Assembly: GCF_024661895.1 (NCBI RefSeq) | Contig: NZ_CP102453.1 | Location: 2,046,001 to 2,110,000 of the forward strand | Reading direction: 5' to 3' | DNA length: 64,000 bases | Origin: Fundicoccus culcitae | GTDB taxonomy: Bacteria; Bacillota; Bacilli; Lactobacillales; Aerococcaceae | Shown: positions 1 through 64,000 of the stretch, one piece after another | How positions within the stretch are numbered: the first letter of the stretch is position 1 | Layout of the letters: each line of letters begins with the position of its first letter | Notes under the pieces: generated by a model | What the model was told of the DNA's origin: nothing | The model's input: only the letters and a program-made list of their open reading frames with translations | Database searches by the model: none | Translations under genes and position numbers: made by a program

Positions 1-83
1 GCCAAATGGGTATATGGTTTGGCGACGTAAGTGGGCGCACCCGCTTAATGGAGGAAGATAAGTTCCACTAAGGAAAACTTTGA

Positions 84-165
84 TTGGTGGCGAGGAGATA
101 TGAAACCTTCGCCACCAAATTAAATTGATGGCGAGGGGGTTTATGAGCTTCGCCACCAAATAATA
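84..165. repeat. Two tandem inverted-repeat units, 41-bp period
   Basis: Unit 1 starts at 84 and unit 2 at 125. Each has arms TTGGTGGCG/CGCCACCAA (one mismatch in unit 2) around a 17-bp centre, with a 6-bp linker, giving a 41-bp period. The centre sequence differs between the units while arms and spacing are kept. This is the same geometry as at 834, 11772, 39719, 45132 and 55844. Confidence 0.75.
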
Positions 166-229
166 CTATTCCTGTCACGGAAGTGGATAACAGGTCATTT
201 GTGATAATTTTAGTCATATATTCTAATTT

Positions 230-790
230 GCCGGACGACAATTTACGCTGACGACCGGCAAGTTCGATTGGTGGCCTTCCCGCAAAAAAGAAAGCCGGCA
301 AATGCTCGAGATAGCTTAAATTGCACTGAGATTTCAAAAAAGGCGGACGACAATTTACGCTGACGACCGGCAAGTCTATTTGCCGGCCTTCCCGTGAAAA
401 AGAAAGCCGGCAAGTGCTCGAGATAGCTTAAATTGCACTGAGATTTCAAAAAAGGCGGACGACAATTTACGCTGACGACCGGCAAGTCTATTTGCCGGCC
501 TTCCCGTGAAAAAGAAAGCCGGCAAGTTCTCGAGATAGCTTAAATTGCACTGAGATTTCAAAAAAGGCGGACGACAATTTACGCTGACGACCGGCAAGTC
601 TATTTGCCGGCCTTCCCGCAAAAAAGAAAGCCGGCAAATGCTCGAGACAGCTTGATTTGCACTGAGATTTCAAAAAAGGCGGACTGCAATTTACACTGAC
701 GACCGGCAAATCCGTATGCCGGCCTTCCCTCACAAATGACGACCGGCAAATAGGCGAAACAGCTTGATTTGCACTGACATTTCAGAAAAG
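230..790. repeat. Tandem array of 112-bp repeats (array 1, five units)
   Basis: Unit starts at 230, 342, 454, 566 and 678, with the next partial unit at 790, are exactly 112 bp apart. Each unit contains CCGG-based inverted arms (TTGCCGG to CCGGCAA, about 20 bp between arms) and a second GCCGGCAA copy, followed by an A-rich tail. Units differ by a few substitutions but not in length. A related array with the same period lies at 11928-12376. Confidence 0.9.
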
Positions 791-827
791 CGGGACAACA
801 ATTTTAGATGAGTTCCGCTAAACGAAG

Positions 828-909
828 CGTTATTCGGTCACGAAATCAGGCGTTTGCTGACCGATTAGCGTTATTCGGTCACGAAATCAGGCGTTTGCTG
901 ACCGATTAG
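828..909. repeat. Perfect 41-bp tandem duplication carrying a palindrome
   Basis: Two identical 41-bp copies start at 828 and 869. Each holds arms TCGGTCA/TGACCGA around a 17-bp centre (834-864 and 875-905). A third copy begins and decays at 910. The same arms occur in the repeats at 39719, 45132 and 56009. Confidence 0.9.
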
Positions 910-974
910 TGTTATTCAAACTCACCTACACCCACCTAGCAACAACAACCTTTATCTACCCCGCCGCTCTCATA

Positions 975-1019
975 CAAAAAAAGCGTCAGCTCTACTCAAC
1001 TCACTAGTAGAACCAACGC
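975..1019 (-). terminator. Terminator of niaX
   Basis: Read on the minus strand, an imperfect stem (GCGT ... ACGC, with an inner TCTACT/AGTAGA pairing) is followed by a run of seven to eight T. It lies just downstream of the niaX stop. Confidence 0.6.
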
Positions 1020-1034
1020 GATCACCATCAAAAT

Positions 1035-1598
1035 TTAATTCAAATTTGGCAACTGAATTCGTGTCCGCCCTTGCAAGACGCGTGCAAAGTAATAGGCTAG
1101 CTCAAAATCAATCATGCCGTGAATCACCGTGCCAATGCCGACCAAAACAAATAAGGTATACCAGAAATTCGCATCCAGCCCCTGTGAACCCACAGCCGTG
1201 AAAACAAACACCACGACCACTTCGCCGATGCCGTGAATCAGATTCAACACAAAACTAAATAAATACCGCTTAGGGGCAGGTTGTAAATCCACATTGTCGC
1301 GATTCAAATAGTAGGCTCCAATACTGACGAAAACTAAGTGTGATAGAGCTCGCAACACAATAATAATCGGGAATCCCCCAATGAAAAAGCCTAAGGTTGT
1401 GCCTAAAGTTACTAAGATAGCCGTCGTCGGCGAAATGAACATGGCTAAAAATAAAGGAATGTGACTTCCCAAGGTATAAGAAGCCGGCCCAATGACCAAC
1501 CGAATCGGCATAACCATCGGAATTAAAATACCAATCGCGGTTAAAGCGGCGGTTATTGTTAATTGCTTGGTTCGAGAAGTTCTATTTGTTTGTCCCAT
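1035..1598 (-). CDS. niaX: Niacin ECF transporter substrate-binding (S) component, NiaX family
   Basis: A 187-residue, very hydrophobic protein with about five or six membrane segments and few charged residues, typical of energy-coupling-factor S components. The S component binds the vitamin in the membrane and docks on a shared EcfA/A'/T module that is not in this window. Assignment to niacin rests mainly on the adjoining niacin repressor gene niaR and on a NiaR-like site just upstream. The ATG follows AAAGGAAA at good spacing. It probably imports nicotinate or nicotinamide for NAD synthesis. Other vitamin specificities cannot be excluded from sequence alone. Confidence 0.75.
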   Translation of the reverse strand: MGQTNRTSRTKQLTITAALTAIGILIPMVMPIRLVIGPASYTLGSHIPLFLAMFISPTTAILVTLGTTLGFFIGGFPIIIVLRALSHLVFVSIGAYYLNRDNVDLQPAPKRYLFSFVLNLIHGIGEVVVVFVFTAVGSQGLDANFWYTLFVLVGIGTVIHGMIDFELAYYFARVLQGRTRIQLPNLN

Positions 1599-1655
1599 AA
1601 TAATTTCCTTTCATGAAAGCTTAATAATCTAAATCATTATAGAACGATATCTTTT

Positions 1656-1675
1656 AGCTGTCAAGACACATGTAA
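1656..1675. promoter_or_regulatory. Probable NiaR operator upstream of niaX
   Basis: The segment contains GTCAAGACA (TGTCTTGAC on the other strand), which resembles the TGTCTTGACA core I recall for NiaR boxes. It sits between niaR and niaX, about 60 bp upstream of the niaX start. Identification is by resemblance and context only. Confidence 0.5.
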
Positions 1676-1684
1676 TAAAACACA

Positions 1685-2212
1685 TCACTCCTCATCCAAC
1701 AACAAGCCCGCATCCCCCATCGCCCCAAGCAACTTTTCAAAGGTCTGCTTATCGACGCAGCTCACCGTATGAATATGAATGCCGTTGGTCAAACTACTCA
1801 AATAGGTTCCGCTATACAAGGCCATTTGTTCCATAAAATAATCCACATCTTGATGGCTGCGGATATTTAATGGGGCCGTAATCAAGCCGTAAAAAGGATG
1901 GTCGACCTGAATGTCTTCTACTTCACCGCCATGGTCCACAATTAAGCGCAATTCAGCCTCACTTGCTTCCGGCTCATGCTGAACGACCACCTTGGCCGTA
2001 TAGCGACTCGCGCGCGGTACTAATTGCGAAGTTAATAAATACCCCTGATTCGTGGCTAAAATGTCATGCTCATGTGCCCGCAACAAAGCAATGTCACCGA
2101 CAATAATTTGCCGACTCACCTTAAATTGCTTTGCCAACTGTGAGGCCGTCACTGGCTCAGTCTGTGTCTGTAAAAATTCCAAAATACGCTGCCTACGTTC
2201 CTTCGCTTGCAT
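1685..2212 (-). CDS. niaR: NiaR-family transcriptional repressor of NAD/niacin genes
   Basis: About 175 residues. An N-terminal HTH_11 helix-turn-helix (ASQLAKQFKVSRQ region) is followed by a 3H domain, with its His residues visible in VDHPFYG and IHIHT. NiaR (YrxA type) binds nicotinic acid through the 3H domain and represses niacin uptake and NAD synthesis genes. The upstream GTG directly abuts the GGAGG Shine-Dalgarno, so the ATG nine bases downstream at 2212 is the better start. It lies between corA and niaX on the same strand and probably controls niaX and itself. Confidence 0.85.
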   Translation of the reverse strand: MQAKERRQRILEFLQTQTEPVTASQLAKQFKVSRQIIVGDIALLRAHEHDILATNQGYLLTSQLVPRASRYTAKVVVQHEPEASEAELRLIVDHGGEVEDIQVDHPFYGLITAPLNIRSHQDVDYFMEQMALYSGTYLSSLTNGIHIHTVSCVDKQTFEKLLGAMGDAGLLLDEE

Positions 2213-2230
2213 AGCTATCACCCTCCACTA

Positions 2231-3160
2231 TCAAATCCATTTATTTTTCTTAAACAACCAATAAATCACGACCATCAAAATTAACGAACTAAAATTCAAC
2301 AACAAATGTGCAAAATTATTATCACTAAAGGGTAATGGCACATTCATCCCCCAAATCCCCGAAATAATCGTCGGAATGGTCAAAATAATTGACCATACGG
2401 TTAATACCCGCATAATATTATTCAAATTATTATTCACCACATTCGACAAAATATCGCTGATTTTATCACTGTACTGCTTCAAGCGATGAATCGTCGATTG
2501 GGCTTGTTTTTGTTCAATCGAGACATCATGAATTTTTCCATGCAAAACTTCTACAGGTTCATTAGAATAATCAATATAATTTAAGGATTGAATGACGGAC
2601 TGATTTTGGTCGATGGCCACTTGGAAATTAACTAAGCCGCGATTAATCCCCATCAATTGATAAAATATCTCATTTTCTGTGCGATCCACCACGGTCATCT
2701 CTAATTCCATAATCATTGATTCAAGTTCGGCAATAAAATGTAGAAAGGTACGCGCGATGAGCCATAACAACTCGAGGGTTATCATCGTCGGCGTTTCAAA
2801 TACTGTTTTATCAGACTCTGTTAGTAAACGTGAAAAGATATCTTGAAAGGAAGCACGGTGACTCGTAATCAGTAATTCATGGTTGAAAATGATGGAGATG
2901 GCTTGCGTTTGATAGCGCAAACGAATATCTTCGTTTTCTAAAACAAAAGGATAAATAATGACTAAAAGGGTATACTCCTCACCTTTACTGTTCGTGTGCT
3001 TTTCAATCCGTGCAACCTCATCCGAATCCAAACTGCTCGTTAGAAAATCACGCGGAAAATTATAATCCGCAACTAGACGATCAATTTCTTCAGAAGCAGC
3101 TTCAATCAATTGAATCCAGTGATATTTATTAGAGGTTGAGGGGTTAATGGTTTTTATCAC
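2231..3160 (-). CDS. corA: CorA-family magnesium/divalent cation transporter
   Basis: About 309 residues. A long soluble alpha/beta and coiled N-terminal part is followed by two C-terminal membrane helices. The family signature GMN ends the first helix (GIWGMNVPLP). CorA proteins form pentamers that conduct Mg2+ (some members Co2+ or Ni2+). The start is set at a GTG (3160) eight bases after AGGAG; an ATG ten codons upstream has no ribosome site. The N-terminal stretch NPSTSNKYHW is encoded by a one-mismatch copy of the dispersed 15-mer (3116-3130). niaR starts 18 bp after the stop, so the two may be co-transcribed. Confidence 0.9.
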   Translation of the reverse strand: MIKTINPSTSNKYHWIQLIEAASEEIDRLVADYNFPRDFLTSSLDSDEVARIEKHTNSKGEEYTLLVIIYPFVLENEDIRLRYQTQAISIIFNHELLITSHRASFQDIFSRLLTESDKTVFETPTMITLELLWLIARTFLHFIAELESMIMELEMTVVDRTENEIFYQLMGINRGLVNFQVAIDQNQSVIQSLNYIDYSNEPVEVLHGKIHDVSIEQKQAQSTIHRLKQYSDKISDILSNVVNNNLNNIMRVLTVWSIILTIPTIISGIWGMNVPLPFSDNNFAHLLLNFSSLILMVVIYWLFKKNKWI

Positions 3161-3551
3161 GTTCTTCACTCCTTTGTGTAAGCTAATCATAGCATGTTTT
3201 GAGCTAGAATCGAAAAATTTTATAGCTTTGTAAGCGATTTATTGATACAATGTAAGCGGTATTCAGTTAAATGCAATTTGAAAGCTACAAATATATTGAA
3301 AGGAGATATTTGCGCTAAAGCAGACGAATGCCAACACGGTCATATCACTGCATTCACCCACGTTTACCTTCAAAAAAGGAACTAGATCAATGCATCTAGT
3401 CTCCCACTCCAGTCATTCTACAAACATTCCTGACATAAGCGATTAGGAATTTTTCTACCCTTTACCATTAAACAAACATTCCTAATTTTTTATGGGTTCT
3501 ATGAGACAATTTTAGCATAAGCAAAGAAAACAACCTAGAAAGGAAGCATAT
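3161..3551. other. Intergenic region with palindromes, no gene
   Basis: Between divergent corA and the orphan gene. It holds a hairpin ACTAGAT/ATCTAGT near 3380 and an imperfect ATTCCT/AGGAAT stem with a T run near 3425-3460, possibly a terminator. I see no reading frame with a ribosome site and recognise no RNA family. Confidence 0.5.
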
Positions 3552-4079
3552 ATGGGATTAGATATGTATTTAACCAAAAAAGCATCGGTTGATTTGGCAA
3601 AAGATGCTGATTGCAATGAAGTCATTGTATTTTCAAACGGAGAGATTGAAAAACATGTGCCAGAAGATGAGGATAAGACGCATAATGTCGAATTATATGG
3701 GGCTTATTGGCGCCAAGCGAATTGGGTGCATCATTGGTTTGTTGAAAATGTACAAGGCGGAAACGACAACTGTCAACCCTATGAAGTAGAAGAAAAACAA
3801 GTGGTTGAATTGTTGGAAATTGTCAACAAGTTACTCGATACCTATTATTTTGACGAAAAAAAGGCTGAGCGACTCGCAAAGAGACTATTGCCGCCGGTTG
3901 CCTGTGGCGCTATCTTCAATCACATGCAAATGGATGGCATCTATTGGAGTATTTTATTTGAGACACAACGCGAACTTAATCGAATTCTAGAAGATAAAGC
4001 CGCTGCCATCGAAATTATTGATGGAAAAAGCCATGAGATTCCACTGAACTATACCTACACCTATTTTGCTTGGTGGTAA
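3552..4079 (+). CDS. Conserved protein of unknown function (GLDMYL type)
   Basis: 175 residues, soluble, acidic, no signal peptide or membrane helix. It opens with MGLDMYL and has a Trp/His cluster (YWRQANWVHHWF, about residues 56-67). I recall similar proteins with this N-terminus in phages and Firmicutes, without a known function. The ATG follows AGAAAGGAAG. It is a single-gene unit facing away from corA. The Trp/His pattern could suggest ligand or metal binding, but this is speculation. Confidence 0.55.
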   Translation: MGLDMYLTKKASVDLAKDADCNEVIVFSNGEIEKHVPEDEDKTHNVELYGAYWRQANWVHHWFVENVQGGNDNCQPYEVEEKQVVELLEIVNKLLDTYYFDEKKAERLAKRLLPPVACGAIFNHMQMDGIYWSILFETQRELNRILEDKAAAIEIIDGKSHEIPLNYTYTYFAWW

Positions 4080-4228
4080 AACCAACAACTACTTAAAACC
4101 CCCTATTTAATAAATATCTCCTTAATACAAACTTCACGTTTACACTCACAACCATTAAATTCGGTAAAAACAATCATTCTCAATAATTGAAAAACAAATG
4201 TTAAGGGGATGTCAATTTAGACAAAACT

Positions 4229-4264
4229 ATCCGAACCTTCATCATGAAAGTTCGGATATTTTTA
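4229..4264. terminator. Terminator between convergent genes
   Basis: Perfect 8-bp stem ATCCGAAC/GTTCGGAT, loop of about 13 bases, then ATTTTT on the plus strand. It lies between the orphan gene and the convergent deacetylase gene and could serve both. Confidence 0.7.
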
Positions 4265-4268
4265 TGGC

Positions 4269-5606
4269 TTAATACCGATAATCATACTCTAATTCCGTGG
4301 GAGCTACGAAGCGGTAATGGTGTTGATTCAAATACTCTATTAAAGGTTCTAAAGCATCGACGGAAGCTTGGTTGGTATCATGTAACAAAATCAACATGTC
4401 ATCACTTAATTGTCGAATAATGTTTTGATAGATTTTCTCTGAATCTCTCACTTCCCAGTCTTCGGTGTCCGTATTCCAGGTAATAGATGTTAATTCCGGT
4501 ATTAAACGGTAAACACGTTCACCACCTGCACCATAGGGCATGCGATACAAACTTGGTCGAACACCGGTGGTGGTATAAATGATATCTTGAGTGACGTTGA
4601 TTTGATTGCGAACGTCATGGTCGCTAATTTCTGTAAAGTTGGGGTGATCATAGCTATGGTTAGCAATAATATGGCCTTCATCCACAATTTGCTTAGCCGT
4701 TTCAGGGTAGGTCTCAACATTTCGACCAACAACAAAGAATGTGCCTTGAATGTGATATTTATTTAAAATATCTAGAACTTGAGGGGTGTATTGGTCGTTA
4801 GGACCGTCGTCAAAAGTGAGAGCAATCTTGGGGCGCACATCTAATGTTGTTCCTTCAAGCATTGTTGTCATATAATCAGATTCGAATAAGGGCATTAACG
4901 TTTCATTGCTATAAGGTTGGCGTTGGTGTGACGCAGTGAGTTCCTCAATAAATAAATCCAGAAAGCGTTGATAGTCGGCTAAGTTATCTTGAATATGCGG
5001 TTGTTCTTGAACAAAATCGAGTTGGCTGTTAATGTCTTGGATTTTTTGGATGATTGTGGGTATTTGTTGGCGGGTCATGTGGGTATGGTTTTTAATGGTT
5101 GCCATATCTTGATTGACATTCGCAATAACTTGCCACTGATTTTGGGCTTGCAGGGTTAATTTATCAAATTCCTGGGTGGCGACATCTTCCATGGACCATT
5201 CAATCGGTTGAGTGAAGGCTTCTATCATATCTGAATCGACATCCGGGTAAAAAACCGTGTCGGATTGGTACAGTAGATCCAGCCGTTCTTGCGCCAATAA
5301 TTTTTGTGAAACTAACTCAACTTTAGGCATTAAATCGGTGCGGTGTTGACCTTTAAGGTGGCTCGCTTGACGGTTTAGATGGTCTATTTCTGAAGGCTCT
5401 ACAGCGTGTCGCAAATGACTTTGTGTCTCATCCTGATAGAGTGATTGCAGAGAGTTTTCAACGGCTTGAATTTGGTAAGGGGCATTAAAGGGCAACACAA
5501 TCACTAATAGGATATATAAGCCCAGTATCAGACAGGCGACAAGGAGGAGACTTTTTGGACCAAAGCGTTGTTGACAGTGCCGGTATAGTTTTTTAACAAG
5601 ATTCAT
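4269..5606 (-). CDS. Membrane-anchored polysaccharide deacetylase (NodB domain, PgdA-like)
   Basis: About 445 residues. One N-terminal membrane anchor (LLLVACLILGLYILLVIVL) is followed by a helical linker of about 200 residues and a C-terminal NodB domain. The NodB motifs are present in order: TFDDGP (catalytic Asp and metal Asp), HSYDH (metal His pair), YRMPYG, a Trp-Asp motif (TEDWE) and LLHDT. Such enzymes remove N-acetyl groups from peptidoglycan or other extracellular glycans, and PgdA gives lysozyme resistance. The ATG at 5606 follows GAGAGG; the upstream ATG lacks a site. It stands alone. The substrate is inferred. Confidence 0.85.
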   Translation of the reverse strand: MNLVKKLYRHCQQRFGPKSLLLVACLILGLYILLVIVLPFNAPYQIQAVENSLQSLYQDETQSHLRHAVEPSEIDHLNRQASHLKGQHRTDLMPKVELVSQKLLAQERLDLLYQSDTVFYPDVDSDMIEAFTQPIEWSMEDVATQEFDKLTLQAQNQWQVIANVNQDMATIKNHTHMTRQQIPTIIQKIQDINSQLDFVQEQPHIQDNLADYQRFLDLFIEELTASHQRQPYSNETLMPLFESDYMTTMLEGTTLDVRPKIALTFDDGPNDQYTPQVLDILNKYHIQGTFFVVGRNVETYPETAKQIVDEGHIIANHSYDHPNFTEISDHDVRNQINVTQDIIYTTTGVRPSLYRMPYGAGGERVYRLIPELTSITWNTDTEDWEVRDSEKIYQNIIRQLSDDMLILLHDTNQASVDALEPLIEYLNQHHYRFVAPTELEYDYRY

Positions 5607-5874
5607 GGAAACCTCTCTTTCTACGAAATGTGACAAATAGGCAATTTAAATTACATTTATATTATATAAATATTACCAAAAGATTACAACGAAATCGTTA
5701 ATCTTCATAAATCTTTCTTAATATATTCAAACTTAAGGCGAAAAAACATAAAAGCCATTCACTATCTTCACAGATAAATAATAAGTAACGCTTACAATGT
5801 AAAAGAGATATTGTTTCTCTGCCATGAATAATCATGGTATATTGTAATTAATCAAAGCGAAGGAGTTTGATAGA

Positions 5875-7305
5875 ATGAAGAAGTTATTGCTATTAGTAGG
5901 AACTGTTTTATTGATGTGGATTCCTGGGTTTGAGATGGTTGCCCAAGAGGAAGTGAGCCGTGAAGCGGCTATTGAAATGATTCAAACACCACTTGAGGGT
6001 GAAGCGTTATCGAATGAAGCAGCGGATGCTTTATTGGCTGAATGGGAAGCAAAGGTTTTGGAAGTTGGCTCCATTGCAAGTGACGATCGTTGGATTTTGC
6101 CAGAGTATTTACCTGAAGGATTAAATTTAGATCATAGCACACATATGGCGCTTATTACGTATTTAGAGAGTTATTTATTAGAACAGACCGTTGAAGAGGA
6201 AAGTGTTGTGGAAGAGGAAGCAGCATCGGAGGAATCTGTAGAGTCAATTGAAGAAGCAGCTGAGTATATTGATCCCTTAGAAGATTACTATGAGTATCGT
6301 ACCGTCATCAACAATTACTATACTGCGATTGAATATTATCAGGCTGGTGGCATTCCAGAGGGAGTTAACGTCACTGCCGTTGAACAAGCTCGTAATATAG
6401 AGATTGATCGCATGCTTCAATTTGCCTTAGTCGATTTGGATGGCAATGGTGTTGAAGAGTTATTGCTGATGAGTGGCGACCAAATTTTTGAAGTATACAC
6501 GACGGATATCAATGCCCAAGAACGCGTTGCGATTCCACTGTTTAAAGATGATCATCTCGTTGAACGCTCCTATTTAACCTTATATGAGGGCGGTTCGATG
6601 ATGGTCCTTGCATCCGGTGGTGCTGAATATGGTTTATATACCTTGTACCAAATGACAGCCGATGGTTTGGCAATTGAAGAAGTGGATGCCATGATGTATG
6701 ACTCGGTGGGGATGTCAGCCGAAGAGCCCTATTACCGTGAAGAAGATGAGACGACAACCTATACACAAGCAGAGTTTGATACAATTTTCGAAATGGATCA
6801 ACGTGTCACCTTAGATGTGGAAGCTCTTGATTGGTATCCAGTGATGGACACTGAAACCTTACAAGCCATTTTAGACCGTGAAGCCCAAGAGCTTGACTTA
6901 ACTACATATCCTTATGCCGTGGATTTTACTTCATTAGGTGACACCATGACTTTTACGATGGATGCGGTTAATGCACCGACACAAATTGAACTCGATTTAG
7001 TGAACCATCAATTGACGACGAGTTCCAATGGTAACAATGTTAATGTTTATCAAGTTAGTTTCGCTTATGTTGACGAAACGGTCATTCGCGTCTTTTCACA
7101 AAATAATCCGAGTGAAATCCGGACGGTTTCAGCCAATACGGCGATTACACTTAACGATATTGTAGAAGGATCCCAAGCTGAAGTCATCGGACAAACTTTT
7201 TACCTATTTTATAATGCCAATGGAGGAATATCGTTAGCTACAGCCAATTTTGCGGGGAATGTCGAGCCTGATCAAGTAGATGTTATGTTGGAGTATGTCT
7301 ATTGA
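5875..7305 (+). CDS. Secreted acidic protein of unknown function
   Basis: 476 residues. A signal peptide (MKKLLLLVGTVLLMW, cleavage probably near VAQ-EE) leads into an acidic protein with a Glu/Ser-rich low-complexity stretch near residues 104-128, then a segment LVDLDGNGVEELLLM that looks like a Ca2+-binding DxDGNG loop as in FG-GAP or dockerin-like repeats. No catalytic motif is evident. The ATG follows GAAGGAG. A perfect CCATGA/TCATGG palindrome at 5822-5837 sits in the promoter region and may be an operator. It precedes two further secreted proteins. Function unknown. Confidence 0.7.
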   Translation: MKKLLLLVGTVLLMWIPGFEMVAQEEVSREAAIEMIQTPLEGEALSNEAADALLAEWEAKVLEVGSIASDDRWILPEYLPEGLNLDHSTHMALITYLESYLLEQTVEEESVVEEEAASEESVESIEEAAEYIDPLEDYYEYRTVINNYYTAIEYYQAGGIPEGVNVTAVEQARNIEIDRMLQFALVDLDGNGVEELLLMSGDQIFEVYTTDINAQERVAIPLFKDDHLVERSYLTLYEGGSMMVLASGGAEYGLYTLYQMTADGLAIEEVDAMMYDSVGMSAEEPYYREEDETTTYTQAEFDTIFEMDQRVTLDVEALDWYPVMDTETLQAILDREAQELDLTTYPYAVDFTSLGDTMTFTMDAVNAPTQIELDLVNHQLTTSSNGNNVNVYQVSFAYVDETVIRVFSQNNPSEIRTVSANTAITLNDIVEGSQAEVIGQTFYLFYNANGGISLATANFAGNVEPDQVDVMLEYVY

Positions 7306-7359
7306 TTGTATGAGGGGTATTACTTATAAGTGTTATAGTGATTAGAAAGAAGGGATGAA

Positions 7360-8739
7360 ATGAAAACAAGGATACTGTTTGGAGTAGCTGTATTGTTGAG
7401 TGGCTTTTATCAAATGCCTACCCTAATGGTTGAGGCACAAGCTGAGACAGCCAACTACGATCATATGTTAGAGAAAATAAGTCCGTTAATGAATTCAATG
7501 ATAACAACAGACGCGGCTGTCGAAGAAGCTTGGTTAGACTATCAATCCATGCTGTCAAATGTAGAATTTTGGGATGCTTTAGACTGGAAAACGGAGAAAC
7601 AGGGAGCAAGCTGGGATGATATGATTAATCTGTTTACGCCAGATGCCACTTTGACTGAAGATTATCCTGAACTTAGTTACCGTTATGAAACAGAATCCTT
7701 GCAAACCCTTGAAATTAATTTGTTGTTTAATGAAAATACGTTGTATTATTCCGAGATAGTCGCTATACCGACGGAATTTACGGACGAGATGCTAGTCTCC
7801 ATAGATGATTTAGGTACTTTTGTGAAACTTGGTTTTCCAACGATGGATCCGCTCCTAGAGGTAGAACCGCATGTATTTGGCGTTGCTAATATGGTAAAAG
7901 ATGGTCTGTTAGGCACAACCGTTAGTTTTGCTTCAGGTTCTTCAATGGAAGAAGACGGGAACTTAGAGTTTTTAATGTTTTTAGATGAAAAAGTAGTTGA
8001 ATCGATTTACTATACAACCCCTTATTTTACTGAGTTTCGTGAAAATGACATGGGAGATTTTAAACAAGATTTGTTTTACTATGCCTATAATAATTATCAC
8101 GTTTCACCGGTTTTAAGTGAATTAGTTAATATGAATTCTTCTTCGAATGATATCTTTATTTATGATTCACAGCAATTAGCGGAATGGGTAGATTACGATT
8201 TTGATATGCTTAAAATGGACACAGGGACACAAGGGGAAGCCATAGATACCGTTGTTGAAATGATTGACACGCAGATTGAAGGCGTAAGGGAAAGTATGGA
8301 TGAAAAGACTGAACGTATCACCTACACCTTTACTGATGAAAATGATCCTGAAACAGAAGCCATCCTTAGTTTAATCTTTGTTGATGGGGAGCTAGCATCC
8401 ATTATTAACCGTGATAATAATGGTGATTTAGTTGATGGCAATTGGATGGATTATATGGCTCAGCCGTTATTGGCAAGCGATATTCCAGTCGGAGAAACAA
8501 TCACACCTCTCGTTACGACATCCTTTGATGTGTATGCTGTTGCAACGGTAGCTTTAGAAAATGGTTACCATCAAGCTTTTCTATCACCGGTAGAAACCGA
8601 GAGTGGCGATATCGTATTAGCAGTCATTGATGTGCAGGATTATTACGTTGAAAGCATTAATTATTTAGAAAGTATTACGGATTATAGTGAGGTTGATTAT
8701 TTGTTGTATGATTATTTAGCCTCACAATATAATCAATAG
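7360..8739 (+). CDS. Secreted protein of unknown function (paralogue A)
   Basis: 459 residues. An N-terminal signal peptide ends near VEAQA-ET. The mature part shares many segments with the next gene: AAVEEAWLDYQSML, a GVANMVKDG block, a late SFDVYAVATV block, and a Tyr-rich C-terminus ending SQYNQ (SQYTQ in the neighbour). So the two are tandem duplicates. No lipobox, LPxTG sorting signal or known domain is visible. The ATG follows AGAAGGG. A 20-bp-stem hairpin lies after the stop. Function unknown; an extracellular or wall-associated role is inferred from the signal peptide only. Confidence 0.7.
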   Translation: MKTRILFGVAVLLSGFYQMPTLMVEAQAETANYDHMLEKISPLMNSMITTDAAVEEAWLDYQSMLSNVEFWDALDWKTEKQGASWDDMINLFTPDATLTEDYPELSYRYETESLQTLEINLLFNENTLYYSEIVAIPTEFTDEMLVSIDDLGTFVKLGFPTMDPLLEVEPHVFGVANMVKDGLLGTTVSFASGSSMEEDGNLEFLMFLDEKVVESIYYTTPYFTEFRENDMGDFKQDLFYYAYNNYHVSPVLSELVNMNSSSNDIFIYDSQQLAEWVDYDFDMLKMDTGTQGEAIDTVVEMIDTQIEGVRESMDEKTERITYTFTDENDPETEAILSLIFVDGELASIINRDNNGDLVDGNWMDYMAQPLLASDIPVGETITPLVTTSFDVYAVATVALENGYHQAFLSPVETESGDIVLAVIDVQDYYVESINYLESITDYSEVDYLLYDYLASQYNQ

Positions 8740-8740
8740 T

Positions 8741-8788
8741 GTTAACAAAATAAACCATACTGTCTTTAGTATGGTTTATTTTGTTAAT
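8741..8788 (+). terminator. Long perfect hairpin after paralogue A
   Basis: Arms of about 20 bp (TTAACAAAATAAACCATACT and its exact complement) enclose a 6-base loop. It lies between the stop of paralogue A and the start of paralogue B. The 3' arm is T-rich but lacks a clean T run, so it could be a terminator or an RNA-stabilising stem. Confidence 0.65.
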
Positions 8789-8813
8789 GAATTAATGAAA
8801 GGCAGTGACGTTA

Positions 8814-10174
8814 ATGAAATTGATTTTGAAAAGGGCCTGGTATGGCCTATTAAGTGTTTGGGTGGCTACGTTGTTGTTTCCCTTTGACAAACGGTGGCTG
8901 CTCAAGAACAAATCAAACAGCCAGATATTAGCCAAGCTTTAACCCCTTTAACTACACTCGATGCAGCCGTAGAAACGGCTTGGGCTGATTATCAATCCAT
9001 TTTGAATACCTTCCCTTTTTGGGATCAAGCACGGAGTGCGGATGATGTGATGGGAATTGATATGGAAAGCATACTGGCCGAATTTACACCTGAAGCCACT
9101 TTAAGACGCGAAGAGAATCAACTAATCTATTCATATGCGACAGAAGCTTTTCAATCCTTAGATTTACGTTTAATCTTTTTCAATGATGAACTTTACAATA
9201 TTGAATTAGTCGGTATCCCAGAAACATTTACAGAAGATATGTTGGCCTCTTTAGACGACCTAGAGCCGATTATTGCCAAAGATTTTCCCAGTATATCAAC
9301 TATCCTTGATCGGCATGCTTTTATCTTTGGTGTGTCAAATATGGTAAAAGATGGCCAATTGGGAACCGGCTTGTTGTTTTTAGCCGGGGACAGCTTGGAA
9401 ACAGCCAATATTGAATTGATGCTCTATTTGGATGATACAGCCGTAAATTCGATTTATTTTCCAGCAGAGATATTGACTAATATGCTAGTGAATGGTTTTG
9501 ATCGTTTACCAAATGATTTGAATTTTTATATGCTAAGAGAGTTTACGATTTCGCCTATTTTAAACGAACTGATAAACCGCAACACGACTAGTAATCAAGG
9601 CTTTAGACAAGCGCAAAATGCGGCTGAATATATTTTTGATACCTTTACGGTGCGAAATCTTCAGGATCAAATTGAAGGGGATACGCTAGAGACGGTCTTA
9701 GAAACATTTGTAACGCCAGTGGCACCGACTAGAGAAGTGGTTCATACAAATATGGAACGCCTCACTTACAATTATGCCGGTGATGATGGCATGAATGGGC
9801 AATTGAATCTTATGTTCTTTGATAATCAATTAGCCTTTGTCTCAACCATGGACAGCAGTCTTGATCCATTTGCTGCGACTGTGTTGGGAGCTAGCCGTCC
9901 CATCTATTTCAATGATTTAAGCATGAATGAGTCGCTTACCCCTTTAATAACCAAGCCATTTGACGCTTATGCGATGGCAACGATGAACATTGCGGGAGGG
10001 AATCATCAGGTCTTAGTTGCCCCCGTTGCAATGGTTGATGTCGGTATTCGTGTGGCTTTGATTGATATTGAACATTACCGTATCACTGCCATTACCTTTG
10101 TCGATGTTTTGCCGGAAGGTTATAGCCTTGATATGCTGTTATTTGAACATATCTTTTCTCAATATACCCAATAA
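8814..10174 (+). pseudogene. Secreted paralogue B, signal peptide separated by a frameshift
   Basis: The mature part (long frame 8894-10174, 426 codons) is a clear homologue of paralogue A: AAVETAWADYQSIL, GVSNMVKDGQLG, C-terminal SQYTQ. Its in-frame upstream codons hit a TGA at 8885 and no ribosome site precedes the GTG at 8894. An ATG at 8814 with a weak AAAGG site opens a typical signal peptide (MKLILKRAWYGLLSVW and on) in another frame, which runs into it after TTTCCCTTTGA. One inserted base before GACAAACGG would join them and give an ordinary signal cleavage region (QTVAA-QE). A deletion mutation, phase variation or an assembly error would all explain this. The last 16 bp overlap the convergent cupin gene. 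Confidence 0.7.
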
Positions 10175-10665
10175 TCAAACAGTACCCCATCCACCCCAAA
10201 TACAGGATCCGTTGTAGGTAGAGGCAGCTGTGCAATACGGTGTAAGTTTTCGGGGCGTTCATCGGCTTTACCGGTAAGTAAATCATATTCATGGCCATCA
10301 GGATAAGCACCAATAACCGTAAAATCCGTTGAAGCATTTAAACGTTTATGCCCAACACCTGCAGGAATCACAACCATATCACCCGCCTTAAGCGTAAACA
10401 CAATGCCATTAGCACCGCCACCTAACTGAACCTCAGCCCAGCCCGCTTCAACACCTAGCACTTCATGTGAGGTGCTATGATAGTGGTGATAATTGAAAAT
10501 ACCGTTACGCCAAGCCTTCGTCCAATTATTTTCACTAAATATCGCTGCAATAACGTCACTAGCATCAAACACCTGGGAATAAATCAACAGGGGTAGTTTG
10601 GGATTATTGGGGATTTTGCCATCATCTTCAAAAAACACAGCCTGAACCTGGGGATATTTATTCAT
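10159..10665 (-). CDS. Cupin-fold protein, YjlB type
   Basis: 168 residues. The cupin metal motif is seen in YHHYHSTSHEVLGV (His ligands, Glu) and in PAGVGHKRL (second-motif His). Length and sequence fit the YjlB-like cupins, whose enzymatic activity is unknown to me. The start ATG follows AAGGAGC. The first codons (MNKYPQ) coincide with the core of the dispersed AATAAATA motif. Convergent with, and overlapping by 16 bp, the upstream secreted gene. Probably cytosolic and metal-binding. Confidence 0.75.
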   Translation of the reverse strand: MNKYPQVQAVFFEDDGKIPNNPKLPLLIYSQVFDASDVIAAIFSENNWTKAWRNGIFNYHHYHSTSHEVLGVEAGWAEVQLGGGANGIVFTLKAGDMVVIPAGVGHKRLNASTDFTVIGAYPDGHEYDLLTGKADERPENLHRIAQLPLPTTDPVFGVDGVLFDYWVY

Positions 10666-10824
10666 TAGAATGCTCCTTATCGGTTTTATTATTTTCAGTG
10701 TAGCATAACTATCACTAAATCGATAACAATATCAATTTATGTTTACAGTTTGTAATATTTGTCAGTTGTAATAAAGTCAAGGGCTTAATATACTATAACT
10801 AGTCAAAAATTAATGGAGGAAATT

Positions 10825-11742
10825 ATGCGTACAGAATTATTATATTTATATGACGATCGCAAGGATGTTACTTTGAAGGCCTACCTACTGGAAGATAATG
10901 TGAATTTAAGACCCAAGAAGACGTTACCCGCCATCATTATTAATCCGGGTGGCGGTTATATGTACTGCTCTCCCCGTGAGGCTGAACCGATTGCCCTTCG
11001 TTTCAATGCCATGGGCTACCATGCTTTTGTGTTAGAATATTCAGTTTACGGCGAAGGCAAGTATCCTTTTGAATTAGATTCAGACTTACCCGTAAAGGAA
11101 CATTCACTTTTCCCGCATGCCATGCAAGAAATTGCCATGTCATTCGAACTGATTCACCAACATGCTGCGGAGTGGAAAGTCGACACGAACCAAATTGGCA
11201 CCATTGGCTTTTCAGCTGGCGGCCATAACGTCGCCATGTACGCTAACAACTGGAATACCCCCGTCATTCAAGACGCTGTTTCCTTGAAAGGCGACGCCCT
11301 AAAACCTGCCTTCAATATCGTAGGCTACCCCTTAACCGACCTAATAAATATCACTGCCAACATCGAAGATTTAAATACTGTGGCAGAAGCCAAGCCAATT
11401 TTAATCGCCTGCTTTGGGAAATCAGATGTATCGCAAGCCGAATTGGAATATTACAGCCCAGCTAGGAACGTTAATTCTGACACACCCCCTACCTTTATTT
11501 GGACAACCTCTGAAGATCAAGTGGTAGCTGCCCAGGATTCCATTCAATTAGCTTTAGGCTTAGCCCACAATAATATCCCCTTTGAATTGCATGTGTTTGA
11601 AAAGGGTCCTCATGGTTTATCATTAGCCAACCCATCTACCGCTCGAGCTGCTGAACACATCAACCCTAAAGCAGCCACATGGGCCGAAATGGCCGAAAAA
11701 TGGCTCAACGACCGCTTTCCCGTGGAAGCACTCGATATGTAA
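10825..11742 (+). CDS. Alpha/beta-hydrolase, esterase family
   Basis: About 305 residues. The oxyanion-hole motif NPGGGYMYC (an HGGGY equivalent), the nucleophile elbow GFSAGGH, an acidic residue near TSEDQVV and the late His in EKGPHGLS complete the triad of the acetylesterase/lipase-like (BD-FAE, AXE) group. It probably cleaves acetyl or short acyl esters, for example on plant xylan. The upstream ATG at 10813 is part of the GGAGG site, so the start is 10825. The codons for LINITAN contain an exact dispersed 15-mer (11343-11357). A single-gene unit. Confidence 0.8.
   Translation: MRTELLYLYDDRKDVTLKAYLLEDNVNLRPKKTLPAIIINPGGGYMYCSPREAEPIALRFNAMGYHAFVLEYSVYGEGKYPFELDSDLPVKEHSLFPHAMQEIAMSFELIHQHAAEWKVDTNQIGTIGFSAGGHNVAMYANNWNTPVIQDAVSLKGDALKPAFNIVGYPLTDLINITANIEDLNTVAEAKPILIACFGKSDVSQAELEYYSPARNVNSDTPPTFIWTTSEDQVVAAQDSIQLALGLAHNNIPFELHVFEKGPHGLSLANPSTARAAEHINPKAATWAEMAEKWLNDRFPVEALDM
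11343..11357 (+). repeat. Dispersed 15-mer AATAAATAYCNCTGC, exact copy in the esterase gene
   Basis: AATAAATATCACTGC, on the coding strand inside the esterase gene. See the finding on the dispersed motif. Confidence 0.8.
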
Positions 11743-11771
11743 CAGTGACTGAGACGATGTGTAAGTGTGGA

Positions 11772-11893
11772 AAGTGGAACAAACACGGGTTGAATATTCC
11801 ACTTAATGGATTAAGTGGAACAAACTCGGTTAGAAAGTTCCACTTAATGGGTTAAGTGGAACAAACTGGGTTAGAATATTCCACTTAAGCGCG
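11772..11893. repeat. Three tandem palindromes, 41-bp period (AAGTGGAA family)
   Basis: Units at 11772, 11813 and 11854, exactly 41 bp apart. Arms AAGTGGAA/TTCCACTT (ten bases, TTAAGTGGAA/TTCCACTTAA, in the inner units) enclose exactly 17 bp. Centres differ between units while arms and spacing are fixed. A single copy of the same family is at 35336-35368. Confidence 0.85.
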
Positions 11894-11927
11894 ATTATGA
11901 GCTGTTTTCAAACATATTTATCAATTT

Positions 11928-12380
11928 GCCGGACGTCGATTTTGGATGAAGGCCGGCAAATCAGTTTGGCGGACGTCCCATGAAAAAGAAAGCCGGCAAA
12001 TAGGTGAACCCGCTTGATTTGCACCGACATTTCAAGAAAGCCGGACGTCGATTTTGTATGAAGGCCGGCAAATCAGTTTGGCGGACGTCCTGTGGAAATG
12101 AAAGCCGGCAAATGGGTGAACCCGCTTAATTTGCACCGGCATTTCAAAAAAGCCGGACGTCGATTTTGTATGAAGGCCGGCAAATTCGATTGCCGGACGT
12201 CCCGTGAAAAAGAAAGCCGGCAAATGGGTGAACCCGCTTAATTTGCACCAACATTTCAAAAAAGCCGGACGTCGATTTTGTATGAAGGCCGGCAAATTCG
12301 ATTGCCGGACGTCCCATGAAAAAGAAAGCCGGCAAATAGGTGAACCCGCTTGATTTGCACCGGTATTTCAGAAAAGCCGG
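11928..12380. repeat. Tandem array of 112-bp repeats (array 2, four units)
   Basis: Units start at 11928, 12040, 12152 and 12264, with a fragment at 12376, all 112 bp apart. Each unit has two GCCGG...CCGGC inverted repeats set 40 bp apart (arms TTTGCCGG/CCGGCAAA, 20-bp centre) followed by a shorter GGTG...CACC stem. It is the same repeat class and period as array 1, with diverged sequence (GCCGGACGTCG here, GGCGGACGACA there). Confidence 0.9.
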
Positions 12381-12559
12381 TTTTTTAACTCCTCATTTAT
12401 CATAGGTGCATACGAGAACATGTAAAAAACGATAGCGACAACTTGTGCATGAGAAGCTATGGGATCCTTCATAGAATAATCCAGAGATATTTATTAAAAG
12501 TGATTGTATTTGTTTTTAAAATGTGCTATTATAATTTTTGTTGTTCTGATAAAGACAAT

Positions 12560-12631
12560 GCGGAAATAGTTCAGCGGTAGAACATCACCTTGCCAAGGTG
12601 GGGGTCGCGGGTTCGAACCCCGTTTTCCGCT
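12560..12631 (+). tRNA. tRNA-Gly (GCC)
   Basis: Full cloverleaf: acceptor GCGGAAA/TTTCCGC, D-arm GTTC...GAAC, anticodon loop TTGCCAA (GCC), T-arm with GTTCGAA, discriminator T. The 3' CCA is not encoded. Confidence 0.95.
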
Positions 12632-12648
12632 TGTATTTTTCGTAAAAT

Positions 12649-12734
12649 GCCGGGGTGGCGGAACTGGCAGACGCACAGGACTTAAAATCCTGCGGTGGGT
12701 GACTACCGTGCCGGTTCGATTCCGGCCCTCGGCA
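12649..12734 (+). tRNA. tRNA-Leu (TAA)
   Basis: Class II tRNA with a long variable arm. Acceptor GCCGGGG/CCTCGGC, anticodon loop CTTAAAA (TAA), T-loop GTTCGAT, discriminator A. Confidence 0.95.
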
Positions 12735-12762
12735 TAAGTTTTTTTATCATACAGCATTCATT

Positions 12763-12836
12763 GCACCCGTAGTTCAATTGGATAGAATACTTGACTACGA
12801 ATCAAGCGGTTGCAGGTTCGAGTCCTGCCGGGTGCA
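12763..12836 (+). tRNA. tRNA-Arg (ACG)
   Basis: Acceptor GCACCCG/CGGGTGC, anticodon loop CTACGAA (ACG; A34 would be read as inosine after TadA action, and tadA is at 31332), T-loop GTTCGAG, discriminator A. Last of the tRNA cluster, directly followed by the AT-rich island, a common integration position. Confidence 0.95.
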
Positions 12837-12840
12837 TAAA

Positions 12841-12876
12841 ATAATCTCCCTGACACATGGTGTTGGGGAGATTTTT
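12841..12876 (+). terminator. Terminator of the tRNA cluster
   Basis: Stem AATCTCCC/GGGGAGATT with a loop of about 13 bases, then TTTTT. It sits five bases after tRNA-Arg. Confidence 0.85.
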
Positions 12877-13500
12877 GTATATAAATACAATATGAATTTT
12901 AGTGGTTACCTATCTAGAGCATCCTTTTTCTTTGCAATCATCACTCAAAAATGTTCGAGGAGGGTGCTTTGGATTGCTTGCTTGTACCGTAATGCTATCG
13001 TCGGTTATATAACATGCTTCAAAGTCCCTTCGTCGCCGTGAATGATTACAACGGGAATTTATCCATTGAAATCAACTTCAGGCATTATTTTGATTAATAC
13101 TTCGTCACTTGAGTAGATACCATCCCCCACTTACTTCTAAAACAAAATATTCTTCAGGGTTTATATCTTCGAAATGCTCAAATTTTTGTAACTCTTGATA
13201 AGCAATGCCGTTTGAACCAGCTTTCACTGACCCATATTTAGGTACCGATTTGCTTTCAAAAAATACGGAACTAGAAAGGGTGGAGTAGTTGGCTATTAAT
13301 AGCAGTTTCTTCTACTCGCTACAATTTCCTATTAATAAAACCGTAGACAGAAATAGTAGCAATATGCTCCCCCTGAAGTAGATAAAATAAACTATTTAAG
13401 GATTTTTGTATGCTTAAATAGAAAGTCCACTATTGAAATTTTAAAGAAAAATTTGTCAAAGAACATATTACTTCCGCTTTGAAGAGGAAAATCATTAAAC
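12877..13500. other. Degenerate region after tRNA-Arg, no intact gene
   Basis: No intact gene. On the minus strand, about 13120-13275 reads as about 50 codons (including KAGSNGIAYQELQKFEHFED), then a stop and a frameshift into SSDEVLIKIMPEVDFNG near 13060-13110. This looks like the decayed remains of a gene whose family I do not recognise. A CTATTTAAG/CTTAAATAG hairpin lies near 13391-13421. Confidence 0.4.
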
Positions 13501-13538
13501 TTGAAATCGTTTACGTTCGGTGTTGTTACTCATATAAT
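13501..13538 (+). promoter_or_regulatory. Promoter with a cre-like site
   Basis: TTTACG (13510-13515), a 17-bp spacer and TATAAT (13533-13538). The bases 13501-13515 (TTGAAATCGTTTACG) fit the CcpA cre consensus WTGNAANCGNWNNCW except the last base, and they cover the -35. CcpA repression of the downstream beta-glucoside genes in glucose is therefore plausible. Confidence 0.55.
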
Positions 13539-13603
13539 ATAAATACATATTAAGTTAAAATAATAAATGAATATTAGAGTTACGAATAGGAGGGATTAAT
13601 TCA

Positions 13604-13980
13604 ATGATTAAGTTTCCTGATGGTTTTCTTTGGGGAACATCAAGTTCTGGTCTTCAAAGTGAAAGTGTTGAGGTAGGTGATGGTCAAGGTATGAATAATG
13701 GAATAATTGGTTCAAATAAGAACCAAAAAGAGTCCAAAATTGGGTTGGTCCTGAAAAAATATTAACTTTTTTATAAAAAGTATATAGAAGACAGGATGGT
13801 GCTAACTGCCATGGTTACATGTTGTGGACCTTCATTGATTGCTAGTCATGGTTGAATGGATATAGGAATCGTTGTGGGTTAGTTGAATTAGACTTAGAGA
13901 CTCAAAAAAGAACGATGAAGAAGTCAGGGAATTGGTTTAAGGAACTCAGCATGAACAATGGTTTTAATAACCAGAGCTAG
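13604..13980 (+). pseudogene. Remnant of a GH1 6-phospho-beta-glucosidase
   Basis: The first ~45 codons from the ATG at 13604 (MIKFPDGFLWGTSSSGLQSE) match the N-terminus of family-1 glycosidases. After a short scrambled stretch with a stop, codons from about 13797 to 13980 match the GH1 C-terminus (DGANCHGYMLWTFIDC, stop, SWLNGY ... GLVELDLETQKRT). The catalytic middle, including both catalytic Glu motifs, is gone, and a Trp codon has become TAG. So an ancestral GH1 gene lost about 350 codons. An intact GH1 gene ends the same operon at 18239. Confidence 0.85.
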
Positions 13981-13995
13981 AAGGTGAGAGCAAGT

Positions 13996-16002
13996 ATGAG
14001 AGATTTACCACTTGATAGTAAAGAAACTCAATTAATAAAAATTTTATACGATCATATGAACGAGCATGTCTCTAGCCAGGTATTGGGTGACTACATTAAT
14101 GTATCTGATCGAACGGCTCGCAAATATATAAAAAACATAAGTCAATTCTTAGGTGAGTATGGGGCAAAAATTGATATTAAAAAAGGGCAGGGGTATAAAT
14201 TGGTAATTGATGACCCTTCTCGCTTTAATTCTATTTTTAATGATATTAGTAATAATCAAAAAAACAATTTAGATGTTCTCACAATTACTGAGCCTAAAGA
14301 TCGTGAACGTTATCTGTTGAACAAAATATTCTTAGAAGGTCAAATTCTAACGGTGGATGAATATGCTAAAGAACTATTTGTCAGTAATTCAACAATCATG
14401 CATACTCTTCAAAGTATTCGAAAGCAATTACAAGCCTATGAACTGACTCTGATTAATGATGTGAATGAGGGAATATCCATTCAAGGAGTTGAGCTTGAGA
14501 AAAGGCGGTTCATCTTAAATTACTTCTTTAAGTCACATCCATTGGATACTTTCATGAATTTCACTTATGACTATCTTAAAGAATCAGATATATCATTAGA
14601 ATCACTTTTCATTATAGTCTTAGAAGAGTGTCGGAATGGTAAAATCCAGCTGTCCGATTATGCTATGCAGAATCTAGTGTTGCATTTGGCACTAGCTATT
14701 GTTCGTATTAAGGAAGGTAAGACAATCGAAGCTTTTCAAAGTAATCAAGAACTTGATTTTTCCTATGAGATTGATGTTGCTAAGCAAATTATTAGTCGTG
14801 CTGAGGACCTTGAAAAGATTGAATTTCCTGAAGATGAAGCCAAGTACATTGCCTTGCATCTTAATTCTAAGTCTAACAAAGATTATGAGCAAGATGACTT
14901 ACATAGTGCTAATTTCAATGTATTACAAAGTCAGATTTTTCAAGCTCTTTCAACGATGAAAGATTCATCTAATCTGGAATTTAGTTTAGATTCAATGTTA
15001 GTGATGGGGTTAGAAGCACATTTTGAACCGCTTATTACACGATTAAAGATGGGTGTTCAAATGAAAAACCCTTTATTTGATGAAGTTTATAGTAGATATA
15101 CAAAGGAATTCGAAATTATTAAATATTATTTTAGTCAGATGCCATTACTCGAAGGACACGAGGTTGATAATCATGAATGGGCTTATATTGTTCTTCATGT
15201 CTTAGCTGCTATTGAAAGACATAAGCAAAAGCAACAATTGAATGTTATTGTTATCTGTTCAACAGGTATGGGGAGTGCACAGATGTTGCGTAGTCGTTTG
15301 GAGACGGAGTTCGGTTCAAGTATTCGTATCATTGATGTGATCAGCTATTATCAACTGGATGAACAGAAATTAGAGGATATTGATTTGATTATATCAACGA
15401 TAGATATAACTACTTCTTTCTTTACTATTCCAGTCATACAAGTTAGCGTTTTCTTGAATGAACAGGATATTAGACAAATAAAGCATTATATAAAAGACCA
15501 TAACAAAGCTTTTAACTCAACATCTCAAAAAAGAATCACTGAGTCTCATTCATCACGACTATTCAATGAGTATTTCAGTGAAGATCGCTACTTTATAGTT
15601 AATCAACCAATTTCAAGAGAAGACTTACTACATCAAATGGTCGAAACCTTAACTGATTTTCAAGAGGAATCCCTTGTTGAGGACTTTATTAAGCAAGTAG
15701 AGTTGAGAGAAAGATTTGGTTCTTTAGTTTTTTCTGAGAATCTAGCCTTCCCGCACCCTTCAGTTCCCTTAGGCGTCCACAGTGAGATAGCCGTTGCCGT
15801 GATAAAAGATGGGGTCGAGTGGGATGAAGAGCATAAAGAGATAAAATTTGTTGTTCTCATGTCTCCTTCAAAGGTATCTAATAAGGGATTACCTAAAGTG
15901 ACAGATTTCTTTGTGCGTTTTATTGGGGATGAGGAGGCTCAGAGGAGCTTACTAGAAGATCCAAGTTTTGAGAATTTTAAGGCTTTATTTATAGAACAGT
16001 AA
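13996..16002 (+). CDS. PTS-regulated transcriptional activator, LicR/BglG-MtlR type
   Basis: About 668 residues. An N-terminal HTH_11 is followed by an Mga/HTH-like second domain, two PTS regulation domains (about residues 180-410), an IIB-like domain with Cys in VIVICSTGMGS, and a C-terminal IIA domain with the conserved His in AFPHPSVPLG. Phosphorylation of PRD, IIB and IIA residues by the PTS switches such activators by sugar supply. It heads the IIB-IIA-IIC-GH1 cluster and most likely activates it. The start at 13996 follows AAGGTGAG; the upstream GTG is inside that site. Confidence 0.88.
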   Translation: MRDLPLDSKETQLIKILYDHMNEHVSSQVLGDYINVSDRTARKYIKNISQFLGEYGAKIDIKKGQGYKLVIDDPSRFNSIFNDISNNQKNNLDVLTITEPKDRERYLLNKIFLEGQILTVDEYAKELFVSNSTIMHTLQSIRKQLQAYELTLINDVNEGISIQGVELEKRRFILNYFFKSHPLDTFMNFTYDYLKESDISLESLFIIVLEECRNGKIQLSDYAMQNLVLHLALAIVRIKEGKTIEAFQSNQELDFSYEIDVAKQIISRAEDLEKIEFPEDEAKYIALHLNSKSNKDYEQDDLHSANFNVLQSQIFQALSTMKDSSNLEFSLDSMLVMGLEAHFEPLITRLKMGVQMKNPLFDEVYSRYTKEFEIIKYYFSQMPLLEGHEVDNHEWAYIVLHVLAAIERHKQKQQLNVIVICSTGMGSAQMLRSRLETEFGSSIRIIDVISYYQLDEQKLEDIDLIISTIDITTSFFTIPVIQVSVFLNEQDIRQIKHYIKDHNKAFNSTSQKRITESHSSRLFNEYFSEDRYFIVNQPISREDLLHQMVETLTDFQEESLVEDFIKQVELRERFGSLVFSENLAFPHPSVPLGVHSEIAVAVIKDGVEWDEEHKEIKFVVLMSPSKVSNKGLPKVTDFFVRFIGDEEAQRSLLEDPSFENFKALFIEQ

Positions 16003-16027
16003 AAATAAAAAATATAGGAGAATTATC

Positions 16028-16336
16028 ATGAAAGAAATTATGTTAGTGTGTAACGCTGGAATGTCAACAAGTATGTTAGTAACGAAAATGCAAAAAGCAT
16101 CAGAAGAACAAGGGATTGAAACAAAAATTTGGGCAGTATCTTTGTCAGAAGTGGACGAGAATGTTCGCAATAATAATATCGATGTCATCTTAGTAGGCCC
16201 ACAAGTGAAATTTGTAGTGAAGAAATACAAAGATACCTACGAACCAGACATTAAAGTAACAGACATCCCAATGGCAGATTATGGGCGTATGGATGGAGAA
16301 AAAGTACTTCAATTAGCACTGACAACAATTGGATAG
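16028..16336 (+). CDS. PTS cellobiose/lichenan-type IIB component
   Basis: 102 residues. The P-loop CNAGMSTSMLV near the N-terminus carries the phosphorylated Cys. It takes phosphate from IIA and passes it to the sugar during import. ATG after ATAGGAG, 25 bp after the regulator. In the same operon as IIA and IIC. The lactose/cellobiose family (CelA-like) is clear; the exact sugar is not. Confidence 0.92.
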   Translation: MKEIMLVCNAGMSTSMLVTKMQKASEEQGIETKIWAVSLSEVDENVRNNNIDVILVGPQVKFVVKKYKDTYEPDIKVTDIPMADYGRMDGEKVLQLALTTIG

Positions 16337-16348
16337 GAGATAGGTATT

Positions 16349-16675
16349 ATGAGTGAACCAGAGAATTTAGAAGAGGTTATGGGTTTAATTATGTATGGGG
16401 GAGATGCCAAAGGGAAGGCTATTGAAGCCATCGAAGCGGCAAAATCAGGAGACTTTGACTTAGCAGAAGAGAAAATGGCTGAAGCTAATGAATCATTGGT
16501 AACAGCTCACAAATCTCAAACTAGCCTACTAACAAGTGAGGCTGAAGGTGATAATGTCGAAATTTCTTTATTATTAATTCACGGTCAAGATCATTTGATG
16601 AATGCCATTACATTTGTCGATTTAGCCAAAGAAATGGTAGATATTTACCGGAAATTAAGAGATGTAGAAAAGTAG
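16349..16675 (+). CDS. PTS lactose/cellobiose-type IIA component
   Basis: 108 residues, all-helical. The active His is in TAHKSQT (about residue 77) and a conserved HGQDHLMNA follows. Functional IIA proteins are trimers taking phosphate from HPr. Starts 12 bp after the IIB stop. A 204-bp gap to IIC follows, in which I see only a 28-codon frame (from 16691) of doubtful meaning. Confidence 0.92.
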   Translation: MSEPENLEEVMGLIMYGGDAKGKAIEAIEAAKSGDFDLAEEKMAEANESLVTAHKSQTSLLTSEAEGDNVEISLLLIHGQDHLMNAITFVDLAKEMVDIYRKLRDVEK

Positions 16676-16879
16676 GTGGTATAGATTGAGATGAGTGAAA
16701 TCTATGATTCTGGCGCTGAATCATTTTTTAAAATATTAATAATGTCAGGAACCAGTATTGGATTTTGTGTAGAGTAAATAACGTTTATAAAAATGCACAC
16801 AAATTATAAAGGAAGGAGAATAAATAGACCTCATCGTGATTTTTTACCGATTCGAAAAAAATATTAGGAGGATATAAAA

Positions 16880-18169
16880 ATGTCATTGCAATCATTTATG
16901 GAAGAAAAATTTACACCCCTTGCATCAAAGTTTGCGGCGAATAAATATTTGGTCGCTGTACGTGATGGTATGATTCTTACATTACCTTTGATTATGATTG
17001 GTTCAGTCTTCATGGTCATCGCTAGTTTACCATTTCCAGGTTGGGAGGAATGGCTCGGTTCAACAGGTATATCAGATATTCTTTGGAAAGGTACGGGTAG
17101 TAGTTTTGATTTAATGGGATTAGTTGCAGCTTTTGGAATTACTTATACTTTTGTAAAAGAAAATAAACAAGATGGTGTAGCAGCAGGAATTATTTCTGTA
17201 TCTGCATTTGTAACAGCAACTCCATTTATGTCTAGTGAAGCAGGCAACGGAATTCTAACTAGATATACAGGAAGTGGCGGGATACTTCTTGCAATTGTAA
17301 TTGGTTTGTCGACTGGTGTCATTTATTCTTGGTTTATTGATCGTGATTATCAGATTAAGATGCCTGAAGGAGTTCCACCAGCAATTTCTAGAAGTTTTAG
17401 TGCCTTGTTACCTGGACTATTTGTTATCACAGGCTGGCTAATTATTTATGGGGTACTCGAAAAACTTGGTATTGGAAATATACATGATATTGTAGGGATC
17501 GTATTAGGTGGTCCATTAAGTTTACTTAGTGATAATTTAATTGGTACGTTGATCGTTACTCTTATACATGGTTTATTCTGGTTTATGGGGATCCATGGTG
17601 GAAATACGGTTCATGCAGTGATGCGTCCACTTTGGATGGCAAATTCAGGTGAGAACTTGGCGGCATTCCAAGCTGGAGAAGAAGTACCACATATTGTGAC
17701 ACAACAATTTATTGAATATTTCGTCCATATAGGTGGTGGTGGAGCTACGTTAGGATTAGTGATCATTATTGCTATACTAGCTCGTTTAAAGAACACAAGT
17801 GCTGTAACAAAAACAATGGCTCCAGTTACATTGGTACCGGGGATATTTAATATTAATGAACCCGTATTGTTTGGGATTCCAATTGTTTTGAACTTTAAAA
17901 TGCTCATTCCTTTCATTATTGTACCAATGATAAATGCTACAATTACCTATCTAACGATGGCAATAGGTATTGTACCAAAGACGATTGGTATTGATGTAGG
18001 GTGGACGATGCCAGCTATAATCAATGGTTTTTTAGCAACTGACAATTCTATTAGGGCGGCAATATTGCAGATTATTCTAATTGTAATAGATGGTGCTATT
18101 TATTATGTTTTCTATCGTGAAATTGAAAAAGATTATAAGGCGCTTGAATTAACAGGAGCAGAAGCGTAA
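16880..18169 (+). CDS. PTS cellobiose/lichenan-type IIC permease
   Basis: 429 residues, about ten membrane segments, with the glucose-superfamily IIC signature around FMGIHGGNTVHAVM and the later NINEPVLFGIPIVLN motif. It carries the beta-glucoside through the membrane for IIB-dependent phosphorylation. The ATG follows TTAGGAGG. The product would be a 6-phospho-beta-glucoside, which the next gene can cleave. A weak cre-like palindrome (TAACGTTTA) is near 16780. Confidence 0.92.
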   Translation: MSLQSFMEEKFTPLASKFAANKYLVAVRDGMILTLPLIMIGSVFMVIASLPFPGWEEWLGSTGISDILWKGTGSSFDLMGLVAAFGITYTFVKENKQDGVAAGIISVSAFVTATPFMSSEAGNGILTRYTGSGGILLAIVIGLSTGVIYSWFIDRDYQIKMPEGVPPAISRSFSALLPGLFVITGWLIIYGVLEKLGIGNIHDIVGIVLGGPLSLLSDNLIGTLIVTLIHGLFWFMGIHGGNTVHAVMRPLWMANSGENLAAFQAGEEVPHIVTQQFIEYFVHIGGGGATLGLVIIIAILARLKNTSAVTKTMAPVTLVPGIFNINEPVLFGIPIVLNFKMLIPFIIVPMINATITYLTMAIGIVPKTIGIDVGWTMPAIINGFLATDNSIRAAILQIILIVIDGAIYYVFYREIEKDYKALELTGAEA

Positions 18170-18175
18170 TGCTAG

Positions 18176-19669
<1,494 letters not shown>

Positions 19670-19693
19670 GAAGTGACAAATCATTGACTGAAG

Positions 19694-19744
19694 AAGACCT
19701 TTATTCTAAAGATACCAAACAAACTAGAAAAAGGTCTTTTCTTT
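19694..19744 (+). terminator. Terminator after the PTS/GH1 operon
   Basis: AAGACCTTT/AAAGGTCTT stem with a long loop, then TTCTTT, between the GH1 gene and the ROK gene. Confidence 0.7.
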
Positions 19745-19784
19745 ATTGTAAATGACTGAAAAATTTGTTAAAAGGAGCAATTAA

Positions 19785-20684
19785 ATGTCTGAACAATTGT
19801 CTTTAGGAATTGACATTGGAGGGACAAAGATAGCCATCGCTTTGGTTGATAAGCAAGGAAATATTAGTAACCGCAAAGAGTACTTAAGTGATACAAGAAG
19901 TGATGAGACACTGTTTTTGACTTTAACAAACGGTATTGATGAAGTAATGAATGACTCTGGGCTAACAATTAGAGATTTAAAGGGTTTTGGGATTGGAATA
20001 CCTGGCTTGGTTGATTTAGATAAGGGTGTTGCAGTATTTCAAAATAATTTACCTTGGGAAAATTTCCTGATTGTAAAAAAGTTGAATGAATATTATGGAG
20101 AAACTTTAAATGTAGTAATCGATAATGATGTAAAAATGGCTGCATATGCTGAGTATAAAATGGCAAACTTATTACAGGATGAAGTGTTTACCTATATTAC
20201 TTTATCTACTGGAATTGCAGCAACTACGATTATAAATAATCAAATTCTTAGAGGGAATGGTTTTTCAGGAGAAATTGGTTTAGATCTAATATACAGTGAA
20301 GAAGGTTATCGAACACTTGAAGAAGTAGCTGCTGGGCCAGCGATTCAAAAATTTGTACAAGATAAGTTAGGCGACTATTCGATTACTACAAAGCAAGTTT
20401 TTGAATTATATAAAGAAGGAGATTCAGTAGCTGAAAAGGCGATCAATAAAAGTGTTCATTCAATGGCACTGTCAATTTATTCGCTGATTAATCTTTTAGA
20501 TCCTAAAAAAATTGTTCTAGGTGGAAGTGTCATCTACTATAATCCTTTTTATATCGAATTACTTAAAGATGAATTAAAGAAAATTCTTTTAGACCAGCAG
20601 CATCATATTCTTGATTCGATTTCTGCAACAACTCTTGGAAGAGACAATGGAATTATTGGTGCAGGATTAAAAGTATTCAACTAA
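19785..20684 (+). CDS. ROK-family sugar kinase-like protein without the zinc motif
   Basis: 299 residues. N-terminal ATP-binding GIDIGGTKIAIALVD, catalytic Asp in VIDNDVKMAA, and a C-terminal LDPKKIVLGG adenosine motif. The family's usual zinc site (GEIGH followed by CxCGxxGC) is missing: GEIG is followed by LDLIYSEEG with no Cys. No N-terminal HTH, so a kinase rather than a NagC/XylR repressor. It probably phosphorylates glucose or a related sugar released by the GH1 enzyme. The ATG follows AAAGGAGC. Confidence 0.8.
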   Translation: MSEQLSLGIDIGGTKIAIALVDKQGNISNRKEYLSDTRSDETLFLTLTNGIDEVMNDSGLTIRDLKGFGIGIPGLVDLDKGVAVFQNNLPWENFLIVKKLNEYYGETLNVVIDNDVKMAAYAEYKMANLLQDEVFTYITLSTGIAATTIINNQILRGNGFSGEIGLDLIYSEEGYRTLEEVAAGPAIQKFVQDKLGDYSITTKQVFELYKEGDSVAEKAINKSVHSMALSIYSLINLLDPKKIVLGGSVIYYNPFYIELLKDELKKILLDQQHHILDSISATTLGRDNGIIGAGLKVFN

Positions 20685-20778
20685 AAAACGCAGAATAATT
20701 TAGTTCGATAGACAGTATATAGAAGGTTAGTAAGGGTAAAATAGTTGGATAAATAGGGTAAAAACTAGCCCTAAAGAA

Positions 20779-20830
20779 ATCGCAATTAAAGCAATCAAGT
20801 TCTGATTGCTCATTGCGATTTTTGTTTTGA
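20779..20830 (+). terminator. Terminator of the ROK gene
   Basis: AATCGCAAT/ATTGCGATT outer stem with an inner AGCAATCA/TGATTGCT stem, then TTTTGTTTTG. Confidence 0.85.
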
Positions 20831-21057
20831 AAAGATAAGAAAGTCTTGTATATAAATAAAACTATAGCTCATAACGGCATGTTTTTATGATAAGTGACAA
20901 ATGTCTGATGTATAATAGTTCATCTTAACAGGCGGATTGCTTCAGTTTACGCTTAAGAGAGTCGGATGTTTCCGGCTTCTTTTTTGTAACAAAATTCAAG
21001 TTATTTATTTGAAAGGTTTATGCTATGATAGGAGTAATTTCACTCAAGGAGGTTGCT
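20831..21057 (+). promoter_or_regulatory. Possible short leader RNA or attenuator before the GNAT pair
   Basis: TATAAT at 20911-20916 could start a transcript near 20923. About 60 bases on, a stem (AGTCGGA/TCCGGCT region, 20957-20980) followed by TTTTTT looks like an intrinsic terminator, 70 bp before the first GNAT gene. I recognise no riboswitch class. It may be a short RNA or an attenuated leader. Confidence 0.35.
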
Positions 21058-21579
21058 ATGGAATTACAACGCGTCCATACAAATGAATTTACAGCCATTC
21101 AGTTGTTTTACCATCAATTAATCGAGATGATGGAGGGCTCACCCTATCTACCGGGTTGGGAAAAAGACATTTACCCATCTGATGAGATGCTACATGATGC
21201 GCTCAACAAACACGAATTATATGCGGTTGAAATCAATGGCACATATGTAGCTGCCATGATTATGAATCATGATTATAATGAAGGTTACAAGAAAGCCAAT
21301 TGGGCAATCACGGCCAAGGATAATGAAGTCACCGTGATTCATGCCTTGGGGATACTCCCCACCCATCAAGGCCAAGGGTTAGCCAAGTTCCTAGTTCAAG
21401 AAGCAATCACACGCGCTCAGCAAAATCACCAAAAAGCGATACGCCTAGATGTGCTTGCTAGCAATCTTCCTGCCCATAAGCTCTATACGTCACTTGGTTT
21501 CAAACTAATCGACACTGTCCAAATGTTTTATGAAGATACCGGCTGGACGGACTACCTCTTATACGAGTATGTTTTATAA
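21058..21579 (+). CDS. GNAT-family N-acetyltransferase, copy 1
   Basis: 173 residues. GNAT fold with the acetyl-CoA loop in LPTHQGQGLAKFLV (Q/RxxGxG/A type) and a C-terminal LYTSLGFKLID beta-strand motif. The start at 21058 follows AAGGAGG. A second copy of equal length follows, so the pair is a tandem duplication. The substrate is unknown; the motif set fits small-molecule or amino-group acetylation. Confidence 0.85.
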   Translation: MELQRVHTNEFTAIQLFYHQLIEMMEGSPYLPGWEKDIYPSDEMLHDALNKHELYAVEINGTYVAAMIMNHDYNEGYKKANWAITAKDNEVTVIHALGILPTHQGQGLAKFLVQEAITRAQQNHQKAIRLDVLASNLPAHKLYTSLGFKLIDTVQMFYEDTGWTDYLLYEYVL

Positions 21580-21581
21580 AA

Positions 21582-21596
21582 TAAATATCACTGCCT
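21582..21596 (+). repeat. Dispersed 15-mer, exact copy after GNAT copy 1
   Basis: AATAAATATCACTGC, two bases after the TAA stop of GNAT copy 1, on the coding strand. Confidence 0.85.
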
Positions 21597-21625
21597 GAAC
21601 GGTTCACATGATGAAGGAGATCCCT

Positions 21626-22147
21626 ATGCAATTACGACGTTTAAACACCGATGACTTTTTAGCCATCCAGTCACTTTACCATCAATTAATCGACATGATG
21701 GAAGGGTCGCCCTACATACCGGGTTGGGAAAAAGGCGTGTATCCTTCAGACAAACTATTGCTAGGTGCCCTCAACAAAGAAGAACTCTATGCCGTAGAAG
21801 TTGAGGGGATTTATGTGGCGGCTTTGATCATAAACCATGAATACAACGAAGGATACAAAGAAGTCGTCTGGGACATCGATGCAAAAGATGAGGAGATTAC
21901 CGTTATTCATGCTTTGGCTGTGTTGCCAACCTATCATGGAAAAGGGTTAGCCACTTTTCTCGTCCAAGAAGTCATTCGTTTGGCAAAAGCCACCCATCAA
22001 AAAGTCGTCCGAATGGATGTCTTAGCTAGCAATCTACCCGCCCAACGACTCTACACAAAATTAGGTTTTAAATTAATTGACACGACACATATGTTCTATG
22101 AAGGCATCGGATGGACAGATTACTTAATGTACGAATACGCCCTCTAA
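21626..22147 (+). CDS. GNAT-family N-acetyltransferase, copy 2
   Basis: 173 residues, the same length as copy 1 and similar throughout (SLYHQLIDMMEGSPYIPGWEKGVYPSD; LPTYHGKGLATFLV acetyl-CoA loop; C-terminal GWTDYLMYEY). The start at 21626 follows AAGGAG. Lies 46 bp after copy 1, probably co-transcribed. Differences cluster between the motifs, so the substrates may have diverged. Confidence 0.85.
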   Translation: MQLRRLNTDDFLAIQSLYHQLIDMMEGSPYIPGWEKGVYPSDKLLLGALNKEELYAVEVEGIYVAALIINHEYNEGYKEVVWDIDAKDEEITVIHALAVLPTYHGKGLATFLVQEVIRLAKATHQKVVRMDVLASNLPAQRLYTKLGFKLIDTTHMFYEGIGWTDYLMYEYAL

Positions 22148-22157
22148 AATAAAAAGC

Positions 22158-22223
22158 CGCATGTTTATAATTATCGTGTGTCGGTCCGTCCTTTACTCGA
22201 TAATTAAAAACATGCGATTTTAT
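22158..22223. terminator. Long hairpin between convergent genes
   Basis: CGCATGTTT.AATTATCG pairs with CGATAATT.AAACATGCG around a loop of about 24 bases, followed by ATTTTAT. It ends the GNAT unit and may also serve pdxK from the other side. Confidence 0.75.
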
Positions 22224-22243
22224 GTAGCACCACCTACGTCTCA

Positions 22244-22258
22244 GCAGTGGTATTTATT
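22244..22258 (-). repeat. Dispersed 15-mer, exact copy at the pdxK stop
   Basis: On the minus strand AATAAATACCACTGC. Its first two A are the last two bases of the TAA stop of the pyridoxal kinase gene, so the motif runs directly off the stop on the coding strand. Confidence 0.85.
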
Positions 22259-23120
22259 ATAAAGCGTCACGCATGGCTTGGATTTCATTGGCAAATTGCG
22301 GAATAATCGGTTCAAAATAAATCCCAAGTTTTTGGTCACGGTCAACTTTCATGCTATGTTGAATGGCCAATTCCATATACGGCGTGCTTTTCTTGACCGC
22401 ATCGAGAACCGTATCGCCCAACAAATAGTAAGCCATAATTAAACTAACGGACAAGTCGCCGATCCCTTTAAACCAAGTGTCAAATTTTTGGTGCATCACA
22501 TATTGCGGTTCTTCACCTGGGGTATAAACATAGTAACCAATGGTTTCTTCCCCATCATGGACTTCACCATTAGAAACCCCCGTTAAAACAACATTCTTAG
22601 CGCCTAAATCAACTAAACCTTGGCAAATTTTAGGATAGTCTTCAGTTGAAAGATCTTCAGAGAAAGGATAATCCGTAATGAGACAGGCTTCAGTTAAATT
22701 TGGGACAATAATATCAGCATATTTAACCAATTTACGGAATTTTTCAGGGAAATCTTCTGAAAAACCTGCGTATAATTTACCAAAATCCGCCATAATGGGA
22801 TCAATGATAACTGGCAAATCGTAATCGACTTTTTCTAAGTAGTCAATGACCGTGTCAATTTGCTTAGAATCCGCAAAGTAACCCGTTAAACAACCACGAA
22901 ATTGAACATTCATGTCATACCAATGATTTAAAATTTCGTCAAAAGATTCATTTAGATAATGTTTAATCAAACCAGGATAACCTAAAGTATGAGTCGACAA
23001 AATCAATGTCGGCAGTAAGCCCACCTCAAATTGGGCTGCTTCCAAAATCGGTAAATTCGACATGCCAGCCACTTTAGCGACACCGGGTAAATCATTAATA
23101 ACTAGTACTTGATTGCTCAT
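22257..23120 (-). CDS. Pyridoxal/pyridoxamine kinase, ribokinase-like (PdxK/PdxY type)
   Basis: 287 residues. The ribokinase-fold vitamin kinase pattern is visible: N-terminal VLVINDLPGVAKVAG, mid VIIDPIMAD, VPNLTEACLIT, and a GxGD-type catalytic region in FKGIGDLS (Asp base). It phosphorylates B6 vitamers to the cofactor form. The ATG follows GAGGAGTA. Close relatives include hydroxymethylpyrimidine kinases, but the PNLTEAC motif and length favour the B6 kinase. Divergent from ctsR. Confidence 0.8.
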   Translation of the reverse strand: MSNQVLVINDLPGVAKVAGMSNLPILEAAQFEVGLLPTLILSTHTLGYPGLIKHYLNESFDEILNHWYDMNVQFRGCLTGYFADSKQIDTVIDYLEKVDYDLPVIIDPIMADFGKLYAGFSEDFPEKFRKLVKYADIIVPNLTEACLITDYPFSEDLSTEDYPKICQGLVDLGAKNVVLTGVSNGEVHDGEETIGYYVYTPGEEPQYVMHQKFDTWFKGIGDLSVSLIMAYYLLGDTVLDAVKKSTPYMELAIQHSMKVDRDQKLGIYFEPIIPQFANEIQAMRDAL

Positions 23121-23185
23121 AATACTCCTCCTCTTTTTTACAACACTTAGTATAGCACAAAAACAACCTTCTGAACAGTTTTTTG

Positions 23186-23200
23186 AATAAATATCTCTGC
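23186..23200 (+). repeat. Dispersed 15-mer, exact copy between pdxK and ctsR
   Basis: AATAAATATCTCTGC in the shared upstream region of divergent pdxK and ctsR, about 60 bp upstream of the ctsR -10 box. Here it is not next to a stop codon. Confidence 0.8.
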
Positions 23201-23239
23201 AACGTTCAAATATTTATTTGAATTAATTGCTAAAAACTA

Positions 23240-23285
23240 TTTACAATTTGCATAGGATGGTGTATAATAGTCAAAGATAGTCAAT
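23240..23285 (+). promoter_or_regulatory. ctsR-clpC promoter with CtsR box
   Basis: TTTACA (23240-23245), a 16-bp spacer and a TATAAT-type -10 (23262-23267). A directly repeated heptad (AGTCAAA, three bases, AGTCAAT; 23269-23285) matches the CtsR operator RGTCAAANANRGTCAAA with one deviation. CtsR should repress its own operon until heat stress. Confidence 0.85.
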
Positions 23286-23308
23286 GTTAAGAAAAAGGAG
23301 GGGTAAAA

Positions 23309-23776
23309 GTGTCGCAAAGAAACATGTCAGATATCATTGAAGCATATCTGAAGGGTTTTTTGAAACATCAAGAACACATTGAAATTAAACGCAGTGATGT
23401 GGCAGAACATTTTGACTGTGTACCTTCACAAATTAATTATGTCATCAACACACGTTTTACCCAAGAACACGGCTATTTAGTTGAAAGTAAACGCGGAGGC
23501 GGCGGCTATATTCGTATTTTGAAAATCCATTTAGTGGATCAAGCGGATCAAATTGATCAATTAAAAGATCTTGTTGGTCAAAAGATTAGTCAACGTAACA
23601 GTGTTAATCTAATTCAGACTTTATACGACCGTGAAATTATTACTAAGCGTGAAGCCACAATGATTTTAGCGATAACCGAAAAATCCGTTTTACAAACATA
23701 TACCGATCAAGAACAAGAACTCAGAGCAACCATTTTGAATACGTTTTTTGATCAATTAAAATATACAGACAAATAA
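23309..23776 (+). CDS. ctsR: CtsR, repressor of class III heat-shock genes
   Basis: 155 residues. An N-terminal winged HTH with the basic glycine-rich wing SKRGGGGYIRI, followed by a C-terminal dimerisation/McsB-binding part. It represses clp genes at normal temperature. Start GTG at 23309 after AAAGGAGGGG. clpC follows after 14 bp without mcsA and mcsB, as in many Lactobacillales. A CtsR box lies in its promoter. Confidence 0.95.
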   Translation: MSQRNMSDIIEAYLKGFLKHQEHIEIKRSDVAEHFDCVPSQINYVINTRFTQEHGYLVESKRGGGGYIRILKIHLVDQADQIDQLKDLVGQKISQRNSVNLIQTLYDREIITKREATMILAITEKSVLQTYTDQEQELRATILNTFFDQLKYTDK

Positions 23777-23790
23777 GAGGTGAACAATTT

Positions 23791-26268
23791 ATGTTTGAAG
23801 AATTATTTACAGATAGTGCCCGCCAGGTCATGATATTTGCTGCTGAGCAGGCCTATTACTTACGTCACCAAGCAGTTGGAACCGAGCATATTCTACTTGG
23901 TTTAGCGCGTGAAGAAACAGGGATTGCTGGGAAAGCCTTACGTAGTGTAGGAGCAACTTACCAAGCCCTATTAATTGAATTGGAAGCCATCCATGGCAAA
24001 ACCGCTTCACCACGCACTGAAGGTGAAGTTGTTATTCCCTATTCACCACGTGCCAAAAAAGTCATTATGAATGCATCCAATGACGCCAAACGTCTCGGTG
24101 CAGCAAAAGTAGGAACCGAACATTTATTATTAGGTTTATTAAAAGAAGAAATTTTAGCGACTGTCCTATTGAAAAACTTAGGCATTGATATTAACGAATT
24201 GCGTAAAACCGTTTATGAATTGATTGGCGTTGCTCAATCTAATGAAAGAACCGGCGCGCAAAACCTAGGTCGTCAAGCAGGGCGTCAAAGTAGAAATCAA
24301 GCAGAAACGCAATCAAACACACCAACGTTAGATTCTGTTGCGCGAGATTTAACCCAATTAGCTCGTGAAAATAAATTGGATCCATTGATTGGACGTTCTA
24401 AAGAAGTCCATCGTATGGTTCAAATTATCAGTCGTCGTTCAAAAAATAACCCGGTCTTAGTGGGTGAACCTGGTGTGGGTAAAACAGCTATTGTTGAAGG
24501 ACTCGCTCAACGTATGGTTTCTGGTGAAGTGCCTGAAGATATCGCAAGAAAACGTCTTATGATGTTGGATATGGGTTCTTTAGTTGCTGGAACGAAATAT
24601 CGTGGGGAATTTGAAGAACGCATGAAGAAAATCATCGATGAGATTACCAATGATGGGGAAGTTATCTTATTCATTGATGAGTTGCATACTTTAATCGGTG
24701 CCGGAGGAGCAGAAGGTTCCATTGATGCCTCAAACATCTTAAAACCAGCCCTTGCGCGGGGTGAAATCCAAACAATTGGTGCAACGACTTTAGATGAGTA
24801 TCAAAAACATATTGAAAAAGATGCCGCTTTGGAACGTCGTTTCTCACGTGTCATGGTTGAGGAACCAACCCAAGAAGAATCGATTCAAATTATCGATGGA
24901 CTTAAAGGTCGTTATGAAGATCACCATCAAGTAGATATTACGGAAGATGCCGTTTTAGCAGCCGTTAAATTAAGTTCACGCTACATGACAGGTAGACGCT
25001 TACCGGATAAAGCGGTTGACTTGATTGATGAAGCCGCTGCTAAAGTGCGCATCGATGAATCAATGGACAGCTTAACCGTTAGCAATCTTGAACGTCAATT
25101 GAGTGACATAGCAGATCGCAAAGAAAAAGCCATTTTAAGTCGTGAATTTGAACGTGCCGCAAGCTTACGTGAAGAAGAACAAGCCGTTGAAACAGCCATC
25201 CAAACAGCGACTGAAAAAGAAAAAGAAGAAGAAGTTGAACCTGTTCGCTTACAAGTAACTGGAGAAGATGTTGCTGAAGTTGTTGCCTTAGCGACTGGCG
25301 TTCCGGTTCGTCAAATGGACACTAAGGAAGCGGACCGTTTAATTAACCTTGAAGAAGAATTGCATAAACGTGTCATTGGTCAAGACGAAGCCGTTAAAGC
25401 TGTGTCACGTGCCATCCGTCGTGCCCGTTCTGGCTTGAAGAGCCCAGGCCGTCCAATTGGTTCCTTCCTATTCTTAGGACCAACTGGAGTTGGTAAAACC
25501 GAGTTAGCCAAAACCATTGCCGAATCTATGTTTGGTAGTGAAGATAACATGATTCGTGTGGACATGTCTGAGTACATGGAAAAACACAGTGTGTCTCGTT
25601 TAGTCGGCTCACCTCCAGGTTATGTGGGATATGATGAAGCTGGTCAATTAACAGAAAAAGTCCGTAACAAACCATACAGCGTTATTTTATTCGATGAGAT
25701 TGAAAAAGCCCATCCAGATGTTTTCAATATCTTATTGCAAGTATTTGATGATGGACACTTAACAGACGGTAAAGGACGTAAAGTCGATTTCCGTAATACC
25801 ATCATTATTATGACATCGAATATTGGTGCGACAGCCCTACGTGATGAAAAATCCGTTGGTTTTGGTGCTGTTAATGTTAAAGATGACTTTAATGCGATGG
25901 AAAAACGTATTCGAGAAGAATTGAAGAAAGTTTTCCGTCCAGAATTCCTTAACCGGATTGATGAAACCGTCGTATTCCACCCATTATCTAAAGAAGATAT
26001 CCGCAAAGTTGTTCGTTTGCATGCGCAAGATGTTGTGAAACGTCTCGAAGATCTCGAAATTGAAGCACGCGTAACCGATACAGCCGTTGATATTATCGCC
26101 GAAGCCGGATATGACCCAGAATATGGTGCCCGTCCAATTCGTCGTGCGATTCAAAAACAAATTGAGGATACTTTGAGTGAAATGATGCTGAACGGCGAAA
26201 TCGAACTGGGTGACCGCATCACCATCGGTGGTCGCAGTGGTGCCATTAACATCGCACACCGCAAATAA
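23791..26268 (+). CDS. clpC: ClpC, AAA+ unfoldase of the Clp protease
   Basis: 825 residues. Two Clp_N repeats (residues ~1-145), NBD1 with Walker A GEPGVGKTA, a UVR/M-domain coiled region (about 420-460, AILSREFERAASLREEE), NBD2 with GPTGVGKTE and Walker B VILFDEIEKAHPDV, and a C-terminal ClpB_D2-small domain. It unfolds substrates for ClpP with adaptors such as MecA. In the ctsR operon. The core dispersed motif (26273) lies just after its stop. Confidence 0.95.
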   Translation: MFEELFTDSARQVMIFAAEQAYYLRHQAVGTEHILLGLAREETGIAGKALRSVGATYQALLIELEAIHGKTASPRTEGEVVIPYSPRAKKVIMNASNDAKRLGAAKVGTEHLLLGLLKEEILATVLLKNLGIDINELRKTVYELIGVAQSNERTGAQNLGRQAGRQSRNQAETQSNTPTLDSVARDLTQLARENKLDPLIGRSKEVHRMVQIISRRSKNNPVLVGEPGVGKTAIVEGLAQRMVSGEVPEDIARKRLMMLDMGSLVAGTKYRGEFEERMKKIIDEITNDGEVILFIDELHTLIGAGGAEGSIDASNILKPALARGEIQTIGATTLDEYQKHIEKDAALERRFSRVMVEEPTQEESIQIIDGLKGRYEDHHQVDITEDAVLAAVKLSSRYMTGRRLPDKAVDLIDEAAAKVRIDESMDSLTVSNLERQLSDIADRKEKAILSREFERAASLREEEQAVETAIQTATEKEKEEEVEPVRLQVTGEDVAEVVALATGVPVRQMDTKEADRLINLEEELHKRVIGQDEAVKAVSRAIRRARSGLKSPGRPIGSFLFLGPTGVGKTELAKTIAESMFGSEDNMIRVDMSEYMEKHSVSRLVGSPPGYVGYDEAGQLTEKVRNKPYSVILFDEIEKAHPDVFNILLQVFDDGHLTDGKGRKVDFRNTIIIMTSNIGATALRDEKSVGFGAVNVKDDFNAMEKRIREELKKVFRPEFLNRIDETVVFHPLSKEDIRKVVRLHAQDVVKRLEDLEIEARVTDTAVDIIAEAGYDPEYGARPIRRAIQKQIEDTLSEMMLNGEIELGDRITIGGRSGAINIAHRK

Positions 26269-26409
26269 TCCAAATAAATATCGCTAATTCTTTCAAAATT
26301 TCTGCTTTCTAAAAGGCGTATTAATTTAATCTAATCAAAGGATATGCTATACTAGGTTTACACTAAAAGAGCAAGTTATTGCTACAAAATTGTGTAAGGA
26401 GGAAATCAA

Positions 26410-26745
26410 ATGAAAGATCATTGGGGAAAGATTTTATTAGGATCAGCGGTTGTTGTTGCAGGTGTTTCACTATTCTTGTATTTTGATGAAACAGCTCGTG
26501 AAAAAGTTGAAGGTGTTCTAAATCGTGAAAGAGCCAAAATGTTTGTTAAACATCGCTTAAACGGCTCAGATGCTATGGTAAGTGCCGTTGATAGCCTTTC
26601 TGATACTGAAATTAATACACTCATGAAAGTAATGAATTCAACGAGTAAAGCCAAAGATAAAGCTAGCGATACTTTCTCAGATATTATGGACAAAGCTAAA
26701 GAAGTAACTTCTGACGTTACACACAAAGTGACCGATATGTTCTAA
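26410..26745 (+). CDS. Small membrane-anchored protein, YtxH-like
   Basis: 111 residues. One N-terminal membrane helix (ILLGSAVVVAGVSLFLYF) followed by a charged, Lys/Asp-rich helical tail with repeated AKDK/AKEV heptads. This architecture resembles the YtxH general-stress family, but I cannot confirm homology. ATG after AAGGAGG. It has its own strong terminator. Function unknown. Confidence 0.65.
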   Translation: MKDHWGKILLGSAVVVAGVSLFLYFDETAREKVEGVLNRERAKMFVKHRLNGSDAMVSAVDSLSDTEINTLMKVMNSTSKAKDKASDTFSDIMDKAKEVTSDVTHKVTDMF

Positions 26746-26749
26746 CAAA

Positions 26750-26799
26750 AAAAGTGCTGTACCAGCTCCTAATAGGAGTTGGTACAGCACTTTTTTTTG
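26750..26799 (+). terminator. Strong terminator
   Basis: Nearly perfect 19-bp stem AAGTGCTGTACCAGCTCC/GGAGTTGGTACAGCACTT, 5-base loop, then eight T. Confidence 0.95.
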
Positions 26800-26851
26800 T
26801 GGACTTTTTTCAAAATAGGCACCGCCAGTTGGCTGGTTTCAGGGGTATTTA

Positions 26852-27751
26852 TTAGAGGGGTTTGGCGTCGAATTCTTTTTCAACGGCTTCGATTAGTTTA
26901 GCGTTGAAGTTCAACTGGGCAGGGATCTGATCGGTTTCGTTGTTTAAAACCAGATTGATGTAGAACAACGGGCTGTCTTTGAGTGGGATGGCGATAATAT
27001 CCGTTCGATCTTTTACAAGGGTATCAATCATCAAGCCAACACGGATACCGGAGGCGATGATGGAATGGGCGGTTGGGATTTCATCGGTATACAGAACATT
27101 GGTCGTATCGATGTTATTTTCTGATGCCCATTTTGTAAAGAGTTTATGATGCAAATAGCCTTTAGATAAAGATAGGAAGCTCTGGCCAGCGAGTTGTTCG
27201 GCTGAGATTTCACTGTATTTGGCTAAAGGGTGGGTGGTGGACACACAAACAGAGAGCGGCTTGGCATCAATTTCATATTGCGTCAACCAGCGTTCATGCA
27301 AGGGTGAGCCGTCTAAGCCAACAATGGCAGCTGGGACTTTGCGTGTACGGATAAGTTGTAACATTTCATCGGAACTTTCTTCTTCAACCAATTTTAAATC
27401 GGAAATAAATTCAGTTAGATAAGGCAAAATGCGCGTAAAATAAGCGCCCCCGATGGTTGGTAAGAATCCAAAGTAGACATTTTGTGAATTAAGGTTAGCA
27501 ATCTCAGTCTTGGTATTGTTAAACAGATTTAACATTTCGATGGTTCTTTGGTAGAGAAGTTGCCCTGAAGGGGTGATTTGAATGTGCTTGGTTGATCGAT
27601 TCCGTTTAATTAAGGTTGAATTAAACTCATCTTCTAACCGTTTTAGGGCGATGGAAATGGATGGCTGAGATACGAAAAAATGCTCAGCAGTTTTCGTGAA
27701 ACTCAGGCTTTCGGCTAAGTATTTGAAGTATTCTAAGTCTCTTAAGTTCAT
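26852..27751 (-). CDS. LysR-family transcriptional regulator
   Basis: 299 residues. N-terminal winged HTH (LRDLEYFKYLAESLSFTKTAEHFFVSQPSISIALKRLE) and a C-terminal periplasmic-binding-protein-like effector domain. Divergent from lrgA with a ~200-bp shared region, which suggests it controls the lrgAB-lactate oxidase genes, as CidR-type LysR proteins do for cid/lrg operons. The effector is inferred to be a metabolite of pyruvate, lactate or acetate metabolism. A core dispersed motif (26842-26853, minus strand) begins on its TAA stop. Confidence 0.85.
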   Translation of the reverse strand: MNLRDLEYFKYLAESLSFTKTAEHFFVSQPSISIALKRLEDEFNSTLIKRNRSTKHIQITPSGQLLYQRTIEMLNLFNNTKTEIANLNSQNVYFGFLPTIGGAYFTRILPYLTEFISDLKLVEEESSDEMLQLIRTRKVPAAIVGLDGSPLHERWLTQYEIDAKPLSVCVSTTHPLAKYSEISAEQLAGQSFLSLSKGYLHHKLFTKWASENNIDTTNVLYTDEIPTAHSIIASGIRVGLMIDTLVKDRTDIIAIPLKDSPLFYINLVLNNETDQIPAQLNFNAKLIEAVEKEFDAKPL

Positions 27752-27961
27752 GATTGACCTCCAATATGTTATCTATAAATTATTTATATGGTATGATAAT
27801 GAAGCTATATTTTGATATGGGGATAAATATGATATATTGGATGCAAGTTGAAAAAACGTTTTCAGTCCAATATGGCTATTGTAATTATAACATAAGTCAA
27901 AAGGAATGGCAGTAATATTAGATTTTTTAGATAAAATGTTATAGGAGAAAGGTTGATTTTG

Positions 27962-28351
27962 ATGAAGATATATAAACAGCTATTTTGGATTTTTCTGTTT
28001 TCGTTCGCAGGTGAGGTGTTTTCGATACTGCTTAAGAATTGGATTGCCATCCCTGGCAGTGTGATTGGGATGGTGCTCTTATTTCTAGCTCTTCACTATA
28101 AATGGATTAAGATTGAGCAGGTTGAAACGGTAGGGTCGTTTTTAACCGATAATATGGCAATTTTGTTTGTCCCTGCAGGGGTTGGTTTGATGACTAACTT
28201 TGATGTCTTGGGTGATATTTGGTGGCAATTAATTTTAATTATTCTTGTGACGACGGTGTTGATGATGGGATTTGTTGGACGCACTGTACAAAGCTTAAAA
28301 GCTAAAACAGAAGCCAAGGATTTAAATCAAGTTTCTGGGAAGGAGGATTAA
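27962..28351 (+). CDS. lrgA: LrgA/CidA-family holin-like membrane protein
   Basis: About 129 residues, four hydrophobic segments, with the family motif NWIAIPGSVIGMVLLFLAL. LrgA/CidA proteins form membrane oligomers linked to murein hydrolase control and, in some streptococci, pyruvate flux. ATG at 27962 after AGGAGAAAGG (a TTG three codons upstream is also possible). lrgB starts one base after its stop, so translation is likely coupled. Confidence 0.85.
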   Translation: MKIYKQLFWIFLFSFAGEVFSILLKNWIAIPGSVIGMVLLFLALHYKWIKIEQVETVGSFLTDNMAILFVPAGVGLMTNFDVLGDIWWQLILIILVTTVLMMGFVGRTVQSLKAKTEAKDLNQVSGKED

Positions 28352-28352
28352 G

Positions 28353-29066
28353 ATGAGTACGCTTTTACCTATTTTAGAAACCCCTTATTTTGGAATTTTT
28401 ATGACATTTTTGTTTTATTTAATTGGGGATAAATTATATAAACGTTGGCCGATTCCTATTTTTAATCCTTTAATCTTCGCAATTATTGCCATTATCATTG
28501 TGTTACTTTTAGGCGATATTCCTTATGAAACGTTTAATAAAGGCGGCCAGCACATTAACTTACTAATAACACCTGCAACGGTGGCTTTAGCTATCAAGCT
28601 GGAGAAAAACTTTATTTATTTGAAACGTTACTATAAGTCGATTCTTACGGGGATTGTCTTAGGTGTTTTATTCCATTCCGTGATGGTGATTGGTTTTGCT
28701 TTATTATTCCGTTTTGACGGGCAGTTAGCAGCTACCTTATTCCCTAAATCGATAACGACGGCCATTGCCGTTGGGATTTCTGAATCAATGGGCGGAATCG
28801 TGTCGCTGACAGTTGCTACGGTGGTATTTACAGGTATTCTTGGAGCATTGGTGGCCCCATCGGTCTTTAAGTGGTTTAAAATTGATGATCCTGTTGCTCA
28901 AGGGGTCGCGCTTGGAGCAAGTTCGCATGCCATGGGGACGACTAAAGCCATTGAAATGGGCGAAGTACAAGGGGCAATGTCTAGTTTGTCGATTGTTGTT
29001 ACCGGGATTGTGGTTGTTATCGCAGCACCTATCGGGCAAATGGTTATTAATGCGTTATTTAATTAA
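28353..29066 (+). CDS. lrgB: LrgB/CidB-family membrane protein
   Basis: 237 residues, six or more membrane helices, with the LrgB signatures PATVALAIKL and GASSHAMGTTKAIEMGE. It works with LrgA. ATG after AAGGAGGA, next to lrgA, with the oxidase gene 25 bp downstream. The linkage to lactate oxidase favours a role in pyruvate or lactate movement or redox control over simple lysis control. Confidence 0.92.
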   Translation: MSTLLPILETPYFGIFMTFLFYLIGDKLYKRWPIPIFNPLIFAIIAIIIVLLLGDIPYETFNKGGQHINLLITPATVALAIKLEKNFIYLKRYYKSILTGIVLGVLFHSVMVIGFALLFRFDGQLAATLFPKSITTAIAVGISESMGGIVSLTVATVVFTGILGALVAPSVFKWFKIDDPVAQGVALGASSHAMGTTKAIEMGEVQGAMSSLSIVVTGIVVVIAAPIGQMVINALFN

Positions 29067-29091
29067 ATAAATTAATTATAGGGGGAAGAAG

Positions 29092-30285
29092 ATGTCACAC
29101 GAAGAAAAGAAGCAATTTGAAGGGGTAAATGATGTAGAAACGAGTGCCTTAGCACCTGAGGCGATTGCTGAAGAGGAAGGCTACCATGCACCAACTGAAA
29201 TTAAAGCCATTAATGTGGTCAACACTATGGAGTTAGAAGATTTTGCTAAAGAAGTCATGCCTAAAGGTGGCTGGGGCTATTTAGCTGGGGGTTCAGGTGA
29301 TGAATTCACCTTACGCCGTAATGTGGCTAGTTTTAACTCAAAAGGGATTTTACCGCGTGTTTTAGCAGATGTGGAGTTTCCAGATACATCTACGTCTATT
29401 CTGGGTCATGATTTGAAAGTGCCGTTTATCATGGCTCCGATTGCTGCACATGGTTTAGCCCATGAAACCAAAGAAGCAGGAACAGCTAAAGGGATTGCTG
29501 AATTTGGCGGAACGATTATGTCAATCAGTGCTTACTCAGGGGCAAAATTCTCCGAAATTGAAGAAGGTTTGCAAGGCAATGCTCGCTGGTTCCAAATTTA
29601 TATGAGTAAAGATGATGAATTTAACCGTAACATTATAGATGAAGCTAAAGCCGATGGCGCAACCGCCATTATTCTAACCGCTGACTCTACTTTGAGTGGA
29701 AACCGTGAACGAGATATTAATAATAAATTTGTCTACCCATTTGGCATGCCAATTGTTTCGCGTTATTTATCTGGCGACGGTAAAAATATGTCATTGAACA
29801 ATATTTATGCCCAATCCAAACAAAAGATTAGCCCACGGGATGTGAAGTTCCTATCTGAATACTCTGGGTTACCTGTTTTTGTGAAAGGCATTCAAACCGC
29901 TGAAGATGCAACGCTTGCGATTGGTGCTGGCGCAGCTGGTATTTGGGTGTCTAACCACGGTGGCCGCCAGTTAGATGGTGCACCCGGTTCATTTGAAACC
30001 TTAGCCGAAATTTCAGCAGCTGTTGCTGGTCGTGTGCCCATTGTTTTTGATAGTGGTATTCGCCGCGGTGAACATATCTTCAAAGCTCTAGCGAGCGGTG
30101 CAGACATCGTCGCCCTTGGTCGCCCAGTCTTATTTGGACTCGCTCTAGGTGGCTGGAAAGGCGTGAAGTCCGTCTTGGAATATTTTGAAACCGACTTGAA
30201 ACGCGTGATGCAACTGGCGGGAACGCAAACCATCGCCGATGTTAAACAAGCCAAATTAAAAGATCTAACGGATTGGAATAGATAA
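29092..30285 (+). CDS. lctO: L-lactate oxidase, FMN-dependent alpha-hydroxyacid oxidase
   Basis: 397 residues. The FMN/active-site motif [10 protein letters not shown] carries the catalytic His, and [15 protein letters not shown], a substrate Tyr in WFQIYM, and [11 protein letters not shown] with GRPVLFG at the FMN phosphate site are all present. The stretches [18 protein letters not shown] and [13 protein letters not shown] type closely resemble the Aerococcus lactate oxidase. It oxidises L-lactate to pyruvate with release of H2O2. ATG after AGGGGGAAG. Operon with lrgAB. A flavoprotein acting on another 2-hydroxyacid is the main alternative. Confidence 0.9.
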
Positions 30286-30292
30286 CACTGCT

Positions 30293-30331
30293 AAAAGCCC
30301 GACCTTGTTTGATGAAAGGTCGGGTTTTTTA
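30293..30331 (+). terminator. Terminator of the lrgAB-lctO operon
   Basis: AGCCCGACCTT/AAGGTCGGGTT stem followed by TTTTTT. Confidence 0.9.
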
Positions 30332-30367
30332 TTTGGGGCTCAGTTCGCCATCCAAGCCAACAAACCC

Positions 30368-31240
30368 CTAGATCGCCAAATAACACAAAATCAAATCGGG
30401 TAAGTGCTGTAAATTATAGCCTGTCTCTTTGTAAAATTTGTTCATCCGATAAGTTAAGGTGTTGCGATGAATGAACAACTGATCCGCTGTCTGTGATAAG
30501 TTGCCTTGGTTTTCAAACAACTTGGTAATCGTAGAAATGTAGTCCGGATGCGTTAAAATGGTCTGTTGAACCCGGCGTAATAAAGGCTGTTCGTTATAAA
30601 AACTCCGTCCCATCATACGCAACAAAGTAATCGGTAACGTCGAAAAGGGTTGAATATAATCATTTTTTAAAGCCTGTTCAAACAAGTCCACTTCTAATTG
30701 ATACAATTCAGGTAATTGCGAATTCACTTGATAAGTTTGCCCAACCAAAGCTTTGGTAATCAAATCAAAGTCAGAATCTAATGTTTGTAACACAGCATAC
30801 AAATCTTCCACCAATTTCCCTTCTGCCTCATCCATTGACAACACAATGGTCAAGCGACGCTCAGTATACGGAATGGTCGCAATAATGGCAGGGATGGCTT
30901 CACTTAAAGTCTCTAACCACAAAACATACTCAAAATTTTCTGGTAAAGCCTGAAAATCTAAATGCAACCAACGCACAGAAGCCGCATTGCTAGGCATATC
31001 CGTTGATTGGCCTAACAAAAAACGACTCCAAGGCGACAAAGACTGAGGATAAGATTGGCCAACCTCAGCCGTCCTTTCATCAAGCATGGCCAACAAAGCC
31101 TGTTCTTTTTCACCCACCTGGTCCGCGGGAATATATAAATCATCGCCATCAAGCACAAGATGGATATAGGCAGAGGTATTTATTGGGGTTGAGGGGTTGA
31201 TCAGTAAATCGGGGTACAACTTTTTTAACGACTGGTACAT
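30368..31240 (-). CDS. PucR/CdaR-type transcriptional regulator
   Basis: About 290 residues. The C-terminal HTH_30 motif (NLSQTADQLFIHRNTLTYRMNKFYKETG) is typical of PucR/CdaR regulators; the N-terminal ~220 residues are not an obvious GAF or sugar-diacid domain. The frame extends to 31474, but that part is only the shadow of tadA; the ATG at 31240 follows GAAAGGATG. Divergent from tadA. The codons for INTSA contain an exact dispersed 15-mer (31170-31184). The target is unknown. Confidence 0.75.
   Translation of the reverse strand: MYQSLKKLYPDLLINPSTPINTSAYIHLVLDGDDLYIPADQVGEKEQALLAMLDERTAEVGQSYPQSLSPWSRFLLGQSTDMPSNAASVRWLHLDFQALPENFEYVLWLETLSEAIPAIIATIPYTERRLTIVLSMDEAEGKLVEDLYAVLQTLDSDFDLITKALVGQTYQVNSQLPELYQLEVDLFEQALKNDYIQPFSTLPITLLRMMGRSFYNEQPLLRRVQQTILTHPDYISTITKLFENQGNLSQTADQLFIHRNTLTYRMNKFYKETGYNLQHLPDLILCYLAI
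31170..31184 (-). repeat. Dispersed 15-mer, exact copy inside the PucR-type gene
   Basis: On the minus strand AATAAATACCTCTGC, on the coding strand near the N-terminus. It is preceded by AACCCCTCAACC, as is the copy at 3116 in corA. Confidence 0.8.
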
Positions 31241-31296
31241 GCGCGTCATCCTTTCTGTTATCAGTTTAACACGAAAGCCATTTAAAATGTTAATAT

Positions 31297-31311
31297 AATA
31301 AATATCACTGC
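31297..31311 (+). repeat. Dispersed 15-mer, exact copy upstream of tadA
   Basis: AATAAATATCACTGC, about 10 bp before the tadA ribosome site, in the region between two divergent genes. Confidence 0.8.
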
Positions 31312-31331
31312 AAACGACTAGGAGGTGCTTC

Positions 31332-31811
31332 ATGCACGAGGAAGATGAGTTTTGGATGCGGCAGGCGCTGGAGGAAGCCGCGAAAGCTGGGGCGATTGGC
31401 GAGGTGCCGATTGGCGCTGTGATTGTCAAGGACAACCAGTTGATTGCGACGGGGCATAACTTACGTGAAATCAATCATGCCGCGTTGGCGCATGCTGAAA
31501 TGGTGGCGATTCAAGCGGCTAATGAAGCCTTGGGCGCTTGGCGATTGGAAGGTGCTACGTTGTATGTGACCTTGGAGCCCTGCCCTATGTGCGCTGGGGC
31601 TATGATTATGTCGCGGGTGAGTCGAGTGGTTTACGGAGCGAGTGATCCTAAAGCTGGTTGTGCGGGGTCTTTAATGAATTTGTTGGAGGATGAACGTTTT
31701 AACCATCAGCCCGAGCTTGTTGCTGGCGTTTTAGCAGATGAGAGTAGTCAGATGCTCAAGAACTTTTTTAAAACCCTTAGAGACCGTAAGAAAAATAAAG
31801 CAAACGGCTGA
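31332..31811 (+). CDS. tadA: tRNA-specific adenosine deaminase TadA
   Basis: 159 residues. Zinc deaminase motifs HAEMVAIQAA (His ligand and proton-shuttle Glu) and PCPMCAGA (two Cys ligands). It converts A34 of tRNA-Arg(ACG) to inosine; that tRNA is at 12763. ATG after AGGAGG. In many Firmicutes tadA precedes the SRP RNA and dnaX; here an ANT-like gene and ~13 kb intervene before dnaX. Confidence 0.95.
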   Translation: MHEEDEFWMRQALEEAAKAGAIGEVPIGAVIVKDNQLIATGHNLREINHAALAHAEMVAIQAANEALGAWRLEGATLYVTLEPCPMCAGAMIMSRVSRVVYGASDPKAGCAGSLMNLLEDERFNHQPELVAGVLADESSQMLKNFFKTLRDRKKNKANG

Positions 31812-31812
31812 C

Positions 31813-31836
31813 TTATGCACAGGTGACTGTGTATAA
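31813..31836. promoter_or_regulatory. Inverted pair of DnaA-box-like sites
   Basis: TTATGCACA (31813-31821) faces TGTGTATAA (31828-31836, TTATACACA on the minus strand). Both fit TTATNCACA. Together with flanking bases they form a 28-bp palindrome between tadA and the next gene. Confidence 0.5.
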
Positions 31837-31858
31837 GTTAAAGTGGAAAGGATGGTGC

Positions 31859-32713
31859 ATGATGCGTACGAGTCAGGAAATGATGGATCAGTTGTATGCC
31901 TTTGTGGAGACGCATGATGCGATTCGTGTGTTTGCCATGGAAGGTTCGCGCATGAATCCGGAAATTGTTGCGGATGCTTATCAAGATTTTGATGTGACTT
32001 TTTTTGTGGAAAAGCTTGATAGGTGGATTAAGGACGAAAGTTGGCTTGATTATTTTGGTGAACGTACGCTGGTGCAAAAGCCCGATGCCATGGAGCTGTT
32101 TGAAGCGGGTGAATTTGGTTTTTCCTATTTGATTTTATTTGCCGATGGCCAGAAAATGGATCTGACTTTAAATGAATTGACCGATTTGAACACATATCTG
32201 GCTGAAGAGCCTCTGGGAACAGTGCTTGTGGATAAAGATGGGCGATTGGATGAAGCGGTGGTGGCTGATGCGAGTAAGTTTCATTTGAAGAAGCCGAGTG
32301 CTGCTGAGTTTGATGATTGTTGCAACGAATTTTGGTGGGTCACTACCTATGTGAGTAAAGGTTTGTTACGCCATGAGTTTTTGTTTGCTGTGGATCACTT
32401 AAATGAAATTGTCCGTAAAGAATTATTCCGCATGCTCAGCTGGCAAGTTGGCTTGGCGTTTGGTTTTGACCGTAGTATCGGGAAAAATGACAAATTCTTA
32501 CCTAAGTATCTGGCAGCGGATACGTGGGAAACGATTGTGAAGAGCTTTGATTTGAGTTCGGAAGAAGCCGTTTGGAAAGCCTTGTTTTCTTTGGTCGTAC
32601 TGTTTAAAGAGGTTTCAGTGGGTGTTGCTGAGAAGTTGGGATATGATTATCCAGATTATGCTGATAATATACAGCCGTATTTAGAAAAGCAATATGAAGA
32701 TTATCGGTCGTAA
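31859..32713 (+). CDS. Aminoglycoside 6-adenylyltransferase-like nucleotidyltransferase, ANT(6)/AadK type
   Basis: About 284 residues. N-terminal nucleotidyltransferase motif GSRMNPEIVADAYQDFDV, with the metal-binding Asp pair, matches the ANT(6) pattern GSR-N-x-D-x-QD-D. The C-terminal helical part (FWWVTTYVSKGLLR) is also typical. Family members adenylate streptomycin. Whether this chromosomal copy gives resistance cannot be told from sequence. Start ATG at 31859 after AAAGGATGG; the next ATG (31862) is an alternative. Confidence 0.8.
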   Translation: MMRTSQEMMDQLYAFVETHDAIRVFAMEGSRMNPEIVADAYQDFDVTFFVEKLDRWIKDESWLDYFGERTLVQKPDAMELFEAGEFGFSYLILFADGQKMDLTLNELTDLNTYLAEEPLGTVLVDKDGRLDEAVVADASKFHLKKPSAAEFDDCCNEFWWVTTYVSKGLLRHEFLFAVDHLNEIVRKELFRMLSWQVGLAFGFDRSIGKNDKFLPKYLAADTWETIVKSFDLSSEEAVWKALFSLVVLFKEVSVGVAEKLGYDYPDYADNIQPYLEKQYEDYRS

Positions 32714-32722
32714 TAATCTTAT

Positions 32723-32750
32723 TTGCATTATTCCTAATTTTTGGTATAAT
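32723..32750 (+). promoter_or_regulatory. Promoter of the SRP RNA
   Basis: TTGCAT (32723-32728), 16-bp spacer, TATAAT (32745-32750), seven bases before the predicted RNA 5' end. Confidence 0.75.
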
Positions 32751-32756
32751 GATTAG

Positions 32757-32830
32757 AGGCAATGGTGGAGCGACGAATCGAGTCAGGACCGGAAGGTAGC
32801 AGCTATAAGTCGTAAAACCATGTGCCTTTT
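32757..32830 (+). ncRNA. ffs: Small signal recognition particle RNA (4.5S/scRNA type)
   Basis: The conserved SRP54-binding apical part GTCAGGACCGGAAGGTAGCAGC region is present (asymmetric loop plus GGAA tetraloop), flanked by long complementary arms (GGCAATGG...CCATGTGCC) and TTTT. About 75 nt, the short form without an Alu domain. Ffh binds this hairpin. Position after tadA is the conserved one, though dnaX lies 13.5 kb further on. Confidence 0.92.
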
Positions 32831-32839
32831 AAATTTATA

Positions 32840-32947
32840 GTTAGGTAAGATAACTTGAAAAGGATAAACACTGGGTCCCGCAATGGGGTAGGTACATCGT
32901 GTACTGAGCAAGCCTAGGTGCCTGGGGTTATCTTATTTTTTTACCCT
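32840..32947 (+). ncRNA. Structured element of unknown identity ending in a terminator
   Basis: A closing stem TAAGATAAC (32848 region)/GTTATCTTA (32928-32937) is followed by a run of seven T. Inside are a GTACA/TGTAC hairpin and a CCTAGGTGCC segment. It directly follows the SRP hairpin, with no ORF. It could be a separate small RNA, a read-through extension of the SRP transcript or a terminator with a large loop. I recognise no family. Confidence 0.45.
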
Positions 32948-32952
32948 TTTAC

Positions 32953-33000
32953 CCAAAAATTCCCCCTCTAAGCCCGGCACCAGCCATCGCTTGAAGGGGG
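32953..33000 (-). terminator. Terminator of the MetQ-like gene
   Basis: On the minus strand CCCCCTT/AGGGGG stem followed by AATTTTTGG, 28 bp after the gene. The core dispersed motif overlaps its 5' side. Confidence 0.6.
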
Positions 33001-33027
33001 ATATTTATTTAAAAGGGTTTAAAAGAA

Positions 33028-33948
33028 TTATTCGGCGTCTTCTTCCGTTTCTTCTTCGCCTTCAGCAGCTGCTTCTTCCGTAGCGTCGCCACTTAAATCC
33101 AATGGATAAGCATCGTCAGCTGTCCAAGCAGGTAAGTCCGCGCCTGCAGAGACTTCCGCTAATTTTTCAGCCACAGCGTCAGATTGATATAAAGACACGA
33201 TGTGTTGGTAAAGCGGATTTTCAACATCAGCCGCGCGTGTCGCAATCACGTTTTTGTAATCAGCCGCTAAAGTTTCGATATCATCTCCGTCAGAGAAGAT
33301 GGCGTCATCAACCGTTAAACCAAAGTCCAAAGCAAAGTTGTTGTTGATAAAGGCCACAGCTACATCTGGCAATACATTGGGTAATTGCGCCGCTTCTAAT
33401 TCCTCAAATTGTAAATTCAAATCATTCACCGTCACATCATCGACCGTCGGCAAAATTCCCACAGCATCATCCACTTCAATCACACCCGCTTGCTCCAAAG
33501 CAATCAAAGCCCGTCCACCATTAGTTGGGTCATTAGGAATCGCCACCACATCGCCATCCTGTAAGTCATCCAAAGAGGCGAGCGAATCAGAGTAGGCACG
33601 CAATGGCGCCACATAAGTGAAACCTAAAGGTGTCAAATCACCATCATTGGCTTCATTCCATTCATTCAAGAAAGCCACATGTTGGAAAGCATTCAAATCA
33701 ACCGATCCATCCTGCAAAGCAATATTGGGTTGCACATAATCCGTAAACAAGACGATTTCAACCTCAATACCTTCAGCTGCGGCTAATTCCACCACAACAT
33801 CCCAAACTTCTTGCTCATAATCACTCGCCACACCGACCGTCAAACTTTCCCCATCAAATTCGCCCGCATCTTGCGCCAACGCCACTTGACCAACACTAAA
33901 TACAGATAAAGCCACCGCTGCTAAACTTGTTAAAAACTTTTTCATCAT
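33028..33948 (-). CDS. MetQ/NlpA-family methionine-binding protein, without lipobox
   Basis: About 306 residues. A signal peptide (MMKKFLTSLAAVALSVFSVGQVALA) leads into an NlpA-type binding domain (LTVGVASDYEQEVWDV; VDLNAFQHVAFLNEWN; VAIPNDPTNGGRAL). Relatives bind D/L-methionine for the MetNI ABC transporter. Two oddities: there is no Cys at the end of the signal peptide, so it is not lipidated in the usual way, and a Glu-rich acidic tail (EEAAAEGEEETEE) ends the protein. metN and metI are not adjacent. A Met-type T-box precedes it. ATG after AAAGGAGC. Confidence 0.85.
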   Translation of the reverse strand: MMKKFLTSLAAVALSVFSVGQVALAQDAGEFDGESLTVGVASDYEQEVWDVVVELAAAEGIEVEIVLFTDYVQPNIALQDGSVDLNAFQHVAFLNEWNEANDGDLTPLGFTYVAPLRAYSDSLASLDDLQDGDVVAIPNDPTNGGRALIALEQAGVIEVDDAVGILPTVDDVTVNDLNLQFEELEAAQLPNVLPDVAVAFINNNFALDFGLTVDDAIFSDGDDIETLAADYKNVIATRAADVENPLYQHIVSLYQSDAVAEKLAEVSAGADLPAWTADDAYPLDLSGDATEEAAAEGEEETEEDAE

Positions 33949-34037
33949 AAATGCTCCTTTTTTATTAAATACCACTGCGACTCGCCGACAGAAACTACTA
34001 ACCGCTACTTTAGTGCTTCACGCCTCCTTTTCTGCAT

Positions 34038-34330
34038 AAAAAAACTCCCATCCTTAATATCAAATTAAGGACGAGAGTCAAACTTTCGTGGTACCACCTT
34101 TGTTTGTTATTTTATCACTAAAATAACCTCATCTAGTACGCATAGAAAGACTCTATGGAATACTAGGGCAATGTTAACGGATGCTGCCGTTCACCACTTA
34201 TGAAACTTCACTCGCAGTGACCGCTCAGTGGCCATTTTCAACTTAACGTTCAATACTCACTTTCACCCACTGTGAGCTCTCTAAGATTGTCTGCTAAATT
34301 TACTTTCCACATCAAGGCGTTTAATTTAAT
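34038..34330 (-). promoter_or_regulatory. T-box leader with a probable methionine specifier
   Basis: On the minus strand, the conserved T-box GGTGGTACCACG segment (34087-34100) is followed by an intrinsic terminator (GACTCTCGTCCTTAAT pairing with ATTAAGGATGGGAGT, then TTTTTTT, about 34038-34078). Further upstream the Stem I part includes GAAAATGGCCACTG; the in-line ATG (34233-34235) is the best specifier candidate, thus Met. It should permit transcription of the MetQ-like gene when uncharged tRNA-Met accumulates. Confidence 0.85.
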
Positions 34331-34340
34331 TACTAATCGT

Positions 34341-34369
34341 ATTCTAATCAAACTTTTATAAAATGTCAA
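34341..34369 (-). promoter_or_regulatory. Promoter of the T-box transcript
   Basis: On the minus strand TTGACA (34364-34369), 17-bp spacer, TAGAAT (34341-34346). Confidence 0.75.
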
Positions 34370-34426
34370 ACAAATATTAGAAAAAAACGTCATTTATTTT
34401 TAAAGGCGTTGAAAAACCGCATCAAA

Positions 34427-35200
34427 TTAATAAATAATTTTCGGCGTAAACCAGTCAACGACTTTACCAACGATATTTAAATACGTGCCTTCAGGAAGTG
34501 GTAAATCTATAATGATATCTTGATACTTGGGATTGATTGATTTCATCACAAATTGATTATCCTCCAAATACACTTTCTTCAAATATGATTTACCATCGTA
34601 ATCCACTGCATAAATCCCACCCGACTGATTATCATACCCTTGCTGTATTAGCACAATGTCCCCATCATGAATCAAATCGGCCATGGAATCCCCAAAGACC
34701 CGAGTTGCAAAACTATAGGGTTTGAAATCCGTGCGGTCAGTATAAAAGGTGTCTGTACGGTTTAAATCTTCATAACTAAAGCCAATCCCAGCTGCAACTC
34801 CTTCAACGGTTTCAACAGGATACAGTGTTTCCTCAACGAGTGACTCTTGCGGCAATGCCCCTTGTAATTGGCTACCATACTGTTCTTGCGCAAAGTCACG
34901 CACCTTCACTTGCCGATAATCATCCAAATTCAAACTAATATCATAAATTTCATCAACCACTGACGTTTCTTCTGCCTCATACCCCATCAACCAAGCAGGA
35001 TCCACATCCAATGTTTTGGCTAACAAAAGTAATTTATATTGATCCGGTTTTGATTTCCCATTAACATATTGCGACAGATGACTCTTCGACAAGCTAATCC
35101 CCATCTCTTTTTGAAACGGCTGCGACAAACGCAAAATATCCACCTGCTTCAACTGCCGCTCCTCCATCAACCCCATCAACCGCTGTTGAATGGTCTGCAT
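34427..35200 (-). CDS. LexA-like XRE repressor with S24 autoprotease domain (HdiR/CI type)
   Basis: About 257 residues. N-terminal XRE HTH (MGISLSKSHLSQYVNGKSKPDQ), a linker, and a C-terminal S24 domain: Ser in FGDSMADLIHDGD, Lys in GKSYLKKVY, and an Ala-Gly cleavage candidate in GVAAGIGF. DNA damage and RecA probably trigger self-cleavage. No phage genes are near, so a chromosomal stress repressor like Lactococcus HdiR is likelier than a prophage repressor. Start at 35200 after GGGGGGTGATGGG; the longer frame is unlikely. Confidence 0.8.
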   Translation of the reverse strand: MQTIQQRLMGLMEERQLKQVDILRLSQPFQKEMGISLSKSHLSQYVNGKSKPDQYKLLLLAKTLDVDPAWLMGYEAEETSVVDEIYDISLNLDDYRQVKVRDFAQEQYGSQLQGALPQESLVEETLYPVETVEGVAAGIGFSYEDLNRTDTFYTDRTDFKPYSFATRVFGDSMADLIHDGDIVLIQQGYDNQSGGIYAVDYDGKSYLKKVYLEDNQFVMKSINPKYQDIIIDLPLPEGTYLNIVGKVVDWFTPKIIY

Positions 35201-35335
35201 CCCATCACCCCCCTTACCCCTAGTATAAAACCCCCTCCAATAAATATCAACCAAAAAGTTCAAATAATTGAACTTTCAAGTAAATTGTTTGAAAATGATG
35301 GTGCTAGCTACAAAAAACGCACGTGTTAGTATGGA

Positions 35336-35368
35336 AAGTGGAACCAACTCAGTTAGAATATTCCACTT
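35336..35368. repeat. Single palindrome of the AAGTGGAA family
   Basis: Arms AAGTGGAA/TTCCACTT with exactly 17 bp between, as in the triple array at 11772. It lies between the repressor promoter side and the next terminator. Confidence 0.85.
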
Positions 35369-35412
35369 GTGGTATACGGGAAGTGAAATGCCGTTCCTTA
35401 GCACTAATCCCA

Positions 35413-35440
35413 ACAAAAAAGAGCTGTCGCCAGCCCTTCT
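35413..35440 (-). terminator. Terminator of the 195-residue protein gene
   Basis: On the minus strand AAGGGCT/AGCTCTT stem followed by TTTTT. Confidence 0.65.
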
Positions 35441-35454
35441 CACAATAAACCCAA

Positions 35455-36042
35455 CTAATATTTCTTCTTCGGATGTCTGTCGATAACTTCGGGATGCTTA
35501 TCCAATAAGTCCTCGCCGCTATCAGTTAAGGCATAACCGCGCTCTTCATATTTTTCAGCCAACTCTTCTTCAGTAAACTGCTCGCGCACCGCATCCATCA
35601 ACTCTTCTTTGCTAAACTTGGAATAGCCCTTAACACCTTTTTCCTTCAGCCATTTTTTCAGCATCTGTGCCGTCAAATAAATCAAGGATTCCTTGGCCGA
35701 CATCTCACGGACATAACCACGATCAATCAAGATTTCAATGTCAGACTTCGCATCAATCCCATAATCATATTCAAAATATTTCGAAATAACCGTCTGGTTG
35801 GTGTACGTCCCAAACCGCACACGCCATAATATAATGATATGCCCAGGCAAAACATCTTCCTCCAGACGCACCATATTACGTTTGGGCACGGTTTGGCCAG
35901 ACGTCACCTGAATTTTTTCTAAATAAGCAGCAATATCTCGTTTTGGCGAAATATACGGCAATTCATCATGCTCGGCATACAAGGCCTTCACCGCCGCAAT
36001 CGCCTCCGCATCGCCATTTAATTGGGTATAATCTTGCGCCAT
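35455..36042 (-). CDS. Hypothetical protein with a SAP-like C-terminal segment
   Basis: 195 residues, soluble, charged. Residues ~125-155 (AQMLKKWLKEKGVKGYSKFSKEELMDAV) look like a SAP-type helix-loop-helix that in other proteins binds DNA or RNA; the N-terminal part is not recognised. Ends in a Lys-rich tail. ATG after AAGGAGTGG. Single-gene unit with its own terminator. Function unknown. Confidence 0.5.
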   Translation of the reverse strand: MAQDYTQLNGDAEAIAAVKALYAEHDELPYISPKRDIAAYLEKIQVTSGQTVPKRNMVRLEEDVLPGHIIILWRVRFGTYTNQTVISKYFEYDYGIDAKSDIEILIDRGYVREMSAKESLIYLTAQMLKKWLKEKGVKGYSKFSKEELMDAVREQFTEEELAEKYEERGYALTDSGEDLLDKHPEVIDRHPKKKY

Positions 36043-36144
36043 AATCCCACTCCTTCCTTTTCTTCAAAATTATACCACACGATACCATTTCTTTTCAGTT
36101 CGAACCCCATCTATAGTAAAATAAATATCACAGCAACAAGGTAG

Positions 36145-36242
36145 TTATACACTGCTTTCAATTAAATTTCATGACTTATGCACAGAAATTCTGTGCATAA
36201 GTGAAGGGAAACATATGTTCTTGTGCATAACTTTGTGGATAA
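36145..36242. promoter_or_regulatory. Cluster of DnaA-box-like 9-mers
   Basis: TTATGCACA (36176-36184, plus), TGTGCATAA (36192-36200 and 36222-36230, minus boxes) and TGTGGATAA (36234-36242, the perfect TTATCCACA on the minus strand), with a one-mismatch TTATACACT at 36145. The first two form a palindrome identical in its arms to one half of 31813-31836. All lie just upstream of the 36255 gene. Confidence 0.55.
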
Positions 36243-36254
36243 GGGGGAGAACGG

Positions 36255-36977
36255 ATGAGAAATTGGATCGTGTGTTTAGCAGGGATATTTATTTTAGGGG
36301 GTTCAGGGGTTAGTGCTCAGACGTCGGTTTTGGATGAGTGGGCGGCGATGGATTCATACGAGATGGTGGTGGGACGCGATTATTATGTGGTGGATAGTGA
36401 AAATCAGCGGATGTTAGTGATTTTTGATATTGGGCGTGATTCCGAGACGTATGCCTATTACTATCCGGAGGCACGTTTGGCGGACATGGTGTATTATTAC
36501 GAGGAAGATTTTGACGTGGTGAATACATTCGATGTGGCTTTGGAGGATTTTTATGACAAGGTCGGGACACTGAGCGAGATTGTGGATGGGCGTTATGTCT
36601 TGTTGGATGAGGCTTATCATGAAAGTTTGTTTGAAAACTATTTTGAGCGGTTGCTGGATTTTGAAGCGGTGGCGACGACCGAAGGTGACGTCGTTAGCTT
36701 GGAATTTATGGCAAGCGCTGAGTTGACTGAGGCTTATGTACGCTTTGCGCCGTTTGACGCGGATGCTTTGACAGCTTTTGAGTTAGTCTTGGAGGTCAAC
36801 GAAGCGGATCAAACCGTGGTGGCTTATGAAAACTATGCAACCGAAGACCAAGCGGCGACCATAAAGCGGGAATTCGCAGAAGCCTTTGAGCCCGTGCCCA
36901 TGCGTGGAGAAGTGCCGTATTTGTTGGCCGAAGATTTTGATGAAATAGTGTTAGATTTAGGATTGCCGTTGTATTAG
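36255..36977 (+). CDS. Secreted protein of unknown function
   Basis: 240 residues. Signal peptide MRNWIVCLAGIFILGGSGVSAQ, cleavage probably after VSA. The mature part is acidic and aromatic-rich (DYYVVDSENQ; YAYYYPEARL) with no Cys after the signal and no known domain. ATG after GGGGGAGAACGG, preceded by DnaA-like boxes. The signal-peptide codons AGIFI hold an exact dispersed 15-mer in antisense orientation (36279-36293). Followed by the UDG-family gene after 15 bp. Confidence 0.6.
   Translation: MRNWIVCLAGIFILGGSGVSAQTSVLDEWAAMDSYEMVVGRDYYVVDSENQRMLVIFDIGRDSETYAYYYPEARLADMVYYYEEDFDVVNTFDVALEDFYDKVGTLSEIVDGRYVLLDEAYHESLFENYFERLLDFEAVATTEGDVVSLEFMASAELTEAYVRFAPFDADALTAFELVLEVNEADQTVVAYENYATEDQAATIKREFAEAFEPVPMRGEVPYLLAEDFDEIVLDLGLPLY
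36279..36293 (-). repeat. Dispersed 15-mer, exact copy in a signal-peptide coding segment
   Basis: On the minus strand AATAAATATCCCTGC; antisense to the gene that contains it, unlike most copies. Confidence 0.8.
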
Positions 36978-36992
36978 GGAGGTGCGACATAG

Positions 36993-37571
36993 ATGGATTT
37001 AGAAGCAATAAAGCAAGCAATGCGAGAGGATGAAATGAACCGGGATTACACCCAACATGGGATTGATCCTTTATTTGCGGTGAACCCGCAAGCACGGTTA
37101 GTGATTGTTGGACAAGCGCCGGGGAAGAAGGCACAGGATTCGCAACTGTATTGGAACGATTTGTCCGGCGATCGTTTGCGTCAGTGGATGGGTATTGACC
37201 GGGAAACGTTTTACAACTCGCCTTACATTGCACAAATGCCGATGGATTTTTATTTTCCGGGTAAAGGTAAGTCGGGCGATTTGCCGCCGCGAAAAGGTTT
37301 TGCCCAGAAGTGGCATCCGATGTTGTTAGACTTAATGCCGGAAGTGGAAACTATTTTGTTAATTGGAGCGTATTCACAAAAGTATTATTTAGGCGATACA
37401 CGCCAAAAGAATTTAACCGAGACGGTGAAGCATTACCAGGATTATTTGCAGCGCTATCTACCTTTGGTGCATCCTTCGCCATTAAATGTGGGCTGGTTGA
37501 AGAAAAATCCCTGGTTTGAAGCGGAAGTTATACCTGAATTGCAGGGATTAGTTTCTAGATTAATCCCATAA
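36993..37571 (+). CDS. Uracil-DNA glycosylase family protein
   Basis: 192 residues. Motif A in VIVGQAPGKKAQDS (GxAPG type) and motif B in LVHPSPLNVGWLKKNPWF (HPSPxN) are present, as in the UDG superfamily. This family excises uracil or related bases, but family members vary in activity and the catalytic Asp/Asn needs checking. ATG after GGAGG. Lies 15 bp after the secreted gene and before pepO. Confidence 0.8.
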   Translation: MDLEAIKQAMREDEMNRDYTQHGIDPLFAVNPQARLVIVGQAPGKKAQDSQLYWNDLSGDRLRQWMGIDRETFYNSPYIAQMPMDFYFPGKGKSGDLPPRKGFAQKWHPMLLDLMPEVETILLIGAYSQKYYLGDTRQKNLTETVKHYQDYLQRYLPLVHPSPLNVGWLKKNPWFEAEVIPELQGLVSRLIP

Positions 37572-37604
37572 ACAGTGCTAAAATTTAATGAAGGAGTGGA
37601 TTAA

Positions 37605-39509
37605 ATGACCGTAAACTATGACAAAATTAAAGACGATTTATACTTAGCCGTTAACCAAGAATGGTTAGATCAAGCTGTAATTCCTGATGACAAACCATCA
37701 ACAGGTGGCTTTATAACCTTAAGCGATGGGATTGAGGAATTGTTAATGCAAGACACAGCTGACATGGCAGCAGGTGATTTAGCATTGACCAACAAAGAGC
37801 AGGAAGCCTTCGTTGCCTATTACAAGCAAGCGATGGATTTCGACCAACGAAATCAATTAGCCGGCGAACCTTTAAAACCCTATTTAGATCGTATTTTATC
37901 TTTAACAAATATCGCTGACTTACAAACGCTAGCGGTAGAGTGGACCTTAAAAGGATTGACTTTACCTTTTTCAATCGGTATCAGTGCCGATATGAAAAAT
38001 ACCGATGTGTTTGCCTTGTATATCGACGCCCCATCAACGATTTTACCAGACACGACCTATTATGAAGACGGCAACCCTGTTGCGGAACAATTATTGGCCG
38101 TATACAGTTCCATGAGTAACGACGTTTTAGGTTTGTTGGGTTATGATGAAGCCCAAGCTTCGGCTTTGGTTGAAAAAGCCATGGCTTTTGATAAAGCGAT
38201 TGTACCACACGTTTTAAGTGCCGAAGTGTTAGCTGATTATACCATTATATATAACCCACGGACGATGGATGAAGTGGAAGCTTATCATGACACATTTTCT
38301 TTCAAGCAATTATTGAATACCTTAACCCACCAAGACGTAGACAAAGTGATTGTCCAACAACCAAAATATTTCGAGGCTTTGGCCAGCTTATTAACAGATG
38401 AAACCTTTGAGAACCTTAAAGCTTGGATGTTAATCAAGACCGCTAATGGTGCTACGGGCTTACTTTCTGAAGACCTTCGTCAAGCCGGTGCGCAATACCA
38501 ACTCGCTTTATCCGGTAGCCCTAAAGCCCAAGAAGCAAAAAAAGCGGCTTACTACCGCGCGGTAGGCATGTACGACCAAGTGATTGGGGACTACTACGGT
38601 AAGAAATACTTTGGTCCGCAAGCCCGTCAAGATGTTCGCGAAATGGTCGTGCAGATGATTGATATTTACAAAGAACGTTTGAAAAACAATGATTGGCTGT
38701 CCCAGGCAACCATTGAACAAGCCATCACTAAATTGGATGCCATCGATATTTTGATTGGTTACCCGGATACCTATCCTGAAGTTTATACCCGCTTAGTCAT
38801 TGATGAAGCAAAGCCTTTTTTTGAAAACACCTTGGATTTGGTAGCCATCCTAGCCCAAGACGAATTGGATCAATGGAATGGACCCGTTGACCGCAAGCGT
38901 TGGGGCATGAGTGCTGATACAGTCAACGCTTACTACAACCCATATGCCAACCTAATTTGTTTCCCAGCCGCCATCCTGCAAGCACCTTTTTATAGCTTGG
39001 AACAAACGCGTAGCGAAAACTACGGTGGTATCGGCGCTGTTATCGCCCACGAAATTTCCCACGCCTTCGACAACAACGGCGCTAAGTTCGATGAACGGGG
39101 TAATCTGAACGACTGGTGGACCGAAGAAGACTTACGCCAATTTGAAGACAAAGCCCAAGCCATGATCAACCTCTGGGACGGTATCGAAATTCACGGTGGC
39201 AAAGTCAACGGTAAACTCACTGTGTCAGAAAACATCGCCGACAGCGGTGGCCTAACCGCAGCCATTCAAGCCGCAAAACGCGAAGACGACGCCGACCTAC
39301 AAGCCCTATTCATCAACTGGGCCCGCATCTGGTGCCAAAAAGCCCGCGACCAATACCTGTCCCTGCTCTTGACCATCGACGTGCACTCACCCAACCCCTT
39401 GCGCGCCAACATGGCCCCACGCAGCATGCCAGAATTCTACGACGCCTTCGACATACAGCCCGAGGACCCCATGTACCTAGCCGAAGACCAACGCGTCATC
39501 ATCTGGTAA
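37605..39509 (+). CDS. pepO: Endopeptidase PepO, M13 (neprilysin) family
   Basis: 634 residues. Zinc motif HEISHAFD, the third ligand and catalytic partner in ENIADSGGL (ExxxD), and a C-terminal NPLRANMAPRSMPEFYDAF segment that matches the M13 end. No signal peptide, so cytosolic as in lactic acid bacteria, where it cuts peptides of moderate length. ATG after AAGGAG. Followed by the D1 repeat block. Confidence 0.92.
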   Translation: MTVNYDKIKDDLYLAVNQEWLDQAVIPDDKPSTGGFITLSDGIEELLMQDTADMAAGDLALTNKEQEAFVAYYKQAMDFDQRNQLAGEPLKPYLDRILSLTNIADLQTLAVEWTLKGLTLPFSIGISADMKNTDVFALYIDAPSTILPDTTYYEDGNPVAEQLLAVYSSMSNDVLGLLGYDEAQASALVEKAMAFDKAIVPHVLSAEVLADYTIIYNPRTMDEVEAYHDTFSFKQLLNTLTHQDVDKVIVQQPKYFEALASLLTDETFENLKAWMLIKTANGATGLLSEDLRQAGAQYQLALSGSPKAQEAKKAAYYRAVGMYDQVIGDYYGKKYFGPQARQDVREMVVQMIDIYKERLKNNDWLSQATIEQAITKLDAIDILIGYPDTYPEVYTRLVIDEAKPFFENTLDLVAILAQDELDQWNGPVDRKRWGMSADTVNAYYNPYANLICFPAAILQAPFYSLEQTRSENYGGIGAVIAHEISHAFDNNGAKFDERGNLNDWWTEEDLRQFEDKAQAMINLWDGIEIHGGKVNGKLTVSENIADSGGLTAAIQAAKREDDADLQALFINWARIWCQKARDQYLSLLLTIDVHSPNPLRANMAPRSMPEFYDAFDIQPEDPMYLAEDQRVIIW

Positions 39510-39536
39510 TTCAACTAAATACCTCTGCAACACTTT

Positions 39537-39564
39537 AAGCCCGGCAGGAAACTGACGGGCTTTT
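39537..39564 (+). terminator. Terminator after pepO (in D1)
   Basis: AAGCCCG/CGGGCTT stem with a GCAGGAAACTGA loop region, then TT. The same element at 44823 has a longer perfect stem. Confidence 0.75.
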
Positions 39565-39718
39565 GGTCGGTAGGTTGGTTGCTTGCGCGACAAAGAGTGT
39601 GCGGATGGTGGGTGGGAAGAAGCTTGCATTGGTAGCGCTCCAATCTTTGTCATCGCTCCGTCAGCAGTGTCCAGATACAGATGTATGTGGGAAGTGAGCG
39701 GACGTTATGTAAAGCTAG

Positions 39719-39841
39719 TCGGTCATCAAACACCTAATTTCATGACCGAATTAAGCTAATCTGTCATCTGCTCGAGTAGCAAAAGACAGAATAGCTCTAA
39801 TCTGTCATCTGCTCAAGGAGCAAAAGACAGAATAACTTGAT
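39719..39841. repeat. Three palindrome units in phase, 41-bp period (D1)
   Basis: Units start at 39719, 39760 and 39801, 41 bp apart. Unit 1 arms TCGGTCAT/ATGACCGA; units 2-3 arms TCTGTC/GACAGA; each is 31 bp with a 10-bp linker. Two different palindrome types occupy one 41-bp register, which is why I regard the geometry, not the sequence, as the constant. Confidence 0.8.
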
Positions 39842-40141
39842 TCTGACCAAAATCTGGGTAAAAGTAAGTGGAAAATGAGAAAACGTTATAGTCACTCAGA
39901 TATTTCCATGTGACAATAACTTAGATGAGCATTGATAGACGGTCTGTCACTTCCCACTCACAATCGGATGAGTCTCCAAACCAAAAGCGCCCCTCACCCA
40001 TAACTTTCAGTCCCCGAAAATCCAGCGCCTCCTTCCCCAATCCCACCCATCCCTTTTTCTTCACATCAACTTCACATACCATTTATTTTGACCTCATATC
40101 CTCCCGCTATAATAGGCTTAAATAAAGGGGGTTCATTAGAA

Positions 40142-40828
40142 ATGACGTTGCAAACAAAAGAACTCGGGTATTACTACCTAGATGGTTCTAAAAACAGATA
40201 CATCTTTCAGGACTTAAACTTAACCTTTGAAAAAGGTGTCTTTTATAGCATTTTAGGTAAATCTGGTTCAGGCAAAACCACCTTATTATCCTTGTTATCA
40301 GCCCTGGATAGTCCTAAAGAAGGTGAAATACTACTTGATGGCATATCATTAAAGGTTATGGGATTAGCATCCTATCGAAGAAACAAAATTGGTATTGTGT
40401 TTCAAAATTTTAATCTAATTCCTTACATGACAGCTGTTGAAAATGTCATGGTTGTCATGAGTGTGACTGATAACCAAAGTAATGTATCGGCCAAAGAATA
40501 CGCATTAAATCTTTTAAAAAGTGTTGAAATAGATCAAACTACCGCTGAACGCTTAGTCAGTAATTTATCAGGTGGTGAACAACAACGGGTCGCAATTGCC
40601 CGTTCACTCGCAACCAATTGCGATATTATTATCGCTGATGAACCAACAGGAAATTTAGATGATGATACAGCCGTTGGTGTGATTGATATCTTTAGAAAAC
40701 TAGTGGATGAAGAAAATAAATGTGTCATCATGGTAACTCATTCACAGGAAATAGCTACTAAAACCGACATTATCATGTATTTAAATAAAGGCAGCATCAA
40801 CATTTTAAAAAAGAAAGAGGTCGTGTAA
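40142..40828 (+). CDS. ABC transporter ATP-binding protein, MacB/LolD-like
   Basis: About 228 residues. Walker A GKSGSGKTT, Q-loop FQNFNLIPYMT, signature LSGGEQQRVAIARSL, Walker B IIADEPTGNLD. Typical of ABC partners of FtsX-like permeases (MacB, LolD, BceA types). Start ATG at 40142 after AAAGGGGG; the longer frame has no ribosome site. First gene of a five-gene cassette with two membrane proteins and a two-component system, which is usual for antimicrobial-peptide detoxification or envelope-stress modules. Confidence 0.9.
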   Translation: MTLQTKELGYYYLDGSKNRYIFQDLNLTFEKGVFYSILGKSGSGKTTLLSLLSALDSPKEGEILLDGISLKVMGLASYRRNKIGIVFQNFNLIPYMTAVENVMVVMSVTDNQSNVSAKEYALNLLKSVEIDQTTAERLVSNLSGGEQQRVAIARSLATNCDIIIADEPTGNLDDDTAVGVIDIFRKLVDEENKCVIMVTHSQEIATKTDIIMYLNKGSINILKKKEVV

Positions 40829-40829
40829 G

Positions 40830-41174
40830 ATGACTGACAGTTCACGTAAAAAAATACTAATGGGTATATCAATCCTTATTATGGTATACAGCTTATGGAC
40901 AGCTTGGGAAAGCTATGTCTATATCCAATCAATTGTCGCAGAGGGATTTATTGTAAGTGAAAATATTTCAATTGTAGTGAATTACTTTGTGGAAGGCGGC
41001 TTGAAATATTTAGTGGTCGGAATCATATTATTCTTGTACAGTCTGCCTAATAAATTTCCCCAAGAAACCGAGGTTGAAAGTACTTCGGGAGTTGAAGAAA
41101 CGGTAGAAATAGTTGAAGAAAAAGAGCCAGTGATTGAAGAGAATCTTCTTGATGAATGGGAGGTTGCCGACTAG
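40830..41174 (+). CDS. Small membrane protein of the ABC cassette
   Basis: 114 residues, two membrane helices (ILMGISILIMVYSLWTAW and GLKYLVVGIILFLYSL) and an acidic Glu-rich C-terminal tail. Its start follows one base after the ATPase stop, and its stop abuts the permease ATG, so it belongs to the operon. I do not recognise the family; a permease-accessory role is inferred from position alone. Confidence 0.65.
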   Translation: MTDSSRKKILMGISILIMVYSLWTAWESYVYIQSIVAEGFIVSENISIVVNYFVEGGLKYLVVGIILFLYSLPNKFPQETEVESTSGVEETVEIVEEKEPVIEENLLDEWEVAD

Positions 41175-42677
41175 ATGAATTTTTTTCAGCGAGCGATGTG
41201 TAGTGTGACAAGGCGCAAATCAAAATCACTCATTTTATTTCTCATTGTTTTTGTGTTAGGAAATATTATCGCTGGTTCCGTTGCCATTTACCAAGCATCG
41301 ATGAATGTTGAAGCATATACCAAGGAACGCTTAGGTAGTATTGCTACCTTGGAAATTGATATGGAATCCATGATGCAGGCAGGGATATTTCAAGATATTG
41401 AACCCATATCCGAAAGCTTAGCTGATGAAATTGGGCAACATGAGAGTGTGGCGTCTTATGATTACTCTTATTCAACGAACTTAACATCGGATTCACTGGA
41501 TACTTATACGATAGAAGCTGATGCTGAAGAAGGTGGGTTCGTAGCCGGACGCGGAATAAATGACGCCTTTATTTTAGAAGGATCGCTTCTTGGGGAAACA
41601 GTAGACTTTCAAGAAGGCAACAAAACGTTAGAAGATGGACGTTTTCCCACCCAAGAAGAATTAGATGCTGGATCCGCTGTTGCGATGATTTCTCAACAAG
41701 TAGCAGACCTTAATGATATAGTAGTTGGTGATATCATTACCTTAACCAATGAAGTTTATGAACCGCAAACATTTGATATGGAAGCCGGTAGAGCAGCTGG
41801 GATGCAAAATACAACCCAAGACCTTCAACTGTTGGATAGTCATGATGTGACACTCGAAGTGATTGGAATTTATGAAAATACAAGTTCATCAACCAGTGAA
41901 AATGGAACGGCTAGTATTGAAGACTATATTGCATCAATGTCATTAAATACTATATTAACAACTAATGGTGTTGTAAAAGCTGAGCTGGATTTTACTAATG
42001 ACGTTTCTTTGGAATTTGACGATACCTATATTGCTAGAACGACCGGTGTCACTCCAACGTATTTATTAAAAAGTGCGGATGAATTAGACGCATTCCAAGC
42101 AGATATTGAGCCACTAGTACCAGAAAATTATAAGCTAGTGCTGTCAACCGATGCTTATGATTCTGTGGCATCACCCATTCTTTCCTTAAAATCCATGTCC
42201 GTCATGGTACTTTGGGTCGCTTGTATAGCAGCTATTTTAATATTGAGTTTATTTATTATTTTATCCTTACGTGATCGTAAACGTGAGTTTGGGATTTATA
42301 TGGCAATCGGAGAAAGAACGTGGAAAATTATCGCACAAGTTTTTGTTGAGATTTGTGTTGTAGCCATTGTTGCGCTCGTTTTATCCGTCTTTACGGGTAA
42401 TATGCTTTCAAAAAATGTTGCAGATACACTGATTCAAAATGAAGTAACCACACAGGAAAATGTTGTACAAGGACCCCAACGAGGGGGGATGTCATTTAAT
42501 AACGCATCACTAACCATTAGTACCGATGAGATTATTGATGCTTACGAAATTGAATTGGATTCTATGTATGTAGTAACGTTTCTAACCATTAGTATGACAA
42601 CCATTGTTGTTGCGACTATCATACCGATGGGTCAAGTGCTGAAACTGAAACCAAAAGAAGTACTGTTAGAAAGATGA
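41175..42677 (+). CDS. FtsX-like ABC transporter permease
   Basis: 500 residues. One N-terminal helix, a large extracytoplasmic domain (about residues 50-330) with acidic, Gln-rich character, and three C-terminal helices with the FtsX-type RDRKREFGIYMAIGERTWKI motif. It works with the ATPase at 40142. MacB-like architecture (four helices, big outer domain) rather than the ten-helix BceB type. The cargo is unknown. Confidence 0.88.
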   Translation: MNFFQRAMCSVTRRKSKSLILFLIVFVLGNIIAGSVAIYQASMNVEAYTKERLGSIATLEIDMESMMQAGIFQDIEPISESLADEIGQHESVASYDYSYSTNLTSDSLDTYTIEADAEEGGFVAGRGINDAFILEGSLLGETVDFQEGNKTLEDGRFPTQEELDAGSAVAMISQQVADLNDIVVGDIITLTNEVYEPQTFDMEAGRAAGMQNTTQDLQLLDSHDVTLEVIGIYENTSSSTSENGTASIEDYIASMSLNTILTTNGVVKAELDFTNDVSLEFDDTYIARTTGVTPTYLLKSADELDAFQADIEPLVPENYKLVLSTDAYDSVASPILSLKSMSVMVLWVACIAAILILSLFIILSLRDRKREFGIYMAIGERTWKIIAQVFVEICVVAIVALVLSVFTGNMLSKNVADTLIQNEVTTQENVVQGPQRGGMSFNNASLTISTDEIIDAYEIELDSMYVVTFLTISMTTIVVATIIPMGQVLKLKPKEVLLER

Positions 42678-42771
42678 TGATTTTTCATCATCTTTTTTTT
42701 AGTCACTGAAAGTAGTAAACTAAGTAAATAAAGTGGTATTTATTAAGATTTTCAAGAAAGGGGTTGATTGG

Positions 42772-43440
42772 GTGGAGTATCATATTTTATGTATTGAGGA
42801 TGATGCGTTGATTAGTCAGTATATTGCGGACTCGCTGGAGAAGGTTGGGTATGTTGTGACAATTGCGCATGATGGGGAGACGGCCATGAATTTATTTGAC
42901 AGCCAGACCTTCCATTTGGTTTTACTGGACATGATGCTGCCGAAAAAATCGGGGCAGGAATGTTTGATTGAGATTCGCAAAAAGAGCGATGTTCCGATTA
43001 TCGTAATCAGTGCTTTAAATGATGAGTTGATACAAATCAGTGCGTTTAATCAAAAAGTGGACGATTATGTGGTGAAACCATTTTCGATAACTATTCTTGA
43101 GCATAAGATTAATGCTGTATTAAGGAGGGTGTATCAAGTTGCACCGAAGATTATTGAAACACCTAACCTAAAACTAATTCCTGAAAACTATGAATTATAT
43201 TATCAAGATTCTCTAGTTGATTTAACAGCCAAAGAGTTTGAAATCGTCCATTTAATGGTGAGTCACCCAGGTCGCGTTTTTTCGCGGGAGGAAATATTGA
43301 CGATTTTATGGGGTTATGATTATTTTGGAGATGTACGCAATATTGATGTGCATATTAAAAACATCCGTAAGAAAATCTATCCTGAACTCATAAAAACAGT
43401 GAAATCCATTGGTTATAAGATAGGAAAAGAAAATCTATGA
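42772..43440 (+). CDS. OmpR-family response regulator
   Basis: About 222 residues. Receiver with acidic pair IEDD, phospho-acceptor Asp in LVLLDMMLPKKSG, and Lys in VVKPFS; C-terminal winged helix (LTAKEFEIVHLMVSHPGRVFSREEIL ... DVHIKNIRKKI). Start GTG at 42772 after AAAGGGG. A core dispersed motif (42732) lies upstream on the minus strand. It probably controls the ABC genes. Confidence 0.9.
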   Translation: MEYHILCIEDDALISQYIADSLEKVGYVVTIAHDGETAMNLFDSQTFHLVLLDMMLPKKSGQECLIEIRKKSDVPIIVISALNDELIQISAFNQKVDDYVVKPFSITILEHKINAVLRRVYQVAPKIIETPNLKLIPENYELYYQDSLVDLTAKEFEIVHLMVSHPGRVFSREEILTILWGYDYFGDVRNIDVHIKNIRKKIYPELIKTVKSIGYKIGKENL

Positions 43441-44801
43441 AACAATCATTATTTTGGCGTATTTGGTTCTTAACAGCTACAGCGATTATTGTTAGTGCAA
43501 TGCTTTTTTTGGTGGTCTTTTCCCTGTTTGCGAATCAGTTCATTTATAATTCTCAGCTTAATGCTTTTACAAATTCGGTGGAAGAGATACGTTTACAAGT
43601 TGAAGATACAGATACACTGGATGAGACGTTTATTAACGAAGTACTCTTTGATTATGAACAAAGAGGCTTTTCATTTATGATTATTAACAATGATATTTAT
43701 TTGAAATATCCAATCCCTGGAATTATTGTAGATGCATCAGAAACAGAATCGCATCTTTTTTATCAGATTAACACCAATCGGGGACCGCTTATCCAATCTT
43801 TGGACAAGAGCACGACCTTGATTGAAAACATTCCAATAAATAACGCTGAATTATTAGTTTATTATCCTATTTCGTTTGGAACAAGTGATATGCGGTCAAT
43901 GTTTGAAACCATTTTACCTTTGTTTGCGGTCATTAGTCTGATTGTCGCGACGATTGTATCACTACTCTATTCCTTGTACTTCAGAAAACGCATCAAAGGT
44001 ATTCAGCTGATGTTGGAAGAAATGGCTACCTTAACTTATGAACCGCCACAAGAAGCGTTTGAAGGCGATGAGATTGAACAACTTAAAGTCAATATCATTG
44101 TGATGTACGAGCGTTTACGCCAAACATTAGAGCAACTGCAAAATGAAATCGACGTCGTGAAGCGTTTTGAAAATGATCGCTTGTTATTTATGCGAGGTTC
44201 AATTCATGAGTTAAAAACACCATTAATGATTATGATGACTCAATCCAAAAATGCCATTGAGGCATCCGAATCGGATAAAGAATTATTGACGATGTTGTAT
44301 TCGAAAATGGAAGCAATGAACAAACTTATCAATGAAGTCTTAGCCTTATCAAAAGTAGAAGATATCAAATCATTAGAACCTATCAATATCACAGAAGTTA
44401 TCACAGAGGTTCTAGCTGAGTATGAGTATATGATATCGGATAAAATGATTAGTTTGACAAAAGATGATACCCCCATTTATGCAAACTTATCATTATCCGC
44501 AGCTAAAAAAATTGTATCTAACTTGCTGAGTAACGCGGTTAAATATGTGCCGAATGGTGGAGAAATTGTGATTGAACACCGTGATCAAACCATCGTTTTT
44601 CGCAATACCGTCCAAAACAATTTGCAGCTAGACATGAATCGCATATTAGAACCATTTGTCAGTTTTGACAATGATGACGACTCAGAATTATCAGGTAGTG
44701 GGCTTGGTCTCTATATCGTCGCAACATTCCTAACACACTACAACCTAACGTACGACTGTTACTTAGAAGACAATTGGTTCATCTTTAACATCCACCTTTA
44801 A
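43437..44801 (+). CDS. Sensor histidine kinase
   Basis: 454 residues. Two membrane helices enclosing an extracytoplasmic domain of about 130 residues, HAMP-like linker, H-box in SIHELKTPLMIM (His ~254), N-box NLLSNAVKYVPNGG, G-boxes GSGLGLYIVAT. Overlaps the regulator by 4 bp (ATGA). Same cassette as the ABC exporter, so it probably senses its cargo or envelope state. The TAA stop lends its AA to an exact 15-mer. Confidence 0.9.
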   Translation: MKQSLFWRIWFLTATAIIVSAMLFLVVFSLFANQFIYNSQLNAFTNSVEEIRLQVEDTDTLDETFINEVLFDYEQRGFSFMIINNDIYLKYPIPGIIVDASETESHLFYQINTNRGPLIQSLDKSTTLIENIPINNAELLVYYPISFGTSDMRSMFETILPLFAVISLIVATIVSLLYSLYFRKRIKGIQLMLEEMATLTYEPPQEAFEGDEIEQLKVNIIVMYERLRQTLEQLQNEIDVVKRFENDRLLFMRGSIHELKTPLMIMMTQSKNAIEASESDKELLTMLYSKMEAMNKLINEVLALSKVEDIKSLEPINITEVITEVLAEYEYMISDKMISLTKDDTPIYANLSLSAAKKIVSNLLSNAVKYVPNGGEIVIEHRDQTIVFRNTVQNNLQLDMNRILEPFVSFDNDDDSELSGSGLGLYIVATFLTHYNLTYDCYLEDNWFIFNIHL

Positions 44802-44814
44802 TAAATACCTCTGC
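44800..44814 (+). repeat. Dispersed 15-mer, exact copy at the histidine kinase stop
   Basis: AATAAATACCTCTGC; the first AA are the last bases of the TAA stop, on the coding strand. Confidence 0.85.
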
Positions 44815-44822
44815 AACACTTT

Positions 44823-44850
44823 AAGCCCGGCAGGAGACTGCCGGGCTTTT
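44823..44850 (+). terminator. Terminator after the two-component system (in D2)
   Basis: Perfect AGCCCGGCAG/CTGCCGGGCT stem followed by TTT. Confidence 0.85.
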
Positions 44851-45131
44851 GGTCGGTAGGTTGGTAGCTTGCGCGACAAAGGGTATGCGGATGGCGGATG
44901 GGAAGAAGCTTGAATGGGTAGCGCAGGTGTTTAGGCGCACTCGGATAAGGCTTTGAAATGGTAGCGCTCCAATCCGTGTCATCGGAGTATGTAACCATCA
45001 GTCTATGATAGCCCACCTATGGAGGAAATCCCCAATAATTATTAGGCAAATAGTTATTCGGGTCATTGCTCAGATAGCAGTGACCAGATACAGATGTATG
45101 CGGGAAGTGAGCGGACGTTATGTAAAGCGAG

Positions 45132-45254
45132 TCGGTCATCAAACACCTAATTTCATGACCGAATAAAGCTAATCTGTCATCTGCTCGAGTAGCAAAAGAC
45201 AGAATAGCTCTAATCTGTCATCTGCTCAAGGAGCAAAAGACAGATTAACTTGAT
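45132..45254. repeat. Three palindrome units in phase, 41-bp period (D2)
   Basis: Units at 45132, 45173 and 45214, matching D1 (TCGGTCAT then two TCTGTC types) with few changes. Confidence 0.8.
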
Positions 45255-45482
45255 TCTGACCAAAATCTGGGTAAAAGTAAGTGGAAAATGAGAAAATGTT
45301 ATTGTCACTCAGATATTTCCATGTGACAATAACTTAGATGAGCATTGATAGACGGTCTGTCACTTCCCACTCACAATCGGATGAGTCTCCAAACCAAAAG
45401 CGCGCCACCACCCACAACTTTCAGCCCTCGAAGACTCAGCGCCCCTACCCACAGCCCCCAACCCCACGATTAAACCCACCAA

Positions 45483-45525
45483 AAAGGCGGATATAAGCCA
45501 GCTTCTGCTTGCCAATATCCGCCTT
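45483..45525 (-). terminator. Terminator of dps
   Basis: Stem AAGGCGGATAT/ATATCCGCCTT; read on the minus strand it ends in TTTTTGG, after the dps gene. Confidence 0.85.
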
Positions 45526-45530
45526 CATTG

Positions 45531-45557
45531 AAACCCTAAACTTAAACCCTAACCCTA
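45531..45557. repeat. Telomere-like CCCTAA-type stretch
   Basis: Three to four imperfect CCCTAA(A/C) units directly after dps. A similar, longer GGRTTA stretch is at 55673. Confidence 0.6.
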
Positions 45558-45566
45558 CTTAATTAT

Positions 45567-46124
45567 CTATTCGTCATCTTCGTCAACATTGTCGTCGCCA
45601 TCAAAAGGATCTTGGCCAAGGAAGGCTTGTAGCATCCAAATGTTTTTATCTAAGCTAGCCTTGTAGTTAATTAAACCGTCTTCTAAAGCGGCGTTGCCTT
45701 CTTCGGCTGCTAGACTAATCGCTCGGATGGTTAACTCGCGCGTGCTTCTTAAGTCTTCAACAATATTAGCCACCATTTCTTCAGCAGATAAATATTTATC
45801 GGCAGCATCTTCTTTTAACATGGAATAATTAACTAACTCAGCTGTCGTTGAAGCGGGTTTAAACCCAGAAGCTATCAATAATTCGGCCAAACTATCGAAA
45901 GCAGCTTCATTGGCATCATATAACGCTTCAAATTTTTCATGCAAAGTATAGAATTGAGGTCCTTTAACATACCAGTGATATTGATGGAGTTTCACGTGTA
46001 GTGTATGAATGTTCCCTAAAATATGGTCGATAATAGCGGCAGCGTTAATTTTGGTGTGATGGATATGTTCTTTGTAGGCTTGTTCTTGGGCTAATAATTC
46101 TTGCGGTGTTTTATTTTGACTCAT
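45567..46124 (-). CDS. dps: Dps-family DNA-protecting ferritin-like protein
   Basis: 185 residues. The ferroxidase signature is visible: His in LHQYHWYVKGPQF, then HEKFEALYDANEAAFD (Asp and Glu ligands). Forms a 12-mer that stores iron and protects DNA from peroxide, relevant beside an H2O2-producing lactate oxidase in the same window. ATG after AAAGGAGC. Acidic tail. Divergent from dnaX. Confidence 0.92.
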   Translation of the reverse strand: MSQNKTPQELLAQEQAYKEHIHHTKINAAAIIDHILGNIHTLHVKLHQYHWYVKGPQFYTLHEKFEALYDANEAAFDSLAELLIASGFKPASTTAELVNYSMLKEDAADKYLSAEEMVANIVEDLRSTRELTIRAISLAAEEGNAALEDGLINYKASLDKNIWMLQAFLGQDPFDGDDNVDEDDE

Positions 46125-46363
46125 TTAAATCGCTCCTTTATTTATTCTACTTAAAGTATACGTCCCCTTTAATCATCCTACCTTGATCTAAATCAAGTTT
46201 TTGCTCACGCCTAGGCGGTGATATTTATTTAAATAAATATTCTCAGAAATAAACTTTTACTTAAATTTGGCCTTAAGTGAAAACAGAAATATTTCTTCAT
46301 AGCATGTGGCTCTATTGTTCGTTATAATATTAAGCAGAGAAACAAGAAAGGAAGTGAATAAGC

Positions 46364-48397
46364 ATGAGTTATCAAGCTCTGTATCGGGTGTGGCGACCAC
46401 AAACCTTTGATGAAATGGTTGGCCAAGATATGATTGCCGAAACACTTAAAAATGCCGTAAAAAACCAACAACTCAGCCATGCTTATTTATTCACTGGACC
46501 TAGAGGGACAGGGAAAACCAGTGCGGCTAAAATTTTAGCCAAAGCCGTTAATTGTCCCAACCAAACCGATGGAAACCCATGTAATGAATGCGAGATTTGC
46601 CAAGCCATTACGCAAGGGCAACTGAGTGATGTGATTGAAATTGACGCGGCCAGTAATAACGGGGTCGAAGAGATTCGTGACCTCCGTGATAAAGTTCGCT
46701 ATGCGCCAACCCAAGCGGATTATAAAGTCTACATCATTGATGAAGTGCATATGCTGACAACCGCGGCGTTCAATGCCTTGCTAAAGACCTTGGAAGAGCC
46801 GCCTGAGCAAGTGATTTTTGTGTTAGCTACAACGGAACCCCATAAAATTCCAGCGACCATTATTTCACGGACGCAACGGTTTGACTTTCAGCGCATCCAA
46901 AACAAAGACCTTATTGACCGCATGGCCTTTATTTTAGAGAGTGATGAAATCGATTATGATGATGAAGCCCTAGCCATTATCGCGCGCGCCTCCAATGGTG
47001 GGATGCGTGACAGTTTGAGTCTTCTTGATCAATCGATTTCATATAATCAGCAACGAGTTAGTACCCAAACAGCTTTGCAAGTATCGGGAAGTCTTAACCA
47101 ACAAACTTTTGTCGACTATATTTTAGCGATTTATCAACATGATAGTAGTCAGGCAATTATGATTGTGGAAGAGCAATTGCAAAAAGGCAAGCAAGCCAGT
47201 CGTTTTATTGAAGAGTTGATTTTATTTAGTCGAGATATGTTGCTAACCCAGTTTTCCAAAACCAATCACACCTTGTTAACGCAAGAAGAGTTGGATACCA
47301 TCCGCAATCAAATTCCGGCAGACTACTATTACCGCATGATTGATCAGCTTAACCACGCCCAAAACCAAATGCGCTTTTCAAATCAGCCCGATATTTATTT
47401 GGAAGTGGCCACGATACAGTTAGCACAAGATGAGGATCAGCCGACGAACAGCCCGCAGCCATCCACACCAAATGTTCAAGCCTTACAAGACCGCGTGGCG
47501 GAGTTGGAGGAGCAAATTGCCTTTATCCAAACCCAATTGAAGGGTCAAGACCAAAGGATTACTGCGGCCCAGCAGTCGCAGCCAACCCCGAAGGTAGCGC
47601 CGCTTAATGAAAACACCGCTAATGAAAATAAATATCAGGAAACAGCGCAAGAGGTGGAGTTAACCCCTCGTCAACGCCCTCAGCGAAACAATGTGCGCTA
47701 CGCCTTGCGCCTAAACCATGTGTATCAAATTTTAAATGAGGCCACACGCAGAGATATTCAAACCATAAAAGCAGAGTGGACGAATGTCTTAAATCAGATT
47801 GCCCCGATTGAACGAGCCAAATTAGCTGGGACTAAAGTAAATGCAGCCAGTCCTACGCATGTGTTAATCAGCTTTGAAAATGAACAATTTGCAGCCAATT
47901 TCCAAAATAACACAGACCTACAAGCCCGCCTCCAAGAACTATTAGAAGCACTTACTGGCCAAGCTTATCAAGTTGAAGTCATGTTGGAAACGGAATGGGC
48001 ACGAACCCGACAAAATTATAAAATTTTGCGCCAACAAAACAATGGGCAACCTATTCCGATTAAGTTGGAAGAGGAAGAGACCGAGGTATCTGACAAGCCT
48101 AAACCAACAGCTACCAAGCAGCCGGAAATGCCATCCATGGCTGATTTGCTACCCAAAGTCAATGAAGCTGTACAAACGCCAACTAATGATGAGCCGGCCG
48201 ATCAACAAGACCCGTATGGTGACTTACCCGAACCTCCAGTAAATCCTGACGATAGCATGGATTTTGCTGACATGGATGTTGACCCATCCAATTTTGATGA
48301 AGCCACCAACTATGCGGTGGAAGAAATACCTGAAGTGATTAGCCAAGCTCAACAGCTTTTTGGGGCTGAAAATGTGACGATTTATTATGATCGGTAA
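46364..48397 (+). CDS. dnaX: DNA polymerase III subunits gamma/tau
   Basis: 677 residues. Walker A GPRGTGKTS, zinc-module Cys residues (NCPNQ, NPCNECEIC), Walker B IIDEVHML, SRC-like TIISRTQRFDF, then a proline/glutamine-rich tau region. Clamp-loader motor. ATG after AAAGGAAG. First gene of the conserved dnaX-ebfC-recR-tmk-darA-holB block. Confidence 0.95.
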   Translation: MSYQALYRVWRPQTFDEMVGQDMIAETLKNAVKNQQLSHAYLFTGPRGTGKTSAAKILAKAVNCPNQTDGNPCNECEICQAITQGQLSDVIEIDAASNNGVEEIRDLRDKVRYAPTQADYKVYIIDEVHMLTTAAFNALLKTLEEPPEQVIFVLATTEPHKIPATIISRTQRFDFQRIQNKDLIDRMAFILESDEIDYDDEALAIIARASNGGMRDSLSLLDQSISYNQQRVSTQTALQVSGSLNQQTFVDYILAIYQHDSSQAIMIVEEQLQKGKQASRFIEELILFSRDMLLTQFSKTNHTLLTQEELDTIRNQIPADYYYRMIDQLNHAQNQMRFSNQPDIYLEVATIQLAQDEDQPTNSPQPSTPNVQALQDRVAELEEQIAFIQTQLKGQDQRITAAQQSQPTPKVAPLNENTANENKYQETAQEVELTPRQRPQRNNVRYALRLNHVYQILNEATRRDIQTIKAEWTNVLNQIAPIERAKLAGTKVNAASPTHVLISFENEQFAANFQNNTDLQARLQELLEALTGQAYQVEVMLETEWARTRQNYKILRQQNNGQPIPIKLEEEETEVSDKPKPTATKQPEMPSMADLLPKVNEAVQTPTNDEPADQQDPYGDLPEPPVNPDDSMDFADMDVDPSNFDEATNYAVEEIPEVISQAQQLFGAENVTIYYDR

Positions 48398-48525
48398 GCC
48401 TCACAACTTACCAACCAACCAAAGAGACTTATTTGAGTGAAATGCCCATAAATGTTATGATAGAGTATAGAAAAAGATACAAAAGTGAAAAGCAGAATTA
48501 TTTATTTGAAGGAGCGATTTGTACG

Positions 48526-48849
48526 ATGCGTGGAATGGGAAATATGGGAAATATGCAAGGGATGATGCAGAAAGTCCAAAAAATGCAAAAGGATATGCAG
48601 AAAGAACAAGCAGAAATTGAAGCATCTGTTTTTGAAGCGAGTGATACTAATCAACTGATTACAGTAAAAATGACCGGTAAAAAAGAAATCGTTGAATTAG
48701 AAATTGCACCCGATTTAGTCGATCCTGACGATATTGAGATGTTACAAGATTTAATTATTGCAACCGTGAATGATGCGATTCAGCAAGTGGATGAAACGAC
48801 CGAAAAACGCTTGGGCAAATACACCCAAGGTATGAATCTACCGTTTTAA
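48526..48849 (+). CDS. ebfC: Nucleoid-associated protein EbfC/YbaB family
   Basis: About 107 residues. Methionine-rich N-terminus (MRGMGNMGNMQGMMQK), helix, beta-sheet, helix; tweezer dimers bind DNA. Start at 48526 after GAAGGAG; the longer frame has no site. Lies between dnaX and recR as usual. A core dispersed motif follows at 48856. Confidence 0.92.
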   Translation: MRGMGNMGNMQGMMQKVQKMQKDMQKEQAEIEASVFEASDTNQLITVKMTGKKEIVELEIAPDLVDPDDIEMLQDLIIATVNDAIQQVDETTEKRLGKYTQGMNLPF

Positions 48850-48889
48850 CCCCCTAATAAATATCACCCAAAGAAAGAAGCGTTGAAGA

Positions 48890-49486
48890 ATGCAGTATCC
48901 TGCGCCAATCGCAAAATTAATTAATAGTTTTACCAAGTTACCCGGCATTGGAGCAAAAACAGCTGCACGTTTAGCGTTTTATGTGATTGATATGCCTGAA
49001 ACAGATGTCACTGAATTTGCCCAAGCCTTAGTCAATGTTAAACGTGATTTAACGGTCTGCGAGATTTGTGGCAATATATCGGATACCAATCCGTGTCAAA
49101 TTTGCCAAGATGAAAGTCGTGACCAATCGATGGTTTTAGTTGTTGAAGATGCACGGGACGTTATGTCACTAGAGCGTATGCAAGAATATCATGGCTTGTA
49201 TCATGTCTTAAACGGGGTGCTGTCACCTATGGAAGGTGTAGGACCAGAGGACTTAAATGTGCCTGCGTTGATTAATCGTTTGCATGATGAAACCATTCAA
49301 GAAGTTATTATTGCAACCAATGCAACGGCTGAAGGGGAAGCGACTGCCATGTATCTGGCTCGGCTTTTAAAACCGGCTGGGATAAAGGTAACCCGTTTAG
49401 CACACGGTTTGTCCGTAGGTAGTGACATTGAATATGCGGATGAGATGACTTTATACCGCGCCATTGAAGGAAGAAGAGAAATTTAA
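48890..49486 (+). CDS. recR: Recombination mediator RecR
   Basis: 198 residues. HhH motif ([14 protein letters not shown]), C4 zinc finger ([16 protein letters not shown]), Toprim ([12 protein letters not shown]) and Walker-like end. Works with RecO at gaps. In the dnaX operon. Confidence 0.95.
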
Positions 49487-49510
49487 CTGAGAGGTTTGAA
49501 AGGATATAGC

Positions 49511-50146
49511 ATGCAGTCAGGCAAATTTATTACGATAGAAGGCCCAGATGGAGCCGGAAAAACAACCGTTATTAAAAAATTAGTTGAAAAATTAACCGCA
49601 CGCGGGATGATAGAATTATTTGTTACTAGAGAACCTGGTGGGAGTGCGATTTCAGAACAGATTCGCGAGGTGATTTTAGACGTTAACAACACAGCCATGG
49701 ATGCTCGGACGGAAGCTCTTTTGTACGCAGCAGCAAGACGCCAACATTTAGTGGAAAAAATAATCCCTGCCTTAGAAGCGGGTAAGTTAGTTATTTGCGA
49801 TCGTTTTATTGATAGTTCGTTGGCGTATCAAGGCATTGCCCGGAATATTCCCACCGATGAAATTTGGGCTATTAATCGTTTTGCTATTCAAGATTATTTA
49901 CCTGATTTGACTTTGTTAATTGATGTGCCTGCTGAAGTAGGTTTGAAACGTATTTATGCTGCTAAAGACAATCGTCAGTTTGACCGGCTGGATCAAGAAG
50001 GACTGGCTTTTCACAATATGGTTCGCCAAGCTTTCTTAAGCTTTGAAAAAGAAGAAGAACGTATGATTTTAATTGATGGGACGCAAGATATCGATACTGT
50101 TGTTGATGATTGTATTCAAGTGTTAGAAACACATAAGATGATTTAA
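49511..50146 (+). CDS. tmk: Thymidylate kinase
   Basis: About 211 residues. P-loop EGPDGAGKTTV, DR motif in CDRFIDSSLAYQG, and lid region. Makes dTDP. Start at 49511 after AAAGGATAT; the TTG five codons upstream is inside that site. Confidence 0.95.
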   Translation: MQSGKFITIEGPDGAGKTTVIKKLVEKLTARGMIELFVTREPGGSAISEQIREVILDVNNTAMDARTEALLYAAARRQHLVEKIIPALEAGKLVICDRFIDSSLAYQGIARNIPTDEIWAINRFAIQDYLPDLTLLIDVPAEVGLKRIYAAKDNRQFDRLDQEGLAFHNMVRQAFLSFEKEEERMILIDGTQDIDTVVDDCIQVLETHKMI

Positions 50147-50162
50147 ACGAGGAGGAATTATC

Positions 50163-50492
50163 ATGAAATTAATTATTGCTATTGTTCAAGACCAAGATCA
50201 AAATGTCCTAAGTAACGCTTTTTATGAGTCCAATGTGCGTGCGACCAAATTAAGTTCAACCGGTGGTTTTTTACGGGCTGGAAATACAACTTTCTTAGTA
50301 GGTATTGAAGAAAATCGTGTTGATGAAGTATTGGATATTATTAAACAGTCTTCCAAGGCGAGAGCCCAATATGTGTCTTCACCTGTGAATTTGGATGTCA
50401 GCTTAGATGTCTCTGCTTCTTACCCTGTTAAGGTAGAAGTTGGTGGCGCAACGGTCTTTGTCTTGCCGATTGATCAATTTTATCGTTTCTAA
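50163..50492 (+). CDS. darA: Cyclic di-AMP receptor DarA/PstA (YaaQ), PII-like
   Basis: 109 residues. PII-like trimer fold with KLSSTGGFLRAGNTTFLVG at the ligand loops. Binds c-di-AMP; output partner not settled. ATG after GAGGAGG. Its place between tmk and holB is conserved in Firmicutes. Confidence 0.9.
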   Translation: MKLIIAIVQDQDQNVLSNAFYESNVRATKLSSTGGFLRAGNTTFLVGIEENRVDEVLDIIKQSSKARAQYVSSPVNLDVSLDVSASYPVKVEVGGATVFVLPIDQFYRF

Positions 50493-50495
50493 TGT

Positions 50496-51485
50496 GTGAC
50501 TCTTATGCAAGCGAGTGTTGATCAAATTAAACAACATGTCAACGAATTGATTGCCAGTAACCAGCTTGCCCATGCTTATGCCTTTACAGGTGAAGCTTTT
50601 GATCAAAAAGTCGCAGTGACTACATATCTTGTCCAAGGGTTGGCCTGTCCTCATTTCGACGAGGAAGGCCAACCTTGTCAGGCTTGTAGCTTTTGCGAAC
50701 GGATTAGTAAGCAGCAATATACGGACCTATTCGTTCTTGAACCCGATGGGCAAACGACCCGCGTCGACCAAATTAGACAATTAAAAGATTGGCTCAGTAA
50801 AAGCCCGGTTGAATCGGATTTTAAAGTCGCGGTCATCAGTCGTGCTGAAACGATGAACCCCTCAGCAGCCAATGCTTTATTAAAGTTTTTAGAAGAACCC
50901 TTGGATAACATTTACATTATTCTTTATACAAACGCCATTGATTTATTGCTCCCAACGATTCAATCGCGGGTGCAAGTTTGGCATTTTGCTAAAGCCGAAA
51001 ACGAGGAGCGTCTCAATCGCCTATTAGAAGCCAACATAAGACCTAGACATGCTCATATTATTGTTCAATTAGCAACGGATGCTTTGGATCGTTGGATTGA
51101 AGGGTATCAAGAAGAGTCGTTTGATCAATGGATTAAAGGGCTTAATTATTTTTATCAAATGCTGATTGAACGCCAACCCCAGGCTTTTATCGTCGTTCAA
51201 ACGCACTTAAAATCTTTTTTATCCAATCAACAAGCCCAAGATGGCTTAGATTATTTAATGTTACTCAATCATCATTTATTAAAAAAACAAACGACAGCCC
51301 ATGCGGATGAGGCACGCACAGCCTATGCCTGGCTCGATGATTTAATCCAAAGCAAACAACCAAGTACTCAATCCGTTTTAGAATTGAACCAAGCCTTATT
51401 AACAGCTAAACAACAAGTCATGGCTAATGTCAGTGGACAACTAGCTTATGAGGGCATCGCAGTCAGCCAATGTGACTGGAAATAA
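50496..51485 (+). CDS. holB: DNA polymerase III delta' subunit
   Basis: 329 residues. DnaX-like N-terminal AAA+ fold with zinc Cys set (CPHFDEEGQPCQACSFCE) and SRVQVWHF, but with a degenerate Walker A (FTGEAFDQKVAVT), as delta' proteins do not hydrolyse ATP. Start GTG 50496 or ATG 50505; no clear ribosome site, so coupling to darA is likely. Confidence 0.88.
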   Translation: MTLMQASVDQIKQHVNELIASNQLAHAYAFTGEAFDQKVAVTTYLVQGLACPHFDEEGQPCQACSFCERISKQQYTDLFVLEPDGQTTRVDQIRQLKDWLSKSPVESDFKVAVISRAETMNPSAANALLKFLEEPLDNIYIILYTNAIDLLLPTIQSRVQVWHFAKAENEERLNRLLEANIRPRHAHIIVQLATDALDRWIEGYQEESFDQWIKGLNYFYQMLIERQPQAFIVVQTHLKSFLSNQQAQDGLDYLMLLNHHLLKKQTTAHADEARTAYAWLDDLIQSKQPSTQSVLELNQALLTAKQQVMANVSGQLAYEGIAVSQCDWK

Positions 51486-51506
51486 TATAAAGGAGGTGTG
51501 TCACTA

Positions 51507-51866
51507 GTGGAACAATCCGAACTCCAACTACTGCTACAACATATTGAAACCGAACAGAACAAATTAACCGATTCCATGAGCGAATTAAAACGAATGATTA
51601 ATCGATTAAATGAAGAAAATAATCGTCTACGCATCCAAAATGATACTTTGCTCTCACTGGTGACCGATTCAACTAAGGAAGAACATCCAACAACGACCAC
51701 GCCTGCCCAAAGCAGTGAAGTCAAAGCCAAAAATGGTCGCGAACGACTACAATCCTTTTATAATGACAACATCCATGTTTGCCATCCCTATTTCGGTTCG
51801 CGACGTCAAGAAGGCGAAGAATGTATGTTTTGCCAAGCTGTGCTTGACTCATTAGAAGTCGAATAG
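51507..51866 (+). CDS. yabA: Replication initiation control protein YabA
   Basis: About 119 residues. N-terminal leucine-zipper-like coiled coil (heptads in QLLLQHIETEQNKLTD and on) and a C-terminal zinc motif (HVCHPYFGSRR...CMFC). Contacts DnaA and DnaN to limit initiation. GTG at 51507, ten bases after AGGAGG. Confidence 0.88.
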   Translation: MEQSELQLLLQHIETEQNKLTDSMSELKRMINRLNEENNRLRIQNDTLLSLVTDSTKEEHPTTTTPAQSSEVKAKNGRERLQSFYNDNIHVCHPYFGSRRQEGEECMFCQAVLDSLEVE

Positions 51867-51911
51867 TTAACTTAATAGATAATGACATTGAATAATAAGG
51901 AGCTTAAAATC

Positions 51912-52670
51912 GTGATGCCATCAGCTAATACCGTCCCCTTAAAAGCCAACGAACGCATTGATGAATTGATACGTGAACAATTACAAATCATTCAAAGCCG
52001 CGACTATTTTACATTCTCGGTGGATGCTGTTTTGTTAGCGGATTTTATAACGGTGGCTAAAACGAAACCGCAACGGATTATAGACTTTTGCACCGGAAAT
52101 GGCGTCATCCCCTTGTTGCTTAGCCACAAAACTGACAACAAAATTGAAGGCCTTGAAATCCAAGCCGATTTGGTCGATATGGCTCAGCGGAGCCTGACGT
52201 TAAATCAACTGAACGATCAAATAACGATTCGTCAAATGGACATTAAAGAATTACAAAAGCCGGCCCACTTGTATGATGTGGTTTCTTGCAATCCGCCTTA
52301 TTTTCTGGTGGAAGACACCAAAGAAGCCCATCACTTGTCGTCGCACGCCATTGCACGCCATGAAATTCATTTAAGTCTCGAGGATTGGATCGCTAAAGCC
52401 GCCCTTATCATGCGTGATCGGGGCAAACTCTTTTTCGTCCACCGACCCAACCGCCTCGATGATATTATGCAAACCCTAAATAAATATCACTTTTCCATCC
52501 ATAGGATGCGCTTCGTGCACCCCAAAGCGGACAAAAACGCCAACGGCGTCCTCGTTGAAGCGATTTATCGCGGGGGCAATCACGGGGTAAAAATTTTACC
52601 CCCGGTGGTGGTGCATGATGCGGATAATCAATATACCGCGGAAATGAAGGCTATTTATTTTGGAGAATAA
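51912..52670 (+). CDS. tRNA1(Val) (adenine37-N6)-methyltransferase, TrmN6/YabB
   Basis: About 252 residues. SAM motif [13 protein letters not shown] and N6-methylase NPPYF motif ([11 protein letters not shown]). ATG/GTG start region at 51912-51915 after AAGGAG; an upstream ATG (51882) is possible. A core dispersed motif occurs in its coding strand at 52479-52490. Conserved neighbour of yabA and yazA. Confidence 0.88.
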
Positions 52671-53004
52671 CACGCATTATTTTTATGTTTTATATTGTCA
52701 AGATCACAGTTTATATGCTGGCTACACCAATAATTTAACAAAACGTTTGCAAACCCATAATGATGGCAAAGGAGCTAAATATACCCGCGCAAGCCATCGC
52801 CGGCCAGTCCATCTGCTTTATGCCGAAGCTTGGCCAACCAAGGAAGCCGCTATGCAAGCCGAATGGCGCTTCAAACAATTGCAACGGCCTGCTAAAGAAG
52901 CGTATCTCAAGCGGGAAGGTGTCGCGCAAGTGACTGCGACAGGGGTATTTATTTTGAATCAAAAAAATCTGGATGGGGAGGGGCAAGATGCAAAAACAGA
53001 GTAG
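52660..53004 (+). CDS. GIY-YIG domain protein YazA
   Basis: 114 residues. Begins [24 protein letters not shown], the GIY-YIG signature (VLYC, AGYT), with Arg and Glu catalytic candidates in KRLQTH and AEWRFK. Starts at a TTG overlapping the trmN6 end by 11 bp. Small orphan GIY-YIG proteins of this kind have no settled substrate. Confidence 0.85.
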
Positions 53005-53857
53005 TTATCGGCAATCGGGCGGATGTTTGTATTTGGTACCGACGCCCATCGGAAATTTAGAGGATATTACCTTGCGTGCGTTAAGGTTATTGAAGGAAGT
53101 CGACTATATTTTGGCGGAAGATACGCGTCAAACGATTAAATTATTGAATCATTTTGAGATAACGACAAAATTGTATTCGTTCCATGAACACAGCCGACAA
53201 GAAGAAGTGGAGCGACATATCGAAAATTTAGCAGCGGGCCAAACGATCGCCTTGGTGTCGGATGCGGGGATGCCGTTGATTAATGATCCAGGCCACCCCT
53301 TGGTACAAGCGGCTTTATCACGTGATTTGCTGGTGGTTGGCTTACCGGGTGCCAATGCGGCTTTAACGGCCTTAATTACCTCGGGCTTGTCGGCGGAGCG
53401 CTTTACCTACTATGGTTTTTTCCCTAGACAAACCAAAGAGCAACAGGCCTTATTAGCCTTGGTCGGTGAGCGCGAAGAAACGGCCATTTTTTATGAGTCG
53501 CCGTATCGGCTAAAACAGACATTAGCGGCCATGGCCAAGGTATTTAGGCTAGATACGCCAATCGTAGTTGCCCGTGAAATCAGTAAGCAATACGAAGAAT
53601 ATTTACGAGGCTCCTTGGAAGAGTTGTATGCGTATTTTCAAAACCATACGGTTAAAGGTGAAATTGTGCTATTGGTTGAAGGGTTAGCTAAGGCGCGCGC
53701 AGAAGATGCAGCGTCCATTAGCGCATTACCCTTGAAAGAACAAGTTGAAAGGGTGATGGAAGAACATCATCTGAGTCCTAAAGAAGCCATTAAACAGGTA
53801 GCGAAAACGCAAGGTTTACGGAAACAAGACGTTTATCAGGCTTACCATGGTGAGTGA
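52988..53857 (+). CDS. rsmI: 16S rRNA (cytidine1402-2'-O)-methyltransferase RsmI
   Basis: About 289 residues. Tetrapyrrole-methylase fold: [70 protein letters not shown]. Methylates C1402 of 16S rRNA. Start at 52988 after GGGAGGGG, inside the end of yazA. Confidence 0.93.
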
Positions 53858-53898
53858 ACGAGTCGTTTGAGTCAAAAGATTGCTGAGAGGAGCGGACG

Positions 53899-54903
53899 AT
53901 GTTATATCTTTTTAGTGCAATATTTGCCATTTTAACGATCATAGCCTGGTATATTCAGCGCCCATTTTTACAACCTATCGTGTTTGCGATTTATGGCATC
54001 GTCAGTTTAATTTTAGCTGTTTACCAGTCAAGCAGTTGGACCCCTATTTTTGTCGTTCGCTATTTTTTAATGATTATTAGCAGTCTAATTATCGTAGCTA
54101 TGCCAATCTTTATTCTGTTAATTATGCTGCTACTCATTTATAATTTATTACAGAAAAAGCAACAAACGGTTTGGAATCGTCTCATTAATATGGCGATGAT
54201 TATTAGTTTGACGCTGTTTCTAGTTTATACGGTTTGGGGTTTAATTAATATACGCACAATCGATTTTACCAGCTTTTATAGTTTATACAGCACATTAGCA
54301 CTTTATTTCACGACCTTATTTATTAGTTATTATTTAATTATTTTTGTTATTCATTTATGGCCGGCAAAAAACCCCAGCAATCTACTCATTATTTTGGGTA
54401 GTGATGTCGGCGAAAGCGGTGAGATCCTAGAAACCCTGAAACGCCGCCTGGATACAGGCTGCGATTATTATAATAAATATTCCCGCCTGTCGACCGAGCC
54501 GATTACTTTTATTGTAACCGGCGGTAAAGCCACTAAATATCGCTTAAGCGAAGCCGACTATATGGCGCAATATTTAATTGCTAACGGGATTCCGACAGAG
54601 CAAATTATTATTGAATCGCAAGCTGAAAACACGGATGAAAATTTTAGCTTTATTAAAGAAATCATTGAGTCTATGGACCCCAAGCCACAGATTTCGATTA
54701 TTACCAGTAAGTTTCATTTGATTCGGGCGAATTTTTTCGCTTGGCGACAATCGGTTAGAGCAAATTATATTGGCTCTAGTTCTCCGCTTTATCTTTGGCC
54801 TTATGCGATTATTCGTGAATATATTGCGTTTGTGATTTTAACCAAAGAAATTAACTTTGTGTTTCTTGTGTATTTAATTATCAGCATATTGCAAATATTT
54901 TAG
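53899..54903 (+). CDS. Membrane protein with DUF218 (YdcF-like) domain
   Basis: 334 residues. Five or six N-terminal membrane helices (residues 1-155), then a DUF218/YdcF domain (LIILGSDVG, FIVTGGKA, SEADYMAQYL, IIIESQAENTDENF, ITSKFHLIRA). Related proteins are linked to envelope glycan metabolism, but the reaction is unknown. ATG after AGGAGCGG. Confidence 0.8.
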   Translation: MLYLFSAIFAILTIIAWYIQRPFLQPIVFAIYGIVSLILAVYQSSSWTPIFVVRYFLMIISSLIIVAMPIFILLIMLLLIYNLLQKKQQTVWNRLINMAMIISLTLFLVYTVWGLINIRTIDFTSFYSLYSTLALYFTTLFISYYLIIFVIHLWPAKNPSNLLIILGSDVGESGEILETLKRRLDTGCDYYNKYSRLSTEPITFIVTGGKATKYRLSEADYMAQYLIANGIPTEQIIIESQAENTDENFSFIKEIIESMDPKPQISIITSKFHLIRANFFAWRQSVRANYIGSSSPLYLWPYAIIREYIAFVILTKEINFVFLVYLIISILQIF

Positions 54904-54920
54904 TAAAGGGAGTGGCCATT

Positions 54921-55124
54921 ATGGCATTGAAAGATGAAGATTTTTTATTAAAACAAACTAAAGACATCGACAAAGCGATGGAAGATTTAGGTTTAGTTTA
55001 CGAAGACAATTTGGAAGATGAACGGGAAGACCCTGTTGATCAATATGACTTTGACTTAGATAGTTTAGAAGAGAAAAAAGAAGCGGAAAAACCTGCCAAA
55101 AAGAAACCATTCTGGAAAAAATAA
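54921..55124 (+). CDS. Small acidic protein of unknown function
   Basis: About 67 residues, Asp/Glu-rich (DEDFLLKQTKDIDK ... YDFDLDSLEEKKEAEK) with a basic tail (AKKKPFWKK). Start at 54921 after GGGAG. Ends one base before the tag gene, so probably co-transcribed. Function unknown. Confidence 0.6.
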   Translation: MALKDEDFLLKQTKDIDKAMEDLGLVYEDNLEDEREDPVDQYDFDLDSLEEKKEAEKPAKKKPFWKK

Positions 55125-55669
55125 TGAAACGTTGCGATTGGATAACCAACAAACCCGATTATTACGTCACTTACCATGATACCGTCTGGGGCAAACCGGA
55201 ACACGATGACCGCCAACAATACAAATGGCTCATCCTTGAAATGTTCCACATTGGCTTATCTTGGCAACTAGTCTTGTCTAAGGAAGCCAATTTTGCTGAA
55301 GCTTTTGACAATTATGATTACACCATTATTGCTAACTATGGCCCAGATGATGTTGAGCGTCTAATCAATAACCCAGCGATTATCCGCCACCGCAAGAAAA
55401 TCGAAGCCGCCATCGCCAATGCTAAGGCGTTTATGGCAATTCAAGCTGAATGGGGCACTTTTGATGCCTTTATTTGGCATTTCAGCGAGGGTCAAACGAT
55501 TATGCGCGAAAAGGATACGCCAGTTAAATCACAATCCGATTTAAGCGATACCGTAACCACCGCCTTAAAGAAAGCCGGCTTTAAATTTATCGGCAGCGTC
55601 ACAATCTACTCATATTTGCAAGCCATTGGCATTGTGAATGACCATGACTGGGATTGCGCGTTTCGGTAG
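55124..55669 (+). CDS. tag: DNA-3-methyladenine glycosylase I
   Basis: 181 residues. Tag motifs RCDWITNKPDYYVTYHDTVWG (N-terminal), EMFHIGLSWQLVLSKE, and the C-terminal NDHDWDCAFR zinc-type ending. Excises 3-methyladenine. The last codons overlap a 15-bp sequence that is repeated at 55716. Confidence 0.9.
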   Translation: MKRCDWITNKPDYYVTYHDTVWGKPEHDDRQQYKWLILEMFHIGLSWQLVLSKEANFAEAFDNYDYTIIANYGPDDVERLINNPAIIRHRKKIEAAIANAKAFMAIQAEWGTFDAFIWHFSEGQTIMREKDTPVKSQSDLSDTVTTALKKAGFKFIGSVTIYSYLQAIGIVNDHDWDCAFR

Positions 55670-55730
55670 GTGGGATTAGGGTTAGGATTAGGATTAGGAT
55701 TAGGGTTAGGGAGCCACTGGGATTGCGCGT
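55647..55730. repeat. Telomere-like GGRTTA run between 15-bp direct repeats
   Basis: Six hexamers GGATTA/GGGTTA fill 55673-55708, ending GGG at 55711. They lie between two copies of ACTGGGATTGCGCGT (55647 and 55716), 69 bp apart; the first encodes part of the tag C-terminus. This looks like slippage plus a small tandem duplication. Confidence 0.85.
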
Positions 55731-56295
55731 AATAGCGACTAGTGCTAATTGAACTTGAAAAGGGGTACTAGTCATTGGAAGTTTGGAACGGCACACCAAT
55801 GGTTTCAAATGTATTATAGGAGTAAATGCGAGGTGACAGGTAGCGCTCACATATTGGGGCGCTTGTTGTGAGCGTGACAGGTAGCGCACACATATTGGAG
55901 CGTTTGTTGTGAGCGTGACGGTGAGCGCACACATATTGAGGCAGTTGTTGTGAGCGTGAACCTTAGCGGTAAATGTGTGACCATTAAATAAACTACAAAT
56001 TAGGCTATTCGGTCATGAAATTAGGTATTTGGTGACCTATTAGCTTTATTTAACGTTCGCTCACTTCCAGCTTACCTCCCTTCACTTCCCACATACTTAT
56101 AGTAAACCATAACACGATTATTAAACGCATTATAGTAAACCACAAAAACTATAACGCGACAAGTGAATGGTATTAAAGCAAAGACGATTTCCCGTACAAA
56201 TCTCACAAGCCTAACCATAGCTTCCATGTCACCCACCACCCCAGCGCCAACCTGCCACCCCACCACCCACCATCCCGAAAGGAGGCTACCTCAAA
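55670..56295. other. Repeat-rich intergenic region before the RpiR gene
   Basis: No gene. Contains the GGRTTA run, three CGCTCAC-family palindromes (55844-55956), a TCGGTCAT-family palindrome (56009-56039), and text near 56050-56100 that matches the D1/D2 repeat in inverted orientation. The apparent minus frame at 56072-56266 is not credible as a gene. Confidence 0.8.
55844..55966. repeat. Three tandem palindromes, 41-bp period (CGCTCAC family)
   Basis: Units at 55844, 55885 and 55926. Arms CGCTCAC/GTGAGCG (one mismatch in units 2-3) around exactly 17 bp, plus a 10-bp linker (TGACAGGTAG type). A further palindrome of the TCGGTCAT type lies at 56009, 83 bp on, nearly in the same register. Confidence 0.85.
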
Positions 56296-57036
56296 ATGTC
56301 ATTTTTTGGAAATATCGATTTCAACGAACTAACCGAAACTGAGCGCTACATTTACGATTTTATGACGAGCAATAGCAACAAAATACCCTACATGCGCGTA
56401 CGTGAAATTGCGGATGAATCGCACACATCAGCCTCATCGGTGATGCGCTTTATTCGCAAACTAGGCTATGAAAGTTTCACTGATTTCCGCTCACATTACC
56501 AAACGTCGAAAGTGGAACTCAACGATTTACTCGATGGACTGAACATCTTAAATAAAGATAATTTCCCAACCGATTTAGCGGCCAAACTCCGCCAAGTAGC
56601 CGTCATCATTAGAGATTGTGAAAACCTAGTGTTCGTAGGGATTGGATCTTCAGGTGCGATTTGTGAATATGCGGCCCGACGGTTTGCCCTCCTAGGCTAC
56701 AACACCTACCCGATGACCGACCCAACCTATCCCATTTTCGCTAAACTCAGAAACACATCCAACAATGTGGCCATCATGTTGTCCGTCTCTGGAGCAACGA
56801 CTGAACTGCTCGAATTAGCCAACGGCTTCAAGAACAAACGCGACTTCACAACCGTCGCCATCACAGGTGCCGCCGAAAGTACCCTGGCAAAAATGTCCGA
56901 GCACGTCCTTAGTTACCGCGTGGAACGCCGCACCCTGCATCGCTACGAAGACATCACGAGCCAAATCCCTAGTATTTTCCTCATCGAATCCCTCTCAGAA
57001 GCCGTTCTGCAATTCGAAGAACCCCAACCCGAATAA
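56296..57036 (+). CDS. RpiR-family transcriptional regulator with SIS domain
   Basis: 246 residues. N-terminal HTH_6 (MRVREIADESHTSASSVMRFIRKLGYESFTDF) and C-terminal SIS domain (VFVGIGSSGAICEYAARR, MLSVSGATTELLELA) that binds a phosphosugar. Single gene with its own terminator, upstream of the GH1 gene it likely controls. TAA stop inside an exact 15-mer. Confidence 0.9.
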   Translation: MSFFGNIDFNELTETERYIYDFMTSNSNKIPYMRVREIADESHTSASSVMRFIRKLGYESFTDFRSHYQTSKVELNDLLDGLNILNKDNFPTDLAAKLRQVAVIIRDCENLVFVGIGSSGAICEYAARRFALLGYNTYPMTDPTYPIFAKLRNTSNNVAIMLSVSGATTELLELANGFKNKRDFTTVAITGAAESTLAKMSEHVLSYRVERRTLHRYEDITSQIPSIFLIESLSEAVLQFEEPQPE

Positions 57037-57046
57037 ATACCCCTGC
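57032..57046 (+). repeat. Dispersed 15-mer, exact copy at the RpiR stop
   Basis: AATAAATACCCCTGC; contains the TAA stop (57034-57036), on the coding strand. Confidence 0.85.
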
Positions 57047-57075
57047 TTTTAAACCCAAATACATAGACATACCCT

Positions 57076-57109
57076 GCACGTTGGTACATCTTGTACCAGC
57101 GTGCTTTTT
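57076..57109 (+). terminator. Terminator of the RpiR gene
   Basis: GCACGTTGGTAC/GTACCAGCGTGC stem, loop ATCTT, then TTTTTA. Confidence 0.9.
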
Positions 57110-57197
57110 ATTTCCGATTAGTGGTTTTCAACCTAAATCAAGGCAATCCATTGTTATGCCCCAAAAAGCCACCTATACTTAAACACAAAGGAAGTGA

Positions 57198-58646
<1,449 letters not shown>

Positions 58647-58816
58647 TAAATATCCCCACACCCTTGCCCAGCTTGCGCTTGGTACAAAGTGTACCACGAT
58701 GAAGTCTGGGCTCATTATTATGAAATCGCCATCAAGATGGCCCTCATCTATTGTTTACAATCTGAGAATAAAATATACTGATTTTACATTAAAAAAAGGA
58801 AAGCGGTTAAATAAAA

Positions 58817-58832
58817 ATTTAAACGTTTAAAT
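58817..58832. promoter_or_regulatory. Palindromic LacI-type operator
   Basis: Perfect 16-bp palindrome ATTTAAACGTTTAAAT with central CG, 8 bp before the LacI ATG. Fits LacI-family operators; probably autoregulation or control of the ABC operon. Confidence 0.75.
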
Positions 58833-58839
58833 AAAAACT

Positions 58840-59856
58840 ATGACTAATAAACGCTCCACAATTAAAGATATTGCCCGCAAAGCCAATGTATCCATTGCGA
58901 CGGTGTCGAATGTTTTAAACGATATTGATGTCGTTAAACCTAAGACGCGTCAACATGTCTTACAAATCGCTAGCCAATTAAACTATGTGCCTAATTTACG
59001 TGCAAAACAATTACAATCTGGTCAAACCAAAATGATTGGGTTCTTTTGTAACTCTATTTCGGGACCTTACTTTAATCCTTTAGCGGAGTCAATCGCAAAA
59101 ATAGCGGAAGAAAATGGTTATGGGATTAATATTCTTTTATCGAATGACCAAAGCATGTTAAGACGCAATATTTTAGGCGATTTAGTTGATGGAATTATCG
59201 GTTTTGAAGATTTAATCACGGATAAGGAACTCCAACTCATAAGAACTAACCGTATTAAAGCGGTATTTATTGATCGGATTATTCAAGATGAAACGATTGG
59301 CAGTGTGGTGTTTGACTCTTATCAAAAAGGCAAAGAAGTTACCGACTACCTAATTCAACAAGGGCATCAAAAGATAGGCTTTATTTTAGGTAAAGACGAT
59401 ATTTATGACAGCAACGAACGCTTTCGTGGTTATAAAACGGCCATGGAAAAAGCAAACTTAAAAGTGAATCCCAATTATATTTTTAAAGGTGAGTTTGAGT
59501 TGGAACCAGCTTTTCAAGTTATCGAACAGTTCTTAACAACAACGGCTAGAAAAGACTATCCAACGGCGATCATTGCCGGAAATGATCTGAGTGCAATCGG
59601 CGCCTATCGAGCCATCAAACAACAAAAGATTCGCATTCCGGAAGAAATAAGCCTCGTTAGTTTTGATGGTTTTGATTTAGATTCACCCCACCGACCAAAT
59701 TTAACCGGCATTCATAATCCGATTGTAGAGCAGGCTAAATTTGCCGTTGAACACTTAATTGCCATGATTCACAATCAAACACCAGGTAAAGTCCAAACCA
59801 TTGAAGGGCACTTTGTTGTCGGCGAAACGGTCCAACAAAGAGCGGAGGAGAGATGA
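58840..59856 (+). CDS. LacI-family transcriptional regulator
   Basis: 338 residues. N-terminal HTH (TIKDIARKANVSIATVSNVLNDID) with hinge, then a periplasmic-binding-like sugar domain (GYKTAMEKANL, YPTAIIAGNDLSAIGAYRA). Likely controls the ROK-ABC genes that follow. Oddly there is no Shine-Dalgarno before the ATG; the operator sits there instead. The ROK gene starts one base after its stop. Confidence 0.9.
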   Translation: MTNKRSTIKDIARKANVSIATVSNVLNDIDVVKPKTRQHVLQIASQLNYVPNLRAKQLQSGQTKMIGFFCNSISGPYFNPLAESIAKIAEENGYGINILLSNDQSMLRRNILGDLVDGIIGFEDLITDKELQLIRTNRIKAVFIDRIIQDETIGSVVFDSYQKGKEVTDYLIQQGHQKIGFILGKDDIYDSNERFRGYKTAMEKANLKVNPNYIFKGEFELEPAFQVIEQFLTTTARKDYPTAIIAGNDLSAIGAYRAIKQQKIRIPEEISLVSFDGFDLDSPHRPNLTGIHNPIVEQAKFAVEHLIAMIHNQTPGKVQTIEGHFVVGETVQQRAEER

Positions 59857-59857
59857 C

Positions 59858-60790
59858 ATGTATATAGGAATTGATGTAGGTGGAACCACCATTAAATATG
59901 GTTTGTTAACCACAACCGGTGAAGTGATTGAAAAACAAGCAATCCCAACACCTAAAGAAAGGAATGCCTTTATTGATACACTGGTAGATTTAGTTAACCA
60001 ACTGGCAGCCAAGGAAGACATCCAAGGTATCGGCATTTCGATGCCAGGTATTGTGCGCAAGGACGGTTATTTATTGACCGCTGGTTCGATTAAAGAACTA
60101 GACGACTGTCCCCTCAGAGATATTTTGTTAGAAAAAACCGATAATAAATATCCCATCGTCATCGAAAATGATGCCAACTCGGTTGCTTATGCAGAAAAGT
60201 GGATTGGGAATGCGCAAGGTAGAGATAATTACGTGTGCCTGGTTTTAGGGACAGGCGTCGGTGGAGGCATTGTGATTAACGGTGATATTTATAGAGGGGC
60301 GCATGGGATGGCGGGCGAGTTTGGGTGGATGTTAATCGACAAACTACCTCCGCAAGGCAATATTGAGAGTGCATCAGCTAACTATCGGGCAGCGGTGGTT
60401 TTAGGCTTGTGCCAGCAATATAACCAATTGAAATTAGCGGAAAATCCAAATTTTGAACCAATTAATGATGCGCGCATTATTTTCGATACAGAGGATAGTG
60501 ATCCTTTCGCGGCTTTTGCTTTAAAGAATTTTTATCGCGATGTGGCGATTACCCTTTTGAATTTATATGTGAGCTTTGATCCAGAACTTATCTTAATTGG
60601 TGGTGCTATTAGTACTAATCCTTACTTTATGGAGCGTTTGCGTGAAACAGTTGAACATTATAGCAAGCGGCATAATAGTATTGCTTACTTAATTGGTAAA
60701 ACAATTGCACCAATTAAGGCGACTTATTTACAAAATGATGCCGGTATGATTGGGGCTGTTTATCGTTTGCATCAACAAATTAATAGTTAG
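59858..60790 (+). CDS. ROK-family sugar kinase
   Basis: About 310 residues. ATP motif YIGIDVGGTTIKYGLL, GTGVGGGIVINGDIYRG, catalytic Asp in IENDANSVAYAE, adenosine motif ILIGGAIS. As with the 19785 protein, GEFG is followed by WMLIDK and no CxC zinc cluster is seen. Start at 59858 after GGAGGAG, the longer frame being spurious. Likely phosphorylates the imported or released monosaccharide. Confidence 0.85.
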   Translation: MYIGIDVGGTTIKYGLLTTTGEVIEKQAIPTPKERNAFIDTLVDLVNQLAAKEDIQGIGISMPGIVRKDGYLLTAGSIKELDDCPLRDILLEKTDNKYPIVIENDANSVAYAEKWIGNAQGRDNYVCLVLGTGVGGGIVINGDIYRGAHGMAGEFGWMLIDKLPPQGNIESASANYRAAVVLGLCQQYNQLKLAENPNFEPINDARIIFDTEDSDPFAAFALKNFYRDVAITLLNLYVSFDPELILIGGAISTNPYFMERLRETVEHYSKRHNSIAYLIGKTIAPIKATYLQNDAGMIGAVYRLHQQINS

Positions 60791-60824
60791 AAAATGACTC
60801 AGCAATGAGAGAGGAGAACAATGA

Positions 60825-61772
60825 ATGAATGCAGCAGTGAAACCCAAACGGTCTGTAAGAATTAAACGTTGGTTTAAAAAATTCTTTGAACAATGGGAAT
60901 TACAAACCATGGTTTGGCCCGGCGTTATTTTTATGCTTATATTCAATTTTTTACCGATTTATGGCTTAACGATTGCTTTTAGAAGTTATACCGTTATGGA
61001 TACCATGCAAACAGCTCCTTGGGTGGGTTTTGATAATTTTGAAATCATTTTAAGGGATAAATTTTTCTGGGATTCAGTTGTGAATACTTTGGCGATCAGT
61101 TTATTAAAAGTAGCACTTGGCTTTTTCTTACCGATTATTCTGGCTGTTATGATTTTTGAATTACGTCAAGGTCCCTTCAAGAAGTTAGTCCAAACGATTT
61201 CCTATATGCCTTATTTCTTATCGTGGATTGTTTTAGGCGGGATGTTAATCAACTGGTTATCAACGACAGGCTTATTGAACACCATTTTAGCAGGTTTAGG
61301 CTTTAATATCCGTAATCAGAATTATTTATTATCAGCGGATAATTATTATTGGATAGCGGTTTTGTCGGATATTTGGAAAAATACCGGTTGGGGAACCATC
61401 TTGTATTTAGCGACTTTATCTAAAATTGATCCAACCTATTACGAAGCGGCCAAAATCGATGGGGCAACCCGGATGCAACAAGTCACTAAGATTACTTTAC
61501 CTATGTTAAGAAGCATTATTAGTTTGAACTTGATTTTAACCATTTCTGGTTTATTAGGCTCTAACTTGGATCAAACCATGGTATTGATGAATAACCAAAA
61601 CCGTCCACGAGCGGAAGTAATTAACTCGTATGTGTTTGATATGGGGATTGCTCAAGGCGACTTCTCCTATGCGACGGCGGTTGGTTTAGGTATTTCAATT
61701 GTATCCGTTATTTTATTATTAATTTCAAATCAAATGACTAAACGCTTAAACGACAATACATCCGTCTTATAG
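60825..61772 (+). CDS. ABC sugar permease, LplB-like
   Basis: 315 residues, six membrane helices, EAA loop YYEAAKIDGATRMQQVTKITLPML. The LplB/YtcP branch handles oligosaccharides. ATG after AGAGAGGAG. Pairs with the next permease and the binding protein. No ATPase gene is seen here; such importers often share an MsmX-type ATPase. Confidence 0.9.
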   Translation: MNAAVKPKRSVRIKRWFKKFFEQWELQTMVWPGVIFMLIFNFLPIYGLTIAFRSYTVMDTMQTAPWVGFDNFEIILRDKFFWDSVVNTLAISLLKVALGFFLPIILAVMIFELRQGPFKKLVQTISYMPYFLSWIVLGGMLINWLSTTGLLNTILAGLGFNIRNQNYLLSADNYYWIAVLSDIWKNTGWGTILYLATLSKIDPTYYEAAKIDGATRMQQVTKITLPMLRSIISLNLILTISGLLGSNLDQTMVLMNNQNRPRAEVINSYVFDMGIAQGDFSYATAVGLGISIVSVILLLISNQMTKRLNDNTSVL

Positions 61773-61787
61773 GAAGGGGACTATCAA

Positions 61788-62672
61788 ATGGAAAGAAAAA
61801 GAATGAGTCAAGATTGGGATAGTCGGATATTCGATTTTGTGAATGTCTTTCTCCTTATTACATTTACCTTAATTATTGTGGTGCCTTTATGGAACATTGT
61901 TATTTCATCGTTTGCGACAGGTCAAACCTTAGCTAAAGGCGATTTTGTTTTCCTACCGGATGAACTGTCTTTAGATAACTATCGGACCGTTTTAAGAGAC
62001 GATAGTATCTTACGCGCCTTTATGATATCAGTCGCTAAAACCGTTATTGGGGTAGTCACGCATGTCTTTTTCTGTGCGATGATGGCTTACCCAATGAGTA
62101 AGGCGTACTTAAAAGGACGTAAAGTATATTCTGCCATGGGAATTACGACCATGTTCTTTGGTGGCGGGATGATTCCTACCTACTTATTAATTCGTTCACT
62201 CGGTCTTTTAAATAGTTTCTGGGTATACATTATCCCTGCCTTATTAAGTTACTATGACGTTATTATCTTAATGAACTTTTTTAGAAGTGTTCCTGATTCA
62301 TTAGAAGAATCTGCCATGATCGATGGAGCAGGTTACTGGCGTATTTTCTTACAAATAATTTTACCTCTATCCAAACCGTCACTGGCAACCATTGCTTTAT
62401 TTAATGGGGTTAACCAATGGAATGATTTTATGACAGCTCGTCTGTATATTACGGATCGGACTTTATATCCTCTACAAATGCGTTTGTATGAAATTATCGT
62501 TCAATCACAAACGAATAGTGCCCAAAATATCGGTACAGCTGTTGCACAAACTACAACGAAAGGAGTTCAATTAGCCACGATTGTTATTACAACTGTTCCA
62601 ATTATTTTGATTTACCCCATGCTACAGAAATACTTTATTTCTGGCATGATGGTCGGCGCGGTTAAAGAGTAG
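61788..62672 (+). CDS. ABC sugar permease, LplC/YtcP-like
   Basis: 294 residues, six helices, EAA loop SLEESAMIDGAGYWRIFLQIILPL. ATG after AGGAAGGGG. Partner of the preceding permease. Confidence 0.9.
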   Translation: MERKRMSQDWDSRIFDFVNVFLLITFTLIIVVPLWNIVISSFATGQTLAKGDFVFLPDELSLDNYRTVLRDDSILRAFMISVAKTVIGVVTHVFFCAMMAYPMSKAYLKGRKVYSAMGITTMFFGGGMIPTYLLIRSLGLLNSFWVYIIPALLSYYDVIILMNFFRSVPDSLEESAMIDGAGYWRIFLQIILPLSKPSLATIALFNGVNQWNDFMTARLYITDRTLYPLQMRLYEIIVQSQTNSAQNIGTAVAQTTTKGVQLATIVITTVPIILIYPMLQKYFISGMMVGAVKE

Positions 62673-62695
62673 AAAAAAATTTAGGAGGAAAGAGA

Positions 62696-64000
62696 ATGAA
62701 AAAGAGTAGATTAATGTTAGTTTTAAGTTCGGCCGCTTTATTACTGGCTGCCTGTGGTAATGGAGGCAATGAAACCGCTAGTAGCGAAACCACCGTCGAA
62801 TCAACGGCTACTGAAACAACTGAAGAAGTTGCCGAAGGCCAAGATGTTGATGGTCGTTACACATTAGACCCTGAAACACCTGCTTGGCAACTAGACACAA
62901 AAGAAGAAATTACGGAATTAACTTGGTATGTAAACGCTGATTGGTGGAATGATTCTTGGGGTGAAGATACCGTTACACGTCAAATGGAAGAAGACTTGAA
63001 TGTACGCATCAACTTTATTAAAGGGGATGATACTAACTTAAATACCATGTTCTCAAGTGGTGACATGGCGGATATCGTCACTATTTTTGATGCCAACTCA
63101 CAAGTTGCCCAACGAGCAGCCACTTGGGCTTATCCATTAGATGAATTAGCTAATCAATATGATCCTTATTGGCATGAAGTGGCAGCTGAAGATACTGTTA
63201 ATTGGTTCCAACTTGATGATGGTAAAACCTATGGTTATCCAAACTATTCAAATACAGCAGCTGATTATGAAAGTGGCTTGATTCCATCCAATACTAACTT
63301 CTTAATTCGCCAAGACGTTTACGAAGCCTTAGGTGAACCTGAATTTGGTACTTACGAAGAATTTAGAGCATCAATGCAAGCCATCAGTGATGAATTCCCC
63401 GATTTAATCCCTTTTGGTTTTAATGCATTTGGTGATGGGACAGGTTCATTAGGTGATGTCTTCCAAGACTTTATCGGTGTGCCTTTAGAAGATGAAGACG
63501 GTGGTTTCTATAACCGTAACCTAGATGAAGAATACTTACGTTGGATCGAAACATTCAACCAAGTACATCAAGACGGCAATATCAACGATGATAGTTTTGC
63601 TGATGACGGAACGGCTTTTGAAGAAAAAGTTCAAACGGGCCAATACGCAACCATTATGGCTTCTGGTACGGCACAAATGAGTGGTTTCCTACAAGACTGG
63701 ATGTCATTTAATCCAGAAGGTCAATACATTGGGATTGATGGACCACAAAGTAGCTTAGGTAACGAACCAACCTTGAACCAAAGTGGCATTTCAGGTTGGA
63801 TGATTAACTTCATCAGTCAAGAAGCAGAAGATCCAGCTAAAGCCATCCAAATCTTCACTTACTTACAAAGTGAATATGGTGGAATTTTAACTAACTTTGG
63901 TATCGAAGGCGAAACCTTCCAATATGATGCTGAAGGTGCCATCGAATTATTACCCGAAGTACAAGAAGTAAAAGATAATGATTCTGAACGTTACAAAACA
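62696..64000 (+). CDS. Solute-binding lipoprotein, LplA-like (runs off the window)
   Basis: At least 435 codons, cut by the window edge. Lipobox in LLLAACGNGG (Cys ~20), then a Thr/Glu-rich linker and a type I/extracellular solute-binding fold (GDMADIVTIF, AYPLDELANQYD, LIRQDVYEALGEP). Captures the oligosaccharide for the LplBC-type permeases. ATG after AGGAGGAAAG. Third gene of the importer. Confidence 0.9.
   Translation, partial: MKKSRLMLVLSSAALLLAACGNGGNETASSETTVESTATETTEEVAEGQDVDGRYTLDPETPAWQLDTKEEITELTWYVNADWWNDSWGEDTVTRQMEEDLNVRINFIKGDDTNLNTMFSSGDMADIVTIFDANSQVAQRAATWAYPLDELANQYDPYWHEVAAEDTVNWFQLDDGKTYGYPNYSNTAADYESGLIPSNTNFLIRQDVYEALGEPEFGTYEEFRASMQAISDEFPDLIPFGFNAFGDGTGSLGDVFQDFIGVPLEDEDGGFYNRNLDEEYLRWIETFNQVHQDGNINDDSFADDGTAFEEKVQTGQYATIMASGTAQMSGFLQDWMSFNPEGQYIGIDGPQSSLGNEPTLNQSGISGWMINFISQEAEDPAKAIQIFTYLQSEYGGILTNFGIEGETFQYDAEGAIELLPEVQEVKDNDSERYKT

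What the first reader, a model, noticed from the sequence alone, without database searches (positions are those of the whole stretch)
3116..60157. Dispersed 15-mer AATAAATAYCNCTGC tied to stop codons and coding-strand orientation
Seen directly: nine exact copies (11343, 21582, 22244-, 23186, 31170-, 31297, 36279-, 44800, 57032) and about six with one mismatch (3116-, 12481-, 33964, 36120, 39514, 52939-), plus a dozen core copies. By chance far less than one exact copy is expected in 64 kb. Of the copies lying just downstream of a gene (4109, 21582, 22244, 26273, 26842, 32996, 39514, 44800, 48856, 57032, 58645) all are on the coding strand of the preceding gene. At five of these (22244, 26842, 44800, 57032, 58645) the motif is built on the TAA stop. 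Others sit inside genes without disrupting them. Dispersed uptake signals (DUS/USS), Chi-like sites and RNA 3'-end signals are possible explanations; I know no such motif described for these bacteria. It is not a terminator: no stem and no T run.
Basis: partly seen in the sequence, partly recalled or inferred. Interest (0 to 1): 0.88.

Follow-up and report, generated by a model that had tools for sequence, protein, structure and literature searches.

The report
Directional DNA tag shaping one genome
One Gram-positive bacterium carries a 15-base DNA tag over 500 times, and the DNA on one side of the tags has on average been pushed towards C on one strand only, which suggests that the tag marks where single strands of DNA enter the chromosome, much like the DNA-uptake tags known so far only from a few other bacterial groups.

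Summary
The motif is real. Within one mismatch there are 542 copies in the 3.22 Mb genome, against 8 for the reversed control. The exact 14-mer occurs 317 times here and at most 4 times in any of 397 other genomes of the order. The overlap with stop codons is real and follows largely from the TAA inside the motif.

The main new result is a polar, strand-asymmetric halo. On the 5' side of the motif only, third-position C on the motif strand rises from 0.13 to 0.32 while G stays near 0.15, decaying over about 0.3-0.6 kb. It appears in sense genes, antisense genes and intergenic DNA, scales with match quality, and is nearly absent from orthologous codons of relatives. Same-strand sites avoid each other within 750 bp; convergent pairs are enriched and some form hairpins.

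Best explanation: a lineage-specific uptake or recombination signal, working like DUS/USS, at which the motif strand is integrated from a 3' end at the motif. Uptake was not tested. Chi-like and mutational hotspots remain rivals.

The parts
2034..2048 (+). motif copy, 1 mismatch, antisense in gene 1685-2212
3116..3130 (-). motif copy, 1 mismatch, sense in gene
10534..10548 (+). motif copy, 1 mismatch, antisense in gene
11343..11357 (+). exact motif copy, sense in gene
12481..12495 (-). motif copy, 1 mismatch, intergenic
21580..21594 (+). exact motif copy, directly after a stop codon
22244..22258 (-). exact motif copy overlapping a stop codon, sense
23186..23200 (+). exact motif copy, intergenic
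26839..26853 (-). motif copy, 1 mismatch, overlapping a stop codon, sense
31170..31184 (-). exact motif copy, sense in gene
31297..31311 (+). exact motif copy, intergenic, divergent pair with 31170
33964..33978 (+). motif copy, 1 mismatch, intergenic
36120..36134 (+). motif copy, 1 mismatch, convergent pair with 36279
36279..36293 (-). exact motif copy, antisense in gene
39514..39528 (+). motif copy, 1 mismatch, between a stop codon and a terminator-like hairpin
40938..40952 (-). motif copy, 1 mismatch, antisense in gene
44800..44814 (+). exact motif copy overlapping a stop codon, before a terminator-like hairpin
46215..46229 (-). motif copy, 1 mismatch, intergenic
52939..52953 (-). motif copy, 1 mismatch, antisense in gene
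57032..57046 (+). exact motif copy overlapping a stop codon, sense
26273..26287 (+). weaker copy, 2 mismatches, score 19.9
43687..43701 (-). weaker copy, 2 mismatches, score 21.3
52479..52493 (+). weaker copy, 2 mismatches, score 19.2
58645..58659 (+). weaker copy, 2 mismatches, overlapping a stop codon
44300..44799 (+). example of a 5'-side halo zone (the 500 bases before the motif at 44800). Pooled over the 30 window sites scoring 14 or more, the zone 20-500 bp upstream has third-position C 0.278 and G 0.158, against 0.189 and 0.200 downstream; not measured for this site alone

Best explanation
The motif is a lineage-specific recognition signal for exchange of self DNA, working like the DNA uptake sequences (DUS/USS) of Neisseriaceae and Pasteurellaceae, in a Gram-positive bacterium of the Lactobacillales. 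Proposed mechanism: the competence machinery, or a nuclease coupled to it, recognises the roughly 23-base signal (pyrimidine tract plus AATAAATAYCNCTGC) in double-stranded DNA and frees a 3' end of the motif strand at or near it. That strand enters 3' end first and replaces the homologous strand in the recipient, so the 0.3-1.5 kb on the 5' side of the motif is exchanged most often. Repeated exchange spreads the motif by drive and leaves the halo because C on the incoming strand survives mismatch correction, or is favoured, more often than other bases. Shown: the over-representation, the DNA-level strand-specific polarity, the decay, the dependence on match quality, the absence from relatives, the orientation-dependent spacing, and the presence of com genes. 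Inferred: that uptake is the process, the 3'-first entry, and the reason for the C bias.
For: 542 copies against 8 for the control; 317 exact 14-mers against at most 4 in 397 other genomes of the order. No replication-strand bias, 187 leading and 194 lagging. Intergenic density about three times that of coding DNA, with sense and antisense copies both common. Third-position GC skew 20-200 bp upstream is -0.303 [-0.337, -0.266] and downstream +0.016, also -0.257 in intergenic DNA; for 20-500 bp it is -0.212 against -0.005 with sd 0.017 at random positions. The halo follows the motif strand in both sense and antisense genes. Upstream C falls with mismatches.296.260.230.183.166 for 0 to 4. Orthologous codons of relatives: -0.084 against -0.363 here. 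Same-strand pairs closer than 750 bp: 25 against 62 expected; convergent pairs closer than 100 bp: 14 against 4.6. No sites in a prophage stretch. Intact comGA-GG, comEA, comEC; dprA and mutS domains found in uninterrupted frames. In-gene copies mostly align without gaps to orthologs, 13 of 16, so most arose by substitution. Known DUS/USS share the lack of orientation bias, the excess in non-coding DNA and the inverted pairs (PMC1939737, PMC1852404, PMC7811141).
Against: No uptake data and no receptor identified. Relatives with related com genes lack the motif, and no congener is held. Unlike neisserial DUS, sites are not enriched in conserved genes: 35% of conserved and 33% of other genes have one. 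No polar halo is known to me for DUS/USS, and uptake in H. influenzae is reported to be independent of USS orientation (PMC1939737). The C-only bias is explained only by an untested argument about mismatch correction.
Confidence: 0.5

Rival explanations
1. A Chi-like polar recombination hotspot: a helicase-nuclease such as AddAB, entering from the 3' side, switches at the motif and leaves a 3' tail of the motif strand whose 5' side recombines with incoming homologous DNA.
For: The polarity (5' side, motif strand, short decay) is what a Chi-type 3' tail would give. An addB homolog is present.
Against: No leading-strand bias. The motif is 15 bases against 5-8 for known Chi sites (own knowledge). 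Large stretches, including housekeeping genes, have no site. Repair from identical sisters would not change composition.
Confidence: 0.2
2. A mutational hotspot: an enzyme nicks or breaks the motif strand at the motif, the strand is chewed back on its 5' side and resynthesised with a bias to C. No DNA exchange is involved.
For: The halo is strand-specific, polar and decays with distance, and the C gain is seen in every neighbour context.
Against: It does not explain why the motif itself has multiplied, why same-strand copies avoid each other, or the symmetrical GC rise on the 3' side. No candidate enzyme was found.
Confidence: 0.15
3. An RNA 3'-end or termination signal (including C-rich, G-poor Rho-type loading upstream), as the stop-codon association suggests.
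For: 41 sense overlaps with stop codons; some convergent pairs form strong hairpins; several copies lie just before terminators.
Against: More than half of in-gene copies are antisense, downstream copies show no strand preference, and the halo in antisense genes follows the motif strand, not the gene. The TAA in the motif accounts for much of the stop overlap.
Confidence: 0.05
4. A small mobile repeat that spread by insertion.
For: Hundreds of near-identical copies in one genome only; 3 of 16 in-gene copies fall at alignment gaps, above the 4% null.
Against: No shared flanks beyond about 30 bases, 13 of 16 in-gene copies align without gaps, and insertion does not explain a kilobase-scale polar halo. 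The group II intron-like elements are not tied to the motif in the copies read.
Confidence: 0.05

Closest known systems
Uptake signal sequence (USS) of Pasteurellaceae
   Same: Hundreds of copies, core plus flanking signal, intergenic excess, no replication-strand bias, inverted pairs able to form hairpins, lineage-specific
   Different: Different sequence and a Gram-positive host; a polar C halo on the 5' side, not known to me for USS; uptake by H. influenzae is reported as independent of USS orientation (PMC1939737)
DNA uptake sequence (DUS) of Neisseriaceae
   Same: As above; relatives use other or no dialects
   Different: No enrichment in conserved genes here; no receptor such as ComP known; no sequence relation
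Chi sites (RecBCD/AddAB)
   Same: Non-palindromic, polar action expected on the 5' side of the motif strand
   Different: Much longer motif, no leading-strand bias, absent from large stretches
Eukaryotic recombination hotspot motifs (PRDM9 type) with GC-biased gene conversion
   Same: A sequence motif at the centre of a composition halo made by repeated exchange
   Different: Here the strong part of the halo is one-sided and one-stranded (C only), in a bacterium

Membership tests
DNA uptake sequences (DUS/USS) | Hundreds to thousands of copies, far above chance | tested here: met
   542 copies with up to 1 mismatch, control 8
DNA uptake sequences (DUS/USS) | No orientation bias with respect to replication | tested here: met
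   187 leading, 194 lagging, p = 0.76
DNA uptake sequences (DUS/USS) | Present in genes on both strands, with an excess in non-coding DNA | tested here: met
   104 sense, 140 antisense; about three times denser between genes
DNA uptake sequences (DUS/USS) | Close inverted pairs forming terminator-like hairpins | tested here: met
   14 convergent pairs under 100 bp against 4.6 expected; two of four folded pairs are strong hairpins, z -6.8 and -7.3, the other two are weak
DNA uptake sequences (DUS/USS) | Competence machinery encoded | tested here: met
   comGA-GG, comEA and comEC, dprA; expression unknown
DNA uptake sequences (DUS/USS) | Enriched in conserved genes, rare in recently acquired DNA | tested here: inconclusive
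   No difference by conservation; none in a prophage stretch and a restriction-modification stretch, but also none in one housekeeping stretch
DNA uptake sequences (DUS/USS) | DNA with the motif is taken up preferentially | not testable with these tools
   needs uptake assays
DNA uptake sequences (DUS/USS) | Same signal or a dialect in close relatives | tested here: inconclusive
   Absent from other genera of the family and order; no congener held; no comparable motif seen in samples of G007, G015 and G017
Chi sites | Leading-strand orientation bias | tested here: not met
   187 leading, 194 lagging
Chi sites | Short (5-8 bases) and frequent | tested here: not met
   13 fully specified bases in a 15-mer, about one site per 3 kb
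Chi sites | Polar effect on the 5' side | tested here: inconclusive
   Polar halo of the right sense, but in composition, not in recombination
Chi sites | Recognised by AddAB/RecBCD | not testable with these tools
   addB homolog present; recognition needs biochemistry

The most novel reading that the evidence does not exclude
A previously unknown directional self-recognition system in Gram-positive bacteria: a 15-base signal sets the 3' end of a single strand that is repeatedly exchanged into the chromosome, and this one-sided, one-stranded exchange has rewritten silent positions of about a third of the genes with an excess of C.
Probability: 0.45. Interest if true: 0.92.

Novelty: new variant of a known kind. 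Interest (0 to 1): 0.82.

Why it matters
PMC1939737 names only Pasteurellaceae and Neisseriaceae as preferring DNA with specific short sequences, and I know of no uptake signal in a Gram-positive. The polar halo looks like a fossil record of which strand and which side of the signal was exchanged. If it is read correctly, it makes the direction of DNA entry, the length of integrated tracts and the bias of mismatch correction measurable from a single genome, and it gives a test that can be run on every suspected uptake signal.

Tried and rejected
Coding-strand or transcription signal: rejected by the sense/antisense counts and by the halo in antisense genes. Replication-linked signal: no strand bias. 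Mobile repeat: no shared flanks, mostly ungapped orthologs. Reverse-transcriptase-driven change: the four RT genes look like ordinary group II introns (three compared, near-identical); the copy read in full sits just after a terminator, not in the motif. Enzyme-specific mutation context: none found. A special competence pilin: the candidate ComGG has homologs in 24 other genomes of the family. A comparable motif in relatives: not found in samples of three genomes. Naming the species by dnaX in genome contigs failed; the best named hits were only 48% identical. Literature searches for uptake signals in Firmicutes, GC skew around them, or the motif letters found nothing pertinent.
Full report
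Observation. The motif AATAAATAYCNCTGC has 35 matches with up to two mismatches in the window against 1.4 expected, with no shuffle reaching that number. In the whole genome (one contig of 3,224,940 bases; the window is 2,046,001-2,110,000) there are 280 forward and 262 reverse copies with up to one mismatch, against 5 and 3 for the reversed control. Sixty relatives show 0-9 copies, at background level. In 398 genomes of the order the exact 14-mer occurs 317 times here and at most 4 times elsewhere. No other genome of the same genus appeared among those searched.

Sample. I took 60 stretches of 20 kb spread over the genome plus the window (1.264 Mb) and called genes with a simple codon-usage caller (1107 genes). 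The aligned copies show the 15-mer core, a pyrimidine tract at -8 to -1 in which G falls to 3-8%, and weak preferences to about +22; beyond that the flanks are unrelated. With the weight matrix there are 381 sites scoring 14 or more against 15 in reversed sequence, roughly one per 3 kb.

Placement. In-gene sites are 104 sense and 140 antisense; density is about three times higher between genes. Sense copies avoid the one frame in which the motif carries a stop. Sites overlapping a stop codon are 41 sense and 11 antisense, 25 of the 41 using the motif's TAA as the stop; non-overlapping sites within 150 bp downstream are 38 sense and 39 antisense, and within 150 bp upstream of starts 58 and 70. 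So the coding-strand rule in the finding is a small-sample effect, and the stop-codon link is largely what a motif containing TAA can afford. Sites show no replication-strand bias, 187 and 194. They are absent from 20 kb stretches holding a prophage (portal, terminase), a type I restriction locus, a polysaccharide locus and also one housekeeping region. Having a site does not depend on conservation of the gene.

Spacing. Compared with random placement in the same stretches, same-strand pairs are depleted below 750 bp (25 against 62, P about 1e-7), while convergent pairs are enriched below 100 bp (14 against 4.6). Two of four folded convergent pairs make strong hairpins, z about -7. This is the arrangement expected if each site serves its own 5' side.

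The halo. Although the motif is AT-rich, genes with sites are GC-rich at silent positions: site density rises from 0.018 per kb for genes with GC3 below 0.2 to 0.60 for GC3 above 0.55, and GC3 falls steadily with distance from the nearest site, from 0.43 to 0.25. When positions are oriented by the motif the effect splits in two: a modest symmetrical rise of G and C on both sides, and a strong rise of C alone on the motif strand, on the 5' side only. Silent two-fold sites show it cleanly: in genes on the motif strand C/(C+T) climbs from 0.17 to 0.485 towards the motif while G/(A+G) stays near 0.2; in genes on the other strand G/(A+G) climbs from 0.19 to 0.40 while C/(C+T) stays flat. It is therefore a property of the DNA strand, not of codons or transcription. 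It is a pooled effect: of 368 sites with enough data, 76% show negative upstream skew and 47% negative downstream skew.

Controls for the halo. GC skew at 20-200 bp is -0.303 (95% interval -0.337 to -0.266) upstream and +0.016 downstream; intergenic DNA gives -0.257; genes with clear homologs in relatives give -0.370; random positions give -0.005 with sd 0.017 against -0.212 observed for 20-500 bp. Two halves of the sample agree, and the window alone gives -0.364 and +0.011. Upstream C declines with each mismatch in the motif and reaches background at four. Other 8-mers of the same composition give -0.02 with sd 0.03. The gain is seen in all neighbour contexts. In orthologous codons of relatives the upstream skew is only -0.084 against -0.363, so the halo arose in this lineage. 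The decay length is about 310 bp over all sites and about 600 bp for sites with no other site upstream.

Origin of copies. Of 16 in-gene sites with alignable orthologs, 13 align without gaps: most copies arose by base substitution in place, as uptake sequences do. Three gaps exceed the 4% null, but the number is small.

Machinery. The genome encodes a full comGA-GG pilus operon, comEA and comEC, two dprA homologs, a mutS homolog and an addB homolog. The last pilin gene has homologs across the family, so it is not an obvious lineage-specific receptor. Four group II intron-like elements are present; none of the copies read is tied to the motif.

Interpretation. A lineage-specific, dispersed, strand-neutral signal with inverted pairs and an intact competence system works like DUS/USS. 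The polarity suggests that the exchanged strand is the motif strand with its 3' end at the motif; 3'-first entry of single strands is the established direction in pneumococcal transformation (own knowledge). The gain of C from both A and T, with G unaffected, could come from incoming C surviving mismatch correction better than other bases; this step is inference. A Chi-like site would give the same polarity but does not fit the length, the lack of leading-strand bias or the site-free stretches. A nick-and-resynthesis hotspot would give the halo but not the spread or the spacing of the motif.

Known background. PMC1939737 states that preferential uptake of DNA with specific short sequences is a feature of Pasteurellaceae and Neisseriaceae, that these sequences show no orientation bias, are over-represented in non-coding DNA and are about 10% inverted repeats, and that uptake does not depend on orientation. 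PMC1852404 and PMC7811141 describe inverted pairs as terminators. I found no report of a polar composition halo, nor of an uptake signal in a Gram-positive; only open-licence papers could be searched.

Limits. One genome per species, a 39% sample for all positional statistics, home-made gene calls, no uptake data, and no USS/DUS genome at hand for the same test.

Noticed in passing
G000 sample, e.g. L061 about 1414300, L049 764769, L074 2176851; L079 2460879; L055/L076; window about 11930 and 12266: Several families of clustered GC-rich hairpin repeats (GGACAGAA...TTCTGTCC, TTGCCGGAC...GACGTCCG, GCGCACACATATT...TTGTTGTGAGCGC), many of them in GC-rich stretches. G017 has its own families (CTACCACGATAGT, ATTCCGTGG).
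   Followed up: partly
L048 712289, L063 1512368, L084 2718301, L094 1073184: Tandem arrays of ACGAACTACATTTTTATAGTTCGT-type units, 84 copies of the 10-mer in four stretches.
   Followed up: no
L066 1674100-1677400: Large CRISPR-like array with about 52 repeats GTCGCACTCCTCGTGAGTGCGTGGATTGAAAT.
   Followed up: no
G000:C1 460259, 524723, 2878439, 3068671: Four group II intron-like elements with a 313-residue reverse transcriptase frame (three compared are near-identical over 1.88 kb); the copy at 2878439 sits directly after an intrinsic terminator.
   Followed up: partly
window 1-5900 (G000:C1 about 2.05 Mb): GC skew and gene orientation flip near the start of the window and again near 0.486 Mb, suggesting that the replication origin lies at or near the window start.
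   Followed up: no
L087 5588-10219: 1543-residue surface protein with many repeated modules and a C-terminal LPATGE-type anchor; several motif sites lie in the same stretch.
   Followed up: no
G000:C1 395032 and 1237480: Two dprA homologs, frames of 329 and 413 residues.
   Followed up: no

Follow-up and report, generated by a model that had tools for sequence, protein, structure and literature searches.

The question raised by this locus is whether the two long direct repeats, D1 and D2, that bracket an exporter/two-component operon of Fundicoccus culcitae are the ends of a mobile cassette, or whether they came to their places in some other way. In the window analysed here (the whole stretch of 64,000 nucleotides from contig NZ_CP102453.1), D1 and D2 enclose five intact genes that read in one direction and encode, in this order, an ATPase, a 114-aa protein, a permease, a response regulator and a histidine kinase (Table 1). 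The original prediction proposed that recombination between the repeats would delete or circularise this module, which could then be variable or mobile without a transposase.

Local alignment of D1 with D2 (39516-40029 versus 44802-45443) gave 514 aligned columns with 94.6% identity and a score of 390, against a maximum of 13 for random 1-kb pairs taken from the same window; the two copies also surfaced in a direct-repeat search, as segments of 300 nt at 96%, 123 nt at 93% and 32 nt at 88%. A terminator-like hairpin, palindromes and a GTTATTGTCAC hairpin are common to both, so the earlier statement that the copies match over most of their length, these features included, holds. Identity varies by block, with 93.0% in 39516-39629, 92% in 39630-39654, 97.0% in 39655-39990 and 79.5% in 39991-40029, and the longest exact runs measure 100, 79 and 51 nt. 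D2 exceeds D1 by 128 nt in total (43 + 84 + 1), mainly in two gaps of about 43 and 84 nt, which agrees with the extra ~130 bp noticed at first; likewise, a divergence of about 5% plus two indels bears out the view that these copies are not a recent identical duplication. The left edge of the homology lies directly after two unrelated stop codons, those of pepO and of the kinase gene, and the right edge peters out at about 40029/45443. The terminator-like hairpin that follows pepO has its counterpart 3' of the kinase gene, at about 44823-44852; a terminator scan did not include the 39537-39566 hairpin among its listed terminators.

Table 1. Features of the repeat-flanked operon and its surroundings, in coordinates of the window (a dot stands for no assigned strand).
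Feature	Position	Strand	Remarks
Interval that separates pepO from dnaX here but not in five relatives (three genera)	39510..46363	.	6.85 kb
D1, left copy of duplicated spacer	39516..40029	.	begins 7 nt past the pepO stop codon
Terminator-like GC-rich hairpin, then T-rich tail, AAGCCCGGCAGGAAACTGACGGGCTTTT	39537..39566	+	3' of pepO; from sequence reading and an inverted-repeat pair
TIR-bounded dispersed element in D1	39683..39962	+	TIR here GTATGTGGGAAGTGA ... TCACTTCCCACTCAC; family TIR GTAAGCGGGAAGTGA; internal 41-bp hairpins
11-bp direct repeat CTTCACATCAA CTTCACATACC, predicted response-regulator box	40059..40080	+	upstream of the ATPase gene
ABC transporter ATPase, MacB/LolD-like	40142..40828	+	228 aa; Pfam match
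Small membrane protein	40830..41174	+	114 aa; one or two hydrophobic stretches, acidic tail
FtsX-like permease, MacB-type core domain	41175..42677	+	500 aa; Pfam match
OmpR-family response regulator	42772..43440	+	Pfam match; best NCBIfam VanR-B, below its cut-off
Sensor histidine kinase	43437..44801	+	454 aa; Pfam match; two TM segments around an outer domain of ~125 aa
D2, right copy of duplicated spacer	44802..45443	.	begins 1 nt past the kinase stop codon
Second dispersed repeat in D2	44986..45090	.	about 30 copies, mostly 75-86%; D1 remnant 39649-39680
TIR-bounded dispersed element in D2	45096..45375	+	97.9% identical to the D1 element
dps/ferritin-like gene, inverted	45567..46124	-	beyond D2, within the same lineage-specific insertion

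When the 3.22-Mb genome (one contig) was searched with D1, about 95 matches were obtained, nearly all of them within query 174-453, which corresponds to 39683-39962 of the window, and the outer segments (query 1-173 and beyond 453) matched D1 and D2 only. Alignment of 14 long copies of this core defined a family with a conserved 15-bp TIR (GTAAGCGGGAAGTGA ... TCACTTCCCGCTTAC) as well as internal hairpins; one hairpin type, 41 bp long, occurs in tandem. Genome-wide, the TIR GTAAGCGGGAAGTGA is found at 232 sites with two or fewer mismatches versus 6 for a reversed control pattern; the repeat surveys of the genome combined searches with sampled stretches (about 50), and in the latter TIR pairs delimit 68 elements of 34-563 bp. 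Folded as single-stranded DNA, the 280-nt element reaches -42.2 kcal/mol (z = -5.5), and none of 200 shuffles was as stable. Bounded by TIRs, high-copy, short, non-coding and stably folding, the core of D is a MITE- or BOX-like element. In the flanks of the 68 TIR pairs, which were inspected by eye, no target-site duplication was obvious. A search confined to the Y1/RAYT class found no such transposase in the genome, which rules out an enzyme of this class as the mobiliser of the palindromes, and known RNA families gave only chance-level matches in D and in the module.

D2 carries, in addition, a second dispersed repeat of which D1 keeps only the last ~30 nt. Since D1 still holds the end of this repeat, D1 is a deleted copy; the opposite possibility, that the extra ~130 nt are a later insertion into D2, was rejected for the same reason, and D2 appears to be closer than D1 to the ancestral form of the spacer. 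In short, D combines a terminator-like hairpin with two dispersed repeats that are unrelated to each other and with short unique flanks, and, as far as sequence comparison goes, both dispersed repeat families are found only in this genome.

The promoter of the operon lies to the right of D1 and its end is at D2; therefore, the unit between the repeats is complete, as had been claimed for the five-gene module. Pfam and profile comparison found no family match for the 114-aa protein, and sequence search found no solved structure for the permease. GC3 is 0.30-0.38 in the module versus 0.49 in pepO; nevertheless, dps, recR and tmk are as low as the module, so this low GC3 is no proof of recent transfer. 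By analogy with gene products of these types, the most likely role of the exporter is to pump out, or to protect against, an envelope-active compound, with its own kinase and regulator in control, the substrate being a guess from the gene type.

The 11-bp direct repeat upstream of the ATPase gene is followed, 27 nt past its end, by TATAAT at 40108-40113. A box of the form TT(T/C)A(C/T)AT-N4-TTCA(C/T)AT precedes the first gene in all four homologous operons with two-component genes, where it lies upstream of the permease gene, and in none of the six operons without them; counting the operon of the window, it is present before the first gene in 5/5 operons with two-component genes. Taken alone, the repeat is no more than mildly unlikely, with a match at two mismatches in 28 of 100 shuffles, so that the weight for the regulator box rests on the comparison of operons. 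Its distribution supports a predicted binding by the cognate regulator and a probable autoregulation of the whole unit.

With regard to the distribution of the module, permease relatives of 32-40% identity were detected in 59 genomes, and kinase relatives in 6, of an order-wide sample of 397 other genomes. No close permease ortholog was found in 76 other genomes of the family, and a wider contig collection gave only distant matches to the permease, nearly all from Clostridia. Orthologs of the module appear, from these searches, to be patchily distributed across the order.

The same 76 genomes of the family, none of which belongs to the same genus, served for the comparison of the site. Orthologs of pepO with 57-62% identity were found in five of them (G017, G019, G020, G078 and G079), and each of these has dnaX directly after pepO, across a gap of about 120-450 bp, with further genes of the same neighbourhood, e.g., tmk, beyond dnaX. 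As pepO and dnaX are adjacent in these relatives, D1, the module, D2 and the inverted dps gene form a lineage-specific insertion, and the whole interval 39510-46363 is confined to this lineage in the genomes compared. The closest relatives of dps (64-69%) sit elsewhere, in the locus examined beside a Crp-type regulator and a P-type ATPase. D gave no match in the 76 other family genomes, nor in the phage and plasmid collections, which were searched with the 280-nt core and with the whole of D1, and viral contigs gave no match to a 28-nt exact core pattern. The five module genes and dps are the only genes in the interval, and no integrase, recombinase or transposase was found in it, in keeping with what had been said about the lack of a transposase.

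How, then, did the same spacer come to stand on both sides of the operon? The homology between D1 and D2 passes both ends of the TIR-bounded element, by 167 nt on the left and about 67 nt on the right, into sequence that has no third copy. Because the same mosaic of independent repeats and the same flanks are present in both copies, one segmental duplication is indicated, and not two insertions. It is probable, in our judgement, that D1 and D2 both stem from a single old segmental duplication of a spacer laden with repeats, which now flanks a lineage-specific operon that is latently deletable. A spacer would first have accreted from a terminator-like hairpin, one copy of a dispersed repeat and a TIR-bounded folded element (MITE- or BOX-like), and the whole composite would later have been duplicated around the operon. 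The simplest routes for this duplication would be a single-crossover (Campbell-type) integration of DNA carrying the module and D, or a tandem duplication followed by loss. D1 would then have lost about 127 nt. The operon is now self-contained, with its regulator box and promoter just to the right of D1 and its end just to the left of D2, and it could be deleted by RecA-dependent exchange between the repeats, with one D left behind. Such deletability would be a passive by-product of the duplication rather than a dedicated system for mobility. The anatomy of the repeats, the dispersal of their cores, the absence of further copies of the outer flanks, the lineage-specific insertion and the footprint of the regulator box are shown by the data; we infer the order of these events, the route of acquisition, the substrate of the exporter and the deletability of the operon, as well as the entry or duplication of the module and D in one event.

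The observed arrangement could also be a coincidence: the composite repeat D would have spread to another site, downstream of the kinase gene, without any link to the arrival of the module. The sampled stretches contain many unlinked repeat pairs of 200-470 bp with 88-99% identity, and composites of this sort abound in the genome; as long unlinked repeat copies are common, D2 might have been copied beside the module independently. However, at least one end falls on a TIR edge in 79 of the 142 unlinked repeat pairs of 150 bp or longer in these stretches, whereas the flanks of D1 and D2 overshoot their TIRs; moreover, for any single pair, two copies in the same orientation within 5.3 kb would be unlikely, although this does not apply when all the pairs of the genome are taken together. 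An origin by coincidence is therefore conceivable, although we regard it as unlikely.

If D1 and D2 arose by segmental duplication, as we favour, what is left of the mobility originally proposed is the capacity for deletion. Exact runs of the length seen here should suffice for RecA-dependent deletion, and RecA could delete the module through the identical runs of 100 and 79 nt, D1 and D2 being true direct repeats; to this extent the proposed deletion is plausible. In contrast, the idea that D makes the module mobile is not supported, given that D was found in 0/76 other genomes of the family. D consists mainly of dispersed repeats, in a genome where unlinked repeat pairs are common, so a pair of repeats can flank genes without serving as the ends of a cassette. 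None of the relatives has the arrangement that excision might leave behind, a single D with no module; their pepO-dnaX junction is without D, the module and dps alike, so it speaks neither for nor against the proposal. Nor are the module and the repeats fixed in all relatives, the module being absent from the site in the five syntenic ones.

A cassette that varies or circularises, with D1 and D2 as functional ends through which the module is exchanged between strains, would fit the direct orientation of the repeats and the three long exact runs, the complete regulated unit between them, the lineage-specific insertion and the patchy spread of module relatives. It is nonetheless quite improbable: no match to D was found in any relative or in the phage, plasmid and viral collections searched, a high-copy core would be a poor specific end, and the two copies have diverged and acquired two indels. 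The cassette also lacks the recombinase of an integrative element; as there is none in the interval, no dedicated mobility is proposed.

A 15-bp motif, AATAAATAYCNCTGC, may deserve attention on its own account, and D1 and D2 each begin at a site that matches it. This genome has 542 sites for the motif with at most one mismatch (280/262 by strand) versus 8 for a reversed control, and each of the 76 relatives has background numbers only; a stricter form, AATAAATACCNCTGC, has 27 sites with at most two mismatches in the window, versus 0.58 expected. About half of these sites are inside ORFs, in both directions and without conserved flanks; the possibility that TAAATACC is a purely 3'-end motif was rejected on account of the many copies inside ORFs. 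By analogy, the motif may be likened to the uptake sequences for DNA in Neisseria and Haemophilus; to our knowledge, these have no established counterpart in Gram-positive bacteria, and a literature search on Gram-positive uptake sequences found nothing direct. It could be imagined that AATAAATAYCNCTGC serves a naturally transformable Gram-positive bacterium as its DNA uptake sequence, that the module and D were acquired through same-species transformation, and that motif-guided uptake followed by homologous integration left D1 and D2 as its footprint, a proposal that we consider very doubtful.

Nor does the cassette look like a composite transposon, as the homology of D runs beyond the TIRs on both sides. 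Scarcely credible, for this reason, is a MITE-flanked composite transposon in which a transposase supplied in trans would have acted on the two TIR elements and moved the 5.1 kb between them: TIR elements of one family do stand in the same orientation at both ends, and MITE-type elements can mobilise the DNA between them (reviewed in PMC10969869), but no target-site duplication is evident around the sampled elements, and no transposase with these TIRs was identified in the class searched (Y1/RAYT).

A segmental duplication of this kind would illustrate how dispersed folded repeats can come to flank an accessory operon, so that a latent hot spot for deletion arises without a recombinase; it also cautions that flanking repeats alone are no evidence of mobility. 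The regulator box offers a testable promoter for a little-studied type of exporter/two-component operon, and the genome-specific 15-mer may merit more attention than the cassette.

In comparison with known repeats, the D core is like BOX elements (PMC3049150) and MITEs (PMC10969869) in that it is high-copy, non-coding, strongly folding and modular, with TIRs, clustering and mutual insertion. The BOX elements of Streptococcus pneumoniae have a variable number of internal units, boxB (PMC3049150), and the D core has a variable count of internal hairpin units of about 41 bp. It differs from both kinds of element in its sequence, its occurrence in this genome only, its 15-bp TIR GTAAGCGGGAAGTGA and the absence of a visible target-site duplication. 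Homologous pairs of MITEs that flank genomic segments serve as recombination substrates (PMC10969869), and here, too, a gene set is enclosed by direct repeats that contain MITE-like units; unlike those substrates, the unit duplicated in this genome exceeds the element in length, and neither a rearranged nor an empty form is known.

The operon itself appears to be a new example of a known exporter/two-component kind. Four homologous operons (loci L181, L183, L185 and L187) have the order permease-ATPase-PASTA protein-regulator-kinase and share with the window an FtsX-type permease, an ATPase of 224-228 aa (55-60%), an OmpR regulator (54-57%), a kinase (33-36%) and the box. In the window, by contrast, the ATPase comes first and the 114-aa membrane protein replaces the PASTA gene, the PASTA domain being present in the third gene of the homologous operons and not in this protein; the 114-aa protein was considered as a remnant of the PASTA protein and rejected, as the alignment gave no convincing similarity and the protein showed no PASTA domain. 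A literature search on PASTA/FtsX/two-component operons found nothing direct. The permease of the window shares no more than 40% identity with any relative found, and the operon (ATPase-114 aa-permease-regulator-kinase, no PASTA gene) is a rearranged, divergent form of this kind of operon. A further point of comparison is the VncRS/Vex type of Streptococcus pneumoniae, a putatively related exporter with a two-component system in which an FtsX-type permease and an ATPase also adjoin an OmpR regulator and a kinase; there, however, two permease genes flank the ATPase gene, whereas the operon described here has a single permease.

The TIR GTAAGCGGGAAGTGA occurs at 232 sites genome-wide and marks a large family of TIR-bounded folded elements, which was found in no genome but that of the window. 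These elements fall into size classes near 37, 98, 114, 191 and 235 bp, and carry 41-bp hairpins in tandem. The same period is found in three palindrome arrays of the window, whose sequences are unrelated and which share it with one another and with the internal hairpins of D, the direct repeat that flanks the exporter module; the unit length is common to these families. Two other arrays, 62–74% alike, consist of 112-bp units containing GCCGGC-type palindromes.

Features in the window and in sampled stretches of its genome (L017, L204, L205, L208)
Feature	Position
TIR GTAAGCGGGAAGTGA	35372, 39683, 39947, 45096, 45360, 56061, 56082
Tandem palindrome arrays, 41-bp period	826-907; 11772-11894; 55833-55968
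Tandem arrays, 112-bp units	96-843; 11906-12429
dps, inverted, part of the lineage-specific insertion	45567-46124
Identical 1.4-kb pairs, unlinked in genome	L205:1660-3066 with L208:1595-3001; L017:1736-3153 with L204:1745-3162
15-mer AATAAATAYCNCTGC, examples	11343, 21580, 22244, 23186, 31170, 31297, 36279, 39514, 44800, 57032

The inverted dps is possibly a separately transferred stress gene. Its closest relatives, at loci L164–L167 of other genomes, reach 64–69%, and at L165, the locus examined, the relative adjoins a Crp-type regulator and a P-type ATPase. The identical 1.4-kb stretches are probably recent insertion sequences.

The 15-mer AATAAATAYCNCTGC has 542 genome sites at ≤1 mismatch (280/262 by strand), within and outside ORFs, against 8 for the reversed pattern used as control; the 76 relatives searched, other Aerococcaceae genomes, gave background numbers only. 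It appears to be a signal akin to DNA uptake sequences, or some other motif spread through the genome.
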